Positions 1-63,052 of a stretch of 63,052 nucleotides of DNA are shown piece by piece (within the stretch, counting starts at the first letter, position 1; each line of letters starts with the position of its first letter). Under the pieces are notes generated by a model. It saw only the letters and a program-made list of their open reading frames with translations, made no database searches and had not been told where the DNA came from. The stretch covers positions 1 through 63,052 of the forward strand of contig NZ_QOHG01000025.1 in assembly GCF_003319125.1 (NCBI RefSeq), read 5' to 3'. The translations under genes and the position numbers were made by a program. Origin of the DNA: Blastococcus sp. TF02A-26. GTDB lineage: Bacteria > Actinomycetota > Actinomycetes > Mycobacteriales > Geodermatophilaceae.

Positions 1-136
1 CTCCGGAGCTCGTGGAATGGGTGCCTTCAGCAGCTCCACTCCACGTCCGGAGGTCCTCCCCGAACAAGATCAATCAGATCGTGTCGTCACACGTCCTCGA
101 CCAACGTCTCCGGTCAGTACAGCTAGCAGCGGTCCC

Positions 137-1279
137 GTGCCCACGATCCCGGCCGGTTCCCGGCGGCTGGTCCTGAGCCTCAACGCGGGGTCGACGTCGC
201 TCAAGGCGGCGCTGCGCGACCCCGCGCTGCGGCTGCACGTCGACATCGCCGGCCTCGACCGTGACGAGGCGTCCGTGACCGTCGACGGCACCGGCGCTCC
301 CGCCGAGCGAGCGCTGCTGCACGGCGGCTGGCCGGCCGCGGTCCCCGAGATCGCCGACGCCGTGGCACGGCGCGGACTGCGGCCGGCGCTCGTGGCGCAC
401 CGGATCGTGCACGGCAGCGCCCTGCTGCCGGCGGCCCGCCGGGCCGACGACGCCCTGCTGTCGCGGCTGCACGCCGAGGAGGCCCTCGATCCGCTGCACC
501 TCCCGCGGCAGCTCGCCGTCGCCGAGGAGGCCCGGGCGTGCTGGCCCGACGCCGCGGTCGTGCTGGTCCCCGACGGCGGTTTCCACGCCCGCCTGCCCCA
601 CGAGGCCGTCGCCCTGCCGTTGCCGGCCGGGGCGCGGGCCGCGGGTCTGCGCCGCCGGGGCTCCCACGGACTGGCGGTGCAGAGCGTCGTGGACACGCTG
701 CCCGGCATGGCATCGGGCGTCGTCGTGCACCTGGGCAGCGGGTGCAGCGTCACCGCCGTGGAGGGCGGCGCCCCACGGTCGACGACGACGACCCTCAGCC
801 CCGCCGGCGGAGTGCCCTCGCTCACCCGCAGCGGCGACCTCGACCCCGAGGTCGTCCTCCGCCTGGTCGATGCCGACGGCGGATCGGTGGCCGGGGTGCG
901 CGAGCTGCTCACCCGGCGGTCGGGCGTCGCGGGGTTGTCCGGCGGCCGTACCGACGTGCGGGAGCTGCTGGCCGCAGACGACGGCGCCGCCGACCTGGCG
1001 CTGCGGGTCTTCGTCCGGGACGTCGCGATGGCGGTGGCCGGCGCGGTGACCACGCTCGACGGGTGGGACACCCTCGTGTTCACCGGTGGCATCGGCGTCC
1101 ACTCGGCCGAGATCCGGGAGCGGGTGTGCGCCCGGCTGCTGTCCCTGCGACCCGGGACGGCACGGCAGCCGGGCATCCCCAGCGAGCGCCTGGCCGCCAC
1201 GGGGCTGCGGGTCCTGGCGGTCGCGGTGGACGAGGAGGCGGTCATGGACCGCCTCACCCGCGCGGCAGTCCCCGGCTGA
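137..1279 (+). CDS. acetate kinase-like ASKHA phosphotransferase
   Basis: About 380 residues, close to the usual 400 of acetate kinase (acetyl phosphate + ADP to acetate + ATP). The frame is open from 17, but I chose the GTG at 137 because the ASKHA core begins directly after it. Visible family motifs are NAGSTSLK near residue 16, HRIVHG near 88, VPDGGFH near 144 (family VFDTAFH, so the Asp is kept), GSHG near 175, HLGSGCSVTAVEGG near 197, TRSGDLDP near 230, FTGGIG near 315 and VDEEAVM near 364. Several normally fixed stretches are changed: the DTSMG segment reads STTTT and GGIGENS reads GGIGVHS. It may therefore have altered substrate use. There is no phosphotransacetylase gene next to it. 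Acetate kinase would suit the fermentative theme of the window. Confidence 0.8.
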   Translation: MPTIPAGSRRLVLSLNAGSTSLKAALRDPALRLHVDIAGLDRDEASVTVDGTGAPAERALLHGGWPAAVPEIADAVARRGLRPALVAHRIVHGSALLPAARRADDALLSRLHAEEALDPLHLPRQLAVAEEARACWPDAAVVLVPDGGFHARLPHEAVALPLPAGARAAGLRRRGSHGLAVQSVVDTLPGMASGVVVHLGSGCSVTAVEGGAPRSTTTTLSPAGGVPSLTRSGDLDPEVVLRLVDADGGSVAGVRELLTRRSGVAGLSGGRTDVRELLAADDGAADLALRVFVRDVAMAVAGAVTTLDGWDTLVFTGGIGVHSAEIRERVCARLLSLRPGTARQPGIPSERLAATGLRVLAVAVDEEAVMDRLTRAAVPG

Positions 1280-1294
1280 GCCCGGACCCGGGGA

Positions 1295-2287
1295 TCACCA
1301 GGAGGCGTCGAACGCGTCGATGGTCTCGTCGACCGGCCGGCGGCCGGTGGCGGGAACGGGCTCGGCACTCACCGGGGCCCAGCCCAGTCGCAGCAGCACC
1401 TGGGGTGCGCGTCCCGAGGGCAGGCAGTCGGCCGCGAGCCGGGCACGCGTCGCAGCGACCTCGAGCGGCTGGCTGATCGGATCGGTGGCCAGCCCGATGG
1501 CGGTCGCGGCGAGGAGGACCGCGCTGAGCGCCTCCCCGGCGCGCAGCCGGTCCACCGTCCCGTCGCCGTCGGTGGCGAGGACGGCGAGCAGGGTGCCGTC
1601 GGACTCGCCGCGGCCGAGTTCGTTCTGCGCCATCTCGCGGCCCGCGAAGTGCCGGACGGGCACGGCCGCGGTCGCGTCGCCGGGGACGTTGGCGGCCGGC
1701 ACGCCGTCGGCCGAGCCCCGGGCCCGGCCGCTCCACAGCGCGACCTCCTGCGCGAGGCCGGGGGTGAGGGCCTGCTCGACGGCGGCTCGCTCGACCAGGC
1801 GCGCCACCTCCCACTGCCGGGCCGGGTCGAGCACCACCAGCGTGGCGCCCTCGTCGGCGGCGGCCCGTGCCAGGTCGGCGGTGAACTCGTCGGGGACCGG
1901 CCAGGTGGAGAACACGCGCCGGTCGCTGCGGCGGTGCTCGATGGCCTGGGCCAGGGCGAGGTCCTCGGCGGTCGGCGGTGCGGGGGAGAGCTCCACCGCG
2001 GCGAGGTGCTGCGGGTGCGCCGGGTCCGGCAGCCGGTGGATCCGGCCGGCCGACCCGGTGGCCCGCAGGGCCACCCGGAGGTGGTGCAGGGCGGCTCCGC
2101 AGCTGATCAGCAGGCCCCGGCCCTCGGGGTCGGTGGCGGGCAGGGCCCGAGCCGGGTCGGCGAAGAGGTGGATGCTCGAGGGCCCGATCCGCCAGCGCCA
2201 GGGCTGCGAGTTGTGCACCGAGGGAGCGCGGTTGGCCAGCGCGACGGCGGCGCGCGCGGTGCTGCGGTCGAGGTGGGTCGTCAGCAC
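1295..2287 (-). CDS. Acg-family nitroreductase-like FMN protein
   Basis: 330 residues of the Acg/Rv2032/Rv3131 branch of the nitroreductase superfamily. The N-terminal signature RAPSVHNSQPWRW (about residues 20-32) is typical. These are double nitroreductase folds, and several mycobacterial members are DosR-regulated and linked to dormancy. The GTG start at 2287 follows GGGAGG on the minus strand. It converges on the acetate kinase-like gene with 15 bp between stop codons. A second, longer Acg-type paralogue lies at 58197-59360. The 247 bp upstream, shared with the divergent GGDEF-EAL gene, holds a GGGACC half-site but no clear dyad. The substrate is unknown and true nitroreductase activity is not implied. 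Confidence 0.85.
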   Translation of the reverse strand: MLTTHLDRSTARAAVALANRAPSVHNSQPWRWRIGPSSIHLFADPARALPATDPEGRGLLISCGAALHHLRVALRATGSAGRIHRLPDPAHPQHLAAVELSPAPPTAEDLALAQAIEHRRSDRRVFSTWPVPDEFTADLARAAADEGATLVVLDPARQWEVARLVERAAVEQALTPGLAQEVALWSGRARGSADGVPAANVPGDATAAVPVRHFAGREMAQNELGRGESDGTLLAVLATDGDGTVDRLRAGEALSAVLLAATAIGLATDPISQPLEVAATRARLAADCLPSGRAPQVLLRLGWAPVSAEPVPATGRRPVDETIDAFDASW

Positions 2288-2534
2288 GGGTCCTCCCGGG
2301 GTGGGGCCGGCGGCGCCGGCGGTCGTGCCGAGCGTGCTGTGCGCGGCCCCCCGGCGGGCAGTGACGGAGGTCCCGTCCTGGGGGGCCTCCCGGCGCGGCG
2401 GGACGGAGCGGGGCTGCGGCGGCCGCAGCCTCCCCCGGAGGGAGGACCTGCGGTGGCGATCGCGTGACGGGTGACCAGTTGTGCGCTATTCAATGGTGCG
2501 CCGGAGTGAGCGTCGTCCACCGTGGGGAGGCAGC

Positions 2535-4601
2535 GTGCGGGAGAGCACCGAGAGCGCCCCGGCGTCCGCACGCCCTGCGGGAGCCGGCGCGGGGCACCCG
2601 CCGGCAGCGGAGTGCGCGGCGTTGCTCGTCGTCGACCGGGACGGCGCCGCGCCCCGGATCAGCTGGGTCAACGACGCCACGGCCCGGCTGCTCGGCCACC
2701 AGCCCGAGGAGCTGCGCGGGCTGGACCTCCGGGAGCTCGTGCCGACCCTCGACGGAGCCGACCTCGCCGCTCTGCTCAGCAGCGACCGGACCGCCCAGCT
2801 GACGACGTCCGTCCGCACCCGCAGCGGCACGGCCGTCGAGGCCGTCGTGGTCGCGATGCCGGAGCCCACGGGGGTGCGGTGGACCGTCCGCATCATCTCG
2901 ACCACCACCGAGCTGGAACGGGCCCTGCGGGCGACGGCGGAAGCCCTCGAGCGGCGTTTCGCCGCCGTCACGGAGCGGTCGCCGGTGCCGCTGCTGCTCT
3001 CCGAGCAGGGGATGCGGCTGGCGCACGTGAACGACGCCTTCTGCGCGCTCGTCGGTGCGGCCCCCGAGCAGCTCCTCGGCACCGGGTGGCTGGACGTCGT
3101 CGACCCCGCGGACGTCGATGCCGTCGTGGACGCCGTCGCGGCGGTGCTCGACGGCGAGGACGGCGCGGTGCGGCTCGCGCTGCACCGGCTCGACGGCGGT
3201 GTCCGGAGCGCGGTGCTGCGGCTCAACCAGGTCGTGACGCCCGGCGCCGGGGTGGGCTTCGTGGGCACCGTCGAGGACGTCACCGACCGCCTCGCCTTCG
3301 AGGCCGAGCTGGCGCACCAGGCGCACCACGACCCGCTCACCGGCCTGCCCAACCGCGCCCGCCTGGCCCAGTGGGTGGACGAGCACTTCACCCCCGGCGC
3401 GGGGCGGCTCACCTGCCTGTTCCTCGACCTCGACGACTTCAAGGTGGTCAACGACTCCCTCGGGCACACCGCCGGGGACGAGCTGCTCGTGGAGGTCGCC
3501 GTGCGGCTGCGCACCGCGGTGCGACCCGGTGACCTGGTGACGCGTTTCGGCGGGGACGAGTTCGTCGTCGTCTGCGACGGGATGGACGAGCAGGAGGCCC
3601 TGGTGCTCGCCGGCCGGCTGGTCGGTGCCCTGGCCGCCCCGGTGCGGATCTCCGGGGTGGAGGTCCGGCCGAGCGCCAGCGTGGGGATCACCCTGCAGAC
3701 GGCGGACCACGCCACGGCCGAGGACCTGATCCGTGATTGCGACATCGCCCTCTACCAGGCGAAGGCGGCGGGCAAGTCCCGGGTGGCCCTGCTGGACGAG
3801 CGGGGCCGCAGCGCCGCGCGGGCGAAGCTGGAGCTGGTCGCCGACCTGCGCGACGCGATCGACTCCAGCACCCTCGCCGTCTGGTACCAGCCCATCGTCG
3901 CCGCCGACGACGGGCGGGTGGTCGCCGTCGAGTCGCTGGCCCGGTGGCTGCACCCCGTGCAGGGCGTCATCTCCCCGGCCATGTTCGTGCCGTTGGCCGA
4001 GGACAGCGGTCTCATCTCCGCGCTGGGGCTGCACGTGCTGGAGGAGTCCTGCCGGCAGCTCGCGGAGTGGGACGCGGCCCTCGGGGACCGCAGCCCGCGC
4101 GGCATCCACGTCAACGTCTCCGCGATGCAGCTGGACGGGTTCCTGCCCGGACGCGTCGCCGAGGCCCTCGCGCGGCACGGACTGGCCGCGGAGCGGCTGT
4201 CGATCGAGCTCACCGAGTCGGCCCTCATGGCCGATCCGGCCGCCGCCCGGGCGGTCCTCCAGGAGCTGCGGGACATGGGGGTGCACCTGGCCATCGACGA
4301 CTTCGGGACCGGCTACTCCTCCCTCGCCTACCTGCGGCACCTGCCCGTGGACTGCCTCAAGGTCGACCGCTCCTTCGTCTCCGAGCTGGCCACCGGCGGT
4401 GCCGGGATCGCGGCCGCCGTCATCGCGCTCGCCCGGACGCTCGGCCTGTCCACCGTGGCCGAGGGCGTGGAGACCCCGAGGCAGGCCGAGGAGCTCGCGG
4501 CCCTGGGCGTCACCTACCTGCAGGGTTACTTCCTGGGCCGCCCCATGACCGGTGCCGCGTGCGCCGCCTGGTTTCTCGACCGACAGGACGCCGACCGATG
4601 A
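2535..4601 (+). CDS. PAS-PAS-GGDEF-EAL cyclic-di-GMP turnover protein
   Basis: About 688 residues. Two PAS-like sensor domains (roughly 25-120 and 130-260) precede a GGDEF domain (about 265-425) and an EAL domain (about 435-680). The cyclase signature is intact (RFGGDEFVVV) with the RxxD inhibitory site (RPGD) just ahead of it. In the EAL half the first motif is ESLARW instead of EALxRW, which keeps the metal-binding Glu. NVSAMQL, ELTESALM, DDFGTGYSSL and VAEGVE are all present, so both activities look possible. An upstream GTG at 2481 is in frame, but the GTG at 2535 sits 4 nt after GGGAGG and is preferred. Its stop overlaps the start of the next gene (ATGA), so the two are translationally coupled. 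Confidence 0.92.
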   Translation: MRESTESAPASARPAGAGAGHPPAAECAALLVVDRDGAAPRISWVNDATARLLGHQPEELRGLDLRELVPTLDGADLAALLSSDRTAQLTTSVRTRSGTAVEAVVVAMPEPTGVRWTVRIISTTTELERALRATAEALERRFAAVTERSPVPLLLSEQGMRLAHVNDAFCALVGAAPEQLLGTGWLDVVDPADVDAVVDAVAAVLDGEDGAVRLALHRLDGGVRSAVLRLNQVVTPGAGVGFVGTVEDVTDRLAFEAELAHQAHHDPLTGLPNRARLAQWVDEHFTPGAGRLTCLFLDLDDFKVVNDSLGHTAGDELLVEVAVRLRTAVRPGDLVTRFGGDEFVVVCDGMDEQEALVLAGRLVGALAAPVRISGVEVRPSASVGITLQTADHATAEDLIRDCDIALYQAKAAGKSRVALLDERGRSAARAKLELVADLRDAIDSSTLAVWYQPIVAADDGRVVAVESLARWLHPVQGVISPAMFVPLAEDSGLISALGLHVLEESCRQLAEWDAALGDRSPRGIHVNVSAMQLDGFLPGRVAEALARHGLAAERLSIELTESALMADPAAARAVLQELRDMGVHLAIDDFGTGYSSLAYLRHLPVDCLKVDRSFVSELATGGAGIAAAVIALARTLGLSTVAEGVETPRQAEELAALGVTYLQGYFLGRPMTGAACAAWFLDRQDADR

Positions 4602-5410
4602 CCTCTCCGACCGCGGCACCGCTGGACATGGACAGGGTGCTGGCCTCCATCGACACCATGGCGGCGAACAAGCCGGTGGCCGCGCAGCTGGTCGCCATGA
4701 CGACCGCCGACGACACCGGCGCCCGCGACATCGCGGACATCCTGGCCGGGGACCTCCCGCTGGCCGGCCGGGTGATGAAGCTGGCCAACTCCGCCTACTT
4801 CGGCATGCGGGGCAGGGTGAGCTCCCTGCAGTTCGCCGTCACCGTGGTGGGGTTCATGACCGTCCGGACGATGGCGACGGTCGCCCTCACCGACCTGGAC
4901 GACGAGTCGCGCCTGCCCGAGGACTTCTGGCTGACCAGCACCCATCTGGCCCAGGCCGCGGCCACACTGGCGCCCCGCTTCGGCGAACGCCCACCGGACG
5001 CCCTCTGCCTGGGCATGCTCGCCCAGCTCGGGGCCGCGCTGCTGCACCACAACGATCCCGAGGGCTACGGCGAGCTCGTGGAGCGGCACCCCGCCGGACC
5101 CGGCCGGCGGCGGGCGGAACGCCAGCGGTACGGGATGCCCGCCCTCCGCCTCACCGCCGAGGCCCTCCGGCACTGGGGCTTCCCGGCACGCATGGTCACG
5201 GCCCTGGACCACGTCGACGACCTGGCGGCCCCGGAGGGTGCGCTGCTGCGGGTCGCCTTCGAGATCGCCGCCCGCCTGGGCTCCGACGCCCACGTCCCGG
5301 TCCCCGTCGGCCCGCTGTGCGCCGGCCTGCTGACCGAGGAACCGGTCCGCGTCGTCCTCGACCGCGTCCGCACCGAGGCGGAGAAGCTCCGGTCGGCCAT
5401 CCTCGGCTGA
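4598..5410 (+). CDS. HDOD-domain signalling protein
   Basis: 270 residues with an HDOD domain (metal-independent HD-related output domain) over roughly residues 10-200. Typical landmarks are ILAGDLPLAGRVMKLANSAYFG-like sequence near residue 45, then a hydrophobic VTVVGFMTVRTM segment. The canonical HD metal-binding pair is absent, as expected for HDOD. The ATG overlaps the stop of the GGDEF-EAL gene by 4 bp, so the two probably act in one signalling path, perhaps as a cyclic-di-GMP effector pair. HDOD proteins in other bacteria link cyclic-di-GMP enzymes to motility or stress outputs. No output domain is fused here and the partner is unknown. Confidence 0.85.
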   Translation: MTSPTAAPLDMDRVLASIDTMAANKPVAAQLVAMTTADDTGARDIADILAGDLPLAGRVMKLANSAYFGMRGRVSSLQFAVTVVGFMTVRTMATVALTDLDDESRLPEDFWLTSTHLAQAAATLAPRFGERPPDALCLGMLAQLGAALLHHNDPEGYGELVERHPAGPGRRRAERQRYGMPALRLTAEALRHWGFPARMVTALDHVDDLAAPEGALLRVAFEIAARLGSDAHVPVPVGPLCAGLLTEEPVRVVLDRVRTEAEKLRSAILG

Positions 5411-5417
5411 GTCGGGG

Positions 5418-7961
5418 TCAGGCCCGCGCGATGGCGTCGAGCACCCGCAGCTTCGCCGCCCGGCGCGCGGGACCGACGGCGGCGAGCACCCCGATCACCG
5501 CGGCGACGAGCAGGAAGACGGCCAGCCGGCCCACCGGCACGGCGAGCTCGCTGATGCCCTGGTCGGCCAGCGCCCGGCTCAGCGCGACCCCGAAGAGGGT
5601 GCCGAGCACCAGGCCGAGCACCGCGCCGTACAGCGAGATCACGACCGCCTCCAGCCGCACCATCCGGCGCAGCTGGCTCCGTCCGAGCCCCACGGCGCGC
5701 AGCAGGCCGATCTCCCGGGTCCGTTCGATGACCGACATCGCGAGGGTGTTGACGATGCCGAGCGCGGCGATGACCACCGACAGCACGAGCATGGCGTTGA
5801 TCAGCAGCAGCAGCTGGTCGACCTGCGCCTTCTGCTCCTCCCGGAACTCGCCCTGGTCCTTGAGGTCGACGACCGGATAGGCCGCGAGCGCCTCGTCCAG
5901 TGCCGGCCGGACGTCGTCCGGGCCCACGCCGCCGGCCAGGTCCACGTAGAGGAACCGGTCCTGGGGGGTGCCGCCGAGCGCGGTCAGGGTGTCGAGGGAG
6001 ACCAGGGTCGACCCGACCACCTGGTTGGACTCGTAGACCCCGCCCAGGACGAGGTCCTGTTCCCGGCCGTCGACGCTCAGCGCCGGCACGGTGTCCCCGA
6101 CCGCCCACCCGCGGTCCTGCGCGGTCTGCTCGTCCACCACCAGCCCGTCGCCGGCCAGCCCGTCGGCCGAGCCCTCGACCCAGGTCAGCTCGATGCTCCG
6201 CTCCAGGCCGGCCGGGTCGATGCCGGTGAGGAAGGACGTGCTGCCGTCGAGCTGGACCTGGCCGAACCGCACCCGCGTGACGTCGTCGACGCCGTCGGTG
6301 CTCGCGACGGCGGTGGCCACGTCGGGGCTGAACGGCAGCCCGACGGCGCTCGAGACGACGAACTGCGACCGCACCGACCCGGTGATGAGCGCGTCGACGC
6401 TCTTGTTCGTCGAGGCGCCGATGACGCTGAACGCGCTGACCAGGGCGAGCCCGATCATCAGCGCCGAGGCGGTGGCCGCGGTGCGGCGGGGGTTGCGCAG
6501 CGCGTTCTCCCGGGCCAGCCGTCCCGTCGTCCCCCAGATCCGCGGCAGCGCCGCGCCCACGACCCGCAGGAAGGGCCGGGCCAGCACCGGGCTCAAGGCC
6601 GTGGCGCCGAGGATCAGCAGGAGGGCGCCCAGGCCCACCAGCGACGCGGCGTTCCCGCCGTCGTCCACCAGGGTCCCGCCGGCCAGTGCCGCGGCTCCGA
6701 CGGTGGTCAGCACGGCACCCACGGCCGTGCGGCGGCGCAGGCTGCGCTCGCCGGTGACGACGTCGTCGCGCATCGCGGCGACCGGCGGGGTCCGGGCCGC
6801 TCGGCGCGCCGGCACGTACGCCGCGAGCACCGTCACCACGATGCCCACGACGTAGCACCACAGCACGGTGTCGGCGGCGAACACCAGGTTCCCGTCCAGC
6901 GTCAGCCCGAAGGAGCCGAACAGCGCCCGCAGCCCGGCGGCGATGCCGTAGCCGGCGGCCAGGCCGACGGTGGAGCCGAGGACGCCGAGCACGAGGGCCT
7001 CGCCCAGCACGGAGCGGGTCACCTGGGCCCGGCTGGCACCGAGCGCGCGCAGCAGCGCGAGCTCCTGGGTGCGCTGGGCGACCAGCATCGAGAACGTGTT
7101 GACGATGATGAAGGCGCCGACGAACAGCGCGACGCCGGCGAAGACGAGCAGGAAGACGTTGAAGAACGACAGCGCCTCGGCGAAGTCCGTGGCCAGGGTG
7201 TCGGCCTGCTCGGTGGCCGTCTTGACGTCGTAGTCGTCACCGATGGCGGCGGCCACCCGCTCGGCGAGGGCGTCGTCGTCCACGCCGTCGGCGGCCGCGA
7301 CGCCGATGCCGGTGAGCTGACCGGGGGCGGTCAGCAGCTCCTGCGCGGTCTCCGTGTCGAACGCCGTCAGCGTGGCGCCGGCCAGGCCGCCGGAGTCACC
7401 GAAGCGGAAGGTGCCGACGAGCTCGGCCTCGATCCGCGGACCGGGCGTGAGCAGCGGGATGGTGTCGCCGACCCGGTAGCCGGTCTCCTCGGCGGCGTTC
7501 GTGTCGATCGCGACCTCGCCGGGGCCGGCCGGCGCACGCCCCTCGACGAGCGTGTTGGGCGAGACCGAACGCTCGAGGTTCCAGTTGATGCCCAGGCCCG
7601 GCGCGCCGCCGGTGTCGAGCACCTCGCCGTCCCGGTCGAGGATGTAGACACCCTCGGCCTGCACGTAGCCCTCGACAGCCGCGACGCCGTCGACGTCGGC
7701 GATCTCGTCGACCAGCTCCTCGGGGACGTAGCTGGCCGTGCCGCCCGCGCCGGTGCCGGCCAGCCCCTGGTCGAACGCGGCCGCGCGGGCGACGTTGACG
7801 TCGGCCGAGGTGCTGCGGAACAGGTCGTTGAAGGTCTTGCTGAGGGTGTCGGTGAAGATCAGCGTCCCGCCGACGAAGGCGACGCCCAGCACGATCGCCA
7901 GTCCGGACAGCAGGAGGCGCACCTTGTGCGCCAGCAGGTTCCGCCAGGTGGTGCGCCACAC
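5418..7961 (-). CDS. FtsX/MacB-type ABC transporter permease
   Basis: 847 residues with duplicated FtsX-type architecture. The N-terminal segment, including a TM at about 18-40, leads to a large extracytoplasmic MacB_PCD domain, then TM clusters near 255-400, a second periplasmic-like domain, and a C-terminal TM triplet near 725-840. Conserved FtsX stretches such as TREIGLLRAVGLGRSQLRRM and TQELALLRALGASRAQVTRS are seen in both halves. It starts with GTG 1 bp after the stop of the ATPase gene (7963-8796), so the pair forms one operon and one transporter. Such exporters move lipids, lipoproteins or antibiotics out of the membrane. The substrate cannot be told from sequence. Confidence 0.92.
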   Translation of the reverse strand: MWRTTWRNLLAHKVRLLLSGLAIVLGVAFVGGTLIFTDTLSKTFNDLFRSTSADVNVARAAAFDQGLAGTGAGGTASYVPEELVDEIADVDGVAAVEGYVQAEGVYILDRDGEVLDTGGAPGLGINWNLERSVSPNTLVEGRAPAGPGEVAIDTNAAEETGYRVGDTIPLLTPGPRIEAELVGTFRFGDSGGLAGATLTAFDTETAQELLTAPGQLTGIGVAAADGVDDDALAERVAAAIGDDYDVKTATEQADTLATDFAEALSFFNVFLLVFAGVALFVGAFIIVNTFSMLVAQRTQELALLRALGASRAQVTRSVLGEALVLGVLGSTVGLAAGYGIAAGLRALFGSFGLTLDGNLVFAADTVLWCYVVGIVVTVLAAYVPARRAARTPPVAAMRDDVVTGERSLRRRTAVGAVLTTVGAAALAGGTLVDDGGNAASLVGLGALLLILGATALSPVLARPFLRVVGAALPRIWGTTGRLARENALRNPRRTAATASALMIGLALVSAFSVIGASTNKSVDALITGSVRSQFVVSSAVGLPFSPDVATAVASTDGVDDVTRVRFGQVQLDGSTSFLTGIDPAGLERSIELTWVEGSADGLAGDGLVVDEQTAQDRGWAVGDTVPALSVDGREQDLVLGGVYESNQVVGSTLVSLDTLTALGGTPQDRFLYVDLAGGVGPDDVRPALDEALAAYPVVDLKDQGEFREEQKAQVDQLLLLINAMLVLSVVIAALGIVNTLAMSVIERTREIGLLRAVGLGRSQLRRMVRLEAVVISLYGAVLGLVLGTLFGVALSRALADQGISELAVPVGRLAVFLLVAAVIGVLAAVGPARRAAKLRVLDAIARA

Positions 7962-7962
7962 G

Positions 7963-8796
7963 TCAGTGCGTCCCCGCCGTCGTGCGGTCCGCGGCGGGCC
8001 CGGTGGGCGGGGCAGCGGGCGGGGCGGCGGCGGTCTCCGGCTCGAAGGCCTTCATCCGCTCCAGGACCCGCTCGGGGGTCGGCTCGAGCATCTCGTCGAC
8101 GATCCGGCCGTCGGCCAGGAAGAGCACCCGGTCGGCGTAGCTCGCGGCCATCGGGTCGTGGGTGACCATGACGATCGTCTGGCCGAGCTCGTGCACCGAG
8201 CGGCGCAGGAAGGCCAGGATGTCCGCGCCCGCGCGGGAGTCGAGGTTCCCGGTCGGCTCGTCGGCGAAGACGATCTCCGGTCGGCCGGCCAGCGCGCGGG
8301 CGCAGGCGACCCGCTGCTGCTGCCCGCCGGAGAGCTCGCTGGGCCGGTGGGCCAGCCGGGGACGCAGGCCGACGGTGTCGACCACGAGGTCCAGCCAGGC
8401 CTGGTCGGGCTTCCGGCCGGCGATGTCCATGGGCAGCGTGATGTTCTCCAGGGCGGTCAGCGTGGGCAGCAGGTTGAACGCCTGGAACACGAAGCCGACC
8501 TGGTCGCGGCGCAGCGCGGTGAGCCGCTTGTCGTCGAGCGTGCTGAGGTCGGTGTCGCCGATGAAGGCGTGCCCCGCGGTCACCGAGTCCAGCCCGGCCA
8601 TGCAGTGCATGAGCGTCGACTTGCCCGAGCCGGACGGCCCCATGATCGCGGTGAACCGGCCGCGGTCGAAGTCGACGTCGACGGAGTCGAGCGCGACGAC
8701 GCGGGTGTCGCCCTCGCCGAAGACCTTCGTCAGGCCGCGGCCCCGGGCGGCGGGGACGTCGGCGTGCGGGGGGCCGGGCTGCGGCGCGGAACTCAC
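7963..8796 (-). CDS. ABC transporter ATP-binding protein (MacB/LolD type)
   Basis: 277 residues. Walker A is GPSGSGKST (about residue 55), the signature motif is LSGGQQQRVACARAL, and Walker B is IVFADEPTGNLD with the ENLD-type D-loop typical of the LolD/MacB/FtsE branch. The H-loop histidine is in VMVTHD. The GTG start at 8796 follows AGGAG with 8 nt spacing on the minus strand. The C-terminal 40 residues are a Pro/Ala-rich tail. It is the first gene of a two-gene operon with the FtsX-type permease. A TAGCGT -10-like hexamer is visible about 45 nt upstream of the start on the minus strand. Confidence 0.95.
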   Translation of the reverse strand: MSSAPQPGPPHADVPAARGRGLTKVFGEGDTRVVALDSVDVDFDRGRFTAIMGPSGSGKSTLMHCMAGLDSVTAGHAFIGDTDLSTLDDKRLTALRRDQVGFVFQAFNLLPTLTALENITLPMDIAGRKPDQAWLDLVVDTVGLRPRLAHRPSELSGGQQQRVACARALAGRPEIVFADEPTGNLDSRAGADILAFLRRSVHELGQTIVMVTHDPMAASYADRVLFLADGRIVDEMLEPTPERVLERMKAFEPETAAAPPAAPPTGPAADRTTAGTH

Positions 8797-8906
8797 GGGG
8801 AGGACTCCTGAGGTCGGGGGAGGGTGCCCTGGACTCCGGCCGACGCTAGAGATCGCCGGCCGCGGGAGCCAGGGACTTTCGCTGCCGGCGGATCCGCCGG
8901 TCGGCC

Positions 8907-9839
8907 CTATGCCGGCGCCGGCCCGTCGGCCGCCTGCTCGGGCAGCGGCACGACCGCCACCGGACAGGGCGCGCGGTGCAGCACCCCGTGCGTGGTGGAC
9001 CCGAGCCGGGGGAGCAGCCGGCGCGGCCGGTGCCCCAGGACGAGCAGCGACGCCCCGGTACCGGCCTCCCGGAGGGCGGGCACCGTGCGGTCCCGGACGA
9101 CGAGCTCACGGATCTCGAGATCCGGGGTGCGCTCCCGCACCGGGGCGACGAGGTCGGCGAGCTCCTGGCGGGTCCCGGCCTCCACCTCCGCCCAGTCGAC
9201 CAGGCCGCCGTACGGGCCGAGGGCGACTTCGACGGCGACGTCCCGCCACGCGTGCACGACGTCCAGGCGGGCGCCGCGGCCCGCGGCCTCCGCGGCGGCG
9301 AAGGCGAGCACCTCCTCCTGGCCGGGCAGGCCGTCGACCGCCGCGACCACCGGGCCGTGGTCGGGTCCGGCCGGCTCCGCGCCGCCGGGCAGGGCGATCA
9401 CCGGGCACCGCGCGTGCTGGACCACCCCACCGGCGGTGGAGCCCAGCAGGAGGCCGGGCAGCCCGGAGGCGCCGGTCGCGCCGATCACCACGAGCTCCGC
9501 CTCGGCCGACAGCGCCACCAGGCCGTCGACCGGGTGGTCGTCGACGACCCCCGCCGTCACGTCGTCCCAGCCGGTCTCGTCCCGGACCGTGGCGGCCGCG
9601 GCCTCCACCAGGCGGGTGGCGCTGCGCAGGAACTCCGCGGCGATGTCGGGCGAGGTGAGGGGCAGCGCGTCGTCGCCGGTGGCCCACGGCGTCACGTGCA
9701 CCACCAGCAGGGGCAGGCGCCGGCGGCGGGCCAGACCGGCGGCGTACACGGCGGCGCGCACGGAGGGCTCGGAGCCGTCGACGCCGACGACGACGCGGCC
9801 GGCCGCGGACGGGCGGGAGGAGGGAGCAGCGCTGGTCAC
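8907..9839 (-). CDS. two-domain universal stress protein
   Basis: 310 residues with two UspA folds in tandem (about 10-155 and 165-305). Domain 1 has VVVGVDGSEPS at its start and a complete ATP-binding loop GATGASGLPGLLLGS (G-2x-G-9x-G-S). Domain 2 has GHRPRRLLPRLGS, where the second glycine is missing, so only domain 1 may bind ATP. The start is GTG at 9839. It is divergent from the single-domain Usp at 9992, and the shared 152-bp interval contains two DosR-like boxes. Tandem Usps of this size are among the most strongly induced hypoxia/dormancy proteins of actinobacteria (for example mycobacterial Rv2623 and Rv1996), which supports the same role here. Confidence 0.93.
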   Translation of the reverse strand: MTSAAPSSRPSAAGRVVVGVDGSEPSVRAAVYAAGLARRRRLPLLVVHVTPWATGDDALPLTSPDIAAEFLRSATRLVEAAAATVRDETGWDDVTAGVVDDHPVDGLVALSAEAELVVIGATGASGLPGLLLGSTAGGVVQHARCPVIALPGGAEPAGPDHGPVVAAVDGLPGQEEVLAFAAAEAAGRGARLDVVHAWRDVAVEVALGPYGGLVDWAEVEAGTRQELADLVAPVRERTPDLEIRELVVRDRTVPALREAGTGASLLVLGHRPRRLLPRLGSTTHGVLHRAPCPVAVVPLPEQAADGPAPA

Positions 9840-9889
9840 GCCGACATCCTGACCCGCCGCCGCCCCGACCAGCGAGGACCGGCGCCCAG

Positions 9890-9909
9890 GTCGGGACCGA
9901 GGTCCCGAC
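9890..9909. promoter_or_regulatory. DosR-like palindrome between divergent Usp genes
   Basis: A perfect 8-bp inverted repeat, GTCGGGAC and GTCCCGAC, separated by CGAG. This has the same layout as the mycobacterial DosR consensus TTSGGGACTWWAGTCCCSAA. The centre is 60 bp upstream of the minus-strand Usp start and 92 bp upstream of the plus-strand one. It is the best-formed of the boxes in this window. Confidence 0.7.
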
Positions 9910-9913
9910 GCTC

Positions 9914-9927
9914 GGCCCCTTGGTCCC
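9914..9927 (-). promoter_or_regulatory. DosR-like box, second copy
   Basis: On the minus strand it reads GGGACCAAGGGGCC (GGGAC-CAAG-GGGCC). The centre is about 43 bp upstream of a predicted start (7 nt after a weak AATCGT -10 at 9951-9956) for the plus-strand Usp. It lies 21 bp, two helical turns, from the neighbouring box, so paired binding is possible. Confidence 0.55.
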
Positions 9928-9991
9928 TGCCCGCTGCTCCTGCCACCGGGAATCGTGGTCGGGGGGAGACCACCGGGTGCGAGGAGCGGGG

Positions 9992-10477
9992 ATGACGCAC
10001 GTCTGCGAGGTGCTGGCCGTCGACGGCGGGGTGCTGGTCGGGCACGACGGATCGCCCGACGCCCGCGAGGCGCTGTGCTGGGCGGCCGGGCTGGCCGGCC
10101 GCGCGGGGCTGGCGCTGCAGGTCGTCCGGTCCTGGGCGATCACGACGGCGCCGCGGCCACGCACCTGGGAGCCGGGCTACGTCCCGCCGCTGAGCGACTT
10201 CGAGGACGCCGTCCACGAGAGGCTGCGGGCCGACGTCGCGGCCGCCGGCCTCGACCCCGCGGTGGTCGTGCACACCCACGTGGTGCACGGCCCGGCGGCC
10301 GCCTCGCTGATCGCCGCCGCGGAGAACGCGGACCTGCTCGTGGTCGGCGCCCGGGGCCGCGGCGGGTTCGCGGGCCTGCGGCTCGGGTCGGTCAGCGACC
10401 AGTGCGTGCACCACGCCCCCTGCCCGGTGACCGTGGTCCGCCACGGCACGGGCCGGGTCATGGCAGGCCGGGAATGA
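9992..10477 (+). CDS. single-domain universal stress protein
   Basis: 161 residues, one UspA domain. The beginning reads GGVLVGHDGSPDAREAL and the ATP-binding loop GARGRGGFAGLRLGS is complete, followed by the family's HHAPCPVTVV strand. The frame is open further upstream, but the ATG at 9992 follows GAGGAGCGGGG and fits the Usp fold. It is divergent from the two-domain Usp and shares its DosR-like boxes. It is followed 28 bp downstream by the F420-dependent oxidoreductase-like gene. Confidence 0.92.
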   Translation: MTHVCEVLAVDGGVLVGHDGSPDAREALCWAAGLAGRAGLALQVVRSWAITTAPRPRTWEPGYVPPLSDFEDAVHERLRADVAAAGLDPAVVVHTHVVHGPAAASLIAAAENADLLVVGARGRGGFAGLRLGSVSDQCVHHAPCPVTVVRHGTGRVMAGRE

Positions 10478-10505
10478 CCGCGGGGCGCCGGGCCTTGCGC
10501 CCGGC

Positions 10506-11195
10506 ATGACGACCCTCGGACTCATCGGCAGTGGTCACATCGGCGGCACCGTCGCCCGGCTCGCGGTCGACGCGGGCCACGACGTGGTGCTCAGCAACAG
10601 CCGGGGGCCGGAGACCCTCGCCGACCTCGTGGCGCAGCTCGGCCCGCGCGCGCGGGCGGCCACCCCGGCCGAGGCGGCGGCGGCCGGCGACCTCGTCGTC
10701 GTCAGCGTCCCGCTGAAGGCCTACCGCCAGGTGCCGGTCGAGCCGCTGCGCGGCAAGGTCGTGATCGACACGAACAACTACTACCCCGAGCGCGACGGGC
10801 ACGTCGCCGAGCTCGACGACGAGTCGACGACGGTCAGCGAGCTGCTGCAGGCGCACCTGCCCCAGTCCCGGGTGGTGAAGGCGTTCAACAACATCTCCTC
10901 CGAGCACCTGCGCACCCTGACCCGCCCCGCCGGCGCCCCCGACCGCTCGGTCCTGGCCATCGCCGGCGACGACCCCACCGCCAAGCAGGTCGTGTCCGGG
11001 TTCCTCGACTCGATCGGGTACGACGCCTACGACGTCGGGCCCCTCGCCGAGGGCTGGCGCTACCAGCGCGACACCGCCGCGTACGGGGCTCCCTACGTCC
11101 GCCCCGGCGACGACTTCCCCGGCCCGGGCCACCCGGCCACCGCGGAGCTCATGGCCGAGAAGCTCGCCGCGGCCGTGCGCTACCGGGACATGTAG
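10506..11195 (+). CDS. NADPH-dependent F420 reductase-like oxidoreductase
   Basis: 229 residues of the F420_oxidored (NADP oxidoreductase, coenzyme F420-dependent) family. The Rossmann glycine motif GLIGSGHIGGTVARLA is at residues 5-20. The conserved VSVPLKAYRQV segment follows near residue 72, and VVKAFNNISSEHL near 120 is typical of this family, which includes archaeal Fno and many poorly characterised actinobacterial relatives. It probably moves hydride between NADPH and a deazaflavin or small carbonyl. The next gene, a flavin-type LLM oxidoreductase, starts 5 bp after its stop, so the two are likely co-transcribed. Confidence 0.85.
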   Translation: MTTLGLIGSGHIGGTVARLAVDAGHDVVLSNSRGPETLADLVAQLGPRARAATPAEAAAAGDLVVVSVPLKAYRQVPVEPLRGKVVIDTNNYYPERDGHVAELDDESTTVSELLQAHLPQSRVVKAFNNISSEHLRTLTRPAGAPDRSVLAIAGDDPTAKQVVSGFLDSIGYDAYDVGPLAEGWRYQRDTAAYGAPYVRPGDDFPGPGHPATAELMAEKLAAAVRYRDM

Positions 11196-11200
11196 CCCGC

Positions 11201-12163
11201 GTGAGGCTCTCCCTGCTCGACCGCTCCCGCACCCGCGCCGGCTCCCCGGAGGGCGCGGCGCTGGGGCACACGGTCGAGCGGGCGGTCGCGGCCGAGCGGC
11301 TGGGCTACGCCCGGTTCTGGGTGGCCGAGCACCACGGCGTCCCCGGCATCGCGTCCGGGGCGCCGGCGGTCCTGCTGGCGGCCATCGGAGCGCGGACGGC
11401 GACGATCCGGCTCGGCTCGGGCGGGGTGATGCTGCCCAACCACCAGCCGCTGGTCGTCGCCGAGCAGTTCCTGATGCTGGCCGGGCTGTACCCGGGCCGG
11501 GTCGACCTCGGCCTGGGCCGCTCGCTGGGCTTCACCCCTCCCGTGCGGCGGGCCCTGCGCCGCACCGGTGACGAGGACAGCTTCGCCGACGACCTCGTCG
11601 AGCTGCGCGCCTACCTGGAGCGGACGGCGCCGGTGACCGCCCACCCGGTGGTGGCTGAGCCGGTCCCGCTGTCGGTGCTCGCCACCGGGCGGGGGATCGA
11701 GGTCGCCGCCCGGCTCGGGCTGCCGGTGGTGCTCGGCGGCCCGGTGCTCGCCTCGCCGGAGCTCGGGGACGTGCTGGCGCGGTACCGCCAGGACTTCCGC
11801 CCGCACCGGGACAGCCGGCCGCACGTCACCGTCTCGCTCGACGTGCTGGTCGCCGACACCGACGCCGAGGCCCGCGAGCTGGCGCTGCCCGAGGTGTGGG
11901 CGATGGTCCGTTCGCGGCGTACCGGCGTGTTCGACGTCCTGGAGCCGGTGGCCGCGATCCGCGGCCGGCGCTGGGACGACCAGGACGCCGAGCGGGTGGA
12001 GCGCGGCCTGGACGCCGTGACCGCCGGCAGCCCGGCGACGGTGCGCCGCCGCCTAGAGCAGCTCGCCGCGCACACCGCCGCCGACGAGCTGCTGGCCAGC
12101 GGCGCCACCTTCGACCGCGCCGCGCTCGCGGCGTCTGACGCCGCCCTGGCCGCCCTGTGTTGA
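11201..12163 (+). CDS. LLM-class flavin-dependent oxidoreductase (MsnO8-like)
   Basis: 320 residues of the bacterial luciferase-like monooxygenase superfamily (a TIM barrel using FMNH2 or F420). The N-terminus LSLLDRSRTR and segments FWVAEHHGVPGIASGAP and GSGGVMLPNHQPLVVAEQF are characteristic of the MsnO8-type subgroup. The GTG start lies 5 bp after the F420 reductase-like gene, which could supply the reduced cofactor. The substrate is unknown. Confidence 0.87.
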   Translation: MRLSLLDRSRTRAGSPEGAALGHTVERAVAAERLGYARFWVAEHHGVPGIASGAPAVLLAAIGARTATIRLGSGGVMLPNHQPLVVAEQFLMLAGLYPGRVDLGLGRSLGFTPPVRRALRRTGDEDSFADDLVELRAYLERTAPVTAHPVVAEPVPLSVLATGRGIEVAARLGLPVVLGGPVLASPELGDVLARYRQDFRPHRDSRPHVTVSLDVLVADTDAEARELALPEVWAMVRSRRTGVFDVLEPVAAIRGRRWDDQDAERVERGLDAVTAGSPATVRRRLEQLAAHTAADELLASGATFDRAALAASDAALAALC

Positions 12164-12172
12164 CGGGGATTT

Positions 12173-12194
12173 CATTGTGAGTTGGCAAACAGTG
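12173..12194. promoter_or_regulatory. candidate MarR operator
   Basis: An imperfect dyad in the only AT-richer stretch nearby. Its outer half-sites are CATTGT and ACAGTG, in a 22-bp element where 7 of 11 position pairs are symmetric. It sits just upstream of the -35 of the marR-type gene, the usual place for autoregulation by a MarR repressor. This call rests on symmetry and location only. Confidence 0.45.
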
Positions 12195-12196
12195 CG

Positions 12197-12234
12197 CTGA
12201 CGCAAAGGTTGCACGGCCGATAGCATCTCCGCCG
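12197..12234 (+). promoter_or_regulatory. leaderless promoter of the marR-like gene
   Basis: CTGACG (12197-12202), an 18-bp spacer and TAGCAT (12221-12226), followed by 7 nt and then the GTG start at 12234. There is no Shine-Dalgarno sequence ahead of that GTG. The predicted transcript would begin at or within a base of the start codon, so it would be leaderless, as is common in actinobacteria. Confidence 0.55.
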
Positions 12235-12704
12235 TGTCCGACCCGTCCGACGACCTCTACGACGTCCTCGTCGACTTCCTCACGCGGTTGATGAACGCCA
12301 GCGAGGCCGACGGGCTGGACGCGCTGGTGGAGAGCGACCTGTCGTTCTCCCAGGCGCGCACGCTGTTCGTGCTCACCAAGTCCGCCGAGCCGATGCCCAT
12401 CCACGCCATCGCCGAGGCCCTCGGGCTCTCGGTGGCGGCGGCGGGCCGCAACGTCGACCAGCTCCTGCGCCTGGGGATGGTCGAGCGGCGCGAGAGCGTG
12501 AGCGACCGGCGGGTCAAGCTCGTGTCGCTCGCGCCGACCGGCGAGCGGCTCACGGCACAGCACCTCGAGGCCAAGCGCACCTCGCTCAAGGCGTTCACCG
12601 ACGCCCTCGCCCCGGAGCACCGCAGCCAGCTGCACCGGGCGCTGACCGACATCCTCGCGGGCGGCGTCCTCCGCCCGCGGCCCGACCAGGAGAAGTGCCT
12701 GTGA
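12234..12704 (+). CDS. MarR-family transcriptional regulator
   Basis: 156 residues with the winged helix at about 40-110. The recognition region reads IAEALGLSVAAAGRNVDQLLRLGMVERRES and is followed by the wing DRRVKLVSLAPTGE, both classic MarR features (each run quoted is part of one continuous domain). The GTG start has no ribosome-binding site and lies 7 nt after a TAGCAT -10, pointing to a leaderless mRNA. The stop overlaps the start of a DHA2 efflux pump (GTGA), so it most likely represses its own operon and is released by the pump's substrate. Confidence 0.92.
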   Translation: MSDPSDDLYDVLVDFLTRLMNASEADGLDALVESDLSFSQARTLFVLTKSAEPMPIHAIAEALGLSVAAAGRNVDQLLRLGMVERRESVSDRRVKLVSLAPTGERLTAQHLEAKRTSLKAFTDALAPEHRSQLHRALTDILAGGVLRPRPDQEKCL

Positions 12705-14194
12705 CCACCCCCGCACCACCGGCTCAGCAGGCGTACCCCGAGAAGATCGACGGGCCGGTCCTCAAGATCGCCGGTGTCGTCGTCCTCGGCGCGATCATGT
12801 CGATCCTCGACATCACGGTCGTCAGCGTCGCCCTGCCGGCCTTCCAGTCCGAGTTCGACGCCAGCTACGCCACGGTCGCCTGGACCATGACGGCCTACAC
12901 GCTGGCGCTGGCGACCGTCATCCCGCTCACCGGCTGGGCCGCCGACCGCTTCGGCACCAAGCGCCTCTACCTGACGGCGCTGTTCCTCTTCACCGCCGGC
13001 TCGGTGCTGTGCGCGGCGGCCGGCTCCATCGAGATGCTCGTCGCCTTCCGGGTCCTGCAGGGCCTCGGCGGCGGCATGCTCGCGCCGCTGGGCATGACGA
13101 TCCTGACCCGCGCGGCGGGCCCGGACCGCATCGGCCGGCTCATGGCCGTGCTCGGCATCCCCATGCTGCTGGGCCCGATCTCCGGCCCGATCCTCGGCGG
13201 CTGGCTGATCGACGTCGCCTCGTGGCACTGGATCTTCCTGATCAACCTGCCGATCGGCCTCGCCGCCCTGGTCTTCTCGCAGCTCGTGCTGCCGAAGGAC
13301 GAGCCGAGCACGACCGAGCCGTTCGACGTCATCGGCATGCTGCTGCTCTCGCCCGGTCTCGCGCTGTTCTTGTTCGGCGTCTCCTCGATCGCCGAGGGCG
13401 GCGAGGAGGGCGCCTCCTTCGGCCCGCGGGTCTGGGTGTCGGCCACCGTCGGCGCGCTGCTGATCCTCGCGTTCGTCCTGCACGCGCTGCGGACCACCAA
13501 GCCGCTGATCGACCTGCGGCTGTTCCGCAACCGCCGGCTGACGATCGCGACCGTGGCGATGTTCGTGTTCGTCATCGCCTTCATGGGCGCGGGCCTGCTG
13601 TTCCCGTCGTACTTCCTGCAGGTCCGCGGCGAGACGACGCTGATGGCCGGTCTGCTGATCGCCCCGCAGGGCCTGGGCGCGATGGTGACGATGCCGCTGG
13701 CCGGTGTCCTCGCCGACCGGGTGCCGATCGGGCGCACGGTGCCCGTCGCGCTCCTCGTCATGGCCGCCGGGTTCTTCGCCTTCACGCAGGTCGGCGCGGA
13801 CACGTCCTACTGGGTCCTGTGCGGGTCGCTGTTCGTGATGGGCCTGGGCATGGGCGGCACGATGATGCCGATCATGACCTCGGCGCTGAAGTCGCTGAGC
13901 AACGCGGAGGTCGCCCGCGGCTCGACGCTGGTCAACATCGTCCAGCAGATCGGTGGGTCCATCGGCACCGCCGTCCTGTCGGTGGTGCTGACCAACCAGC
14001 TCACGGCGACGCCGTCCGGTCCGGTCGACCCGCAGGAGTTCGTGGCCGACGGGTTCGCGACGACGTTCACCGTCGCGTTCGTCCTGATCCTGCTCGCGCT
14101 GATCCCGGTGGCCTTCCTCCCGCGGAAGAAGGAGGAGTCGCACCTCCTCGACAGCGAGGACGGTGCGGTCGCGGCCCCGGTGCTCATGCACTGA
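12701..14194 (+). CDS. DHA2-family MFS multidrug efflux transporter
   Basis: 497 residues, 14 predicted TMs. Family landmarks are LDITVVSVALP in TM1, WTMTAYTLALATVIPLTGWAAD-like TM2 leading to the A-motif DRFGTKRLY, and the C-motif region around GPISGPILGGWLIDV. A GTG at 12695 is possible, but the GTG at 12701 has AGGAG 8 nt upstream and forms the 4-bp overlap with the marR-like stop. The proton-driven substrate is unknown; EmrB/QacA relatives export lipophilic cations and drugs. The operon ends at the strong hairpin downstream. Confidence 0.93.
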   Translation: MTTPAPPAQQAYPEKIDGPVLKIAGVVVLGAIMSILDITVVSVALPAFQSEFDASYATVAWTMTAYTLALATVIPLTGWAADRFGTKRLYLTALFLFTAGSVLCAAAGSIEMLVAFRVLQGLGGGMLAPLGMTILTRAAGPDRIGRLMAVLGIPMLLGPISGPILGGWLIDVASWHWIFLINLPIGLAALVFSQLVLPKDEPSTTEPFDVIGMLLLSPGLALFLFGVSSIAEGGEEGASFGPRVWVSATVGALLILAFVLHALRTTKPLIDLRLFRNRRLTIATVAMFVFVIAFMGAGLLFPSYFLQVRGETTLMAGLLIAPQGLGAMVTMPLAGVLADRVPIGRTVPVALLVMAAGFFAFTQVGADTSYWVLCGSLFVMGLGMGGTMMPIMTSALKSLSNAEVARGSTLVNIVQQIGGSIGTAVLSVVLTNQLTATPSGPVDPQEFVADGFATTFTVAFVLILLALIPVAFLPRKKEESHLLDSEDGAVAAPVLMH

Positions 14195-14209
14195 CCCGCT
14201 CCCGCTCCA

Positions 14210-14249
14210 CGACGACGGCCCTCCCGGTTCCCCGGGAGGGCCGTCGTCG
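14210..14249. terminator. bidirectional hairpin terminator
   Basis: A perfect 18-bp stem (left arm 14210-14227, right arm 14232-14249) with a TTCC loop, lying between the convergent MFS and ATP-grasp genes. There is no T-tract, as usual for actinobacterial terminators of this kind. Confidence 0.8.
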
Positions 14250-14262
14250 CGAATGGGGAGCG

Positions 14263-15606
14263 TCAGCCGACCACCCAGGTGTCCTTGCCGGCACCGCCCT
14301 GCGAGGCGTTGACCACCAGCTCGCCCTCGCGCAGGGAGACCCGCGTCAGGCCACCGGGGAGGACGACCGTGCCGGCGTCCGTGCAGAACGCGTACGGCCG
14401 GTAGTCCACGTGCCGCGGCACCAACGCGTCACCGACGACGGAGGGGTGCGTGGACAGGGCCACCGGCTCCTGGGCGATCCACTCCCCAGGCGCGGCGAGG
14501 ACGGCGTCCCGCGCGCGCCGGAGCTGCTCGGCGTCCGCACGCGGGCCGATCACGATGCCCCAGCCGCCCGAGCCCGACCGCGGCTTGAGCACCAGCTCGT
14601 CCAGCCGGTCGAGGGCCGCGCGACAGGCCACCGGGTCGCCGAGGTCGTACGCCGGCTGAGAACGCAGCAGCGGCTCCTCGCCGAGGAAGAAGCGGACCAG
14701 GTCCTCGACGTAGGGATACGTGCGCTTGTCGTCGGCGACGCCGGTGCCGAAGGCGTTGACAACGGTCACCGTGCCGGCCCGCAGCGGGCGCAGCAGCACC
14801 TCGCCCAGCTCGTTGGGCCGGCCGTCGTCCCCGGTCAGCCGCTCCTCGCTCGTGCGCCGCCAGAGGACGTCGACCCGGCGCCCGTCCGGCAGCACCAGGG
14901 CGTCGCCGCGGGCGGTGAGCTCCGACGGCAGCACGACGGGCGCGCCGACCATCTCGCCGAACCGGTCGATCTCCCAGGCCACCGAGCTCCGCACGCCGTC
15001 CCCGAGCACGGCGACGACGGGATCGGCCAGGTCCGTGGCGTCGGCCAGCATCTGCCGCATCGCCGTGCGCGCGATGTCGCGCATCGGCGCGGGGCCAGGC
15101 TCGACACCGAGTCGCGGGGCCACCAGGTCGCGCACGGCCAGGGCGTACGCCAGCAGCGACGGCGTCCGCAGGTTGTCCTCCAGGACGACGAACCGGCCGT
15201 CGGCGCCGCGCACCAGGTCGGGCCCGGCCATCCCGATCCAGCGCCGCGGGGGCGGCAGGCCGGGCGTCAGGTAGCGGTTCGAATCGAGGACGACGGCCGG
15301 GATCACGCCGGCGCGGACCGCCTCGCGCGGGCCGTGGGCGTCGCCGACGAACGCCTCCAGCGCGCGCAGCCGCTGGGCCACCCCGGCGGCGAGCTCCGCC
15401 CACTCGGCCCGCTCGAGCACCCGCGGCACCGGGTCGACCGGGAACGGGCCGGCCTCGTCGCCCGGGCCGTTCCGCATGCCGAGCTCCTCGACCGCGCGCG
15501 CGACGTCGGCGACCAGCGCACGCGGCCCGTACGCGCGGACGGCGGCCGCCGCGTGCGCCCGCTCGCTCCCGTCCGGCAGCAGCGCCTCGTCCACGCTGCG
15601 GGTCAC
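14263..15606 (-). CDS. circularly permuted ATP-grasp protein (type 2)
   Basis: 447 residues of the DUF404/DUF407 CP_ATPgrasp_2 family. Matching blocks are VLEDNLRTPSLLAYAL near residue 145, VVNAFGTGVADDKRTYPYVE near 270, LKPRSGSGGWGIVIGP near 335, QEPVALSTHPS near 375, PRHVDYRPYAF near 395, and LPGGLTRVSLREG then NASQGGAGKDTWVV at the end. Such proteins are thought to be amide or peptide ligases, usually encoded beside an alpha-E domain protein and a transglutaminase-like protein. Those partners are missing here. Instead the gene overlaps (GTGA) a RimK-like ATP-grasp gene, so two ligases are produced together. The GTG start at 15606 was chosen for that overlap and because the family homology starts there. 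Confidence 0.9.
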   Translation of the reverse strand: MTRSVDEALLPDGSERAHAAAAVRAYGPRALVADVARAVEELGMRNGPGDEAGPFPVDPVPRVLERAEWAELAAGVAQRLRALEAFVGDAHGPREAVRAGVIPAVVLDSNRYLTPGLPPPRRWIGMAGPDLVRGADGRFVVLEDNLRTPSLLAYALAVRDLVAPRLGVEPGPAPMRDIARTAMRQMLADATDLADPVVAVLGDGVRSSVAWEIDRFGEMVGAPVVLPSELTARGDALVLPDGRRVDVLWRRTSEERLTGDDGRPNELGEVLLRPLRAGTVTVVNAFGTGVADDKRTYPYVEDLVRFFLGEEPLLRSQPAYDLGDPVACRAALDRLDELVLKPRSGSGGWGIVIGPRADAEQLRRARDAVLAAPGEWIAQEPVALSTHPSVVGDALVPRHVDYRPYAFCTDAGTVVLPGGLTRVSLREGELVVNASQGGAGKDTWVVG

Positions 15607-16484
15607 GCCGCCGTCCGGACGGTGGCCGCCCGCTCGGCCGCGGCCAGCGCGGCGCGGGCCACCCACCGGCCCTGCTCCGGGTCGGTGACGTCGAAGCCGA
15701 AGGGCGCGTTCGCCTCGAGCGCCACCAACCGCCCGTCCGGGGCGATCAGCACGTCGACACCCATGAGCCCGCCGCCGAGGGTGGCCACCATCCGCTGCGC
15801 CAGGTCCGCCATCTCGGGCGGGGCCTCGTACACGCGGGGGTAGACGGTCCCGGAGGTGACCAGGGCGCCGGCCTCGCGGCCCTTCTCGTAGACCAGGGAG
15901 GTCGTGGTCGGCGTGGCGAACACCCGTGCGCACGCCGGCTCGGTGATCCACTCCTGCAGCACCGACGCGCCGCGCCGGTGACCGCCGGCCGCCTCGTCGG
16001 CCCGCCAGCCCGCCTCGACCGCGCGGGCGGCGGCGAGGTCGCCGACCAGCTCGATGTAGCGGGCGCCGTCGCCCAGGGAGGGCTTGAGCACCATCTCGCG
16101 GCCGGGCACCGGCCACTCGCCGACGGCGGCGAGGTCCCACGTGGCCGGCTGCGGCAGCCCGGCGGCGGCCCACACGGCGTGGGTGACCAGCTTGTCGGCG
16201 GAGGCGACCAGCGAGGCGACCGGGTTGAGCAGCGGCACACCGGCGGTCTCGAGCAGGGTGGCCAGGGCGAACGTCGGCGCGTAGGCCACCACCTCCTCGA
16301 CCAGGACGTGCGCGATCGCCAGGTCGTAGCGACCGCGGGGCGGTCCGGTGACCGACCAGTCGGCGGGCACGCGGGCCAGCCGCTCGACCTCCGCGCCCTC
16401 CGCCTCGAGCGCGCGCACCCAGGCGGCCGCGTAGCCCGCGTTCTCGTACCAGTCGACGTCGGTGATCACGAGCAGCACGCGCAC
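15603..16484 (-). CDS. RimK-like ATP-grasp ligase
   Basis: 293 residues. After a Rossmann-like N-domain (MRVLLVITDVDWYENAGY) comes the ATP-grasp fold: the P-loop-like KPSLGDGARYIELV near residue 130, the adenine-binding strand SVLQEWITEP near 175, and the metal/ATP strand LMGVDVLIAPDGRLVALEAN with VALEANAPFGFD near 250. The frame is open far upstream, but the GTG at 16484 follows GGAGGACGCC and begins the fold. It should form an amide or thioester bond using ATP, with an unknown substrate. It lies 41 bp after the SDR gene and overlaps the CP-ATP-grasp gene, so three genes form one operon. Confidence 0.87.
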   Translation of the reverse strand: MRVLLVITDVDWYENAGYAAAWVRALEAEGAEVERLARVPADWSVTGPPRGRYDLAIAHVLVEEVVAYAPTFALATLLETAGVPLLNPVASLVASADKLVTHAVWAAAGLPQPATWDLAAVGEWPVPGREMVLKPSLGDGARYIELVGDLAAARAVEAGWRADEAAGGHRRGASVLQEWITEPACARVFATPTTTSLVYEKGREAGALVTSGTVYPRVYEAPPEMADLAQRMVATLGGGLMGVDVLIAPDGRLVALEANAPFGFDVTDPEQGRWVARAALAAAERAATVRTAA

Positions 16485-16525
16485 GGCGTCCTCCTGCCCG
16501 GCCCCCGGCGCGGCCACACCAGGCA

Positions 16526-17371
16526 TCACCCGCCCCGGTCGGCCACCATCCGGTCGGTGATCCGCTGGATCCGCTGCGCCTGGCGGGAGAGCACCATGTC
16601 CAGCAGCCGGTCGACGGGTGGGACCTCGCCGAGTCGGGCCAGACCCATGTACCGCGGGACGGCCACCGTCCGCGACCAGTACGAGCTCAGGCTGCGCGCC
16701 ACCTGCTCGGCCACCCGCTCGGGCCGGATGCCGGGGGAGAGCCGCCCCTCGGCGTCGTCGTCGGACACCGGCGCGGCCCCCCGCCCGCGGACCAGCCACT
16801 CGGTCGACACCGGTCCCGGGGTGATGGAGTGCACGCGGACCCCGCGGGACGTCACCTCCCGCCGGAGCCCCTTCACGAAGCCGTGGGCGCCGGCCTTGGT
16901 CGCCGAGTAGATCGTCAGCGGCGGCACCTGGGCCAGCGCAGCCGAGGACGCGGTGACGAGGATGTCCGCGCGACCACGCTCGGCGGCGGCCGCCAGCAGG
17001 TGGGGGAGCGCCAGCCGGGCCAGGTCGACGACGCCGGTCAGGTTGGTGGCGATCATCGTCTCGACGGCGTCCTGCGGCGTCTCCTCCACCAGGCCGGCGT
17101 AGCCGATCGCCGCGTTGAGCACCACGGCGTCCAGCCGGCCGTGCTCGGCGACCACCCGGTCGACCAGGGCGACCCGGTCGGCGGGGGAGGAGACGTCGGC
17201 CGCGATCGCGGTCGCGCCGGCGACCCCGGAGACGGCCTCGGACAGCCGGTCGCGGCCCCGCGCGCACGCCACCACCCGGGCCCCGTCGGCGGCCAGGCGG
17301 TGGACGACGGCCCGGCCGATGCCGGTGCTCCCGCCGGTGACGAGGACGACGCGCTCCTGCAGGGATGCCAT
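16526..17371 (-). CDS. short-chain dehydrogenase/reductase
   Basis: 281 residues, classical SDR fold. The cofactor motif is TGGSTGIGR at about residues 12-20, NAAIG near 87, the catalytic Ser in VTASSAAL near 138, and the YSATK active-site motif near 152. A C-terminal extension of about 60 residues contains SLSSYWSRTVAVPRYMGLAR, suggesting membrane contact, as in the group of SDRs acting on lipids. The ATG at 17371 overlaps no ribosome-binding site I can identify with confidence. It heads the three-gene operon with two ATP-grasp ligases and is divergent from a methyltransferase operon across a 12-bp inverted repeat. Confidence 0.88.
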   Translation of the reverse strand: MASLQERVVLVTGGSTGIGRAVVHRLAADGARVVACARGRDRLSEAVSGVAGATAIAADVSSPADRVALVDRVVAEHGRLDAVVLNAAIGYAGLVEETPQDAVETMIATNLTGVVDLARLALPHLLAAAAERGRADILVTASSAALAQVPPLTIYSATKAGAHGFVKGLRREVTSRGVRVHSITPGPVSTEWLVRGRGAAPVSDDDAEGRLSPGIRPERVAEQVARSLSSYWSRTVAVPRYMGLARLGEVPPVDRLLDMVLSRQAQRIQRITDRMVADRGG

Positions 17372-17374
17372 GCA

Positions 17375-17408
17375 GCGGTTTTGCCCCCGGTGCGGAGGGC
17401 ACAACCGC
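17375..17408. promoter_or_regulatory. inverted repeat between divergent SDR and methyltransferase
   Basis: Arms GCGGTTTTGCCC (17375-17386) and GGGCACAACCGC (17397-17408) match at 11 of 12 positions with a 10-bp spacer. They fill almost the whole 37-bp gap between two divergent start codons, and the right arm abuts the methyltransferase ATG. It is a candidate operator for both operons. An RNA hairpin controlling translation is also possible. No regulator gene is adjacent. Confidence 0.55.
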
Positions 17409-18038
17409 ATGGTGCGCACCGAGTCCCGCGTCCCGCCCACGTACGTCGACGGCACCCGGCTGTGGGTCGACTCCCGGGTCCGGGCGTTCGTGCAGCGCAG
17501 GGGAGAGGCGGCGATCCTGCGGCGGCTCGGCGGCGAGGTGCCCGGCGGCACCGTGCTGGAGCTGGGCACCGGGCGGCGGGGCACCGGCCTGCGGCTCGCC
17601 CTCGACGTCTTCGGTGCCGCCCGGGCCGAAGGGGTCGACCGGCACCCCGGCAGCGTGGCCGCCTGCCGCGCGGCGGTCCGGGACCTGGGGGACCGGGTCG
17701 AGGTGCGCGACGGCGACGCCACCGCCCTCGACGCCACGGCGGGGTCCTACGACGCGGTGTTCGGCTACCACGTGCTGCACCACGCGGAGGACTGGCGGGC
17801 CGTGGTCCGCGAGGCCGCGCGGGTGCTCCGCCCGGGCGGCCGCTTCTACTCCTGCGAGATGACCGCGCGGTTCGTCGACAGCCGCCTGCTCCGGGCCGTC
17901 GCCTTCCACCCCGACGACGCCGACCGGCCCGCCCCGGAGTCCGTGGCCGGGGCCTGCCGGGACGCCGGGCTGACCGTCCTCGCGCAGGAGACCCGGCTCG
18001 CCGGGTGCTGGACGGGCCTCGTCGCCACCCGGCCGTGA
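17409..18038 (+). CDS. class I SAM-dependent methyltransferase
   Basis: 209 residues. The SAM-binding motif I is VLELGTGRRGTGLRLAL near residue 50, the acidic loop is EGVDRHPGSVAACR, motif II/post-II reads YDAVFGYHVLHHAEDW near 115, and motif III VLRPGGRFYSCEM near 145. An in-frame ATG at 17370 exists but overlaps the divergent SDR start. I prefer the ATG at 17409, which has CGGAGGGC 8 nt upstream. The stop overlaps the next start (GTGA). The substrate is unknown; the family includes small-molecule and lipid methyltransferases. Confidence 0.85.
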   Translation: MVRTESRVPPTYVDGTRLWVDSRVRAFVQRRGEAAILRRLGGEVPGGTVLELGTGRRGTGLRLALDVFGAARAEGVDRHPGSVAACRAAVRDLGDRVEVRDGDATALDATAGSYDAVFGYHVLHHAEDWRAVVREAARVLRPGGRFYSCEMTARFVDSRLLRAVAFHPDDADRPAPESVAGACRDAGLTVLAQETRLAGCWTGLVATRP

Positions 18039-18625
18039 CCCTCGCGGGCGCACCGCCGCGGCCGACGGCGACGGTCCGTCGCGCGCTCGGCCTGCTCCGC
18101 CGGCACGCGCGGTCGGCCTACCTCGCCGCGGTCGCGGCGACGCTGGTCAACACCGTGCCCGACGTGGTCCGGCAACTGCTGGTGTGGGACGACCCGTCGG
18201 TCGTCGCCGCGGTCGCGGTCGACGTCGTCGGGTTCCTGACCGCGCTGGTCGCCCAGCTGTGGGTCACCGGCGCCGTCGCCGACCTCCCCGACGGCGGCCC
18301 GCTGCGCCCGGCGGGAGCCCTGCGGCGGGGGACCGGCCTGGCCGGGGCCGCCGTCCGCGCGGCCACGGGCACCGTGGCCGCCGCCGTGGTCCTGGGAGGT
18401 GCGGTGTCCGCGCTGCTGACCGTGCCCGCCTCGGTGGCGGCGATCGGCTGGCAGCGCGTGCTCGGGCCGCTCGACGCCCCGTCGGTCGGCGGCTTCGTGG
18501 TCGCCACGGTCAGCGACGCCGTCGCCAGCGCGGTGACACTGCCCTTCCTGGCGCTGGTCCTGGTCCTGGCCGGCCGCCGGTCGTCCGTCCACCAACCCGA
18601 GAGAGAGGCCCGTCGTCGTGGATGA
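18035..18625 (+). CDS. multi-pass membrane protein of unknown function
   Basis: 196 residues, no recognised domain. Hydrophobic segments are seen near residues 28-50, 55-80, 95-135 and 150-180, so about five TMs. It begins with GTG overlapping the methyltransferase stop by 4 bp and overlaps the next gene by 8 bp. Tight packing implies co-translation with the methyltransferase and the following membrane protein. The sequence is Val/Ala-rich and gives no functional motif. Confidence 0.75.
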   Translation: MTLAGAPPRPTATVRRALGLLRRHARSAYLAAVAATLVNTVPDVVRQLLVWDDPSVVAAVAVDVVGFLTALVAQLWVTGAVADLPDGGPLRPAGALRRGTGLAGAAVRAATGTVAAAVVLGGAVSALLTVPASVAAIGWQRVLGPLDAPSVGGFVVATVSDAVASAVTLPFLALVLVLAGRRSSVHQPEREARRRG

Positions 18626-18995
18626 GGAGTGGGACGTCACCCGCAAGAGCATCGGCAGCCTGTCGATCTGGCTGGGCACCGCGGCGCTGTTCGCCCCGCG
18701 GTGGATCTCCGGGGTGCTCGGCGTCCGGGACGCCGCCGCGCGCACCGACATCGCGCTGCCGATGCTGGTCCGCCTCATGGCCGCCCGGAACATCACGCTC
18801 GGGGCCGCGCTCCTCGCCGTCCCCGTGTCGCAGGCCCGCCGGACGACGCAGGTCACGCTGCTGCTGACCGGGCTGGACGCCGCGGCCGTGCTGGTCGGCC
18901 GTCGCGGCGGGGACGTCGCGCCGCGCAGCGCCGCCCTGTCCCTGGCCGTCCTGATGACGGCGGCGGCCGGCGCCGTCCGGTGGCACCGTCGGTGA
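18618..18995 (+). CDS. small four-TM membrane protein
   Basis: 125 residues with four hydrophobic stretches: SIWLGTAALFAPRWISGVLG, a segment near 45-65, one near 78-92 and one near 103-118. The pattern (a polar RDAAARTDIALPMLVRLMAARN loop, then NITLGA) resembles the small DUF4267-type membrane proteins, which I cannot confirm. The GTG start overlaps the previous gene and its stop overlaps the next start (GTGA). Function unknown. Confidence 0.75.
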   Translation: MDEEWDVTRKSIGSLSIWLGTAALFAPRWISGVLGVRDAAARTDIALPMLVRLMAARNITLGAALLAVPVSQARRTTQVTLLLTGLDAAAVLVGRRGGDVAPRSAALSLAVLMTAAAGAVRWHRR

Positions 18996-19933
18996 GGGTC
19001 CTGGTCACCGGCGCGTCCGGCTTCGTGGGCGGCCGCCTGGCCACCGCCCTCGCCGACGCCGGCCACGACGTCCGGGCGATGACCCGGCGACCGGAGGGCT
19101 ACGAGGGATCCGGCACCCCGGTCGCCGGCGACGTGCGGGACGAGGCGTCGTTGCGGGAGGCGCTCGACGGCTGCGACGCCGCCTACTACCTGGTGCACTC
19201 CCTCGGCGACGAGGACTTCGAGCGCAAGGACGCCGACGCGGCGCGTGCCTTCGCCCGGGCCGCCGCCGCGGCCGGGGTCGGCCGGATCGTCTACCTCGGC
19301 GGACTGGGCCGGGACGGCGACCAGCTGTCCACGCACCTGCGCAGCCGCCGCGAGGTCGAGCGGTTGCTCGGGGAGACCGGGGTGCCGGTCACGGTGCTGC
19401 GGGCCGGGATCGTCGTCGGCCACGGCGGGGTCTCGTGGGAGATGACCCGCCAGTTGGTGGCCCACCTGCCCGCGATGGTCACCCCCCGCTGGGTGCACAC
19501 GCGGACCCAGCCGATCGCGATCGCCGACGTCGTCCGCTACCTGGTCGGCGTCCTCGACGCACCGGAGGCCGAGGGCCGGGTGTTCGAGGTGGGCGGCCCC
19601 GAGGTGCTGACCTACCTGCAGATGCTCAGCCGGGTGGCCGACCTGCAGAACCGGCACCTGTTCGTCGTGCCCGTGCCGCTGCTCACCCCGCAGCTGTCCT
19701 CGCGCTGGCTGGCGCTGGTGACCGACGTCGACGTGACCACCGGCCGCTCGCTGATCGACTCCATGAGCATCGAGGTCGTCGTCACCGATGACGCCATCCG
19801 CTCGGTCGTGCCGTTCGAGCCCATGGACTACGACGAGATGGTCATGGCGGCGCTGGTCGAGCGGGCGCGCGCACGCCGGCAGCGGGACGGCGAACGGCGC
19901 GGTGGGTGGCTGAGCCGGGGAGCGCGGCGATGA
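18992..19933 (+). CDS. NAD(P)-binding epimerase/NmrA-like protein
   Basis: 313 residues, extended or atypical SDR. The Rossmann motif VTGASGFVGGRLA is at residues 5-17, followed by VAGDVRDEASLREAL, YYLVHSLGDEDFERKD and IVYLGGLGRDGDQLSTHLRSR. The canonical YxxxK is not evident at the expected place, as in the mycobacterial-type SDR_a5-like group with LRAGIVVGHGGVSWEM. The C-terminal third (VVPFEPMDYDEMV) is conserved in relatives that also carry DUF2867. The GTG start overlaps the previous stop and its own stop overlaps the CPBP gene (ATGA). Confidence 0.85.
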   Translation: MRVLVTGASGFVGGRLATALADAGHDVRAMTRRPEGYEGSGTPVAGDVRDEASLREALDGCDAAYYLVHSLGDEDFERKDADAARAFARAAAAAGVGRIVYLGGLGRDGDQLSTHLRSRREVERLLGETGVPVTVLRAGIVVGHGGVSWEMTRQLVAHLPAMVTPRWVHTRTQPIAIADVVRYLVGVLDAPEAEGRVFEVGGPEVLTYLQMLSRVADLQNRHLFVVPVPLLTPQLSSRWLALVTDVDVTTGRSLIDSMSIEVVVTDDAIRSVVPFEPMDYDEMVMAALVERARARRQRDGERRGGWLSRGARR

Positions 19934-20673
19934 GCCTGCGGAGCCGGGTCGTCCGGGCCGCCGGGCCGCTGCTGCGCAGCGTGCCGCGCGACCACCGGGA
20001 GACCGACGCGGCCTTCCGGCGCCGCCGCCGGGTCACCGGCGCGGTCGCGGTGACCGGCGCCTCGCTGCTCGGGGTGTCGCTGTCCACGCCGCCGGGCTCG
20101 CCGCGGTTCTACGGCCTGACCCTCGGGGTCGCGGCCACCTGGGTGGCCGGCGGGCTGGCCTCGGGGCCGCTGCACCTGGGGCGGATGTTCGGTCCGGGGG
20201 ACCGGCTGCGCCGGCCGGTGCTCACGCCGGTCGTGTCCGGGGTCGGCGTCTTCGGCGCCTTCTACGCCGCGGCGCTGGTGGCCCGGCGGATCCCGGTGCT
20301 GGACCGGGCGATCGGCTCGGTGCTGAGCTACGCCGACCAGGGGTCGGCGCCGCTGGTGTTCACCACCACGCTGGCCAACGGCATGGCCGAGGAGGTCTTC
20401 TTCCGCGGCGCGCTGTACGCCGCGGCGGGCGCGGACCGGCCGGTGCTGGTGTCGACGTCGGTCTACGCGCTGGCGACCGTCGCGACGCGGAACCCGGCAC
20501 TGGTCCTGGCGAGCGTCCCGATGGGGCTGCTCTTCGCGGTGCAGCGGAGGATCACCGGCGGGATCCAGGCGCCGATGCTCACGCACGTGGTCTGGTCGGC
20601 GCTGATGCTGCGCTACCTGCCGCCGCTGTTCGCCGACCGCCTCGCGGTGGAGCGGGCGCCCTCGCCGGGCTGA
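19930..20673 (+). CDS. CPBP-family intramembrane protease
   Basis: 247 residues with about six to eight TMs. The catalytic motif 1 is AEEVFFRGAL (EExxxR) near residue 155, motif 2 falls in the following TM, and the motif 3 histidine is in LTHVVWS near residue 220. It belongs to the Abi/CAAX-processing (CPBP) glutamic intramembrane peptidases. Bacterial members process membrane peptides or serve as bacteriocin immunity factors. It is the last gene of a five-gene run with overlapping ends starting at 17409 and is followed by a terminator. Confidence 0.87.
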   Translation: MSLRSRVVRAAGPLLRSVPRDHRETDAAFRRRRRVTGAVAVTGASLLGVSLSTPPGSPRFYGLTLGVAATWVAGGLASGPLHLGRMFGPGDRLRRPVLTPVVSGVGVFGAFYAAALVARRIPVLDRAIGSVLSYADQGSAPLVFTTTLANGMAEEVFFRGALYAAAGADRPVLVSTSVYALATVATRNPALVLASVPMGLLFAVQRRITGGIQAPMLTHVVWSALMLRYLPPLFADRLAVERAPSPG

Positions 20674-20710
20674 CCGGAGGAGCGCGACCGGCCGGGTCGC
20701 GCGCCTCCGG
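20674..20710. terminator. bidirectional hairpin terminator
   Basis: Arms 20674-20689 and 20695-20710 pair at 15 of 16 positions around a 5-nt loop, beginning directly after the CPBP stop codon. It separates convergent transcription units. Confidence 0.75.
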
Positions 20711-20713
20711 CCG

Positions 20714-21145
20714 TCACCTGCGGCGGCGGGCCAGGAGGACTCCCAACCCCGCCGCGACGGCGCCCGCGACCAGGAGCGACCGGCCGCGACGGGCGGCGAC
20801 CACCACGACCGCGGCCCGCGGTCGGACCAGCCGGGTGCCGAGCAGCAGCTCCCCGGCGCGGGAGTCGACGCCGGCGCCGGCGACGGCCACCCGGCGGGTG
20901 GGGGACTCCAGGTGCGCGGTGATGCCGTGCGCGGCCAGCGTCTCGGCCAGCCCGCCCAGGTCGCGGCGGCCCGGTGCCATGCCGGTCCGCGCCGTCGCCG
21001 CCTCCCGGACGCGGGCCACGAAGGTCCCGACGTCCGCGGCGACGATCCGCACGTCCGCGCCGTCGGCGTGCACCTGCACGTCGACGCCGTCCACCTCGAG
21101 CGTGAGGTCGCCGGAGAGGTGCAGCGGGCCGACCGGGTCGGTCAT
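20714..21145 (-). CDS. hypothetical protein with C-terminal TM
   Basis: 143 residues. A soluble N-terminal part (LHLSGDLTLEVDGVDVQVHADG, then a conserved-looking RIVAADVGTFVARVREA) is followed by a single hydrophobic segment near residues 115-138 and the tail LLARRRR, so it is tail-anchored. No family is recognised. Its ATG overlaps the stop of the 82-residue gene upstream (ATGA), so the two are made together. The pairing of a small beta-rich protein with a tail-anchored one suggests a membrane-associated complex, which is speculation. Confidence 0.75.
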   Translation of the reverse strand: MTDPVGPLHLSGDLTLEVDGVDVQVHADGADVRIVAADVGTFVARVREAATARTGMAPGRRDLGGLAETLAAHGITAHLESPTRRVAVAGAGVDSRAGELLLGTRLVRPRAAVVVVAARRGRSLLVAGAVAAGLGVLLARRRR

Positions 21146-21390
21146 CCCCGGCTGGCGTTCTCGGCGGTCGTGATGCGCAGCGTGCCGTTGAGCTTCCAGG
21201 TGGCCCGCGGGGCCTCCGGCCCGGTCTCGCGCGGCACCTCGACGGTCATGTCGACGAACTCGTAGTTGATCGCCGCACCCTTGCCGGTGAGGTAGGACCA
21301 CATCTCCTTGCCCAGGTCGGCGAAGCTCGTGGTCTCGTGGCTCTTGATGTCCCGCGACCCGGTTGCGGCGTCGCTGCTGGTCATGCTCAT
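21142..21390 (-). CDS. small conserved-looking soluble protein
   Basis: 82 residues; no recognised domain. The core reads SFADLGKEMWSYLTGKGAAI and then a beta-rich stretch (FVDMTVEVPRE, TWKLNGTLRITT). The ATG at 21390 follows AGGAGAACGACGCC; a second ATG two codons on is also possible. It is the first gene of a two-gene unit with the tail-anchored protein. The 137-bp region upstream, shared with a divergent epimerase gene, shows no clear operator. Confidence 0.75.
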   Translation of the reverse strand: MSMTSSDAATGSRDIKSHETTSFADLGKEMWSYLTGKGAAINYEFVDMTVEVPRETGPEAPRATWKLNGTLRITTAENASRG

Positions 21391-21527
21391 GGCGTCGTTC
21401 TCCTCGCGCGTCGGGACGGCCACCGGCGCTCCCGGGGGCTTCGATCGCGCGCTACCCGGTGGTGCGCGGCCCCAACCCGGGGTCGTCCCGCGGGCGCGCC
21501 GCCGGGCTCGCTGGCAGGGTGGATCGC

Positions 21528-22436
21528 ATGCCTGACACCCCTCCCGTCGTCGTGGTGACCGGTGCGAACGGGCTGGTGGGGTCCGCCGTCTGCCGGGCCC
21601 TGGTCGAGCGGTCCGCGCACGTGCGCGCGCTCGTCCGCAGCGCCGGCAGCGCACCCCGGCTGGACGGCGTCGCCGAGCACGTCGGCGACTTCGCCGACGG
21701 GTCCGTCGCCCGTGCGGTGGCCGACGGCGCGGACGCGGTCGTCACGACCGTGCACCCCATGGGCTCGCCCCGGGACGTGCAGCACCGGGTGGGCGTCGAG
21801 GGGACGGCGCGGTTCGCCCGCACCGCCCGGGACGCCGGCGTGCCGCTGCTGGTGCACGTCTCCACCGCCGGCGTCTACGTCCGCGCGGCCGGCGGCGGGG
21901 ACATCGCCGAGGACGGCGCCCTCCTCCCCGACGGCAGCGGCGACTACCCCGACACCAAGAACGCCGCCGACGTCGCCCTGGCGGAGGTGGAGGGGCTCAC
22001 CACCGTGTTGGTGCGGCCGCCGGCGATCCTCGGCGCGGGGGAGACCTCGGTCTGGAACACGCTCCGGCCGCGGGCGACGCGCGAGGGCGACCGCGCGGTC
22101 AACCCGGCCAAGAGCTGGCCCTGGGTGCACGTCGAGGACCTCGCGGCCCTCGTCGCCGACGTCGCCACCGGTGCCGTCGCGGCCGCGGACGACCCGGAGC
22201 GCGGTCCGGTGCGCGGTGGCGTCACCCCGGTGGTCGTCGCGGGTGAGCCGGCGACGTGGCGGGACTACCTCGGCACCGTCACCGACGCCCTCGGCGTCGA
22301 GCCGGAGTGGACCGACGAGCCGGTGTGGACCGGGCAGCTGCGCGCCGACCGCGCGCGCCGCTGGGGGTGGGCGCCCCGGGTGGGGCTGGCGCAGGCCATG
22401 GCGGAGCTCCGGCAGGGGCTGCGACCGGGCGCCTGA
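21528..22436 (+). CDS. NAD-dependent epimerase/dehydratase-like protein
   Basis: 302 residues, extended SDR. The cofactor motif is VTGANGLVGSAVCRAL at residues 9-24, followed by VEGTARFARTARDAG, VHVSTAGVYVRAAGG and, at the usual YxxxK position, YPDTKNAAD (Tyr and Lys preserved). The substrate-binding C-domain covers the last 100 residues. The ATG at 21528 lacks a strong ribosome-binding site. A DHA2 efflux gene follows after 2 bp, so the two are in one operon. Confidence 0.87.
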   Translation: MPDTPPVVVVTGANGLVGSAVCRALVERSAHVRALVRSAGSAPRLDGVAEHVGDFADGSVARAVADGADAVVTTVHPMGSPRDVQHRVGVEGTARFARTARDAGVPLLVHVSTAGVYVRAAGGGDIAEDGALLPDGSGDYPDTKNAADVALAEVEGLTTVLVRPPAILGAGETSVWNTLRPRATREGDRAVNPAKSWPWVHVEDLAALVADVATGAVAAADDPERGPVRGGVTPVVVAGEPATWRDYLGTVTDALGVEPEWTDEPVWTGQLRADRARRWGWAPRVGLAQAMAELRQGLRPGA

Positions 22437-22438
22437 CC

Positions 22439-23941
22439 ATGTCCGCCGTCCACGGGGAGCCCGGGGCGCGCGCCCCGGGTCTGCGCATGGGGACCGCGCA
22501 GGCCCGGTGGGTGCTCCTCGCCACGGTGCTCGGGTCGGGCATGGCCATGCTCGACGCGACGGTCGTCAACGTCGCCCTCGAGCGGATCGGCAGCGACCTG
22601 GACACCGGGTTCGCCGGGCTGCAGTGGACGGTCAACGCCTACACGCTGACCCTCGCCGCGCTGATCCTGCTGGGCGGGGCGCTGAGCGACCGGCTCGGCC
22701 GCCGGCGGGTCTTCGTCGTGGGCGTCTGCTGGTTCGCCTCCGCGTCCCTGCTGTGCGGACTGGCCTGGGACGTCGAGACCCTGGTCGCGGCCCGTGCGCT
22801 GCAGGGGGTGGGCGGCGCGCTCCTCACCCCGGGCAGCCTCGCGATCATCTCCGCGTCCTTCGCCGCCACGGACCGCGCGGCCGCGGTGGGGGCCTGGTCG
22901 GGACTCGGCGGGGTCGCGGGCGCGGCCGGTCCCGTTCTCGGCGGCTGGCTCGTCGAGTGGAACTGGCGCGCGGTGTTCCTGCTCAACCTGCCGCTGGCGC
23001 TGCTCGTCGTCCTGGTGGCCGCGCGGCACGTCCCCGAGACCCGCGACCCGGACGCCGCGCCGCACCTGGACCTGACCGGCACCGCGCTGGTCACCGTGGC
23101 CCTGGGGACGCTGACCTACGCGCTGACGGCGGCCGGCGGGCAGACGTCTGCGGCGGTCGTGGGGGTCGCCGCCGGCACCGGCGTGCTGGCGCTGCTGCTG
23201 TTCGTCCGGGTCGAGCTCCGCTCGCCGCACCCGCTGGTCCCGCCGGCGCTGTTCCGCGACCGCCGGTTCACCGCCGCCAACCTCACGACCCTGCTCGTGT
23301 ACGCCGCGCTCGGCGTGGTCTTCGTCCTGCTGGTGCTGCACCTGCAGGTGGTCGCCGGGTTCAGCCCGCTGCTGGCCGGCACGGCGCTGCTGCCGGTGAC
23401 CGTGCTGATGCTGCTGTTCTCCGCGCGCGTCGGTGCCCTGGCGCAGCGGATCGGTCCCCGACCGCTGCTGACGGCCGGCCCGCTGGTCGCCGCGGGTGGC
23501 GTGCTGCTGATGCTCCGGATCGGACCCGGCGCCTCCTACCCGGCCGACGTGCTGCCGGCCGTCGTCGTCTTCGGGTCGGGGCTGACGCTGCTGGTCGCCC
23601 CGCTGACCGCGACGGTGCTGGCGTCGGCGCCGGACCGCGCCGCCGGGGTCGCGTCGGGCGTGAACAACGCCGTGGCCCGCGCGGCCGGTCTGCTCGCCGT
23701 CGCGGTCGTCCCGGTGGTGGCGGGGATCGGCGGGGAGGACCACACCGATCCGGCCGCCTTCGCCGACGGCTTCCGGACGGCGGTGGTCGTCCTCACCGGT
23801 CTGCTGGTGGCGGGTTCGCTGGTGTCGGCGGTGCTCATCGGCGGGCGGGGAGGCGCCCGCCGCCCGGACCGCATCCCGGTCGAGGAGTGCGCGCACTGCG
23901 GGGTCACCGGCCCACCGGTGCACCCGCCGACGCGCGCTTAG
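22439..23941 (+). CDS. DHA2-family MFS transporter
   Basis: 500 residues, 14 TMs. Landmarks are MLDATVVNVALERIG in TM1, QWTVNAYTLTLAALILLGGA in TM2, motif A DRLGRRRVFV, and motif C in GPVLGGWLVEWNWRAVFLLN. The C-terminal tail contains a CAHCG-type pair of cysteines (EECAHCGVTGPP) that is unusual for the family and could bind metal. It lies 2 bp after the epimerase gene. Substrate unknown; QacA/EmrB relatives export drugs. Confidence 0.92.
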   Translation: MSAVHGEPGARAPGLRMGTAQARWVLLATVLGSGMAMLDATVVNVALERIGSDLDTGFAGLQWTVNAYTLTLAALILLGGALSDRLGRRRVFVVGVCWFASASLLCGLAWDVETLVAARALQGVGGALLTPGSLAIISASFAATDRAAAVGAWSGLGGVAGAAGPVLGGWLVEWNWRAVFLLNLPLALLVVLVAARHVPETRDPDAAPHLDLTGTALVTVALGTLTYALTAAGGQTSAAVVGVAAGTGVLALLLFVRVELRSPHPLVPPALFRDRRFTAANLTTLLVYAALGVVFVLLVLHLQVVAGFSPLLAGTALLPVTVLMLLFSARVGALAQRIGPRPLLTAGPLVAAGGVLLMLRIGPGASYPADVLPAVVVFGSGLTLLVAPLTATVLASAPDRAAGVASGVNNAVARAAGLLAVAVVPVVAGIGGEDHTDPAAFADGFRTAVVVLTGLLVAGSLVSAVLIGGRGGARRPDRIPVEECAHCGVTGPPVHPPTRA

Positions 23942-24001
23942 GGGTGGTCCTCCGGGTCCTCCCCGATGTGCCCGACCCGGTCCGACCGAGAGCCTCGTCG
24001 C

Positions 24002-24949
24002 ATGGCACAGACCGGCAGGCTGCCGAGGGACCGGCCGGCCGCTCAGTTCGTCCGGTTCGTCCTGGTCGGGGGCTCGGCCAACCTGGTATACGCCGCGCTG
24101 TTCCTCGCGCTGGCCGGGCTCGGCGACCAGGCGGCCAACGTGGTCGGGGTGCTGGCGTCCACCGCGCTGGCCAAGGAGCTGCACCGCCGGCTGACCTTCC
24201 GCGCCGGCGACCGGGTCGGCTGGGCGACGGCGCAGTGGGCCGGCGGCGGCATGGCCGCCGTCGGGCTGGCGGCCTCGAGCTCCACCCTGGCCGCGCTCGC
24301 TGCCTGGACCGGCTCGTCGGGACCTCTCGTGCCGGTGCTCGCGGTCTGCGCGGTCAGCGGCGCCATCGGGCTCGCCCGTTTCGTCGGGCTCCGCTGGGTG
24401 CTCGTCGTCCGCCCGGGACGCCGGTCGCTCCCCGGGACGCCCGCTCCCGGCAGGATCGGGACCGGGGCGCGACCGCGTCCCGAGGGCACGACGAGGAGGC
24501 TCCGTGACGAACCAGGTGATCGACGACGTGATCGCCCGCTGGCACCGGTTCCTGGCGGGGGAGCTCCCCGGTGGGCTGGCGGAGCTGCTCGCCGACGACG
24601 TCGTCTTCCACTCGCCGGTCGTGTTCACCCCGCAGCGCGGCAGGGACATCACGACGGTGTACCTGCAGGCGGCGTCCCGGGTCCTGAACGGCGCGGAGTT
24701 CCGCTATGCGAAGGAGGTCCTGGCCGGGGACACCGCGGTGCTCGAGTTCGAGACCAGCGTGGGCGGCCGGTACGTGAACGGCGTCGACATCATCCGGTGC
24801 GACGACGCCGGCCGGATCGTCGAGTTCCGCGTGATGATCCGTCCGCTGCAGGGGATCCAGGCCGTGCACGAGGAGATGGGCCGGCTCCTGACCGCCGGCT
24901 GACGGCCGGGAGCCGGCCCGCAGTCAGCGCAGGGTCGAGGCGTCGATGA
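24002..24949 (+). CDS. GtrA-like membrane protein with run-on C-terminus
   Basis: The first 140 residues are a GtrA-like four-TM protein ([39 protein letters not shown], then two more TMs ending in [17 protein letters not shown]). GtrA proteins are linked to flipping polyprenyl-linked sugars. The frame then continues for about 175 Arg/Gly-rich residues straight through the next gene (24504-24902) and stops only at 24949. That tail is the out-of-frame shadow of a real gene. The frame one step away stops at 24507 in a GTGA overlap with the next gene, the spacing used throughout this region. A single-base frameshift near 24430-24500 is therefore likely, and the native end would be at 24507. Confidence 0.6.
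24504..24902 (+). CDS. NTF2-like/SnoaL-fold protein
   Basis: 132 residues with the nuclear transport factor 2-like cone fold: an N-terminal helix ending in [20 protein letters not shown], a central [20 protein letters not shown] sheet and the final [21 protein letters not shown] strand pair. This is typical of small polyketide-cyclase-like or ketosteroid-isomerase-like proteins. The GTG start has GAGGAGGC upstream. It lies wholly within the run-on frame of the GtrA-like gene, which is why that frame is thought to be shifted. Function unknown. Confidence 0.82.
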   Translation: MTNQVIDDVIARWHRFLAGELPGGLAELLADDVVFHSPVVFTPQRGRDITTVYLQAASRVLNGAEFRYAKEVLAGDTAVLEFETSVGGRYVNGVDIIRCDDAGRIVEFRVMIRPLQGIQAVHEEMGRLLTAG

Positions 24950-25964
24950 CGAACCGGTAGCGGACGTCGGAGGCGAGCACCCGCTCGTAGGCCTCGTTGA
25001 CCGTCTCCGCGGCGATGACCTCGACGTCGGCGCCGAGGCCGTGCTCGGCGCAGAAGTCGAGCATCTCCTGGGTCTCGCGGATGCCGCCGATCGACGAGCC
25101 GGCGAACGTGCGCCGGCGGCCGATCAGGGTCATCGCGTTGACCGACAGCGGCTCGGGCGGGGCACCGACGTTGACCAGGGCGCCGTCGACGGCCAGCAGC
25201 GAGAGGTAGGCGTCCACGTCGATCGACGCGCTCACGGTGTTGACGATCAGGTCGAACCGGCCGGCCAGCTGGGTGAACGTGTCGGGGTCCGACGTCGCGA
25301 AGTAGGCGTCGGCACCCAGGCGCAGGCCGTCCTCCTGCTTCTTCAGCGACTGCGACAGCACGGTCACCTCCGCCCCCATGGCGTGGGCGAGCTTGACGGC
25401 CATGTGACCCAGCCCGCCCAGGCCGACGACGGCGACCTGCTTGCCGGGGCCGGCGCCCCAGTGGCGCAGCGGCGAGTAGGTGGTGATGCCCGCGCACAGC
25501 AGCGGCGCGACGGTCGAGGGCTCGATGCCGTCGGGCACGTGCAGCACGTAGCCGGCGTCGACCACGACGTGGGTGGAGTAGCCGCCCTGGGTGGTGGTGC
25601 CGTCGCGGTCGGTGGAGGCGTAGGCCTCGACCGTGCCCTCGAGGCAGTACTGCTCGTCCCCGCGCAGGCAGCTGGTGCACCGCCCGCAGCTGTTCACCAG
25701 GACGCCGACGCCGACGCGCTCGCCGACCCGGTGCGTGGTGACCCCGGCGCCGACCTCGCGGACGATGCCGACGACCTCGTGGCCCGGGACCAGGGGGAAG
25801 GGCCTCGGGCCCCACTCGCCGCGGACGGTGTGGATGTCGGAGTGGCAGATGCCGGCGTACTCGATCTCGATGAGGACGTCGTTCGCGCCGACCGCGCGGC
25901 GCTCGATGGTGGTGGGGGTCAGGGGCTCGCCGGCGGCAGGGGCGGCATGGGCGTTGACGCGCAT
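24924..25964 (-). CDS. zinc-dependent alcohol dehydrogenase, copy 1
   Basis: 346 residues of the medium-chain NAD(P)-dependent alcohol dehydrogenases (cinnamyl alcohol dehydrogenase-like). Catalytic zinc ligands are Cys and His in AGICHSDIH and GHEVVG; structural zinc Cys residues are in [17 protein letters not shown]; the Rossmann motif is [13 protein letters not shown] near residue 180. It is roughly 85 percent identical by eye to copy 2 at 27247-28287, with complete identity over much of the middle and the last 20 residues. Probably reduces aldehydes. It is the distal gene of a minus-strand operon: cupin, copy 2, MFS, copy 1. Confidence 0.93.
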
Positions 25965-26020
25965 GCCGGTGATCCTCGTCGGCCCCGAGCCGGAGGTGGT
26001 CGCGGGGGCCCGGCGCCGGC

Positions 26021-27250
26021 TCACGGCCGGCGGCGGAGGAGCGGCCCGGACGCGGCGAGGCGGGCGAGGGCGATCGTGGGGACCAGGGGCAGGACGGCGC
26101 AGCCGAGCCCGACCAGCGCGGGGCCGGTCGCGCCGAGCCCCGACTCGAGGGCGGAGCCGGCGATCCCCGAGCCGACGGCGGTGCCGAGGTTGTACGCCGC
26201 CACGGACAGCGCCACGCCCAGGGTGGGGGCCACGCCGGCGAAGCGGACGGCCAGCGCGGACAGCACCGGGTTGGCGCTCAGCCCGATCAGACCGAGCAGC
26301 ACCACCAGCAGCACCGTCGGCACCGGGGAGGCGCCCAGCACGCAGATCGCCAGCAGGACGACCGCGGTCGACGCCGCGACGGTGATGGTCGTCGCGTGCG
26401 GGTGGGTGTCTCCCAGGCGGCCGCCGACGATCGTGCCGATCAGCGAGCCCACGCCGAAGCCCACGAGCACGACGGGCACCCACCCCGGTGCGATGCCGGC
26501 CCGGTCGGTCAGCAGCGGGGAGACGTAGGAGTAGGCCGAGAGCACGCCGCCGGTGGTCGTCGCGCAGGCCGCCAGCACCAGCCACAGCCGGCCGGACCGC
26601 ATCGCGCCGAGCTCCGCCCGCAGGGACACCGGCTGCGGGCGGGACTCCTGGCGCGGGACGTACCGGGCGACGAGCGGCGCGGCGGCCAGGGCCAGGACGG
26701 CCAGGGCCCAGAACGGCCCGCGCCACCCCGACAGCTGACCGGCGAAGGCCCCCAGCGGGACGCCCACGACGTTGGCGAGCATGCCGCCGGCTCCGACCAG
26801 GCCGAGCGCGCGGGCGCTGGCACCGGGACCGGCGGCCCGGGTGGCCGCCACCGACGCGACGGACCAGAAGGCGCCGGTCGCGAAGGCGGTGCCGAACCGG
26901 GCCGCCAGCACCAGCGCGAAGCTGGACGCGAGGGCGACCACGAGGTGGCCCACCGCGAAGACCACGAGGGCCAGCACCAGCGTCGTCCGGGCGGGCATCC
27001 GCCGGGTCAGCAGCGCCATGGCCGGTGACCCGACGACCATGCCGACCGCGAACACCGTGATCAGCAGACCGGCCCGGGCCACCGTCACCTGCAGGTCGCC
27101 GGCGATCTCGGGGAGCAGACCGGCGACGACGAACTCGGTGGTGAGCATGAGGAACGTGCCGACGGCCAGGACGTGGACGACCAGCGGGAGGCGACGCCGT
27201 GGCGCCGGCGTCGCCGTCCCGGCCGGGAGGGTGAGGGAGTCCGGGCTCAC
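26021..27250 (-). CDS. DHA1-family MFS transporter (AraJ/Cmx type)
   Basis: 409 residues, 12 TMs. TM1 contains [19 protein letters not shown], and a motif A-like element occurs after TM2 ([12 protein letters not shown]). Motif C-like [20 protein letters not shown] is near residue 140. The start GTG at 27250 overlaps the stop of alcohol dehydrogenase copy 2 (GTGA). It sits between the two dehydrogenase copies, 56 bp upstream of copy 1. An exporter with two aldehyde/alcohol dehydrogenases and a cupin suggests detoxification of a reactive carbonyl or aromatic, which is inference. Confidence 0.9.
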
Positions 27251-28287
27251 CGCAGGGTCGAGGCGTCGATGACGAACCGGTAGCGGACGTCGGAGGCGAG
27301 CACCCGCTCGTAGGCCTCGTTGACCCGGTCGGCGGCGATGACCTCGACGTCGGCGCCGAGACCGTGCTCGGCGCAGAAGTCGAGCATCTCCTGGGTCTCG
27401 GCGATGCCGCCGATCATCGAGCCGGCGAAGGTCCGCCGTCCGCCGATCAGCGACATGGCGTTCACCGGGAGCGGGTCGGCGGGGGCGCCCACGTTGACCA
27501 GCGCGCCGTCGACCGCGAGCAGCGAGAGGTACGCGTCCACGTCGACGGCCGCGCTGACGGTGTTCACGATCAGGTCGAACCGGCCGGCCAGTTGGGTGAA
27601 GGTGTCGGGGTCCGACGTGGCGAAGTAGGCGTCGGCGCCCAGCCGCAGGCCGTCCTCCTGCTTCTTCAGCGACTGCGACAGCACGGTCACCTCCGCCCCC
27701 ATGGCGTGCGCGAGCTTGACGGCCATGTGGCCCAGCCCGCCGAGCCCGACGACGGCGACCCGCGTGCCGGGGCCGGCGCCCCAGCGGCGCAGCGGCGAGT
27801 AGGTGGTGATGCCGGCGCACAGCAGCGGCGCGGTGGCGGCCGGGTCGATGCCGTCGGGGACGCGCAGCACGTAGCCCGCGTCGACCACGACGTGGGTGGA
27901 GTAGCCGCCCTGGGTCGTGGTGCCGTCGCGGTCGGTGCCGGCGTAGGTCGGCACCATGCCCGACAGGCAGTACTGCTCGTCGCCGTTGCGGCAGTTGGCG
28001 CACTCACCGCAGCTGTTCACCATGCAGCCGACGCCGACGCGGTCGCCGACCCGGTGGGTGGTGACGTCGGATCCGATCTCGCGGACGGTCCCGACGATCT
28101 CGTGGCCGGGGACCACGGGGAAGGGCTGCGGTCCCCAGTCGCCGTTGACGGTGTGGATGTCGGAGTGGCAGATGCCGGCGTACTCGATCTCGATGAGGAC
28201 GTCGGCCGGGCCGACGTCCCGGCGCTCGATGGTGGTCCGGGCGAGCGGCTCGCCGGCGGCGGGGGCGGCGTAGGCGTGGACGCGCAT
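27247..28287 (-). CDS. zinc-dependent alcohol dehydrogenase, copy 2
   Basis: 346 residues, the same length as copy 1. Zinc ligands are in [15 protein letters not shown] and [17 protein letters not shown]; the nucleotide motif is [13 protein letters not shown]. Differences from copy 1 cluster in the first 150 residues and in a few short patches, while long central blocks are identical in protein and nearly so in DNA. The ATG at 28287 is 23 bp after the cupin gene. Both copies keep all catalytic residues, so both should be active. Confidence 0.93.
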
Positions 28288-28310
28288 GGGGGAGTGCTCC
28301 TCTTCCAGGA

Positions 28311-28721
28311 TCAGACGGTGGGAGGGGCGGCCGCGTACTCGTCGTCGGTGACGGGCGTCAGCCAGTGGACGACGGCGTGGTCGTCGTCGCCCTCGTTGAT
28401 GGCCACGTGGACCATGAGGCGGTTCGGGGCGGCGCCGTGCCAGTGCTCCTCGTCGGCCTCGAACAGGACGCGGTCGCCGGGGCGGATGACCTCGACCGGT
28501 CCGCCGCGGCGCTGGCACAGGCCGACGCCCTCGGTGACGAAGACCGTCTGGCCCAGCGGGTGGCGGTGCCAGTGGGTGCGGGCGCCCGGCATGAAGTGCA
28601 CGAGGTTGGCGCTGACCCGCGACGGCGGGGGAGCGGCGGCGACGACGTCGATGTGGACGTCGCCGGTGAACCAGTCGGCCGGGCCCTTCGCGGTGTCGAT
28701 CGAGCTGCGGGTGATCTGCAC
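28311..28721 (-). CDS. cupin-domain protein
   Basis: 136 residues, one cupin barrel. Cupin motif 1 is [21 protein letters not shown] (given here in two pieces: [12 protein letters not shown] and TVFVTEG), with three His and the Glu position partly altered. Motif 2 is [18 protein letters not shown]. It resembles the bacterial metal-dependent cupins that include (R)-hydroxynitrile lyase-like and carboxymuconolactone-associated proteins. The GTG start follows GAGGAGAGGCC. It is the first gene of the operon with the duplicated dehydrogenases and is divergent from an MmyB-type regulator. Confidence 0.87.
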
Positions 28722-28833
28722 GGCCTCTCCTCGGGGTGGGGACTGACTCCACCGAACGCCGCTGCGCGGGCGCGTGGGAGGGCGGGTCTGTCGGGGGGAG
28801 AACCACGACCCCCTAGCCGCGGGCGGACCTCCG

Positions 28834-28847
28834 TACCGTCGGATCCG
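28834..28847 (+). promoter_or_regulatory. leaderless -10 element of the MmyB-type regulator
   Basis: TACCGT (28834-28839) followed by exactly 7 nt and the GTG start, with no ribosome-binding site. The same TACCGT-N7-start arrangement occurs at 52564-52577, and TAGCAT-N7-GTG at 12221-12234. No convincing -35 is seen. Confidence 0.45.
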
Positions 28848-29728
28848 TGGACAACCGCTCCGACATCAGGGACTTCCTGTCCAGCCGGCGCGCCCGCATC
28901 ACCCCCGAGCAGGCGGGTGTCCTCCCCGGCGGGGGCCGCCGGCGGGTGCCGGGGCTGCGCCGCGAGGAGGTCGCCGTCCTCGCCGGGGTGAGTACCGACT
29001 GGTACACCCGGCTGGAGAAGGGTCACATCGCCGGCGTCTCCGAGGACGTGCTGCTCGCCGTCGCCCGGGCGCTGCAGCTGACCGAGGCCGAGCGGACCCA
29101 CCTGTTCAACCTGGCGCGCGCGGCCACCCGGCCCGCCCGTGCGCCGCAGCGGCGCAGCCGGCCGCAGATCCAGCCGCGCGTGCAGTGGATGCTCGACTCG
29201 ATGACCGGGTCGGCGGCGTTCGTGGCCGACGGCCGGCTGGACATCCTCGCGACCAACACCCTGGGGCGGGCGCTGCACTCACCGCTGTTCACCGATCCGG
29301 GCCGGCCGGCCAACTTCGCCCGGTTCCAGTTCCTCGACCCGCAGGCCGACGACTTCTACCTCGACCGCCAGGCCGCGGCCGACGTCACGGTGGCGCTGCT
29401 GCGCGCCGAGGCCGGCCGCCGCCCGCACGACGCGCCCCTGCGCGAGCTGGTCGGGGAGCTCTCCACGGTCAGCGCGGAGTTCCGCACCCGGTGGGCGGCC
29501 CACGACGTGCGCATCCACCACGACGGCGTCAAGCAGTTCCGCCACCCCGTCGTCGGGGAGCTGGAGCTGACCTACGGCACCTTCGACATGCCGCCCGAGG
29601 ACGGCTCCGTCCTCCGCCTCACCATCTACACCGCCGAGCCCGGCTCGGCGTCGGAGGACGGCCTGCGGCTGCTGGCCAGCTGGGCGACGACGGACGCGGG
29701 AGCGGCGCAGGAGGTCACGCCGTCATGA
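28847..29728 (+). CDS. XRE/MmyB-like transcriptional regulator
   Basis: 293 residues. The HTH (about 30-75) reads RREEVAVLAGVSTDWYTRLEKG, quoted here as RREEVAVLAGVS and DWYTRLEKG. The rest is the MmyB-like ligand-binding domain (VQWMLDSMTGSAAFVADGRL near residue 105, LTYGTFDMPPEDGSVLRLTIYTAEPGS at the end). Such regulators commonly sit divergent to the dehydrogenase operon they control, as here. The start is GTG with a leaderless -10. The stop overlaps the convergent response-regulator stop region by 14 bp. Confidence 0.92.
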   Translation: MDNRSDIRDFLSSRRARITPEQAGVLPGGGRRRVPGLRREEVAVLAGVSTDWYTRLEKGHIAGVSEDVLLAVARALQLTEAERTHLFNLARAATRPARAPQRRSRPQIQPRVQWMLDSMTGSAAFVADGRLDILATNTLGRALHSPLFTDPGRPANFARFQFLDPQADDFYLDRQAAADVTVALLRAEAGRRPHDAPLRELVGELSTVSAEFRTRWAAHDVRIHHDGVKQFRHPVVGELELTYGTFDMPPEDGSVLRLTIYTAEPGSASEDGLRLLASWATTDAGAAQEVTPS

Positions 29729-30362
29729 ACCCGCTCTCGTAGGCGGCGATGACCGCCTGCGTGCGGTCCCGGGCGCCGAGCTTGAGCAGCACACTGCTGA
29801 CGTGCGTCTTCACCGTCTCGCGGGCGAGGACCAGCTCGGCGGCGATCTCCGCGTTGGACAGCCCGCCGGCGACCAGGCGGAGCACGTCGGCCTCGCGCCC
29901 GGTGAGCTCGGGCAGCGCCGCCGCCCCCCGCGCCCGCGACGGCGCGTGGGAGGCGATGAGCCGGCGGGTGAGGTCCGGCAGCACGAGCGAGCTGCCCCGG
30001 GCCACGATCCGGATCGCGTCGACGAGCTCGTCGGGGTCCGACCGCTTGAGCGCGAACCCGCTCGCTCCGGCCTGCAGCGAGCGGAACAGGTAGTCGTCGT
30101 CCTCGAAGGTGGTCAGCACGAGCACCCGCGGTCGCTGCGGATCGCGGGCGACCAGTGCCGCGGTCGCCGCGATGCCGTCCATGTCGGGCATCCGCACGTC
30201 CATGAGGACGACGTCGGGGTCGGTGTCGGCAGCGACCTCCAGCGCCTCCCGCCCGGTGCCGGCCTCGCCCACCACGGTCAGGTCCGGCTCGCTGCCGAGG
30301 ATCACCCGTAGCCCCGAGCGGACGAGGACGTCGTCGTCGACGAGGACCAGCCGCAGCGTCAC
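29715..30362 (-). CDS. NarL/LuxR-type response regulator
   Basis: 215 residues. The receiver domain (1-120) has the acidic pair in LVDDD, the phosphoacceptor Asp in VVLMDVRMPDMDG, the Thr in VLTTFEDDDYL and the Lys in FALKRSDP. The LuxR HTH reads LTGREADVLRLVAGGLSNAE near residue 150 and continues with ETVKTHVSSVLLKLGARDR. The GTG start overlaps the kinase stop (GTGA). It likely controls the divergent ABC-2 transporter genes at 31805-33558. Confidence 0.93.
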   Translation of the reverse strand: MTLRLVLVDDDVLVRSGLRVILGSEPDLTVVGEAGTGREALEVAADTDPDVVLMDVRMPDMDGIAATAALVARDPQRPRVLVLTTFEDDDYLFRSLQAGASGFALKRSDPDELVDAIRIVARGSSLVLPDLTRRLIASHAPSRARGAAALPELTGREADVLRLVAGGLSNAEIAAELVLARETVKTHVSSVLLKLGARDRTQAVIAAYESGFMTA

Positions 30363-31642
30363 CGTGCACCGGCCAGGGGGAGGACGACGAGGAGCTCGAA
30401 ACCGCCGGACGGGGTCGGCCCGGCGTCGAGCGTGCCGCCGGCCGCCGCGGTGCGCTCGCGCAGGCCGGCCAGGCCGCGGCCCCCGCCCGGCCCCGGGCGG
30501 CTGTCCAGCTGCGACGCCCGCTCGTTGGTGACGCGGACGGCGAGGACGTCGCCGTCGCGCAGCACCTGTGCCACCGTCAGCGGCGTGCCCGCGTGCCGAA
30601 GCACGTTGGTCGTCCCCTCCTGCACCACGCGGTAGGCCAGCTCCTGCACGGCCGGCGGGACGTCGTCGGTCGCGCCGTCGACCACGAGCGCCACCGGCAG
30701 ACCGCCGTCGCGCAGGCCGGCGAGGAGGTCCTCCAGGTCGGCGAGCGTCGGCGCGGCGAACGGCGCGGGGTCGCGGCCGTCCTCCTCGGCGCGCAGCACG
30801 GTGAGCACGCGGTCGAGCTCGGCGAGCGCGGCGCGGGTGTTGGTCTCGATGTGCTGCAGCGCCTGGCGGGCGAACTCCGGCTGCACCGGCCGGTCCGCGG
30901 CGGCGGGGGTCAGCGTGCGGCGGGCGGCGGTGGCCTGCAGCAGGCTGGCGGTGAGCGCGTGGCCGATGGTGTCGTGCAGGTCGCGGGCCAGCCGGTTGCG
31001 GTCGGCCAGCCGGCGGCTGCTGTGCTGCAGTGCGGCGATCTGCTGCTCCGCGCCCGGCCCGAGCAGCCGTGGGGCGACCGCGGTGGCCACCCGCACGACC
31101 AGGTCCAGCAGGACCAGGGCCCCGAGGACGACGAGGGTCAGCAGGGCGAGCAGGGGCAGGGCGTTGAGCACGTTCCAGTCGATGCCGGCGGTGAGCCCGG
31201 CGCAGAGCACCGTGCCGAAGAAGAGGACGGCGAGCGTGGCCGCGCCGAGCAGCACCCGTGCGCCGAGCCAGCCGACGGCCCGCCACGTGCCGGCCGAGGC
31301 GACCAGTCGGCGCACCCGGCCGAGGAGTCCCCGCTGGGAGCGGATGCGCTCGCCGGCGGCGATGTCGACGCCCAGCAGGGTGCGGGCGAGCTCGCGCTCC
31401 AGCCCGGCGAACCCGCGGATCGTCGCCAGCACGAGCAGGACGAGCAGCAGGCCGATGCCGTAGATGACGGCGACGACCGACCCGAACAGCGCGAAGTACA
31501 GGGCGAGGCTCAGGGCACCGATCGGCAGACCGGCCAGCGCGTACAGGAGGCGGCCGGGCCAGCCCGGGCTGGCGGCGGTCCGCAGCACCCGGCGCAGCCC
31601 GGCGGCGATCTCGGCCCCGGAGCGGGGGAACGTCGAGGACAC
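30359..31642 (-). CDS. NarL-type sensor histidine kinase
   Basis: 427 residues. Four hydrophobic segments (about 30-75 and 125-190) form the sensor. The HisKA_3 box RNRLARDLHDTIGHAL has the phosphoacceptor His near residue 228. The HATPase has VVQEGTTNVLRHAG (N box) and GGRGLAGLRERTAAAGG (G box). The GTG start at 31642 was picked as the first reasonable start of the family N-terminus. It is co-translated with the response regulator and divergent from an ABC-2 transporter. Such sets typically sense cell-envelope stress or antibiotics. Confidence 0.92.
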   Translation of the reverse strand: MSSTFPRSGAEIAAGLRRVLRTAASPGWPGRLLYALAGLPIGALSLALYFALFGSVVAVIYGIGLLLVLLVLATIRGFAGLERELARTLLGVDIAAGERIRSQRGLLGRVRRLVASAGTWRAVGWLGARVLLGAATLAVLFFGTVLCAGLTAGIDWNVLNALPLLALLTLVVLGALVLLDLVVRVATAVAPRLLGPGAEQQIAALQHSSRRLADRNRLARDLHDTIGHALTASLLQATAARRTLTPAAADRPVQPEFARQALQHIETNTRAALAELDRVLTVLRAEEDGRDPAPFAAPTLADLEDLLAGLRDGGLPVALVVDGATDDVPPAVQELAYRVVQEGTTNVLRHAGTPLTVAQVLRDGDVLAVRVTNERASQLDSRPGPGGGRGLAGLRERTAAAGGTLDAGPTPSGGFELLVVLPLAGAR

Positions 31643-31681
31643 GGTCCGATCCTGGCGCGCTGCGCCGCCGGGCGATTCCCC

Positions 31682-31716
31682 CGGGAGCGCGCTCCCGACC
31701 TCCCCCGCGCGGGGGA
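31682..31716. promoter_or_regulatory. tandem palindromes between kinase and ABC genes
   Basis: Two perfect 16-bp palindromes: CGGGAGCGCGCTCCCG (31682-31697) and TCCCCCGCGCGGGGGA (31701-31716). Their centres are 19 bp apart, in the 162-bp interval between divergent starts. They are candidate binding sites for the adjacent response regulator. A weak transcript hairpin is also possible. Confidence 0.5.
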
Positions 31717-31804
31717 GCGAGGTCGGCGCTGCGGGGTGATCCGCGCGCACCGCTCCGCTCGACAGGCTCCTGGCCATGACCTCATCCCTCTCCCGGAGGC
31801 CCGC

Positions 31805-32770
31805 ATGATCGAGGTGCGCGGGCTCACCAAGCAGTACGGCACTCCCTCCCGAGCGCACGGGTCCAGCGCGGTGCGCGCCGTCGACGACCTCACCTTCGAC
31901 GTCCAGCCGGGCAAGGTGACCGGCTTCCTCGGACCGAACGGCGCGGGGAAGTCCACCACGATGCGCATGTTGCTGGGGCTGGACCGGCCCACCGCCGGGT
32001 CCGCGCTGGTCGGCGGCCGGCCCTTCGCCCGGCTCGGCGAGCCGCTCCGCGCGGCCGGGGCGCTGCTGGACGCGCAGGCCGTGCACCCCGGACGCAGCGG
32101 GCGCGACCACCTGCGGGTCGCCGCCCGGGCGAACGGGATCCCGCTCCGGCGGGTGGACGCCGTGATCGAGCAGGTCGGCCTCGGCGCCGCGGCGAAGCGG
32201 CGGGTGAAGGGCTACTCGCTGGGCATGCGGCAGCGGCTCGGCATCGCCGGCGCGCTCCTCGGCGACCCCGCCGTCCTGCTGTTCGACGAGCCGATGAACG
32301 GCCTGGACCTCGACGGCGTCCGCTGGGTGCGCGCGCTGGTGCGCCGGCTGGCCGACGAGGGGCGCACGGTGCTGCTGTCCAGCCACCTGATGAGCGAGAT
32401 GGAGCAGACCGCCGACCACCTGGTGATCATCGGTCGCGGCCGGCTGATCGCCGACGCCCCGATCACCGAGGTGATGGGCGGGCAGCACGCGAACCGCAGG
32501 GTGCGGGTGCGGACGCCCTCGCCCGACGACCTGGCCGGTGCCCTCCTGCGCCGCGGCTTCCGCGTGCACCCCACCGGGGACGGCGACCTGCTCGTCGAGG
32601 GCGCGCCGGCCGAGACGGTCGGGGACGTCGCGCTGGAGCTCGGCGTCGCCGTGCACCGGCTGGCCGAGCAGACCTCCTCGCTGGAGGAGGTCTACCTGGG
32701 CCTCACCGGCGACAGCGTCCAGTACGGCGCCACCGAGCCGGCCGAGCTGACCGGGCAGGGCGTCCGATGA
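31805..32770 (+). CDS. ABC-2 type transporter ATP-binding protein
   Basis: 321 residues. Walker A is GPNGAGKST near residue 43, the signature is YSLGMRQRLGIAGALL, and Walker B is VLLFDEPMNGLD followed by the H-loop LLSSHLMSEME. The C-terminal 85 residues are the variable domain of DrrA/BcrA-like ATPases. The ATG follows a strong GGAGG. It is coupled to the permease gene through an ATGA overlap and is divergent from the NarL-type two-component genes, the classic arrangement for a regulated antibiotic-resistance or lipid exporter. Confidence 0.94.
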   Translation: MIEVRGLTKQYGTPSRAHGSSAVRAVDDLTFDVQPGKVTGFLGPNGAGKSTTMRMLLGLDRPTAGSALVGGRPFARLGEPLRAAGALLDAQAVHPGRSGRDHLRVAARANGIPLRRVDAVIEQVGLGAAAKRRVKGYSLGMRQRLGIAGALLGDPAVLLFDEPMNGLDLDGVRWVRALVRRLADEGRTVLLSSHLMSEMEQTADHLVIIGRGRLIADAPITEVMGGQHANRRVRVRTPSPDDLAGALLRRGFRVHPTGDGDLLVEGAPAETVGDVALELGVAVHRLAEQTSSLEEVYLGLTGDSVQYGATEPAELTGQGVR

Positions 32771-33558
32771 CCGCCGCGACGGTCCTCCGGCCCGCCGAGC
32801 CCGGCACCGCGGCGGTGTTCGCGCGGGCCGCGGGCGCCGAGTGGGTGCGGCTGCGGACCGTGCGGACGACGTGGTGGTGCCTGCTGGTCGCCACGGTCAC
32901 CATCGTCGGGCTGGGTGCCATCGCGGCCGCCGACGAGGCCGAGGGGACCTCCACCGCGGCCGACCCCATCGCGTCGACGTTCGCCGGCGAGTACGGCGTC
33001 CTGCTGGGTCAGTTCGGCCTGCTGGTGCTGGCCCTGCTCGCGGTCACCTCGGAGTACGCGAGCGGGTCGATCGGGCCGACGCTGCAGTGGACGCCGCGCC
33101 GGGGCGTGCTGCTGGCCGCCCGGGTCGCCGTCCCCGCGGTGGTCGTGACCGTGGTCGGCGTGCTGCTGGCGCTCGCCGCCGACGTCCTCGCCCTGCTGGT
33201 CGACCCGGATCTCACGCTGTCGGCCGGCGACGCGGTGGGCGGTCTGGCGCGGGTCGCCGCGGTGCTGGCCGCCGGGTCGACGCTCTCCGTCGGCGTCGGG
33301 CTGCTGCTGCGGTCGACGGCGGCCGGTCTGGCCACGGTCTTCCTGCTCCAGCTGGTCCTGCCCTTCCTCATGCAGTCGTTCAACGTGGGCTGGCTGGCCG
33401 ACCTCGCCGAGTGGCTGCCGGGCACGGGCGCGGTCCGCACGCTGCTCGGGGAGCCGGACTCCCTGTCCCTGGGCGGGGCGCTGGCGCTGCTGGCCGGCTG
33501 GTCGGCCGCGGCCCTGGCCGCCGGTGGCTGGCGGCTGCTGCGCCGCGACGCCGGCTGA
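32767..33558 (+). CDS. ABC-2 type transporter permease
   Basis: 263 residues with about six TMs (near 38-60, 80-102, 118-145, 158-185, 190-212 and 235-255). The cytoplasmic start AAGAEWVRLRTVRTTWWCLL and the short loop SEYASGSIGPTLQWTPRR are typical of ABC-2 permeases of actinobacterial resistance transporters. It overlaps the ATPase gene by 4 bp. A strong hairpin terminator follows 5 bp after the stop. Confidence 0.92.
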   Translation: MTAATVLRPAEPGTAAVFARAAGAEWVRLRTVRTTWWCLLVATVTIVGLGAIAAADEAEGTSTAADPIASTFAGEYGVLLGQFGLLVLALLAVTSEYASGSIGPTLQWTPRRGVLLAARVAVPAVVVTVVGVLLALAADVLALLVDPDLTLSAGDAVGGLARVAAVLAAGSTLSVGVGLLLRSTAAGLATVFLLQLVLPFLMQSFNVGWLADLAEWLPGTGAVRTLLGEPDSLSLGGALALLAGWSAAALAAGGWRLLRRDAG

Positions 33559-33563
33559 CCCGC

Positions 33564-33604
33564 TCCGTCGTCCGTCCGCTCGCCGCGAGCGGACGGACGA
33601 CGGA
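33564..33604. terminator. bidirectional hairpin terminator
   Basis: A perfect 19-bp stem (33564-33582 and 33586-33604) with a CCG loop, between the convergent ABC permease and siderophore-interacting protein genes. Confidence 0.85.
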
Positions 33605-33606
33605 CG

Positions 33607-34737
33607 TCAGCGGGCGGCGTTCCAGTAGCCGGTGACCCGGACGCGGTCGCGGGCGAGGCCGGTGTCGCGGCGCAGCGTGGTGCGCAGCTCCCGCATGCGG
33701 GCGGCCTCCCCGGCGCCGAAGACGAACACCCCGTCGAGGTCGGCGAGCAGTGGGCTCTCGGCCAGCGCCGCCCGCACGCCGTCGAACAGCGCCGGGGTGC
33801 TGCCCGCCGCGGCCCCGGACCGGTGCACCCAACGGAGCTCGACCCCGGGTCGCACGGGCAGGTCGGGTCGGACGCCGGCGTCGGCGGTCTCTGCCACGAC
33901 GACCGCCGGGGCATCGGCGGGGAGTTCGTCGAGGACGGCGGCGACGGCACCCAGCGCCGTCTCGTCGGCGACCAGCAGGTGGGTCCGGACGCCCGCCGGC
34001 GGGTCGTAGCTGCGGCGGGTGCCCCAGACCGCGACCGGAGCGCCCGGCTCGGCGGCGGCGAGGCGGCTGCTCACCGCGCCCTCGTCGCCGTGCAGCACGA
34101 GCCAGACGTCGGCCTCGCCGGCGGCGCGACGCCGGGTGCGCAGGGTGTACGCGGCGCGGGGGGCGGCGTCCTCGGCGATCCCGGCCAGGTCGTGGACGGT
34201 GAAGCCGGGTCGCAGGACCTCGGCCGGCGGGTCGGGCATGAGGACGACGTACTCGTCCCCGCCGTGCAGCGGCAGCGGGGCCAGCCCGGCGAGGGTGATC
34301 TCGAGCAGGTCCGGCGCGATCAGGCGGCGGGCGGAGACCGTCGCGGCCACGGTGGTCATCGACTGGTCCTCGAGGAACTCGGCCTCGATGGAGGTGAGCG
34401 GCTCGCTCTCGCCGACCACCCCGCGTGCGGCGGCGACCAGGCCCATGAGCGCGCCGTAGATCTCCAGCGACGTGCGGGCCGGTGACGTGAAGGGCACCTG
34501 CACTGCGTGCTCGGAGCCGTCGGCGACCGCGACGCTCAGCCGGAGGCCGTCGGTGCCCACGCCGGTGATCTCGACCGACCGGGCGTGCGGCTGCCCACCG
34601 AGCGCACGGGCGACGAGGAGCACCGTGTCGGCGTGCTCGTCGGCGACGTGGTCGAGCCCCTCGGCCAGCTCGGCGGCCTCCTCGGCCGGCAGGTCGACGT
34701 CGACGACCGGCAGCACGGGCGCCGTGGTGGCGGTCAC
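33607..34737 (-). CDS. siderophore-interacting protein with DUF2470-like N-domain
   Basis: 376 residues. The first 100 residues (VADEHADTVLLVARALGGQP and following) resemble the DUF2470 heme-utilisation-associated domain. The remainder is the SIP family (FAD-binding barrel with DLLEITLAGLAPLPLHGGDEY and the RTRRR segment, then an NAD(P)H-binding part ending in FVFGAGEAARMRELR and VTGYWNAAR). SIPs reduce ferric siderophores in the cytoplasm to release iron. Most family members lack the N-terminal domain. The GTG start overlaps (GTGA) the stop of a 20-codon leader ORF, and an iron box lies 92 bp upstream. Confidence 0.9.
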   Translation of the reverse strand: MTATTAPVLPVVDVDLPAEEAAELAEGLDHVADEHADTVLLVARALGGQPHARSVEITGVGTDGLRLSVAVADGSEHAVQVPFTSPARTSLEIYGALMGLVAAARGVVGESEPLTSIEAEFLEDQSMTTVAATVSARRLIAPDLLEITLAGLAPLPLHGGDEYVVLMPDPPAEVLRPGFTVHDLAGIAEDAAPRAAYTLRTRRRAAGEADVWLVLHGDEGAVSSRLAAAEPGAPVAVWGTRRSYDPPAGVRTHLLVADETALGAVAAVLDELPADAPAVVVAETADAGVRPDLPVRPGVELRWVHRSGAAAGSTPALFDGVRAALAESPLLADLDGVFVFGAGEAARMRELRTTLRRDTGLARDRVRVTGYWNAAR

Positions 34738-34796
34738 CGGGCGGTCCGGGTCGCGGTCGGGGTCGCGGTCGGGGTCTGGAGCGTGCGCGCGGGCAT
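34734..34796 (-). CDS. 20-residue leader peptide ORF
   Basis: A short ORF encoding MPARTLQTPTATPTATRTAR. Its ATG has GGGAGAACGCC upstream and its stop overlaps the GTG of the siderophore-interacting protein gene. The DNA contains two copies of the 12-bp repeat GGTCGCGGTCGG. It would couple translation of the following gene to its own. Alternatively it is simply an untranslated leader that happens to be open. Confidence 0.4.
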   Translation of the reverse strand: MPARTLQTPTATPTATRTAR

Positions 34797-34828
34797 GGCG
34801 TTCTCCCGGTCGGGGGACGGAGGCCGGC

Positions 34829-34845
34829 TTAGGGTAGCCTCACCT
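34829..34845 (-). promoter_or_regulatory. iron box (DtxR/IdeR/DmdR-type)
   Basis: The plus strand reads TTAGGGTAGCCTCACCT, close to the 19-bp actinobacterial iron box consensus TTAGGTTAGGCTAACCTAA. The thioesterase stop codon (TAA on the minus strand) lies within it. It is positioned to repress the siderophore-interacting protein gene when iron is plentiful. Confidence 0.75.
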
Positions 34846-35620
34846 CGCCGTTCGGGGGAGGGGTCCGCGACGCCGGCCGGGGGATCCGGCGGGTCTGCCG
34901 GACACGGGCGAGCAGGGCGCCGTCCTCGGTCCGCAGCTCCGCGTCGTCGACGGCCACGTCGGCGTCGTGCCACACCGTCCACTGGTCGATGCGCACCCAG
35001 GCCTCGGGACCCGGTGCCGCGCCCGCCACGTGGGCGGTCAGCTCGGCGGTCGGCATCGGCAGCGGGGTGGTGCGGACGGCGAACAGCGACGGGGGGAGCG
35101 CGTCGAACAGGACGCCCAGCCGCACGAGCGGTGGCAGGTCGCCGTGGATGCGCACCCACGCGGTGAGCCGCGGTTCGTCCCCACCCGCGAGCGGCCGGTG
35201 GGCTCCCAGCGCCCGGATCTCGATCTGGTCGGCGATCGGGACCAGGTCGCGGGGGAGGGCGAACGGCTCGCCGTCCCCGGGGCGGTCGCCGGGCCGGGGC
35301 GACCCGTGGACGGACACCGGCGTCGCCGGGACGGCCACCGTGAGCACCTGTGCCGTCGCCCGCAGGACGCCGTCCTGGGTCAGGGTGGCGCGCACGCTCG
35401 CCGTCCGGCCGGGCCGGTCGACCGACGCCCCGAGGGTGACCGCCGCCTCGGGTCGCACCGGGCCGAGCAGGTGGGCGGCCACCGTTCGCGGCGGCGCCCC
35501 CGCCAGGCCGGTGGCGGCGTCGAGCAGGTGCCCGACCAGCAGGCCGCCCTGGATGCTGCTGAACGACCGCCAGCTCGGCTCGAAGGCGAGGATCCGCGAG
35601 CCCACCACGATGCCGGTCAC
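34829..35620 (-). CDS. thioesterase family protein (double hot-dog)
   Basis: 263 residues resembling TesB-like acyl-CoA thioesterases. The N-terminal hot-dog includes SFSSIQGGLLVGHLLDAATG, and the C-terminal one contains EAWVRIDQWTVWHDADVA and then ALLARVRQTRRIPRP. The GTG start at 35620 overlaps the MFS stop (GTGA), so it is co-expressed with that pump. The link between an acyl thioesterase and a DHA2 exporter is unexplained; perhaps the substrate is an acylated compound. Its stop codon lies within the iron box of the next transcription unit. Confidence 0.82.
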   Translation of the reverse strand: MTGIVVGSRILAFEPSWRSFSSIQGGLLVGHLLDAATGLAGAPPRTVAAHLLGPVRPEAAVTLGASVDRPGRTASVRATLTQDGVLRATAQVLTVAVPATPVSVHGSPRPGDRPGDGEPFALPRDLVPIADQIEIRALGAHRPLAGGDEPRLTAWVRIHGDLPPLVRLGVLFDALPPSLFAVRTTPLPMPTAELTAHVAGAAPGPEAWVRIDQWTVWHDADVAVDDAELRTEDGALLARVRQTRRIPRPASRTPPPNGEVRLP

Positions 35621-37092
35621 GACTCGTCCCCGGTGCCGGGCCGAACGGACGACGCGATGGCGACGGCGCGCAGGTCGGGGTGGTGGGCACGGCCCACGGC
35701 GAGGGCGGACCCGCTGGCGACGAGCGAGAGCACGGCGAGCAGCACCCACCCGCGGTCGGCGCCCGCGGCCGACACGGACGTCTCCGCTTCGGAGGTCGTG
35801 ACGGCGAGCAGGAGGGCGACCCCGAGCGTCGCGCCGAGCTGACGGGCGGCGCCGAAGGTCGCGGAGCCGGTGGCCAGCGCGGCCGGCGGGAGCGTGGAGG
35901 ACATGGCCGCCGACAGGTTGGTCAGGGTCAGCCCCACCCCGATCCCGGCCAGCAGCTGCCCGGGCAGGAAGTCGGCCGCGTAGTGGGCGTCGGGCCCGAT
36001 CTGCCACACCCACCAGAGCCCGCCGAGCGCGAACAGGGCGGTCCCCGCGGCCGCCACCGGCCCGCAGCCGATCCGGGCGCCCAGCCGACCGGCCGGCACC
36101 GCGGACAGCGCGGCGAGGGCCGGTCCCGGGACGAGCGCGAACCCGGCCTCCGTCGCGGACATGCCCCAGCCGCCGGTCAGCCAGAGGACGTTGCCGAGCA
36201 GCATCGCCGCGAAGGCGGCCATGAACGCGGCCATGGAGAGGGTGGCCAGCGTGAAGGTGCGCGCCCGGAACAGGGGGAGCGGCAGCACCGGCACCAGGCC
36301 GTGCGGCGCGCGCGCGGCGCGGACGACGGCCAGGGCGCCGGCGGCGGTCGCCCCGGCCAGTGCGCCGAGCACGACACCGCTCGTCCAGCCACGCCCCGGC
36401 GCATCGACGAGCGCGAAGGCCACGAGCCCGACGGCCGTGACCAGCAGTGCCGTGCCGAGCGCGTCCGGGCGGCGGGTCTCCGCCTCGTCCCGCGACTCCG
36501 GGAGCACCCGCAGGCCGACGACGAGTGCGAGCAGGCCGACCGGCAGGTTGATCAGGAAGACCCACCGCCACGACGCCTCCACCAGCAGCCCGCCGATCGG
36601 TGGGCCCAGGGCGGCGGCGACCCCGCCGACCGCGGACCAGACGGCGATGGCCGACGCCCGGCGCGCCGGGGGGAAGGTGTGCAGGAGCAGCGCGAGCGAC
36701 GTGGCCGTCACCATCGCCGCGCCCGCCGACTGCCCGACCCGGAACGCGACCAGGGAGGGGATGTCCCAGGCCGCTGCGCAGCCGAGCGACGCGGCGCTGA
36801 ACACCACCAGTCCGGTCAGGAAGACGCGCCGCCGGCCGATGCGGTCGGCGATCCGGCCGGCCGGGGCGAGCAGGGCCGCGAACCCGATCGTGTAGCCGTT
36901 CAGCACCCAGGACAGCCCCGCTGCGTCCGTGTCGAAGGACCGGCTCAGGGCCGGGAACGCGACGTTGACGACGAAGAGGTCGAGGCTGGCGAGGAACACC
37001 GCGGCGGAGACGACGGACAGCACCAGGGCCGGTCGTCGGTCTCCGGCGGTGTCCGCCGGGACGAGTGAGGGCGTCGCAGTCGCGTCGGCCAC
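35617..37092 (-). CDS. DHA2-family MFS transporter
   Basis: 491 residues, 14 TMs. TM1 is FLASLDLFVVNVAFP, motif A is DRIGRRRVFLTG, and the motif C region is GPPIGGLLVEASWRWVFLIN. The GTG start at 37092 follows GGGAGGACCCAC. Upstream, two 21-bp copies of the same inverted repeat flank a TCGACA-N16-TAGCGT promoter, so expression should be tightly repressed until an inducer appears. Co-translated with a thioesterase. Substrate unknown. Confidence 0.92.
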   Translation of the reverse strand: MADATATPSLVPADTAGDRRPALVLSVVSAAVFLASLDLFVVNVAFPALSRSFDTDAAGLSWVLNGYTIGFAALLAPAGRIADRIGRRRVFLTGLVVFSAASLGCAAAWDIPSLVAFRVGQSAGAAMVTATSLALLLHTFPPARRASAIAVWSAVGGVAAALGPPIGGLLVEASWRWVFLINLPVGLLALVVGLRVLPESRDEAETRRPDALGTALLVTAVGLVAFALVDAPGRGWTSGVVLGALAGATAAGALAVVRAARAPHGLVPVLPLPLFRARTFTLATLSMAAFMAAFAAMLLGNVLWLTGGWGMSATEAGFALVPGPALAALSAVPAGRLGARIGCGPVAAAGTALFALGGLWWVWQIGPDAHYAADFLPGQLLAGIGVGLTLTNLSAAMSSTLPPAALATGSATFGAARQLGATLGVALLLAVTTSEAETSVSAAGADRGWVLLAVLSLVASGSALAVGRAHHPDLRAVAIASSVRPGTGDES

Positions 37093-37110
37093 GTGGGTCC
37101 TCCCGTCGAT

Positions 37111-37131
37111 TCGGTTCGGTTGTCAAACCGA
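37111..37131. promoter_or_regulatory. TetR-like operator, proximal copy
   Basis: Inverted arms TCGGTT and AACCGA within a 21-bp element that matches the distal copy at 19 of 21 positions. It lies near the predicted transcription start of the minus-strand MFS gene, so binding would block transcription. Confidence 0.6.
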
Positions 37132-37152
37132 GTCGAGGGCACGCTACACGAG

Positions 37153-37173
37153 TCGGTTCGGATGTCGAACCGA
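37153..37173. promoter_or_regulatory. TetR-like operator, distal copy
   Basis: Inverted arms TCGGTTC and GAACCGA around GGATGTC. The centre is 42 bp (four helical turns) from the proximal copy. It overlaps the -35 (TCGACA) of the promoter whose -10 is TAGCGT on the minus strand, and also lies upstream of the divergent acetyltransferase gene. Confidence 0.6.
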
Positions 37174-37229
37174 CGTGCGGACCGGTGAGAGGATGCAGCC
37201 GGGTCCCGAGCCGAGGAGAGGTGGACGAC

Positions 37230-37544
37230 GTGCAGGTGACGATGGTCGACGCTGCCGAGCAGCACCGGTACGAGGGACGCGTCGACGGCGAGCTCGCCGC
37301 GATCGCGGAGTACATCAGGACGGCCGAGATGGTGGTGTTCACCCACACCGAGGTGCTGCCGGGCCACGAGGGCCGGGGGATCTCGTCGGACCTGGTGCGC
37401 CAGGCCCTCGACGACGTGCGGCGGCAGCAGCTGAAGGTGCTGCCGCTGTGCCCCTTCGTGGCCGGGTGGATGCAGCGGCACAGCGAGGACTACGGCGACC
37501 TGGAGTACCGCTCCCGGACGACGATCACGGCCGAGACCGCCTGA
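37230..37544 (+). CDS. GNAT-like N-acetyltransferase (YjdJ type)
   Basis: 104 residues, the compact N-acetyltransferase form. The acetyl-CoA-binding segment reads HTEVLPGHEGRGISSDLVRQ in the middle, with AEYIRTAEMVVFTHTEV before it and VLPLCPFVAGWMQRHSEDY after it. The closest broad match is the small GNAT proteins (PF14542). The start could be GTG at 37221 or 37230; the latter has a better-spaced GAGGAGAG. It is divergent from the DHA2 pump and shares its double operator. The substrate is unknown. Confidence 0.87.
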   Translation: MQVTMVDAAEQHRYEGRVDGELAAIAEYIRTAEMVVFTHTEVLPGHEGRGISSDLVRQALDDVRRQQLKVLPLCPFVAGWMQRHSEDYGDLEYRSRTTITAETA

Positions 37545-37548
37545 GCGG

Positions 37549-38346
37549 TCAGCGGTCGGTGACGCGGAAGACCGGCCAGCCGATCTCCGTCCGCCACGTC
37601 GTCGGATCGGTCGTGTCGCGCGGGCCGACGAGGTAGGTCTCGCGCACGGGGCCGGCCACGGCCAGCGCGTTGGCCACGACCCACGAGCCCAGCTGGCCGT
37701 AGGTGACGGCGATGTCGTCGTGGTCCCCGGCGTGGGTGGTGACGGCCAGCTCGACGGCGGGCAGGGTCACCGGGTGCACGCGCCCGACGCGCGGGGGAGC
37801 GGCGGTCGGGCGGTGCACGAGCACGTGCCCGCGGCCGTCCTCGAACAGCGCGTTGTCGTACAGGCCCCCCGGCGGGCCGGTCGGGGCGTCCACGGCGGCG
37901 TCCAGCTCGGCCGTGGCACCGGCGTACCAGGCGAGCACGTCGTCCAGCGCGACGTCGTCCTCGACGGCGGCCACCGTCGTCGCCGGGACGGCGCGCAGCT
38001 CGACGTCCAGCGGCGGTTGCGCCGGCTGCAGCAGCCGGCGCAGCGACACCACCGCGGCCCGGGTGCGGTCCAGCTCGGCCTCGAGTCGCCGGAGGTGGTC
38101 GGCGACCAGGGCGGCGCGGGCGCCCGGGTCGGGGGAGCGGAGGATGCGCTGGACGTCGGGCAGCGGGACGTCGAGCTCGCGCAGCCGGTGGATGACCTGC
38201 GCGGTCGGGATCTGCTCGGCGGTGTAGTAGCGGTAGCCGCTCGCCGCGTCCACGATGGCCGGCTCGAGCAGTCCCGCGTCGTGGTAGCGGCGGAGGGTGC
38301 GCACGCTGAGGTGGGTCAGCCGGGAGAACTCACCGATGGCCAGCAC
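37549..38346 (-). CDS. MerR-family regulator with GyrI-like domain
   Basis: 265 residues. The MerR HTH is at the N-terminus (GEFSRLTHLSVRTLRRYHDA, then LLEPA and GYRYY), followed by a coiled-coil dimerisation helix (about 85-115) and a C-terminal GyrI-like effector-binding domain (about 120-265). The pattern matches BltR/TipA-like multidrug sensors. The GTG start at 38346 faces a 10-bp-armed dyad that is probably its operator. It ends 5 bp from the convergent acetyltransferase stop. Confidence 0.9.
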   Translation of the reverse strand: MLAIGEFSRLTHLSVRTLRRYHDAGLLEPAIVDAASGYRYYTAEQIPTAQVIHRLRELDVPLPDVQRILRSPDPGARAALVADHLRRLEAELDRTRAAVVSLRRLLQPAQPPLDVELRAVPATTVAAVEDDVALDDVLAWYAGATAELDAAVDAPTGPPGGLYDNALFEDGRGHVLVHRPTAAPPRVGRVHPVTLPAVELAVTTHAGDHDDIAVTYGQLGSWVVANALAVAGPVRETYLVGPRDTTDPTTWRTEIGWPVFRVTDR

Positions 38347-38359
38347 CCCGCCACGATGC

Positions 38360-38380
38360 ACCCTCCCCCCGGGGGAGGGT
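38360..38380. promoter_or_regulatory. MerR-type dyad operator
   Basis: Perfect arms ACCCTCCCCC (38360-38369) and GGGGGAGGGT (38371-38380) around one C, in the 78-bp gap between the MerR gene and the divergent NTF2-like gene. Dyads of this form in a divergent promoter are the usual MerR binding sites. Confidence 0.65.
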
Positions 38381-38424
38381 CCAGGGGTCGACCCTCTCGG
38401 CCGGGGAAGCCGCACGGTGGGGCC

Positions 38425-38778
38425 ATGACCACATCGACCGGCATCCGGCCCGACCAGCTCCCCGCGGTGATCCGCGGCTACCTCGACGCGCACGCGGCGC
38501 ACGACACCGACGCGGCGCTGGCCGCGTTCACGCCCAGCGCCGTGGTGGTCGACGACGGCAGCACCCACCGGGGCGCCGAGGAGATCCGCCGCTTCCTCAG
38601 CAGGGCCGGCGCGCAGTTCACCTACACCACGACCCTCGTCGGTTCGGAGCGCACCGACGAGACGCACTGGACGGTCACCAACCGCCTGGAGGGCGACTTC
38701 CCCGGGGGCGTCGTCGACCTGCGCTACCGCTTCGTGCTCGACGGCGACCGGATCGCGGAGCTCGTCATCGCGCCCTGA
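38425..38778 (+). CDS. NTF2-like/SnoaL-fold protein
   Basis: 117 residues with an NTF2-like fold: helix AVIRGYLDAHAAHDTDAALA, then FTPSAVVVDDGSTHRGAEEI, and a C-terminal sheet ending VDLRYRFVLDGDRIAELVIAP. Such proteins are often targets of the MerR-type regulator next to them. It is divergent from the MerR gene across a clear dyad. No catalytic residues can be assigned. Confidence 0.87.
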   Translation: MTTSTGIRPDQLPAVIRGYLDAHAAHDTDAALAAFTPSAVVVDDGSTHRGAEEIRRFLSRAGAQFTYTTTLVGSERTDETHWTVTNRLEGDFPGGVVDLRYRFVLDGDRIAELVIAP

Positions 38779-38883
38779 ACGGCGCCCGCCGTGCCGCTGA
38801 CCCGCCGCGGAGCCCGGCCGGGGACGTCGTCGACGTCCCGTTCGTCAGGGAGGTGACGCAGCGGCGCGATCGGGGGGAGCACG

Positions 38884-39501
38884 GTGGCACCGGGAACCGC
38901 CCAGGAGCAGGGACCGCCCCCGGCGTGGGGGACATGGCTGCCGCTCGTGCTGGTCGCCGGCCTCGTGGCGGCGGCACTCGTGCTGCTGACGGGCCGGGAG
39001 GACGACGATCCCCCGCCGTCCGCGGAGTGCTCGTCGGGCGAGGCGGGGGTGCGGGTGGACCCCCGCGCGGTGCCGGCCGGGCCGGTCGCCGGTTACGCCG
39101 GTGAGCAGTTGCTGAACGCGGCCGCGATCGTGAACGCCGGTCACGCGGCGGGCATGGACACCTGTGCCCAGACGATCGGGATCATGACCGCCATGGGGGA
39201 GTCCTCGCTGCGGGTCCTGGACCGGGGTGACGCCGTGGGGCCGGACTCGCGTGGGCTGTTCCAGCAGCGGGACAACGGTGCCTGGGGCTCCTACGCCGAC
39301 CGGATGGACCCCACGACGAGCGCGACCAACTTCTTCCGGGCCCTGCGGGAGGTGCCGGACTGGCCGTCGCTGCCCCCGACGATCGCCGCGCACCGCACGC
39401 AGCGCAACGCCGACCCCCAGCACTACGCGGGCTACTGGGCCGCCGCGGTCGAGGTGATGACGGCGCTCGCGGGGCGACCGGTCATCGGGGCCCGCTCGTA
39501 G
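38884..39501 (+). CDS. membrane-anchored lytic transglycosylase-like protein
   Basis: 205 residues. An N-terminal TM anchor (WLPLVLVAGLVAAALVLLTG, about residues 20-39) leads to an extracytoplasmic domain. The lysozyme-like part contains TIGIMTAMGESSLRVLDRGD (the Glu in GESSL is the candidate catalytic residue), then GPDSRGLFQQRDNGAWGSY. This matches phage and actinobacterial SLT-like peptidoglycan hydrolases. The GTG start follows GGGGGGAGCAC. A palindrome with arms GGGACGTC and GACGTCCC lies 45 bp upstream (38821-38839). It is likely a cell-wall remodelling enzyme. Confidence 0.78.
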   Translation: MAPGTAQEQGPPPAWGTWLPLVLVAGLVAAALVLLTGREDDDPPPSAECSSGEAGVRVDPRAVPAGPVAGYAGEQLLNAAAIVNAGHAAGMDTCAQTIGIMTAMGESSLRVLDRGDAVGPDSRGLFQQRDNGAWGSYADRMDPTTSATNFFRALREVPDWPSLPPTIAAHRTQRNADPQHYAGYWAAAVEVMTALAGRPVIGARS

Positions 39502-39548
39502 TGCCGGACGCCGGTCCGGGAACCGCCGGATCGCGTCTGCCCCGTCGG

Positions 39549-39562
39549 AGGTCCTTGGTCCC
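39549..39562 (-). promoter_or_regulatory. DosR-like box upstream of PPOX gene
   Basis: The minus strand reads GGGACCAAGGACCT (GGGAC-CAAG-GACCT). The centre is 64 bp upstream of the PPOX start at 39620. Consistent with the layout of other boxes in the window. Confidence 0.55.
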
Positions 39563-39619
39563 GTGGTCACCGACCAAGAGCCCGGCCGGCGGCGCGGTCC
39601 GGGCGGCCACGATGGCGGC

Positions 39620-40072
39620 ATGACGAGCGCCGCCGACCTGCTCGAGACGATCCCCGCGGAGGAGTGCTATGCGCTCCTGGCCGACCACGAGGTCGGCCGG
39701 ATCGGCGTGATCGCCGAGCACCACCCGCTGATCATCCCGGTCAACTACGGGATGGACGGCCGGACGATCGTCATCCGGACCCACCCGGGTTCCACCCTCA
39801 GCGCGGTGGAGCACGCCAACGTGACCTTCGAGGTCGACGACATCGACCGGAGGACCCGGACCGGCTGGAACGTGCTCGTGCGCGGCCTGGCCGAGGAGGT
39901 CGGACCCCGGCACCGGGCCGGCCTCGTCCGGCGCACCCACGCCGCGGGCGTGGAGCCCTGGGCCCCGGGCGGGCACGGCAGCTGGCTGCGGATCATCCCG
40001 CAGTCGGTGAGCGGCCGGCGCATCGTCCGCGGCCAGCTCCCGTGGGGAGTCGACGACCGGGCCTATCTCTGA
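39620..40072 (+). CDS. PPOX-family flavoprotein (pyridoxamine 5'-phosphate oxidase-like)
   Basis: 150 residues, split beta-barrel. Family landmarks: LADHEVGRIGVIAEHHPLII, PVNYGMDGRTIVIRT and VTFEVDDIDRRTRTGWNVLV. FMN- or F420-binding members of this group act on diverse substrates, and in mycobacteria some are DosR-induced. The ATG at 39620 is preferred over an upstream ATG because the barrel begins soon after it. A DosR-like box is 64 bp upstream. A second PPOX gene with the same organisation is at 49616-50035. Confidence 0.9.
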   Translation: MTSAADLLETIPAEECYALLADHEVGRIGVIAEHHPLIIPVNYGMDGRTIVIRTHPGSTLSAVEHANVTFEVDDIDRRTRTGWNVLVRGLAEEVGPRHRAGLVRRTHAAGVEPWAPGGHGSWLRIIPQSVSGRRIVRGQLPWGVDDRAYL

Positions 40073-40258
40073 CGCGACCTGTCCGCCGGGGCCGACCTCC
40101 GCGCTCCTGACAGGCAGGACCGTGGGGCCGATCCACAGGAGGCAGGAACCGGCGATGCGACTCCTCGGACGGGAGACCGTGTCACTCGGCGGGCTGGCGG
40201 TGTCCGCCGGGGCGCGCAGACGGTCGACGGAGCGTGGCTGGCCCGGCTGGGCTTCCTG

Positions 40259-40609
40259 ATGGCGGCGGCGGCAGCGTTCTCGCACCGCCCCTGGCAGCCG
40301 GGCCGGGACTTCGACCGCACCGAGGACCTGCTCCACTCGGTCGCCGCCACCACCATGGGCATCGCCTTCGCCGCGGGGGTCGTTGCCACCGCCGTGCTCG
40401 CGGCCCGCCGCGGTCGGCGCCGGGCCAGGGTGCTCGACGCCGTGGCGCTCGCCGCCTCCGTCGTCCTGCCGCTGGGGATGTCCGCGCTGCCCGAGGCCGA
40501 CGGTGTCCTGCAGCGGCTCATGTTCGCCGTCGCCTACGTCTGGTACGGGCGTGAGGCGTTGGTGCTGCGGCGGACGCCGGACGAGGTGGGGACCCGTCGG
40601 CCCGGCTGA
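40259..40609 (+). CDS. DUF998-like membrane protein, probably N-truncated
   Basis: 116 residues that read like the C-terminal half of a DUF998-type multi-pass protein: EDLLHSVAATTMGIAFAAG, RVLDAVALAASVVLPLGMSA, then QRLMFAVAYVWYGREAL. The family's N-terminal TMs are missing. In the preceding 100 bp another frame begins at ATG 40155 (after a purine-rich stretch) and ends at 40258, and the DUF998 frame continues a little upstream as QTVDGAWLARLGF. A frameshift or partial deletion seems likely. Whether it is expressed is unknown. Confidence 0.55.
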   Translation: MAAAAAFSHRPWQPGRDFDRTEDLLHSVAATTMGIAFAAGVVATAVLAARRGRRRARVLDAVALAASVVLPLGMSALPEADGVLQRLMFAVAYVWYGREALVLRRTPDEVGTRRPG

Positions 40610-40652
40610 GCTCCGGCCCCGACCACGCCGGGGAGTCCCGCCACGGCGGTCG

Positions 40653-41411
40653 TCACAGCGCCGACCAGCCGCCGTCGCAGGCGAGGACGACGCCGTTGAC
40701 GTTGCTCGCGTCGTCGGAGGCGATCCAGGTGATGGCGGCGGCCAGCTGCTCGGAGGTGGCGATGGGCGGGATGGTGGCCGCCATGATCGGGCCGAGGACC
40801 TCGCCGGCGAGGGTCGACCGGAACGGCGCCTCGATCTCGGTCGCGACCGGTCCCGGCGCGACGGCGTTGCAGCGGATCCCCTGTGGCCGGTAGAAGAGCG
40901 CGGTGCTGCGGGCGAGGCTGTTCACCGCCGCCTTGGACGCGGCGTAGGCGACTCCGGACGCCGAGGCGCGGAAGCCGGCCTCGGAGGAGACGTTCACGAT
41001 CGAGCCCCCTCCGGCGGCCAGCATCACGGGCAGGACCGCGCGCGTCATGCGCATGGTCGCGGTCAGGTTCACCGCCAGGACGCGCTCCCAGGTGTCGTCG
41101 TCCATCTCGGCCGGCGGCAGGAAGCCGTCCATGATCCCGACGTTGTTGACCAGGACGTCGATCCGCTCGCCGGCGGCGGCCACCAGGGCGGCGGGGCTGT
41201 CCAGGGAGGCGATGTCGCCGGGCACGGGCACGAGCGGCAGGTCACCGTGCTCGGCGACCAACTGCTCCAGGCGCGGCGCGGAGACGTCGGCGGCGACCAC
41301 CCGCGCGCCCTCCCGGGCCAGCCGCAGCGCGGTGGCCCGTCCGATGCCGGCCCCCGCCCCGGTCACGATCGCGGTGCGTCCCTCGAATCGGCCGGCGGTG
41401 TGTTCGGTCAT
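40653..41411 (-). CDS. short-chain dehydrogenase/reductase
   Basis: 252 residues, classical SDR. Motifs: TGAGAGIGRATALRLA near residue 16, NNVGIMD near 90, SSEAG near 141, YAASKAA (YxxxK) near 155, PGPVATEI near 187. The ATG at 41411 is exactly 43.5 bp from the centre of a DosR-like box (GGGACCAAGGGCCC), the spacing expected if the mRNA is leaderless. It is divergent from the arginine pathway operon. The substrate is unknown. Confidence 0.92.
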   Translation of the reverse strand: MTEHTAGRFEGRTAIVTGAGAGIGRATALRLAREGARVVAADVSAPRLEQLVAEHGDLPLVPVPGDIASLDSPAALVAAAGERIDVLVNNVGIMDGFLPPAEMDDDTWERVLAVNLTATMRMTRAVLPVMLAAGGGSIVNVSSEAGFRASASGVAYAASKAAVNSLARSTALFYRPQGIRCNAVAPGPVATEIEAPFRSTLAGEVLGPIMAATIPPIATSEQLAAAITWIASDDASNVNGVVLACDGGWSAL

Positions 41412-41447
41412 GTCAGCAGCTCACCCGCCGAGTGGCGCTCCCGGTCA

Positions 41448-41461
41448 GGGACCAAGGGCCC
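41448..41461 (+). promoter_or_regulatory. DosR-like box facing the SDR gene
   Basis: GGGACCAAGGGCCC (GGGAC-CAAG-GGCCC). The centre, 41454.5, is 43.5 bp from the SDR start codon. DosR sites in mycobacteria commonly lie about -40 to -65 from the transcription start. Confidence 0.65.
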
Positions 41462-41544
41462 GCCCGGACCGGGAGAGGTCCCCGCGCGACCGTGGCCGTC
41501 GAACCGGGTCCCGAGCGGTCCCGGGCGTGCGGCCCTACCGGTCG

Positions 41545-41558
41545 GCGACCTTGGTCCC
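41545..41558 (-). promoter_or_regulatory. DosR-like box upstream of the arginine pathway operon
   Basis: The minus strand reads GGGACCAAGGTCGC, with a good left half and a weaker right half. A CAGCGT -10-like hexamer at 41583-41588 would place transcription start near 41595, 43.5 bp from the centre. It is positioned to drive the arcDABC-type operon. Confidence 0.5.
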
Positions 41559-41630
41559 TGGGACGACGTGATCTCCCGCGGCCAGCGTGTTCCCGTCCGC
41601 AACGGAGCAGGTCAGGACCGAGGAGTCCCC

Positions 41631-43121
41631 ATGAGCACGACGTCCCCAGCGGTGGAGCCGGACTCCGCCGCTCCCGGCGAGCACCGCTTCGGCCTACCGA
41701 CGGCCACGGCGCTCGTGGTCGGGTCGGTGATCGGCACCGGCGTGTTCGCCCTGCCGTCGGCGCTCGCGGCCTACGGGCCCGTCAGCCTCGTCGCCTTCGT
41801 CGTGGTGACCGTCGGCGCGCTCGCCCTCGCCCTGACCTTCGGCTCGCTGTCCCGGCGGCTGCCGGGCTCGGGTGGCCCCTACGTCTACGCCCGGGACGCC
41901 TTCGGTGACTTCGCCGGCTTCCTCAACGCCTGGTCGTACTGGATCACCGCCTGGGCGGGCAACGCCGCGATCGCCGTGGCCTGGGTCGGCTACGTCGAGG
42001 TGTTCGTCAACGAGGGGCACGCCACCGGCTGGTCGATCGCCATCGCCCTCGCCGGCCTGTGGATCCCGGCGGTGGTCAACCTCTCCGGCCTGCGCAACAC
42101 CGGCGCCCTCCAGGTCGTGACGACGGTGCTGAAGTTCATCCCGCTCCTCTTTATGGCCACCGTCGGGCTGCTGTTCGTCGAGAGCGGCAACTTCGGCGAG
42201 TTCAACGCCTCGGGCATGTCCGTGGGCGGCGCCATCTCCGCGGCGGCCGCGATCGCGCTGTTCAGCTACCTCGGCATCGAGGCCGCCTCCGTCGCCGCCG
42301 GCCGGGTCCGCGACCCGCGCCGCAACGTCGGCCGGGCCACGGTCCTGGGCACCCTGGCCTGCGCGGCCGTCTACATCCTGGGCACGCTCGCCGTCTTCGG
42401 GACCGTCTCCAACGCCGACCTCCAGGCGTCCACGGCTCCCTTCACCGACTCGGCGAACGCGATCTTCGGCGGTGAGTGGGCCGGGCAGGTCGTGGCGGTC
42501 GCCGCGGTCGTCTCCGGTCTGGGTGCGCTGATCGGCTGGACGCTGATCGTCGCGGAGATGCCCAAGGCCGCCGCGGAGGACCGGCTGTTCCCGCGGCAGT
42601 TCGCGACCACCCGCCGCGGGGTGCCGGCCTTCGCCGTCGTCGTCTCCACGCTCCTGGCCTCGGTGCTGGTGGTCGTGAGCTACACGAGCTTCTCCAACGT
42701 CTTCACCACCGTCGTCCTGCTGACCGTGCTGACCGCCGTGATCCCGTACCTGTTCAGCGCGGCGGCGCAGCTCTACTGGCTGGCCACCCACGGCCGCGCC
42801 ACCCGGTGGCCGCACCTGGTGCGCGACGTCGTGATCTCGGTCCTGGCCCTCGGCTTCTCGTTCTGGGCGCTGGCCGGCAGCGGGTACCAGGCCGTGTACT
42901 ACGGCGTCTTCGGCTTCTTCCTCGGCGTGCCCGTCTACGTCTGGCTGAAGGTCCAGCGTCGCGAGTACGGCGAGCCCGGCCGCGCCGAGGTCGCGGTCGC
43001 GCCCCCGGTCCTGCCCCCGGCCGACGCCGCGGTCGTGCAGGTGACCGGCGTCCTCCTGCCCGAGCAGCGGCAGACCACCAACGGATCCTCCGCGGCGGCT
43101 GCGCCGACGCGGGTCTCCTGA
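41631..43121 (+). CDS. arcD: APC-superfamily arginine/ornithine antiporter-like protein
   Basis: 496 residues, about 12 TMs. TM1 carries the APC glycine motif VVGSVIGTGVFALPSAL. The family Glu/Gly-rich segments GGPYVYARDAFGDFAGFLNA, ALFSYLGIEAASVAAGRV and the long hydrophobic helices follow. In arginine deiminase operons the partner transporter exchanges arginine for ornithine; the gene order here (antiporter, arcA, arcB, arcC) supports that role. The ATG follows AGGAGTCCCC. Downstream, arcA starts 21 bp after the stop. Confidence 0.87.
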   Translation: MSTTSPAVEPDSAAPGEHRFGLPTATALVVGSVIGTGVFALPSALAAYGPVSLVAFVVVTVGALALALTFGSLSRRLPGSGGPYVYARDAFGDFAGFLNAWSYWITAWAGNAAIAVAWVGYVEVFVNEGHATGWSIAIALAGLWIPAVVNLSGLRNTGALQVVTTVLKFIPLLFMATVGLLFVESGNFGEFNASGMSVGGAISAAAAIALFSYLGIEAASVAAGRVRDPRRNVGRATVLGTLACAAVYILGTLAVFGTVSNADLQASTAPFTDSANAIFGGEWAGQVVAVAAVVSGLGALIGWTLIVAEMPKAAAEDRLFPRQFATTRRGVPAFAVVVSTLLASVLVVVSYTSFSNVFTTVVLLTVLTAVIPYLFSAAAQLYWLATHGRATRWPHLVRDVVISVLALGFSFWALAGSGYQAVYYGVFGFFLGVPVYVWLKVQRREYGEPGRAEVAVAPPVLPPADAAVVQVTGVLLPEQRQTTNGSSAAAAPTRVS

Positions 43122-43142
43122 GAACCGGACGGAGAACCCCTC

Positions 43143-44393
43143 ATGACGCACGGACTCGGTGTCCACTCGGAGGTCGGCCGGCTCCGCCAGGCGATCGTCC
43201 ACCGCCCGGGCCTGGAACTGTCCCGGCTCACCCCGGCGAACTGCCGCGACCTGCTCTTCGACGACGTCCTCTGGACCGAGCGGGCGCAGGAGGAGCACGA
43301 CGTGTTCGCCGGCGTCCTGCGCGACGCCGGCGTCACGGTCCACCACTTCGGCGAGCTCTTCGCCGAGACGCTCAAGTCGGCCGAGGCCCGGGCCTTCGTC
43401 CTGGACCGTGTCTGCACCGACCACGCCCTCGGGCCGGCCCTGGCCCGCTCGGTGCGTGCCCTGGCCGCCGATCTCGGCCCCGCCGACCTCGCCGAGCTCA
43501 TGATCGGCGGGATCACGAAGGCCGACGTCTCACCGCTGTCGCTGCACAGCCTCCGCTGGGCCAGCCTCCAGCTCGACGAGTTCGTGCTCCCGCCACTGCC
43601 CAACACGCTCTTCCAGCGCGACAACTCGGCCTGGGTCTACGGCGGCGTCACCGTGAACCCCATGGCCATGCCGGCCCGGCGCCGGGAGACGGTGCACAGC
43701 CGGGCCGTGTACCGCTACCACCCGCTCTTCGCCGGCGCGGCGTTCTCCACCTACTACGGCGACGACGACGCCGACCACCAGCCCGCCACGCTCGAGGGCG
43801 GCGACGTCCACGTGCTCGGCCGCGGTGCCGTGCTCGTCGGCATGGGTGAGCGGACGACGCCGATGGCCGTGGAGATCCTCGCCCGGCAGCTGTTCCGCCA
43901 GGGCGCCGCGCGGGTCGTCGTCGCCGTCGAGCTCCCGCGGTCGCACGCGTTCATGCACCTCGACACCGTCATGACGATGGTCGACACCGACACCTTCGTC
44001 CGTTATCCCTACCTCGACCCGGCGTCCCTGCGGCCCTGGGTGGTCACGCCGGCCGATCCCGACGAGGTGCTCGAACGAGGGGACGCCGGCCTGCACGTGG
44101 AGCGCCGCGACGACCTCGTCGACACCCTCGCCGAGGTACTGGGGCTCGACCGGGTCCGGGTGCTCACCGCCGACGAGGACGAGCGCGCCGCCCAGCGCGA
44201 GCAGTGGGACGACGCGGACAACTTCCTCGCCGTGGCACCCGGCGTCGTCGTCGGCTACGAGCGCAACGTCGTCACGAACACGATGCTCGCCGACGCCGGC
44301 ATCCGGGTGCTGCCCATCCCCGGGGAGGAGCTCGGCCGCGGCCGCGGCGGCGCCCGGTGCATGACCTGCCCGATCCAGCGCGACGGCATCTGA
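43143..44393 (+). CDS. arcA: arginine deiminase
   Basis: 416 residues, standard length. Converts arginine to citrulline and ammonia. Motifs: GVHSEVGRLRQAIVHRPG at the N-terminus, LPNTLFQRDNSAW (family FTRD) near residue 155, LEGGDVHVLG near 218, HLDTVMTMVD near 275, and the C-terminal GRGRGGARCMTCPIQRD holding the catalytic Cys. All catalytic positions appear intact. With the antiporter, arcB and arcC it forms the ADI pathway that yields one ATP per arginine in the absence of oxygen. It begins 21 bp after the antiporter gene. Confidence 0.95.
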   Translation: MTHGLGVHSEVGRLRQAIVHRPGLELSRLTPANCRDLLFDDVLWTERAQEEHDVFAGVLRDAGVTVHHFGELFAETLKSAEARAFVLDRVCTDHALGPALARSVRALAADLGPADLAELMIGGITKADVSPLSLHSLRWASLQLDEFVLPPLPNTLFQRDNSAWVYGGVTVNPMAMPARRRETVHSRAVYRYHPLFAGAAFSTYYGDDDADHQPATLEGGDVHVLGRGAVLVGMGERTTPMAVEILARQLFRQGAARVVVAVELPRSHAFMHLDTVMTMVDTDTFVRYPYLDPASLRPWVVTPADPDEVLERGDAGLHVERRDDLVDTLAEVLGLDRVRVLTADEDERAAQREQWDDADNFLAVAPGVVVGYERNVVTNTMLADAGIRVLPIPGEELGRGRGGARCMTCPIQRDGI

Positions 44394-44405
44394 GGGAGCC
44401 CCGAC

Positions 44406-45408
44406 ATGGACACCGCACGTCACCCCGGGTCGCTCACCAAGGAGCTCGACCTGGACGCCAAGCAGTTCCTCGGCCTGCTCGACCGGGCCGCGCAGCTCAA
44501 GGCCGCGAAGGCGGCCCGGGCCGAGGACCGGCTCCTGGAGGGCCGGAACATCGCGCTGGTCTTCGAGAAGGACTCCACGCGCACCCGGTGCGCGTTCGAG
44601 GTCGCGGCCGCCGACCAGGGCGCGCGGACGACCTACCTCGGCCCGGCCGGCAGCCATCTGGGGCGGGAGGAGTCCGTGCGCGACACCGCCCGGGTGCTGG
44701 GCCGGATGTACGACGCCATCGAGTTCCGCGGCTTCGCCCAGGAGACGGTCGAGGAGATGGCCGGCGCCGCCGGCGTCCCGGTGTGGAACGGCCTGACCGA
44801 CAGCTGGCACCCGACCCAGATGCTCGCCGACGTGCTCACGATGCTCGAGCACTGCTCGGGCTTCGTGCAGGACATCCGCTTCTGCTTCACCGGCGACGGG
44901 CGCAACAACGTCGCGCGGTCCCTGCTGGTCACCGGCGCGCTGCTGGGCATGGACGTGCGGATCGCCGCGCCGGCGCAGCTGCAGCCGCCGGCCGACGTGG
45001 TCGCCACGGCCCGGGAGCTGGCCGCCGCCAGCGGTGCGCGGGTGCTGGTCACCGACGACCCGCGCGAGGGGGTGGCCGGCGCCGACTTCGTGTACACCGA
45101 CGTGTGGGTTCAGCATGGGTGAGCCGCAGGAGGAGTGGGACCGCCGGGTTCCGTTGCTGACCCCGTTCCGCGTCACCGCGGACCTCATGGCCGCCACCGG
45201 CCGGCCGGAGAGCCGCTTCCTGCACTGCCTGCCCGCGGTCCACGACCGCCGGACCGTGCTGGGCCGGCGGGTGTACGACCGTTACGGGCTCGACGGCGCC
45301 GAGGTCACCGACGAGGTGTTCGAGTCGGCCCGGTCGGTGGTGTTCGACCAGGCGGAGAACCGGCTGCACACCATCAAGGCGGTCATGGTCGCCGCACTGG
45401 CCGGCTGA
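44406..45408 (+). pseudogene. arcB: ornithine carbamoyltransferase, frameshifted
   Basis: The catabolic OTC (citrulline + phosphate to ornithine + carbamoyl phosphate). The first frame gives 238 residues with [14 protein letters not shown] (carbamoyl phosphate loop) and [15 protein letters not shown], and reads into DVWVQHG and a stop at 45122. Shifting by one base at the extra T in GGGTTCAGC (45109-45110) restores VWVSMGEP and the remaining 95 residues, with HCLPAVHD and [17 protein letters not shown]. With the T removed the protein would be a full 333 residues. As written, the pathway lacks its middle step. Sequencing error, real mutation, or an anabolic OTC elsewhere compensating are all possible. 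Confidence 0.9.
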
Positions 45409-45409
45409 G

Positions 45410-46321
45410 GTGCGGGTCCTCGTCGCCCTCGGCGGCAACGCACTGCTGGAGCGCGGGGAGGCCCCGGACGAGGCGGTGCAGCGGCGGCACGTGCGGCGGG
45501 CCGCCGCGGCGCTGGCCCCGCTCGCGGCCGCGCACCAGCTCGTGGTCAGCCACGGCAACGGCCCCCAGGTCGGGGTGCTGGCGCTCGAGTCGGTCCGCGA
45601 CCCCTCGCTGCACCACCCCTACCCGCTGGACGCCCTGGGGGCGGCCACCCAGGGCATGATCGGCTACTGGCTGGCGCAGGAGCTGGCGAATGCGGGAGTG
45701 CGGGCGCCGGTCCTGGCGGTGGTCACGCAGACCGTGGTCGACGCCGACGATCCCGCGTTCGGGGCGCCGTCGAAGTTCATCGGCGAGTCCTACGACCGGG
45801 CGGCGGCCGAGTCGCTCGCCGCCGCCCACGGCTGGCGCATCGCCCCGGACGGGGACCGCTGGCGCCGGGTGGTGCCCTCCCCGCGGCCCCTGCGGATCGT
45901 GGAGGAGGGCTGCCTGCGGGCGCTCGTCGCCGGCGGCGCCGTGCTCGTCTGCGGCGGCGGGGGCGGCGTGCCGGTCGTGGCCGACGGGCGCGGGGCCACC
46001 CGCGGCGTGGAGGCCGTCGTCGACAAGGACATGACGGCGGCGCTGCTGGCCCAGCGGCTGGGTGCCGACCGGCTGCTCCTGCTCACCGACGTCCCCGCGG
46101 TGATGCGCGACTTCGGCACGCCGGCCGCGAGCGAGGTGCGGCGGATGGACCTCGCGGAGGCCGGTGCCCTCTCCCTCCCGGCCGGGTCCATGGGGCCGAA
46201 GGTCGAGGCCTGCCGCGAGTTCGTCCTGCGGACCGGTGGTGTCGCGGCGATCGGCGCGCTCGGGGACGCCGCGGCGATCCTGGACGGACGGGCCGGGACG
46301 ACGGTGGTCCCCGGGCCGTGA
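45410..46321 (+). CDS. arcC: carbamate kinase
   Basis: 303 residues, typical length. Converts carbamoyl phosphate + ADP to ATP + carbamate, the energy-yielding step of the pathway. Motifs: VALGGNALL at the start, VVSHGNGPQVG near residue 45, CGGGGGVPVV near 180 and VVDKDMTAALLA near 205, then LTDVPAVMRDFG and GSMGPKVEACREFV. The GTG start is 1 bp after the OTC stop. It is intact even though the OTC is frameshifted. Confidence 0.95.
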   Translation: MRVLVALGGNALLERGEAPDEAVQRRHVRRAAAALAPLAAAHQLVVSHGNGPQVGVLALESVRDPSLHHPYPLDALGAATQGMIGYWLAQELANAGVRAPVLAVVTQTVVDADDPAFGAPSKFIGESYDRAAAESLAAAHGWRIAPDGDRWRRVVPSPRPLRIVEEGCLRALVAGGAVLVCGGGGGVPVVADGRGATRGVEAVVDKDMTAALLAQRLGADRLLLLTDVPAVMRDFGTPAASEVRRMDLAEAGALSLPAGSMGPKVEACREFVLRTGGVAAIGALGDAAAILDGRAGTTVVPGP

Positions 46322-46357
46322 CGGACGGGACCCGATCGGCGAGCCGGCCGGGTCCGT

Positions 46358-46912
46358 TCAGGGTCGCGGCGTGGCGGTCGCGGAGGGGAGGGCGGCGGCG
46401 ATCCCGTCGGCCCACGCCTCGATCGCCGCCCAGTCGCGGTGGTCGCCGGCACGCTGGCGGGCGAGGAGGTAGAACACCCGGCCCCACAGGGGGACGCCGT
46501 CCATGCGGACGACGCCACCGAAGAGCCGGTGGTCGCGCGGACGGAGCTCCCGGGGCAGTCCCGACGCGACGCGGGCGACCTCCTGCCGGGCCATCCACCC
46601 CCGGATCCGGCCGCGGGGGTCGATCCCGGCGACGCTGAACAGCCAGACCGGGCGGCCCCGGAGCGCCGGCGCGAGGCGTCCGGCCAGGTCGCGGGCCTCG
46701 GGGAGCCAGGCCATGTCGTGCACGGCGCTGCCGAGCACGAAGGCGTCGAACCGGTCCAGGTCGACGTCCAGGTCGAGGTCCGGGCCGGCCGGCCGGACGT
46801 CGACGACGACGCTGACGGTGCGCAGCCGGGCCGCGATCCGCTCGGCGACCTCTGCGGTGGAGCCGTGGGCACTCGCGTGCACGACGAGGACGTGCCTGCC
46901 GGGATCTGCCAT
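46358..46912 (-). CDS. flavodoxin-domain protein (HemG-like)
   Basis: 184 residues with a flavodoxin-like fold: FMN phosphate loop VHASAHGSTAEVAERIA at residues 10-26, LGSAVHDMAWLPEARDLA near 65, LFSVAGIDPRGRIRGWM near 98, and the C-terminal AGDHRDWAAIEAWADGIAA. It resembles the menaquinone-dependent protoporphyrinogen oxidase/flavodoxin_5 group. It may use quinones as acceptors without oxygen. The ATG at 46912 is divergent from the DevR-type gene. A paralogue is at 50180-50737. Confidence 0.87.
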   Translation of the reverse strand: MADPGRHVLVVHASAHGSTAEVAERIAARLRTVSVVVDVRPAGPDLDLDVDLDRFDAFVLGSAVHDMAWLPEARDLAGRLAPALRGRPVWLFSVAGIDPRGRIRGWMARQEVARVASGLPRELRPRDHRLFGGVVRMDGVPLWGRVFYLLARQRAGDHRDWAAIEAWADGIAAALPSATATPRP

Positions 46913-47002
46913 GTCCCCACCGTGGCGCCGCACGGACGGCGTCGGGAGGGGCGGAGGCCCGCGGTGGAGGAGACGGAGGTCGCGCCGGGGGTCACGCCGG
47001 AC

Positions 47003-47047
47003 GGGACCTTCGACTCTGAGCACGGCGGGCCGGGCTACGCCTAGCCT
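47003..47047 (+). promoter_or_regulatory. DosR-like box and -10 of the DevR-type gene
   Basis: GGGACCTTCGACTC (47003-47016) followed by TAGCCT (47042-47047). If transcription starts 7 nt after the hexamer (about 47054), the box centre is at -44.5. This points to positive autoregulation of the response regulator and could also serve the divergent flavodoxin gene. Confidence 0.6.
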
Positions 47048-47119
47048 CGGGCGCAGGTGCACCGCCGGACACGCCGGTGGTCGGACGGCCGCGTGCGCGG
47101 CAGGGACGGAGCGACATCG

Positions 47120-47794
47120 GTGGAGCCATCCGTGGACGACGCCCCGGGGACCATCCGGGTCTTCCTCTTGGACGACCACGAGATCGTCCGTCGCGGGGTC
47201 GCCGACCTCCTCGAGAGCGACCCGGCCATCACCGTGGTCGGGGAGGCCAAGAACGCCAAGGAGGCGGTCGCCCGCATCCCGGCGCTCCGGCCGGACGTCG
47301 CGATCCTCGACGTGCGCCTGCCCGACGGCGACGGGGTGTCGGTCTGCCGTGACGTGCGCTCCCTCCTGCCGGAGCTGAAGGTCATCATGCTGACCAGCTA
47401 CAGCGACGACGAGGCCCTGTTCGAGGCGATCATGGCCGGGGCCTCGGGGTACATGCTCAAGCAGATCCTCGGTCAGGACCTGGTCAACGGCGTCCGCACG
47501 GTGGCCGCGGGCGGGTCGCTGCTGGACCCCACGGCGACGACCGCGGTCCTCGAGCGGATGCGGCGGGCGGCCGAGCCCGCCGGGCCCCTGGCCAAGCTCA
47601 GCGAGCAGGAGCGGACCGTCCTGGAGCTCATCGGAGAGGGCCTGACCAACCGGCAGATCGGCGAGCGCATGTTCCTGGCCGAGAAGACCGTGAAGAACTA
47701 CGTCTCCCACCTGCTGGCCAAGCTGGGCCTGGAGCGCCGCACCCAGGCGGCGGTGCTGGCGACGGAGCTCCGCGGCTCCCAGTCCTCGCGCTGA
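47120..47794 (+). CDS. DevR/DosR-type response regulator
   Basis: 224 residues. Receiver domain: [18 protein letters not shown] at the start, phosphoacceptor Asp in [19 protein letters not shown] near residue 62, [20 protein letters not shown] and the Lys in GYMLKQILG near 110. The LuxR HTH has [20 protein letters not shown], then [23 protein letters not shown] and RRTQAAV. The [20 protein letters not shown] stretch is characteristic of the DevR/DosR/OsdR family. The GTG at 47120 has GGAG 8 nt upstream. Its likely partner kinase lies tail to tail, 11 bp away. Confidence 0.93.
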
Positions 47795-47805
47795 CCCGGG
47801 GGCCC

Positions 47806-50035
<2,230 letters not shown>

Positions 50036-50114
50036 GCGGTTCCTCGTCTTCCTTCCCCGGCGCCCCCGGTCGGCCGCCCCGTCGACGATGCCCGCTGCCA
50101 CCGCTGGACATGCC

Positions 50115-50128
50115 GGGTCCAAGGTCCC
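50115..50128 (-). promoter_or_regulatory. DosR-like box upstream of the second PPOX gene
   Basis: The minus strand reads GGGACCTTGGACCC, a nearly perfect dyad (plus strand GGGTCCAAGGTCCC). The centre lies 43.5 bp from the transcription start implied by CATCGT (50090-50085 on the minus strand). Confidence 0.65.
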
Positions 50129-50179
50129 GGAGAAGCTGCCGGTGGTCCCCCATCCGGTCGGGCGCCACCTTTCCACGGG

Positions 50180-50737
50180 TCAGCCGGACGGGACAGGCGC
50201 CACTGCGGCTGGGGTCGCGGGCGCCGCGACGAGAGCCGCGGCGATCTCGTCGGCCCACGCCCGCACCTGGGTCCAGTCACGGGCGTCGCCGACCGGCGCC
50301 CGCATGGCCGTCACGACGGCGCGCTCGGCGAAGGTGAGCAGCGCCGGCTCCAGCCGACCGGGGAGCACCCGCGTCCCGCGGGGGGACAGCAGGGCCGTCA
50401 GCGTGGCGATGTCGTAGGGCTCGCCGTCCGGGAAGGGCGGCTGCCCGATCGGCCCGCTGGAGAACAGCCACAGCGGGCGGGCGCGCAGGACGGCCGCGGA
50501 GGCAGTGGCGAACTCCCGGGCGGCCGACAGCCAGGCACCGCCGTACACCGCACTGCCCAGCACGACCGCGTCGTAGTGCCGGGGATCCGGTCGGCGGTCG
50601 ACGGGGACGACGGAGGCCTGCACGTCCAGTCCGGGAGCGGCGGGGTTGCCCGTCAGGTCGCGTGCCAGTGCCGCGGCGATCTCCCGGGTGGCGCCGTGCC
50701 GGCTGGCGACCGCGACCAGCACCCGGGTGACGGTCAC
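50180..50737 (-). CDS. flavodoxin-domain protein
   Basis: 185 residues. Flavodoxin phosphate loop VASRHGATREIAAALARDL near residue 10; VLGSAVYGGAWLSAAREFA near 66; WLFSSGPIGQPPFPDGEPYD near 95; C-terminal DARDWTQVRAWADEIAAAL. Paralogue of the flavodoxin at 46358-46912. The GTG start overlaps the stop of the CBS-BON gene (GTGA). Probably a quinone- or protoporphyrinogen-linked redox protein. Confidence 0.87.
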   Translation of the reverse strand: MTVTRVLVAVASRHGATREIAAALARDLTGNPAAPGLDVQASVVPVDRRPDPRHYDAVVLGSAVYGGAWLSAAREFATASAAVLRARPLWLFSSGPIGQPPFPDGEPYDIATLTALLSPRGTRVLPGRLEPALLTFAERAVVTAMRAPVGDARDWTQVRAWADEIAAALVAAPATPAAVAPVPSG

Positions 50738-51369
50738 CGGGGACCACCCACGGCGGAGGACAGCACCTGCACGGCGACGACGCCGCCGACCGTCCGCGCC
50801 AGCGCCGTCAGCGCCCGCTCCTCGGTGCCGGGCGGGTCGTGCGACTCGCCGCGGGTCCGGCGGACGGTCGCGACCCCCTCCGTGACCGTGACGTCCCACG
50901 CGCCGAGCTCCCCGGTGTAGCGCTCGACGAGGTCCGTGAGCTCGGCGCGGATCTCGGAGTCGGTCCGGACGAGGGCCCGGAGCAGGTCGCGGCGGCTGAC
51001 GATGCCGACCAGGCGCTGCCCGTCGACGACCGGCACGCTGCGCAACCGCTCGTCGACGAAGAGCTTGGCGACGTCGGACACGTCGGCCCCGGACTCCACG
51101 CAGCGGACGTCCTCGGTCATGACGCCGCGGACCAGCAGCGGCAGCGCGTGCTCCTGCTCGCCGTCCCGGCGCAGGTGCAGCCGCGGATCCCGGGGCAGCC
51201 GGTCGCGGAGCACGTCGGCCTCGGCGACGATGCCGATCAGCTGGGCGTCCTCGTCGAGCACCGGGAGCGCGGCGAAGCCGTGCTCGGCCAGCAGCTCGCC
51301 GGCGTACTTGGCCGACGTGTCGGGCCCCACGGTGACGACCTCGCGCGTCATGACGTCTCTGACCTGCAC
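50734..51369 (-). CDS. CBS-CBS-BON protein (Hrp1-like)
   Basis: 211 residues. Two CBS motifs (VRDVMTREVVTVGPDTSAKY at the N-terminus; VRGVMTEDVRCVESGADVSD near residue 80) and a C-terminal BON domain (about 140-205, with LGAWDVTVTEGVATVRRT). The CBS pair resembles mycobacterial Hrp1, a DosR target. CBS domains bind adenine nucleotides and BON is often membrane associated. The GTG at 51369 follows GGAGGAGGAAGT, and a TAGCGT -10 lies on the minus strand at 51399-51404. It is first in an operon with a flavodoxin gene. Confidence 0.93.
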   Translation of the reverse strand: MQVRDVMTREVVTVGPDTSAKYAGELLAEHGFAALPVLDEDAQLIGIVAEADVLRDRLPRDPRLHLRRDGEQEHALPLLVRGVMTEDVRCVESGADVSDVAKLFVDERLRSVPVVDGQRLVGIVSRRDLLRALVRTDSEIRAELTDLVERYTGELGAWDVTVTEGVATVRRTRGESHDPPGTEERALTALARTVGGVVAVQVLSSAVGGPR

Positions 51370-51398
51370 ACTTCCTCCTCCGGCCGGGTCCGGACCCG

Positions 51399-51470
51399 AC
51401 GCTAGGCAGCAGCGGCCGGCGGTCCCAGGGTCGGCGGACCGGCGATCCCGTGACCCAGGGCCCTGGGGTC
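51399..51470. promoter_or_regulatory. CBS/Usp divergent control region with DosR-like dyad
   Basis: Contains TAGCGT (minus strand, 51404-51399), the GGTCCCAGGGTC element (51421-51432) and the dyad GACCCAGGG/CCCTGGGGTC (51452-51470). The dyad shares the GGG/CCC cores of the other boxes but has a different spacer, so it is a lower-confidence DosR site. It lies about 92 bp from the CBS start and 109 bp from the Usp start. Confidence 0.45.
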
Positions 51471-51569
51471 CGGGACGTCCGGCCCGGCGACGGCCCCGCT
51501 GCCGCACCGACACCCTGCGGGGAGACGGACCGGGACCCGCCCGGCGCCTCGACCGACAGGACGGCCGGC

Positions 51570-52539
51570 GTGGACACACTCGACCAGCGCGACACCCCTC
51601 GGCCGCGGATCGTGGTGGGCGTCGACGGCTCGGACGGCGCCCGGGCCGCCCTCCGTCACGCGCTCGCGGCCGCGGCCGCGCGGGGGGCCTCCCTCGAGGT
51701 GGTGGCCGGGTGCGCCCCGGAGCTGTACTGGACCGGCGGCGCTCCGCTGGTCGTCCCCGACGTGCCCGCTCTCCGGGACACCACGCGGGAGCGCACCCTG
51801 GAGGCGGTGGCCGCGGCGCGCCGGTCGGCGCCCGAGACCGCGGACGTGCCGGTCGACGTGCTCGTCACGGTGGAGCCGGCGGCCGGGGAGCTGGTGCGGC
51901 GCTCGGAGGGGGCCGCCCTGGTCGTCGTCGGCAGCCGCGGACACGGTGCGGTCCGCAGTGCCCTGCTCGGCTCGGTCGCCCTGCACGTGAGCACGCACGC
52001 CGCCTGTCCCGTGCTCGTGGTCCACGCCGCGCCGGACGACCCGGCCGCGACGGCCGGCCCGAGCCGTGTCGTGGTGGGGGTGGACGGCTCCTCGACCGGG
52101 CGCGCCGCGCTCGCGGCGGCCGTCGAGGAGGCCGTCCGGCTGCACGCCGATCTCGACGTCGTCGCCTGCTTCAGCATGGGCGCGTACTGGGCGGACCTCG
52201 TCGGTGGTGGTGCCCACCACCGACGAGGTCCGGCAGGACGTGCGGCGGGAGGCCGAGACGCAGGTGGCGGCGGTCCTGGCCGACCGCCCCGACGGAGCCG
52301 TCACGCCGCGGGTGCACCTCGAGGTCACCCAGGGAGCTCCCTCGGACGTGCTGGTGCAACGGGCACGGGGGGCGGCGCTGCTCGTGGTCGGCAGCCGCGG
52401 GCGTGGTGCCGTGCGGGCCGCGCTCCTGGGTTCGGTGGCCCTGCACTGCGTCATGCACGCACCCTGCCCCGTGCTCGTCGTCCACCCGGAGCGGACCGCG
52501 ACGACCCCGGCGGCCCTCACCGGCACCGCGTCCGCGTGA
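51570..52539 (+). pseudogene. two-domain universal stress protein, frameshifted
   Basis: Domain 1 (IVVGVDGSDGARAALRHAL; ATP loop GSRGHGAVRSALLGS) and the beginning of domain 2 (VVVGVDGSSTGRAALAAA to FSMGAYWADLV) are in the first frame. At 52197-52212 the frame breaks. Removing one G from the GTCGGTGGTGG stretch restores VVVPTTDEVRQDVRREAETQ and the second ATP loop GSRGRGAVRAALLGS, giving a normal two-domain Usp of about 322 residues ending at 52539. The site lies within a perfect 14-bp hairpin. It is divergent from the CBS-BON gene. A truncated first domain could still be made. Confidence 0.85.
52197..52227. repeat. perfect 14-bp hairpin at the Usp frameshift
   Basis: CTCGTCGGTGGTGG (52197-52210) pairs exactly with CCACCACCGACGAG (52214-52227) around a TGC loop, inside a coding region. 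The inferred extra G lies within the left arm; without it, the hairpin would be imperfect. Confidence 0.85.
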
Positions 52540-52563
52540 CCGGGGCCGCCGCGGAGCGGGCCC

Positions 52564-52577
52564 TACCGTGCGGGACA
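52564..52577 (+). promoter_or_regulatory. leaderless -10 element of the DUF1003 gene
   Basis: TACCGT (52564-52569), then 7 nt, then the ATG at 52577, with no ribosome-binding site. It is identical in spacing and sequence to the element at 28834-28847. Confidence 0.45.
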
Positions 52578-53038
52578 TGACCTCTCGTCCGCAGCCGGGA
52601 CGGCGCATCCTGCCCAGCGTGTGGCAGCGCCACCCGGCGGTCCGCACCGGTGACCAGTTGACCGTGGGGGAGCGGGCGGCCGACCGCCTGCGCAACGGCA
52701 TGGGCTCGTGGACGTTCGTCTTCGGGGCGCTGCTGTTCCTCGCCGGCTGGATGCTCGGCAACGGCAGCTCCGGCTTCGACCCCTACCCGTTCATCCTGCT
52801 CAACCTCGTCCTGAGCTGCCTCGCCGCGATGCAGGGGGCGATCCTGCTGATCGCGGCGAAGCGCGCGGACTCCATCTCCTCGGAGCTGGCCGCGCACGAC
52901 TACGCGGCCGACGTGGAGAGCGCCGCGACCGTGCGGGAGGTGCGCGCCCTGGTCCGGGCGCTGCACCGCCACGCGGGGGCCCCGCGCCCGGCGGACGGCG
53001 ACTTCGACGACGTCGAGCCGGTCACGGGGCGGCGGTAG
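52577..53038 (+). CDS. DUF1003 membrane protein
   Basis: 153 residues with two TMs (WTFVFGALLFLAGWMLGN near residue 50; FILLNLVLSCLAAMQGAILL near 75) separated by the conserved DPYPF. The AAKRADSISSELAAHDYAAD tail is typical of DUF1003 proteins, which are widespread, of unknown function, and sometimes induced by stress. The start is ATG with a leaderless -10. It converges on the SRPBCC gene with a 17-bp overlap. Confidence 0.88.
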   Translation: MTSRPQPGRRILPSVWQRHPAVRTGDQLTVGERAADRLRNGMGSWTFVFGALLFLAGWMLGNGSSGFDPYPFILLNLVLSCLAAMQGAILLIAAKRADSISSELAAHDYAADVESAATVREVRALVRALHRHAGAPRPADGDFDDVEPVTGRR

Positions 53039-53696
53039 GGCTCTCGACCGGTACGGGGGCGCCCTCGGCGAACCGCCGCTCGGCGCGGTGCTTGATGCCG
53101 TGCAGCATCCGGCGGGTCATGACGAGGGTGACCGGCTCCATGACCCGGTTCGCCAGGCGGAGTCCGATCCCCGACGGCCGGCGGGCGATCGAGCGGGAGA
53201 GCAGCCGGCTCCGGCCGGGCCCGTGCGGGACGAGGTGGAAGGACCACACGGCGTTCCACGGGTGCTCCGGCGGCGCCTGGCGGAGCACCAGCGCGCGCCC
53301 GGGGAGCACCTGCGCCACGGGGAACGAGTACCCCTGGGGGATCGGCCCGTACCCGGCGGGGACCACCTCGACGCGGTCGCCGGGCGCGAGGTGCTGCCAC
53401 TCCTCCCGGATCTCGTCGGTGGAGTGGATGTCCAGACCGATCAGGTTCTCCAGCCGGTCGTAGCTGTACATCCCGCCGCGGCCCCTGCCGATCTGCACCA
53501 GCCACGGCCAGACCGCCTCCGGCGGAGCCTCGACGGTGACGGCCAGGGTCGTCTGCTCCACCGAGCCGGGGACGAGCTCGTCCCCGGGGAGGACCCGGGT
53601 GGCCTCGCCGCGGGTGGCGCCCCAGTCCCGCGTGGCGTGCAGCAGCTGGTCGGCCAGCGCGACCGTGCCGGCCGTCGCCGCGAGCGCGCGGATCAT
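53022..53696 (-). CDS. SRPBCC-family protein
   Basis: 224 residues with a START/SRPBCC-like fold. Landmarks: TTLAVTVEAPPEAVWPWLVQIGRGRG near residue 50 (quoted as TLAVTVEAPPEAVWPWLVQ), MYSYDRLENLIGLDIHSTDE, and the sheet HPWNAVWSFHLVPHGPGRSR. The ATG at 53696 overlaps the stop of the DUF6544-like gene (ATGA), implying a shared task, probably binding a lipid or hydrophobic ligand. An N-terminal hydrophobic stretch (ALAATAGTVALADQ) may be a short membrane anchor. Confidence 0.85.
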   Translation of the reverse strand: MIRALAATAGTVALADQLLHATRDWGATRGEATRVLPGDELVPGSVEQTTLAVTVEAPPEAVWPWLVQIGRGRGGMYSYDRLENLIGLDIHSTDEIREEWQHLAPGDRVEVVPAGYGPIPQGYSFPVAQVLPGRALVLRQAPPEHPWNAVWSFHLVPHGPGRSRLLSRSIARRPSGIGLRLANRVMEPVTLVMTRRMLHGIKHRAERRFAEGAPVPVESPTAAP

Positions 53697-54502
53697 CGGA
53701 CGGTCCTCCCGGGGTCGACGTCGAGAGCGTCGTCGAGGGCGAGGTCGAGCAGGCTCAGCTCGGCGTAGACCAGCCGGCTGCCGTCGGGCAGGTGCCAGAG
53801 GGCGCAGGCCCGGCCCAGGCGGGGCAGCCCGTCCACGGTGGTCCAGTCCAGGACCGGGGTGCTCCAGGTGGCGCGCACGAGACCACCGGGCAGGTCCGCC
53901 CAGCGGTCCTCGGTCCGGAAGTCCCGCGGGCGGTCGCGGGCGCCGAGCAGCACCTCCGCGGAGACGGTCCGGCCGGCGTCGGTGACCGCGACCCGGAAGG
54001 AGTCCTCCCCGGTCTCCTCCCAGCGCACCCGCGGGTCCAGCAGCATCCCCGGTGCCAGGAGGACGGCGTCGTTGAGCCACGTGACCAGCTCGCTGGTGTC
54101 GAACTCCGGGCCCGAGCCGTCGGCCACCGGTACGACACCCAGCAGCTTCCCGCGCATCCGGCCGTGCCCGGACCGGTAGGTGTCCCAGCCCCACATCGGT
54201 ACGGCGCCACCGAGCAGCAGCCGCATCCGGAACAGGCGTGCGATCTCGTCGACGGTGTTGACCTGCCAGGCCTCGCACGGCATCCAGCGCCCGCCCGGAC
54301 CGCGCCGGAAGCGGCCGCCCAGGTGGGCCCGGAACGACCGGGTGCGCGGCCGGCCCACGACGCCCATCGCCGTCAGGTACCGGCGCACGGGGTGCGGCAA
54401 CCCGGCCAGGTCCCCCTCGGCGACGGGCTCGCCGGGCGGGGGCGCGGCAGCCGCGGTCGCGGGGGCGTGCGCAGCACCCTGCTGGGTTCGGTGGCGCTGC
54501 AC
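53693..54502 (-). CDS. DUF6544-like protein with uncertain start
   Basis: The conserved portion (about 240 residues) begins AGLPHPVRRYLTAMGVVGRP, followed by RSFRAHLGGRFRRGPGGRWM, FRMRLLLGGAVPMWGWDTY, GRMRGKLLGVVPVADGSG and DRWADLPGGLVRATWS. This matches the DUF6544 group. The open frame extends far upstream with no obvious start. The GTG at 54502 is the first within reach, but it lies inside the remnant of the divergent Usp gene, and its 30 extra residues are Ala/Pro-rich. The original promoter and start may have been lost in a deletion. Coupled to the SRPBCC gene. Confidence 0.65.
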   Translation of the reverse strand: MQRHRTQQGAAHAPATAAAAPPPGEPVAEGDLAGLPHPVRRYLTAMGVVGRPRTRSFRAHLGGRFRRGPGGRWMPCEAWQVNTVDEIARLFRMRLLLGGAVPMWGWDTYRSGHGRMRGKLLGVVPVADGSGPEFDTSELVTWLNDAVLLAPGMLLDPRVRWEETGEDSFRVAVTDAGRTVSAEVLLGARDRPRDFRTEDRWADLPGGLVRATWSTPVLDWTTVDGLPRLGRACALWHLPDGSRLVYAELSLLDLALDDALDVDPGRTVR

Positions 54503-55039
54503 TGCGTCGCGCACGCCCCGTGCCCGGTCGTCGTCGTGCACCCCGCGGCCGTGCAGGTGCCCCTCCGCGTCGTCGTCGGGATCGACGACTCCGCCATGTC
54601 GCGGGCGGCGCTGGCACGGGCCGCCGCGGAGGCACGCCGGCTGGGCGGGGAGCTCGAGGTCGTCGCGGTCCAGCCCCCGGTGGCGTACTGGAGCGAGGTG
54701 CAGGCCGTGGTCCTGCCGCCGATCGCGGAGGCGCGCGAGCAGCTGCGGCAGCGGGCCGGGGAGATCGTGGCCGAGGTGCTGGGAAACGCGACGCCGGCCC
54801 GGGTCCGCGTGGAGGACGGTGCGCCGGGCGAGGTGCTGCCCCGCGTGGCCGCCGGCGCGGCCCTGCTCGTGGTGGGCAGCCGCAGCCGCAGCCGCGTCGC
54901 GGGGATGCTGCTCGGCTCCGTCGCGCTGCACTGCGCGGTCTCCGCACCCTGCCCGGTCATGGTGGTGCACCCGGAGCGCACCCGGGCGGCGGATCGACCG
55001 GCGACGGCGGAGGAGCCGGCCGCTGCGTCCGCGGGCTGA
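54446..55039 (+). pseudogene. universal stress protein, 5'-truncated
   Basis: Homology begins abruptly at GSRGRGGVRSTLLGS (54446), the end of a first Usp domain, runs through HCVAHAPCPVVVVHP, then a complete second domain starts at RVVVGIDDSAMSRAAL with GSRSRSRVAGMLLGS (the second Gly of the ATP loop is lost) and ends HCAVSAPCPVMVVHPE. About 120 residues of the first domain are missing. A GTG at 54551 could still start a 162-residue single-domain Usp. The upstream side is occupied by the divergent DUF6544-like gene. Confidence 0.75.
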
Positions 55040-55046
55040 CCGGCGC

Positions 55047-56045
55047 GTGCGCGCCTGGGTGGTCGGCATCCCGGCGCCGATCGCGGCGGGGCCGCTCCAG
55101 CGGGTCGAGCGGCCCCTGCCCGAGCCCGGTCCCGGGCAGGTCCGCGTCGACGTGAGCTGCTGCGGTGTCTGCCGCACCGACCTGCACCTGGCGGAGGGCG
55201 ACCTGCTCCCGCGCCGGCGCGGGGTCGTCCCCGGGCACGAGGTCGTCGGCCGCGTCGGGGCGGTCGGAGCCGGAGCCACCCGCTTCCGGCCGGGCGAGCG
55301 GGTGGGCGTGCCCTGGCTGGGGCGGACCGACGGCACCTGCCGCTTCTGCCGTCGCGGCGACGAGAACCTGTGCACCGCGCCGCTGTTCACCGGCTGGGAC
55401 GTCGACGGCGGGTACGCCGACGCCTGCCTGGTCGACGAGCGGTTCGCCTACCGGCTGCCCGAGGGCCTCGACGACGAGCAGGCCGCGCCGCTGCTGTGCG
55501 CCGGCATCATCGGTTACCGGGCGCTGCGCTGCGCCGACCTCCCGCCCGGCGGCCGGCTGGGCGTCTACGGCTTCGGCGGCAGCGCCCACCTGACCGCGCA
55601 GGTCGCTCTCGCGCAGGGGCTGCGTGTGCACGTGCTCACCCGGGGCGAGGAGAACCGGCGGCTGGCCCGCGAGCTCGGCGTCGACTCGGTGGGCGGTCCG
55701 GCCGACGCGCCGCCGGAACCCCTGGACGGTGCGGTCCTGTTCGCCCCGGCCGGTGAGCTGGTACCGGTGGCGCTGCGGGCCCTCGACCGCGGCGGCACCC
55801 TCGCCGTCGCCGGGATCTGGCTGTCGGCGGTCCCCGCGCTGGACTACGCCTCGGACCTGTTCCAGGAGCGCCGGCTGCGCAGCGTCACCGCGAACACCCG
55901 CCGGGACGGCGAGGAGTTCCTCCGGCTCGCCGTCCGCCTCGGCGTCCGCGCCACCACGACGGCCTACTCGATGGAGGACGCCCCGCGGGCCCTGGCCGAC
56001 CTGGCCGCCGGCCGCTTCGGGGGCGCAGCCGTGCTGCACGCCTGA
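55047..56045 (+). CDS. zinc-dependent alcohol dehydrogenase
   Basis: 332 residues, medium-chain dehydrogenase. Catalytic zinc site in CCGVCRTDLHLAEGD and GHEVVG; structural zinc Cys in GTCRFCRRGDENLC; cofactor region YGFGGSAHLTAQVA near residue 178. It resembles the AdhA/AdhP-like group, whose streptomycete homologue SCO0199 lies within the OsdR-controlled stress cluster. The GTG start is 7 bp after the Usp stop. Probably uses ethanol/acetaldehyde to regenerate NAD+ under oxygen limitation (inference). Its last 82 bp are antisense to the PAP2 gene. Confidence 0.92.
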   Translation: MRAWVVGIPAPIAAGPLQRVERPLPEPGPGQVRVDVSCCGVCRTDLHLAEGDLLPRRRGVVPGHEVVGRVGAVGAGATRFRPGERVGVPWLGRTDGTCRFCRRGDENLCTAPLFTGWDVDGGYADACLVDERFAYRLPEGLDDEQAAPLLCAGIIGYRALRCADLPPGGRLGVYGFGGSAHLTAQVALAQGLRVHVLTRGEENRRLARELGVDSVGGPADAPPEPLDGAVLFAPAGELVPVALRALDRGGTLAVAGIWLSAVPALDYASDLFQERRLRSVTANTRRDGEEFLRLAVRLGVRATTTAYSMEDAPRALADLAAGRFGGAAVLHA

Positions 56046-56665
56046 CGTGCGGGGACGCCGACGGCCAGGCACAGGACCGCCCCGAGGCACACGCCCACGG
56101 CGGCGCCGCCGACCACGTCCAGCGGTGCGTGCGCACCGAGGTAGACCCGTGCCACGGAGTTCAGCACCGCCAGCGCCAGGACCGCCGCCCGCCACCGCCC
56201 GCGCAGGTACGGCCAGAGCAGGACGACGACCCCGAACGCGACGACCGCGTGCCCGGAGGGGTAGGCGATCCCCGCGGAGGGCACGTCGCGCAGCACCGCG
56301 TCCTCGATCGTGCTCCCCGGCCGGGATCGCTGCACCAGCGCCTTCACCAGCTCGCCGTGGACCAGCAGCTTGAGCGGCACGAGGGCGACGAGGGCCAGCG
56401 CCAGCCGCAGGCGGCCCACCGCCAGCGCCGGGACCGCGAGCAGCAGCGGCATCCCGAGCACGCCGAGGAGCTGGAGGAGCCACAAGGGACCCTGCAGCGC
56501 GTCCGGCCAGCCGTTGACGACCCGGAACACCGCGGCCTCGGCGGGGCCCACCTCGCCGGACGCCACGGCCAGCGAGCACAGGACCGCGACCAGGGCGGCG
56601 GCGGCGGCCACGGCGCCGTCGGCCGCCCGCCGCCGGTGCCGCGGGGTCCCGGCGGAGCCGGTCAC
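55964..56665 (-). CDS. PAP2-family membrane phosphatase
   Basis: 233 residues, about six TMs. Catalytic motifs: KALVQRSRP (KxxxxxxRP) near residue 110, YPSGHAVVAFGV (PSGH) near 140, and SVARVYLGAHAPLDVVGG (SRxxxGxHxxxD-like, with Ala for Ser at the first position) near 185. It dephosphorylates lipid phosphates such as undecaprenyl or phosphatidic acid derivatives. The GTG start overlaps the flippase-like gene stop (GTGA). The 3' end overlaps the convergent dehydrogenase by 82 bp. Confidence 0.88.
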   Translation of the reverse strand: MTGSAGTPRHRRRAADGAVAAAAALVAVLCSLAVASGEVGPAEAAVFRVVNGWPDALQGPLWLLQLLGVLGMPLLLAVPALAVGRLRLALALVALVPLKLLVHGELVKALVQRSRPGSTIEDAVLRDVPSAGIAYPSGHAVVAFGVVVLLWPYLRGRWRAAVLALAVLNSVARVYLGAHAPLDVVGGAAVGVCLGAVLCLAVGVPARQACSTAAPPKRPAARSARARGASSIE

Positions 56666-57759
56666 GGAGCAGCGGGGTCGGCCTGCCCGGCGCCCCGCCG
56701 CCAGGCGATCCAGGCGACCAGCCCGCACGGGATCGGGAGGAACCACGTCAGCAGCCGGAAGACGAGCACGGCCGCCGCGGCGCCGGTCGCGCTCACGCCG
56801 ACGGCCGTCAGCCCGGCCACGTAGCTGAGCTCGGCCACCCCCAGCGCACCGGGGGTGATCGGGACGGCGGTGACGAGCCGGGTCACCGCGAAGACCGCGA
56901 GCACCGCCAGCCAGTGGACCTCCGCGCCCTCGCCGTCCACCGTGCGCAGGCAGACCAGGAGCAGCACGAACAGCGCCGCGTGGCTGACCACCGCGGTGAC
57001 GGTGAGCGGGGCCCAGCGCCCGCGCAGCAGCTCGAGCGAGTCGGTGCGGAACCGCTCCGCCCGCTCCGGCCAGCCCGTGGGCGGCTGCCGGCCGGCGGCC
57101 CGGGCGAGGCCGCCGACCAGCCGCTCGGCCAGCCGGGCGGCGACCGCACCCGCCGCCCGGTGCGTGACGATCGCGATCAGCGCCGCGACCACGAGCAGCA
57201 GGAGCACGCTGCCGAGGGCGGCGGCGACGGCGAGCCCGGGCGGGACGTCCGCCACGAGTGCCACGCCACCCAGTGCCAGGGCCGGGAGGCCGAACTTCAC
57301 CAGGTTGTTCCAGATGCCGGTGACGGCGACGGCGCGGGCGATCTGCGCCGCCGAGAACCCGAAGGAGTGGAACATCGCGGCGTTGGTCCCGACCCCGACG
57401 GCGAAGCCGGCCGGCACCGTGTTCGAGACGGCGGTCGACGCCTGGTCGCTCAGGATCGCCTGGGACAGCCGCAGCCCGGGCAGGGCGGCCATCCAGACGG
57501 GGGCGTAGGTGAGCAGGTTGACCACGGCAGCGGCGGCCACGATCGCCGTCTCACCGGCGGTGAGGTCGCGGACCAGCCCCCAGGCGTCGGCGTAGTCGGC
57601 CATCCGGGGCAGGACGCCGGCGAAGACGGCGCCGGCGACGGTGACGGTGAGCAGCGTGCCGCCCACGGGTCCGGTCAGCAGCCGCCGGAGCGACCCACGG
57701 GGGCGCGGCGGCGTCCGGGGCCGGGCGCTCAGGAGCTCCGGCGTGCGCTGTGCCGCCAT
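56662..57759 (-). CDS. lysylphosphatidylglycerol synthase TM-type flippase-like protein
   Basis: 365 residues, about eight TMs, from the family PF03706 (LPG_synthase_TM). Landmarks: LTAGETAIVAAAAVVNLLTY, SNTVPAGFAVGVGTNAAMFH, WNNLVKFGLPALALGG and PITPGALGVAELSYVAGLTA. Likely transports polyprenyl or phospholipid-linked molecules. The ATG at 57759 is 43.5 bp from a DosR-like box centre, and TCGACT (minus strand) sits at the -10 position, so it may be leaderless. Coupled to the PAP2 gene. Confidence 0.88.
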   Translation of the reverse strand: MAAQRTPELLSARPRTPPRPRGSLRRLLTGPVGGTLLTVTVAGAVFAGVLPRMADYADAWGLVRDLTAGETAIVAAAAVVNLLTYAPVWMAALPGLRLSQAILSDQASTAVSNTVPAGFAVGVGTNAAMFHSFGFSAAQIARAVAVTGIWNNLVKFGLPALALGGVALVADVPPGLAVAAALGSVLLLLVVAALIAIVTHRAAGAVAARLAERLVGGLARAAGRQPPTGWPERAERFRTDSLELLRGRWAPLTVTAVVSHAALFVLLLVCLRTVDGEGAEVHWLAVLAVFAVTRLVTAVPITPGALGVAELSYVAGLTAVGVSATGAAAAVLVFRLLTWFLPIPCGLVAWIAWRRGAGQADPAAP

Positions 57760-57795
57760 GGGCCCAGTCGACACGGCGGAGGGCACCGGCCGCGC

Positions 57796-57809
57796 GGGCC
57801 GTTGGTCCC
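57796..57809 (-). promoter_or_regulatory. DosR-like box upstream of the flippase gene
   Basis: The minus strand reads GGGACCAACGGCCC (GGGAC-CAAC-GGCCC). The centre (57802.5) is 43.5 bp from the flippase ATG, the same spacing as at the SDR gene (41411). Confidence 0.65.
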
Positions 57810-57898
57810 GACCGCCCGGGACCGTGCGCCTCTCCCTCCCGTCGGCCTCCGCCCCGACCGTGGGAGCCAGCACGACGAGATCCCCGGAGGAGGCCACC

Positions 57899-58192
57899 GT
57901 GAGCGCCACCGAGCCCAGGAAGCCGACGTCGACGCCGGCCGAGATGAGCACCGCCGAGAAGATCGCCGCGGAGTGGGAGGCGCGCCACGACGTCGCCGCC
58001 CGTGGCCACCGGCCCGACCCGCTGGTCGTGCAGCACTACCTCGCGCACGCGCGGACCGAAGAGGCCCGGCACCACGTGCCCCCGCCCGCTCCGGCGGCTC
58101 CTGCCGGCCCGCCACCTGCTGGCGAGTCACCGGTCGCCGGACGCCCGGAGACCCCCGTCCGGTGGTGGCGGCGGGTCCTCGGCCGCCGCTGA
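57899..58192 (+). CDS. small hydrophilic protein of unknown function
   Basis: 97 residues. Begins MSATEPRKPTSTPAEMSTAE with KIAAEWEARHDVAARGH next, then a Pro/Ala-rich stretch and WWRRVLGRR at the end. No recognised domain. The GTG has GGAGGAGG 6 nt upstream. It is divergent from the flippase gene and shares the DosR-like box. The tail might interact with a membrane. It ends 4 bp before the convergent nitroreductase. Confidence 0.7.
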   Translation: MSATEPRKPTSTPAEMSTAEKIAAEWEARHDVAARGHRPDPLVVQHYLAHARTEEARHHVPPPAPAAPAGPPPAGESPVAGRPETPVRWWRRVLGRR

Positions 58193-58196
58193 CCGG

Positions 58197-59360
58197 TCAC
58201 ACCCACGTCGTCCCTCCGCGACCGTCGGAGACGGGCCGGCGCGCCGGGGTCTCCTCCGGTGCCTGCACCGGTGCCGGTGCCGGCGGCGCCGGCCACCCCA
58301 GGCGGCTGGGCAGCGGCGGCGCCGCCGGCTCCGGTGGCCGGCTGCTGTTCTCCACCACGTCGTCGCGCAGCCGGTGCGGAGGGGACGGGGACGCCGCGGC
58401 CCGGCCGATGCGCAGCAGCATCTGCGGGTGGGAGTCCCACGTCAGCGCCGAACGGAGCTGCGTCCGGGTGAGGGGCACCTCGACGGCCTGCGTCAGGGGA
58501 CTGGCGGCCCAGCCCTCGCCGGTCAACTCCAGCTCCAGGCGCTCGAGCGCCTCGCCGGCCCTCAGCCAGGCGGCCTGGTCGTCGCGAGGCGTGGCGAGCA
58601 GGACGATCGTCTGTCCCGAGGTCGAGTGGGTCTCCGGCGGGAGCGCCCCGGCGCCCGCGGTGTCGAAGTCGCGGATGGGCACGTCGTCGTGCTGGCGTCC
58701 GTCCACGTGCGGCACCACCGAGGCGGGCACGCCGTCGCCGCTCTCCGCCGATCTGGTCGTCCAGCGCCGGAGCTCGGCCCGGTAGGCCGGGTCGGCGTTC
58801 TGGACCGCGTCGGCCTGCTGCGTCAGCCGCGCCACCAGGGCCCGGTGCGCCTCGTTGCTCAGCGGGAGCAGCCGTGCCCCCTCGGCGGCGACCGCACCGG
58901 CGAGGTCGCGCAGGAGCTCCTCGGGCACCTCCTCGGCGGTGAAGGCACGGCGGTTGGTGCGACGCCGGGGGACCGCCGGCGCCAGGGCGGCCAGCTCCGG
59001 GTCCGGCGGTCCCTCGACGAGGCGGACCACCGCCAGCAGGTCGGGGTCGGCCGGGTCGGGGAGCCGCTCGACGGCGGTCGCCCATCCCGATGCGGCGAGG
59101 GACACCCGGGCGTTGAACAGGGCTGCGCCGACGCTCTGCGCCAGGGCGCGCCCGACGGGGTCGAGCGTCAGCAGCTGGCGGGTGCGGTCGGCGTGCAGCT
59201 CCAGCCGGTCTCCGTGCAGCACGAGCCGCCAGGGCTGGGTGTTGTGCACGGACGGCGCGAGCCGCGCGGCGTCGGCGGCGTCCTCGAGTGCGTCCGACGG
59301 AGCCGGGCGGGAGATCGGCCCCGTGCTCGGCGGCGGGTCCTGGTGCGTGGTCGGCGGCAT
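58197..59360 (-). CDS. Acg-family nitroreductase-like FMN protein
   Basis: 387 residues, longer than the paralogue at 1295-2287 by a Pro-rich tail of about 45 residues. Signature ARLAPSVHNTQPWRLV near residue 35; TLDPVGRALAQSVGAALFNA; RRRTNRRAFTAEEVPEELL; C-terminal DSHPQMLLRIGRA. It is similar to mycobacterial Acg/Rv3131/Rv3127, known DosR targets. The ATG is followed by 30 variable residues before the core begins. It ends 4 bp from the convergent small ORF at 57899-58192. Its 279-bp upstream region, shared with the DUF4389 gene, contains half-sites resembling GGGACC. Confidence 0.88.
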   Translation of the reverse strand: MPPTTHQDPPPSTGPISRPAPSDALEDAADAARLAPSVHNTQPWRLVLHGDRLELHADRTRQLLTLDPVGRALAQSVGAALFNARVSLAASGWATAVERLPDPADPDLLAVVRLVEGPPDPELAALAPAVPRRRTNRRAFTAEEVPEELLRDLAGAVAAEGARLLPLSNEAHRALVARLTQQADAVQNADPAYRAELRRWTTRSAESGDGVPASVVPHVDGRQHDDVPIRDFDTAGAGALPPETHSTSGQTIVLLATPRDDQAAWLRAGEALERLELELTGEGWAASPLTQAVEVPLTRTQLRSALTWDSHPQMLLRIGRAAASPSPPHRLRDDVVENSSRPPEPAAPPLPSRLGWPAPPAPAPVQAPEETPARRPVSDGRGGTTWV

Positions 59361-59639
59361 GGCTGCTCCTCGGTGCGATGGCGCCCTTGCAGGGTCGGCG
59401 GCCCCGCCGGTCGCCCGCTCGGGGCAGCCGTCCCTCCGGCCGGGGCCGAACGTCCCGCGTGGCGGTGGTGGTCGCCGGGAGGCGCCGGAGGTCCCGGTGG
59501 ACGTGCGACGCAGGTCCCTGCCCGGTGCGCGGCTCGGCCGTACCGGGGCACGGGGGCCGGCGGCGACGCTCGATCCAGGCCGCCGGCCGGCGGGGCGAGG
59601 AGCGTCCCGCGGCTCGATCGGCGAGGAGTGGAGGACGGC

Positions 59640-61193
59640 GTGACCGACAACCGGACGCCCTACCCCGTGCGGGTCGACGCGTCGCTGGACGAGTCCCTCT
59701 CGCGCGGGCTGTGGCTCGTCAAGTGGCTGCTGCTGCTCCCGCACTACGTCGTGCTGGGCTTCCTGTGGCTGGGCTTCGCGGTGGTCGGCGTCATCGCGTT
59801 CTTCGCGATCCTGCTGACCGGCCGTTACCCGCGGGCGCTGTTCGACTTCAACGTCGGCGTGCTGCGCTGGACCTGGCGCGTGCACTACTACGGCTACGGG
59901 GCGCTGGGCACCGACCGGTACCCGCCGTTCACGCTCGCCGACGTGCCGGACTACCCGGCGCACCTCGACGTCCCCTATCCGGAGCGGCTCTCCCGCGGCC
60001 TCGTGCTGGTCAAGTGGTGGCTGCTCGCGCTGCCCCACTACGTCGTGGTGGCCGTGTTCGTCGGAGGTGGCCTCTGGATCGGCCGGAGCGGTGCCGACGG
60101 TGTGTGGGACGACAGCTGGGGCTTCGGGGGCCTGGTCGCCCTCCTCGTGTTCGTCGCCGGCGTCGTCCTGCTGTTCTCCGGTCGCTACCCGCGCGGGCTC
60201 TACGACTTCGTGCTCGGCATGGACCGCTGGGCGCTGCGCGTCGCCGCCTACGCCGGCCTGATGACCGACGCCTACCCGCCCTTCCGGATGGACATGGGCG
60301 GCACCGACCCGGGCTCGGTCGCCCCCGGCCCGGCACCGGCCGGACCCGGTGGCGGCGGCGCCGCGCACCCGGCGGCCCCCGGGCCCGCCGGCGGCTGGTC
60401 CGCCGGGCGGGTGGTCACGCTCCTGATGGGTGCCCTGCTGCTCGTCACGGCGACCGGCTTCCTGGGCACCGGCGGGACGCTGCTGTGGGCCGACCAGACG
60501 CAGCGCGAGGACGGCCGCCTGGTCTCGCCGGACGCCGACCTCGTCAGCGGCCGGTACGCGGTGACCACCGACGGCGTCCTCCTGGAGGGGGAGGGGCTGG
60601 ACTGGGTGGTCGACGAGGTCGTCGGGACCACCCGCATCGAGGTGACCCCGGCCGACGCCGACGAGGAGGTCTTCGTCGGGCTGGGTCGCACCGCCGACGT
60701 GGCCGGCTACCTGGACGGCGTCGGACGCAGCGAGCTGGACCACCTGGTCGTCCGCCAGGACGGCGGGGACGAGGTGGTGCGGGGGTTCACCGACATCGCC
60801 GGGGGACCGCCCGCCACGCCTCCGGGTGACGCCGACGTGTGGGTCGCCTCGGTCAGCGGCACCGGCACCCAGGCGCTGGACTGGCGGCCGGCCGAGGGGG
60901 ACTGGACGGTCGTGGTGATGCGGGCCGACGGCGAGGCGGGCATCGACGCCGAGGTGCGGGTCGGCGCGACGCTGCCCGGGCTCACCTGGTTCTCGTGGCT
61001 GCTCCTGGGCATCGGCGCGGTGATCGCGCTGGCCGGCGGCCTGCTGGTCGGGCTGGCCGCCCGCGGTGCCCGGTCGGCTCCGCCCTCCGGCGGCACGCCG
61101 GTCGAGCCGCTGCCCCCGCTGCCGCCGGCTCCACCGGCGACCGCGCAGGCCCCGGTCCTCACCGGCGGGGGCCCGGAGGCTCCCCGGCGCTGA
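59640..61193 (+). CDS. membrane protein with two DUF4389 domains
   Basis: 517 residues. Two DUF4389 units (about 1-100 and 110-225), each with SRGLWLVKWLLLLPHYVVLG-type TM and the conserved GRYPRALFDFNVGVLRW or GRYPRGLYDFVLGMDRWALR. A Pro/Gly linker (about 225-255) leads to a TM, an extracytoplasmic domain (VSPDADLVSGRYAVTTDG to TVVVMRADGEAGIDAEV) and a last TM near 450-475. This is a common layout of large actinobacterial DUF4389 proteins with unknown function. The GTG has GGAGGACG upstream. Ends at a hairpin terminator. Confidence 0.87.
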   Translation: MTDNRTPYPVRVDASLDESLSRGLWLVKWLLLLPHYVVLGFLWLGFAVVGVIAFFAILLTGRYPRALFDFNVGVLRWTWRVHYYGYGALGTDRYPPFTLADVPDYPAHLDVPYPERLSRGLVLVKWWLLALPHYVVVAVFVGGGLWIGRSGADGVWDDSWGFGGLVALLVFVAGVVLLFSGRYPRGLYDFVLGMDRWALRVAAYAGLMTDAYPPFRMDMGGTDPGSVAPGPAPAGPGGGGAAHPAAPGPAGGWSAGRVVTLLMGALLLVTATGFLGTGGTLLWADQTQREDGRLVSPDADLVSGRYAVTTDGVLLEGEGLDWVVDEVVGTTRIEVTPADADEEVFVGLGRTADVAGYLDGVGRSELDHLVVRQDGGDEVVRGFTDIAGGPPATPPGDADVWVASVSGTGTQALDWRPAEGDWTVVVMRADGEAGIDAEVRVGATLPGLTWFSWLLLGIGAVIALAGGLLVGLAARGARSAPPSGGTPVEPLPPLPPAPPATAQAPVLTGGGPEAPRR

Positions 61194-61204
61194 TCGGCTG
61201 AGGC

Positions 61205-61243
61205 CCGATGGCCCCTGCTCCGTCCCGGGGCAGGGGTCATCGG
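61205..61243. terminator. bidirectional hairpin terminator
   Basis: CCGATGGCCCCTGC (61205-61218) and GCAGGGGTCATCGG (61230-61243) pair at 13 of 14 positions around an 11-nt loop. It separates the DUF4389 gene from the convergent HNH gene. Three copies of GTGCCGGG follow at about 61245-61268. Confidence 0.75.
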
Positions 61244-61267
61244 CGTGCCGGGGTGCCGGGGTGCCGG

Positions 61268-62917
61268 TCAGAAGGGCGGCGGGTCGTCCGCCGGATCAGG
61301 CGACGACGGTGGATCGGGCCGCGACGCGAGGACGCGGGCGGTGGTCAACGGCAGGTCGGGTGGGTCGGTGCCGTGCCATCGGGTGCCGGCCGTGGCGGCG
61401 CGTCTCCTGCGGACCGGACGGCTGACGCGGGTCACGCCGCTGGGTGTGGTGACCGTCAGGGTGCCGTCGGGGGCCGTGGTGTGGCGCCAGCCGGGAGCGT
61501 GGGTCTTGAGCCGGTGGTGGCGCCGGCACAGGCAGCACAGGTTGTCGCAGCTGGTGGCGCCGCCTCGGCTGTGCGGGACGACGTGGTCGAGGTCGGCCCA
61601 CACGGCCCGGTTGCCGCAGCCGGGGTGGCGGCAGGTGCGGTCCCGGGTGTGCAGGTAGCGCACCTGGGAGGCGCTGGGCCGGTACCCGGCGACCGCCGGC
61701 GGGACGCCGAGCACCGGGCAGCCGCACGGGATGTCGGGGTGAGCCGGGCAGCCGCGGCGGGCGGCCGTCCGGAGCTCGGCGTCGGTGGCGACGGCGAGCA
61801 GTGCGCCGTCCTCGGCGGTGAACGCGAACCGCAGGCTGCCCCCGGCCGGCGCCCGCAGCCCGAGGGCGTCGAGGTCGGTGAGCAGCCTGCGGACGTGGGC
61901 GGCGGTGATCGGTTCACCGTCGACCTCAGCGGTCGGTGCGCTCGTGGCGCCGGGATGGGCGAACGCGGCCGGCTGCGGACTGCCCTCGGCCAGGAACCGC
62001 TCGACGCTCAGCGCGGTGAGCGGGACGTCGACGGTGATCGCGGCGGTCACCGACGGCTGCCTGTCGTTCCAGGGCTGCAGCACCCGGTCGACCAGCGCCC
62101 CGGTGCGGAGCTGGCCGAGCAGCCGGTCGTCGCCGTCGGCCTTCGCCGCTCGGGCGTCGGCGTCGACCTGGCGGGCGCAGGCCACTGCCAGCTCGTGCGG
62201 CATCCGGGAGACCAGCTCGCTGATCCCGTCGCCGATCGGGCGGACCGTCACGTCGCAGGCTCGTTCGGCGTCCGCGCGGCGCCGGTCGGAGGCCGCGGCA
62301 TCCCGTGCGGCGAGTTCACGCCGGACCGTGACCCGCGGCTGCCGGATCGACAGCTCGCCCGCCCCGGGCAGGACCGCGGCCTCCACCTCGGCGACCACGG
62401 TCGGGGCCACCGCACGGGCCTTCCAGCTCAGCTCGTCGGCGACCGCTCGGGCGCGGGGCCAGTCCAGCGTGCCCGCGTCGAGAGCGGCCAGCGTGACCGG
62501 GAGTCGCTCCGCCAGCGTCGAGCACTGGTCGACGAGCGTGCTGGCGGCTGTCCGCGAGCAGCTCAGCACCAGGGCGAGCTCGTCGGCGAGGAACTCGCTC
62601 ACGCCCGCCGGCTGCCCGGGACCGGGCTCCGCGCCGTCGTCGGCACGGCCGAAGCGACGATCGGCGGAGTCCGGCCGGGCAGCCGCCAGACCCGTCACCG
62701 CCCGCACCCGCAGTCCGGCCAGCATCGCCTCGGCGGCGGTGATCTGCTGCAGCAGCCGTGCGTTCTCCGACGAGCTCCGCGCGGCGGGCAGCAACTCCGG
62801 CAACGCCGACGTCTCCGAGCACGGATCGAGACCCTCGCACTCCTCCGGCGTGGGCGGCTGGGACACGGGCACGACGGTCACCCCGACCGCGTAACGCCGG
62901 CTCCTGGCCACATCCAC
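61268..62917 (-). CDS. DUF222/13E12-type HNH endonuclease-like protein
   Basis: 549 residues. The N-terminal two thirds is the DUF222 region typical of the mycobacterial 13E12 repeat family (ARSSSENARLLQQITAAEAM, LDWPRARAVADELSWKARAV). The C-terminal HNH is intact: RDRTCRHPGCGNRAVWADL, DHVVPHSRGGATSCDNLCCL and CRRHHRLKTHAPGW, with paired Cys as in zinc-stabilised HNH. These genes are multicopy in many actinobacteria and of uncertain function. The GTG at 62917 is 4 nt from the stop of an IS481 transposase fragment; an alternative GTG at 62911 is 6 nt after TAGCGT. Confidence 0.9.
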   Translation of the reverse strand: MDVARSRRYAVGVTVVPVSQPPTPEECEGLDPCSETSALPELLPAARSSSENARLLQQITAAEAMLAGLRVRAVTGLAAARPDSADRRFGRADDGAEPGPGQPAGVSEFLADELALVLSCSRTAASTLVDQCSTLAERLPVTLAALDAGTLDWPRARAVADELSWKARAVAPTVVAEVEAAVLPGAGELSIRQPRVTVRRELAARDAAASDRRRADAERACDVTVRPIGDGISELVSRMPHELAVACARQVDADARAAKADGDDRLLGQLRTGALVDRVLQPWNDRQPSVTAAITVDVPLTALSVERFLAEGSPQPAAFAHPGATSAPTAEVDGEPITAAHVRRLLTDLDALGLRAPAGGSLRFAFTAEDGALLAVATDAELRTAARRGCPAHPDIPCGCPVLGVPPAVAGYRPSASQVRYLHTRDRTCRHPGCGNRAVWADLDHVVPHSRGGATSCDNLCCLCRRHHRLKTHAPGWRHTTAPDGTLTVTTPSGVTRVSRPVRRRRAATAGTRWHGTDPPDLPLTTARVLASRPDPPSSPDPADDPPPF

Positions 62918-62920
62918 ACG

Positions 62921-63052
62921 CTAGGTGTACTGCCCGGAGACGTTGGTGCAGCGGGTGATGGGCGGGAGGTTGCGCAGGGCGGTGTGGGGCCGGTGGTGGT
63001 TGTACTGGTGCAGCCAGCCTGACAGGGCCGCCCGCCGCGCTTTCTCGGAGGT
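62921..63052 (-). mobile_element. IS481-family transposase, C-terminal fragment
   Basis: 44 residues at the window edge, reading inwards on the minus strand: SEKARRAALSGWLHQYNHHR, then PHTALRNLPPITRCTNVSGQYT and a TAG stop. WLHxYNHHRPHTAL and the xxLTGQYT-like end are typical of the integrase core of IS481 elements. The rest lies beyond the window. No terminal repeat is seen between its stop and the start of the HNH gene. Confidence 0.85.

Follow-up and report, generated by a model that had tools for sequence, protein, structure and literature searches.

The window, by which we mean the whole 63,052-nt stretch of Blastococcus sp. TF02A-26 (Geodermatophilaceae; contig NZ_QOHG01000025.1) that was analysed, very probably carries a DevR/OsdR-type oxygen-responsive regulon working by the mechanism proposed below. 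This conclusion was reached because the regulator, kinase, boxes, promoter geometry and family-wide box counts following the regulator DevR-A agree, and it draws on computed protein families, boxes, their excess and spacing, conservation in relatives and co-occurrence with DevR-A. A DosR/OsdR-like regulon had already been proposed by a sequence-only reading, and it is supported here by the regulator, the kinase, the box, the promoter geometry and the target classes (Usp, PPOX, two Acg, and devR).

The regulatory genes were located as follows:

47132–47794, plus strand, devR-like response regulator DevR-A with receiver and LuxR/NarL HTH domains (Pfam; PDB match)
47806–49509, minus strand, devS/dosT-like kinase, GAF-GAF-HisKA_3-HATPase (Pfam and alignments)

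As expected of a DevR/OsdR regulon, and as had been claimed earlier, the same island encodes a NarL-family regulator of DevR type and, beside it, a sensor kinase whose GAF is predicted from sequence alignment to hold haem. The best solved relative of DevR-A was DevR of M. tuberculosis (3c3w, E 2.1e-81; next best VraR, 3.3e-45), with which both the phospho-Asp region and the recognition helix align, and the regulator recurred at 73–92% identity in 52 other family genomes among the 112 searched. The kinase GAF had the DosT/DevS GAF domains as its best PDB matches. With residues counted on the alignments, His143 and Tyr165 align with the haem His149 and distal Tyr171 of DevS, and a Gly occupies the position of DevS Glu87, as in DosT; the roles of these residues are described in PMC4082495.

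Candidate target genes were spread over the window:

1295–2287, minus strand, Acg (Rv3131) family FMN oxidoreductase (NCBIfam NF047509, 322.6 bits, cut-off 199)
8907–9839, minus strand, two-domain universal stress protein (Pfam)
9992–10477, plus strand, universal stress protein (Pfam)
39620–40072, plus strand, pyridoxamine-phosphate-oxidase-like protein (Pfam)
40653–41411, minus strand, short-chain dehydrogenase (Pfam)
49616–50035, minus strand, pyridoxamine-phosphate-oxidase-like protein (Pfam)
50180–51351, minus strand, CBS-pair protein and flavodoxin-like protein (Pfam)
58197–59360, minus strand, Acg (Rv3131) family FMN oxidoreductase (NCBIfam NF047509, 294.7 bits, cut-off 199)

The boxes facing these and other genes are given as 20-bp matrix matches, scored with a matrix from which the window was held out:

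2358–2377, minus strand, before the Acg-family gene 1295–2287 (16.7)
9890–9930, no strand assigned, two boxes between the divergent Usp genes (9890, 17.1; 9911, 10.1; 21 bp apart)
39546–39565, plus strand, before the PPOX gene 39620–40072 (12.9)
41445–41464, minus strand, before the SDR gene (15.5; centre 43.5 bp from the ATG)
41542–41561, plus strand, before the arginine deiminase operon, permease side (14.2; -10-like CAGCGT at 31.5 bp)
47000–47019, plus strand, before devR (12.9; TAGCCT starting 32.5 bp from the centre)
50112–50131, minus strand, before the PPOX gene 49616–50035 (15.7; -10-like CATCGT at 31.5 bp)
51447–51488, minus strand, tandem boxes before the CBS-flavodoxin pair (51447, 10.3; 51469, 13.6; 22 bp apart)
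57793–57812, no strand assigned, between an LPG-synthase-like gene and the small ORF 57899 (14.7)
59440–59459, minus strand, before the Acg-family gene 58197–59360 (14.1)

Usp, Acg/nitroreductase and devR itself are thus among the boxed genes, as in known DevR/OsdR regulons. The earlier statement that all boxes precede dormancy-type genes held for several (Usp, PPOX, Acg, devR) but not for 41542, which faces the amino acid permease and arginine deiminase operon, nor for 57793, which faces the LPG-synthase-like gene (minus strand; chosen ATG 43.5 bp away). All eight boxes listed in that reading were present, scoring 10.1 to 17.1, but only those at 41448, 50115, 57796 and 9893 fit its GGGAC-N4-GNCCC layout exactly, the ones at 39549, 41545, 47003 and 9914 having one mismatch each; three good boxes, at 2358, 51469 and 59440, had been missed. 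The palindrome in the window is GGGAC(C/G)NN(G/C)GTCCC.

The S. coelicolor OsdR matrix alone gave a real but weaker excess at threshold 9 (6 matches in 5,540 intergenic bp of the window vs 6 in 36,386 bp of background, p 0.0024); its top match was the 59440 box, which has a loose-pattern match 22 bp away, and several previously listed boxes ranked low. For these reasons a Geodermatophilaceae matrix was built, seeded with the OsdR matrix and trained on 12 homologous islands, so that shared ancestry is part of the window signal; two of the ten window boxes (41445 and 41542) face SDR and permease genes, beside which no training-set box lies. At threshold 12, this held-out matrix had 10 matches in the 5,540 intergenic bp of the window and 0 in its 57,512 coding bp, compared with none in 36,386 intergenic bp and 7 in 303,614 coding bp of 17 background stretches of the same genome (Fisher p 1.6e-9 for the intergenic excess, bases being taken as independent). 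In this genome sample, the motif is therefore not equally common in unrelated intergenic DNA, the observation by which the sequence-only reading proposed to be judged. At threshold 10, there were 13 intergenic matches in the window and 9 in the background. The background stretches were chosen by the author from contigs already known rather than drawn at random, and intergenic limits came from the author's own gene caller, with the start of gene 56662–57759 shifted manually; the 57793 box, previously coding, is consequently counted as intergenic. Given a proper matrix, the boxes prove real and well beyond chance expectation, and palindromic GGGNC-type boxes lie in excess before target genes, as a DevR/OsdR regulon should show.

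The box geometry fits activator sites. Among 65 sites, 13 ordered pairs were spaced at 22 bp and 4 at 23 bp, vs 0–3 at each other distance from 12 to 60 bp, and over offsets 12–63 from the box centre an exact TANNNT was confined to 30–32 and 52–53 bp. At six of the ten window sites, a -10-like hexamer (at least two of T1, A2, T6) started 31.5 or 32.5 bp from the centre (binomial p 8e-6), which places the box centre at a predicted -43.5 or -44.5, in agreement with the 43.5–44.5 bp from predicted transcription starts noted previously. Before devR, the box with TANNNT at 30–32 bp recurs in 10 of 12 relatives. The SDR gene is predicted to have a leaderless mRNA, since the 41445 box centre lies 43.5 bp from its ATG. 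The same is predicted for gene 56662–57759. Clustered boxes with the proximal one over the predicted -35, as seen from the hexamer peaks and the 22-bp tandem peak, are a further feature of DevR/OsdR regulons; two or more boxes with the proximal one over -35 are likewise described for M. tuberculosis DevR in PMC3029386.

It is scarcely credible that the boxes are just GC-rich palindromes arising by chance, or terminator-like repeats, in a genome of high GC content. It is true that the loose GGGAC-N4-GNCCC pattern with one mismatch allowed was not enriched (84 matches vs a mean of 115 in shuffles), and that the strict palindrome GGGACSNNSGTCCC is scattered over 15 places in the genome, only one of them in the window and eight inside genes by a quick gene call. 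Within the genome sample used, however, every test spoke against it, whether by held-out matrix, decoys, half-site spacing, tandem spacing, -10 hexamers or relative genomes: 300 decoy matrices (mirrored column permutations) gave a mean of 0.23 matches and a maximum of 3, and altering the half-site spacing reduced the window signal to 0–2 matches, which speaks against generic palindromes as well. A second DevR/DevS pair lies on another contig (DevR-B at C11:25584-26219), and for this reason DevR-A is the presumed rather than the observed binder. We consider it improbable that DevR-B is the main reader of the boxes, or that both regulators share them, even though DevR-B is 65–66% identical to DevR-A with a nearly identical recognition helix and adjoins a DevS-like kinase whose neighbouring Usp gene is preceded by a box (14.9). 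Across 112 genomes, the mean number of boxes was 8.0 with DevR-A (53 genomes), 4.5 with only DevR-B (34) and 3.0 with neither (25) (p 2e-9), so genomes with DevR-B only are somewhat richer than those with neither (p 0.007), but box number tracks DevR-A more strongly, none of 20,000 within-genus permutations reaching the DevR-A difference; counts of control patterns also lean to DevR-A genomes within genera (p 0.07). Moreover, boxes cluster around devR-A, and a single intergenic match of at least 12 lies in the 20-kb stretch of C11. By the family pattern, the genome studied here has only 5 boxes, and another (G080) has 14 with no regulator at 1e-70.

What sets the predicted regulon apart is an arginine deiminase operon that follows two boxes:

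41652–43121, plus strand, amino acid permease with a putative arcD role (Pfam)
43143–44393, plus strand, arginine deiminase, arcA (Pfam 8.7e-115; NCBIfam PRK01388 above cut-off, TIGR01078 below)
44406–45408, plus strand, ornithine carbamoyltransferase, arcB, in two ORFs, 44406–45122 and 45115–45408 (Pfam halves)
45410–46321, plus strand, carbamate kinase, arcC (NCBIfam PRK12354 above cut-off)

The permease has an alternative in-frame ATG at 41631, and its best NCBIfam models are antiporters, all those shown being below cut-off. The enzymes arcA, arcB and arcC and a putative exchanger are all present, with arcB split rather than open. It is possible, though we lean against it, that the regulon is real and this operon a decaying passenger rather than a working part: the arcB frame, broken in the window, continues across the junction in all 23 relatives showing both parts, and such an operon occurs in only 3 of 112 family genomes. 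On the other hand, the frames of arcA and arcC are intact, the break in arcB could stem from a sequencing error, and in the relative L149, whose arcA is 82% identical, a box, spacer and -10-like hexamer resembling those of the window (compared by eye) precede the permease gene. L149 also has an acetate kinase homologue just downstream of the operon. Because boxes precede the permease in the window and in L149, the operon lies near devR in the window and in L155, and the stretches around unlinked arc operons of five relatives have no intergenic box of at least 10, we propose, with evenly balanced confidence, that in some Geodermatophilaceae the dormancy regulator captured arginine fermentation. 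Loss of oxygen would then turn on arcDABC (in L149 with the acetate kinase homologue) through the DosT-like kinase, giving dormancy its own non-respiratory ATP supply.

The loci of the 68 other kinase relatives, extending up to 10 kb on either side, contained no arc gene at 1e-15. An arcA survey gave 24 phylum genomes with a match at 1e-110, the present one included; in the loci obtained from 19 others there was no box above 12 within at most 1.5 kb upstream of arcA (two loci being without gene calls). One locus (L200) has a 16.3 match inside arcB. The 48%-identical arcA copies in this genome and in G015, G010 and G063 have an 11.3 match about 0.9 kb upstream, too weak to be counted as a box.

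In the proposed mechanism, falling oxygen, the presumed signal, would act on the DosT-like haem GAF kinase (47806–49509), which would phosphorylate the DevR-like regulator (47132–47794). Phosphorylated dimers would bind GGGAC(C/G)NN(G/C)GTCCC, often paired 22 bp apart. From the promoter-proximal box, which covers the -35 position with its centre near -43.5, they would help RNA polymerase, presumably as activators rather than repressors. The genes switched on would be devR, Usp, PPOX, the Acg-type oxidoreductases, SDR, the CBS-flavodoxin pair and, unusually, the arginine deiminase operon.

According to PMC5069765, the OsdK/OsdR system of S. coelicolor has a similar island, whose targets include Usp, PPOX and nitroreductase genes, and its published sites, e.g., AGGGACCTTCGGCCCC, fit the Blastococcus palindrome, the consensus being AGGGCCGATCGGCCCT vs GGGAC(C/G)NN(G/C)GTCCC; the main text of that paper does not contain the words arginine, deiminase, acetate kinase or CBS. 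The osdR and osdK genes form an operon, whereas the Blastococcus regulator and kinase genes are convergent. With M. tuberculosis DevR(DosR)/DevS/DosT, Blastococcus shares its closest regulator, the haem His and distal Tyr kept in the kinase GAF, and, by prediction, Acg/Rv3131, Usp and devR as targets. The A/T-rich flanks of the mycobacterial consensus are missing from the Blastococcus box. To our knowledge, the M. tuberculosis DevR regulon contains no arginine deiminase operon. Neither arginine nor deiminase is mentioned in the main text of the DosR papers on M. abscessus and M. avium (PMC10034137, PMC11876180). For M. tuberculosis, the Usp Rv2624c is reported to change arginine levels (PMC5071874). 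Among the matches listed in a literature search of titles and abstract openings, with subscription journals mostly outside it, none tied arginine deiminase to DosR, DevR or OsdR. Other arcDABC operons share these enzymes and probably their use as well, in making ATP without respiration. Elsewhere, ANR/FNR or ArcR-type regulators are known to control such operons, whereas that of Blastococcus has a DevR-type box.

Geodermatophilaceae live in soil, in deserts and on stone, and we know of no pathogens among them. With its motif, promoter geometry and list of genes, the predicted regulon extends to this family a dormancy switch already described in mycobacteria and streptomycetes. Should the link to arginine deiminase prove true, it suggests a route to ATP for a respiring actinobacterium left without oxygen.

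Sequence comparisons make the island a well-supported candidate for a DevR/OsdR-type regulon. The eight boxes (predicted palindromic regulator sites) from which the sequence-only reading had proposed such a regulon were all present in the window, yet their plain pattern was not in itself unusual, with 84 matches at one mismatch against 115 expected. Therefore, a dedicated 20-bp palindromic matrix was built, seeded with published S. coelicolor OsdR sites and refined by iteration over intergenic sequence from 12 related islands (L019–L030), with the window left out. The window makes up all of contig C23 (63,052 bases), one of 53 contigs in a 4.68 Mb genome. Its 57,512 bp of coding DNA held no match with a score of at least 12, and its 5,540 intergenic bp held 10; the match at 57795 was coding in the first scan and intergenic once the start of gene 56662 had been set by hand to 57759.

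A motif equally common in unrelated intergenic DNA, the outcome named in that reading as its refutation, was not seen in the sample: 17 own-genome stretches, taken from contigs met in the regulator search and not drawn at random, held no match of at least 12 in 36,386 intergenic bp, and seven in 303,614 bp of coding DNA. Intergenic matches numbered 13 in the window against nine in this background at threshold 10, and seven against none at threshold 14 (Fisher p of 6e-7, 2e-9 and 7e-7 at thresholds 10, 12 and 14). Genome-wide statements are based on pattern searches and author-chosen stretches, and L099–L101, chosen for the second regulator or a pattern match, were excluded from the background. 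The best of 300 decoy matrices found three window matches, altered half-site spacings gave 0 to 2, and the S. coelicolor matrix alone still revealed a weaker excess at four thresholds, with p between 0.0016 and 0.0095.

Promoter geometry was regular. For 65 strong sites in the window and its relatives, partner sites scoring at least 7 peaked at a distance of 22 bp (13 ordered pairs), with four pairs at 23 bp and 0 to 3 at each remaining distance from 12 to 60. Among 110 site–gene pairs, with offsets of 12 to 63 bp covered, the exact hexamer TANNNT occurred only at 30–32 and 52–53 bp from the box centre, the second peak being the first plus one tandem step. At 30–32 bp it was confined to devR promoters (the window and 10 of 12 relatives); with these devR pairs removed, hexamers keeping two of the three bases still peaked in the relatives at 30–31 (8/83, 9/83) and also at 52–53 (17/83, 22/83). 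In the window, six of the 10 sites carried one 31 or 32 bp away (p 8e-6). For two of these, boxes 41445 and 57793, the distance between box centre and ATG is exactly 43.5 bp, and leaderless messages are therefore predicted. This geometry agrees with the M. tuberculosis DevR promoters described in PMC3029386, where sites are clustered and the proximal one lies over the -35.

The response regulator matched M. tuberculosis DevR (3c3w) at 2.1e-81 over residues 8–217 of 220, and the alignment takes in both the phospho-aspartate region and the recognition helix. Its gene is convergent with that of the kinase, whose GAF-A domain had DosT and DevS as best matches. Kinase His143 and Tyr165 (numbering counted on the alignment) align with DevS His149 and Tyr171, and the position of DevS Glu87, whose significance is described as disputed (PMC4082495), is a glycine, as in DosT. 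These residues suggest a DosT-like oxygen sensor. In one scan, the closest relatives of the kinase were from Blastococcus, Trujillonella and Geodermatophilus, and on this basis the host was assigned to the Geodermatophilaceae. A second pair on contig C11 was 65% (regulator) and 45% (kinase) identical to the window pair.

Boxes in the window face devR, Usp, two PPOX genes, an SDR gene, a CBS–flavodoxin pair, an LPG-synthase-like gene and two Acg-family genes, both above the NCBIfam cut-off. In agreement with this set, OsdR targets named in PMC5069765 include the regulator itself as well as Usp, PPOX and nitroreductase, and DosR targets named in PMC10034137 include Usp, nitroreductase and dosRS. 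L099–L101 held three intergenic matches of at least 12, upstream of a Usp gene (8387–8406 of L099, on C11, score 14.9, 42 bp from the gene, which adjoins the second DevS/DevR pair), a PPOX gene and a PAP2 gene (9480 and 14087 of L100, on contig C5); the LPG-synthase match of the PAP2 gene was below threshold. Since boxes precede these PPOX and PAP2 genes, the regulon probably extends beyond the window.

Two window Usp ORFs look incomplete: the profile match of 52066–52539 is limited to the later part of the family, and 54467–55039 starts inside an apparent earlier domain. In six of the 12 related islands (L020, L021, L026, L027, L029, L030) the Acg gene acg1 comes directly after the flavodoxin gene that neighbours devR; the corresponding window genes are separated by about 44 kb (2287–46358), arc operon included.

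Across 112 Geodermatophilaceae genomes, GGGACSWHSGTCCC was counted on both strands and DevR relatives were scored at 1e-70. The mean count was 8.0 with the window-type regulator DevR-A (n = 53), 4.5 with only DevR-B, the C11 type (n = 34), and 3.0 with neither (n = 25). DevR-A genomes differed from the rest in box count (p 2e-9; control pattern p 0.12), and within genera the difference of 3.9 was reached in none of 20,000 permutations (control pattern 0.6, p 0.07). Against this trend, the window's own genome counted only 5, and G080, which lacked a DevR relative at 1e-70, counted 14.

Two boxes stand ahead of the arginine deiminase operon (permease, arcA, arcB, arcC):

Box 41445, facing the SDR gene
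Box 41542, facing the arginine deiminase operon

Although some arcA relative occurred in 111 of the 112 genomes, the window type (at least 73% identity) was found in three: the window's own, G014 (82%) and G034 (73%, with the gene incomplete at the end of a contig). In G014 the operon and devR share a contig, about 13 kb apart, and boxes of 11.7 and 14.2 stand upstream of the permease gene, with a spacer and -10-like hexamer similar to those of the window; an acetate kinase homologue lies 3' of arcC, as two overlapping tblastn pieces. In G034 the operon is close to devR, and its promoter would lie past the contig end. In five relatives whose operons are unlinked (50–56%), the 12–20 kb stretches examined held no intergenic box of at least 10, and distant arcA copies (48%) in four genomes, including the window's own, had a weak 11.3 match about 0.9 kb upstream. 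Window arcB (44406–45408) is split between two frames; the break may be genuine or may come from a sequencing error. Relatives carry intact copies, and the junction was in frame in all 23 sequences showing both parts (7/7 family relatives and 16/16 others). The arginine deiminase branch is the part of the predicted regulon that merits experiment.
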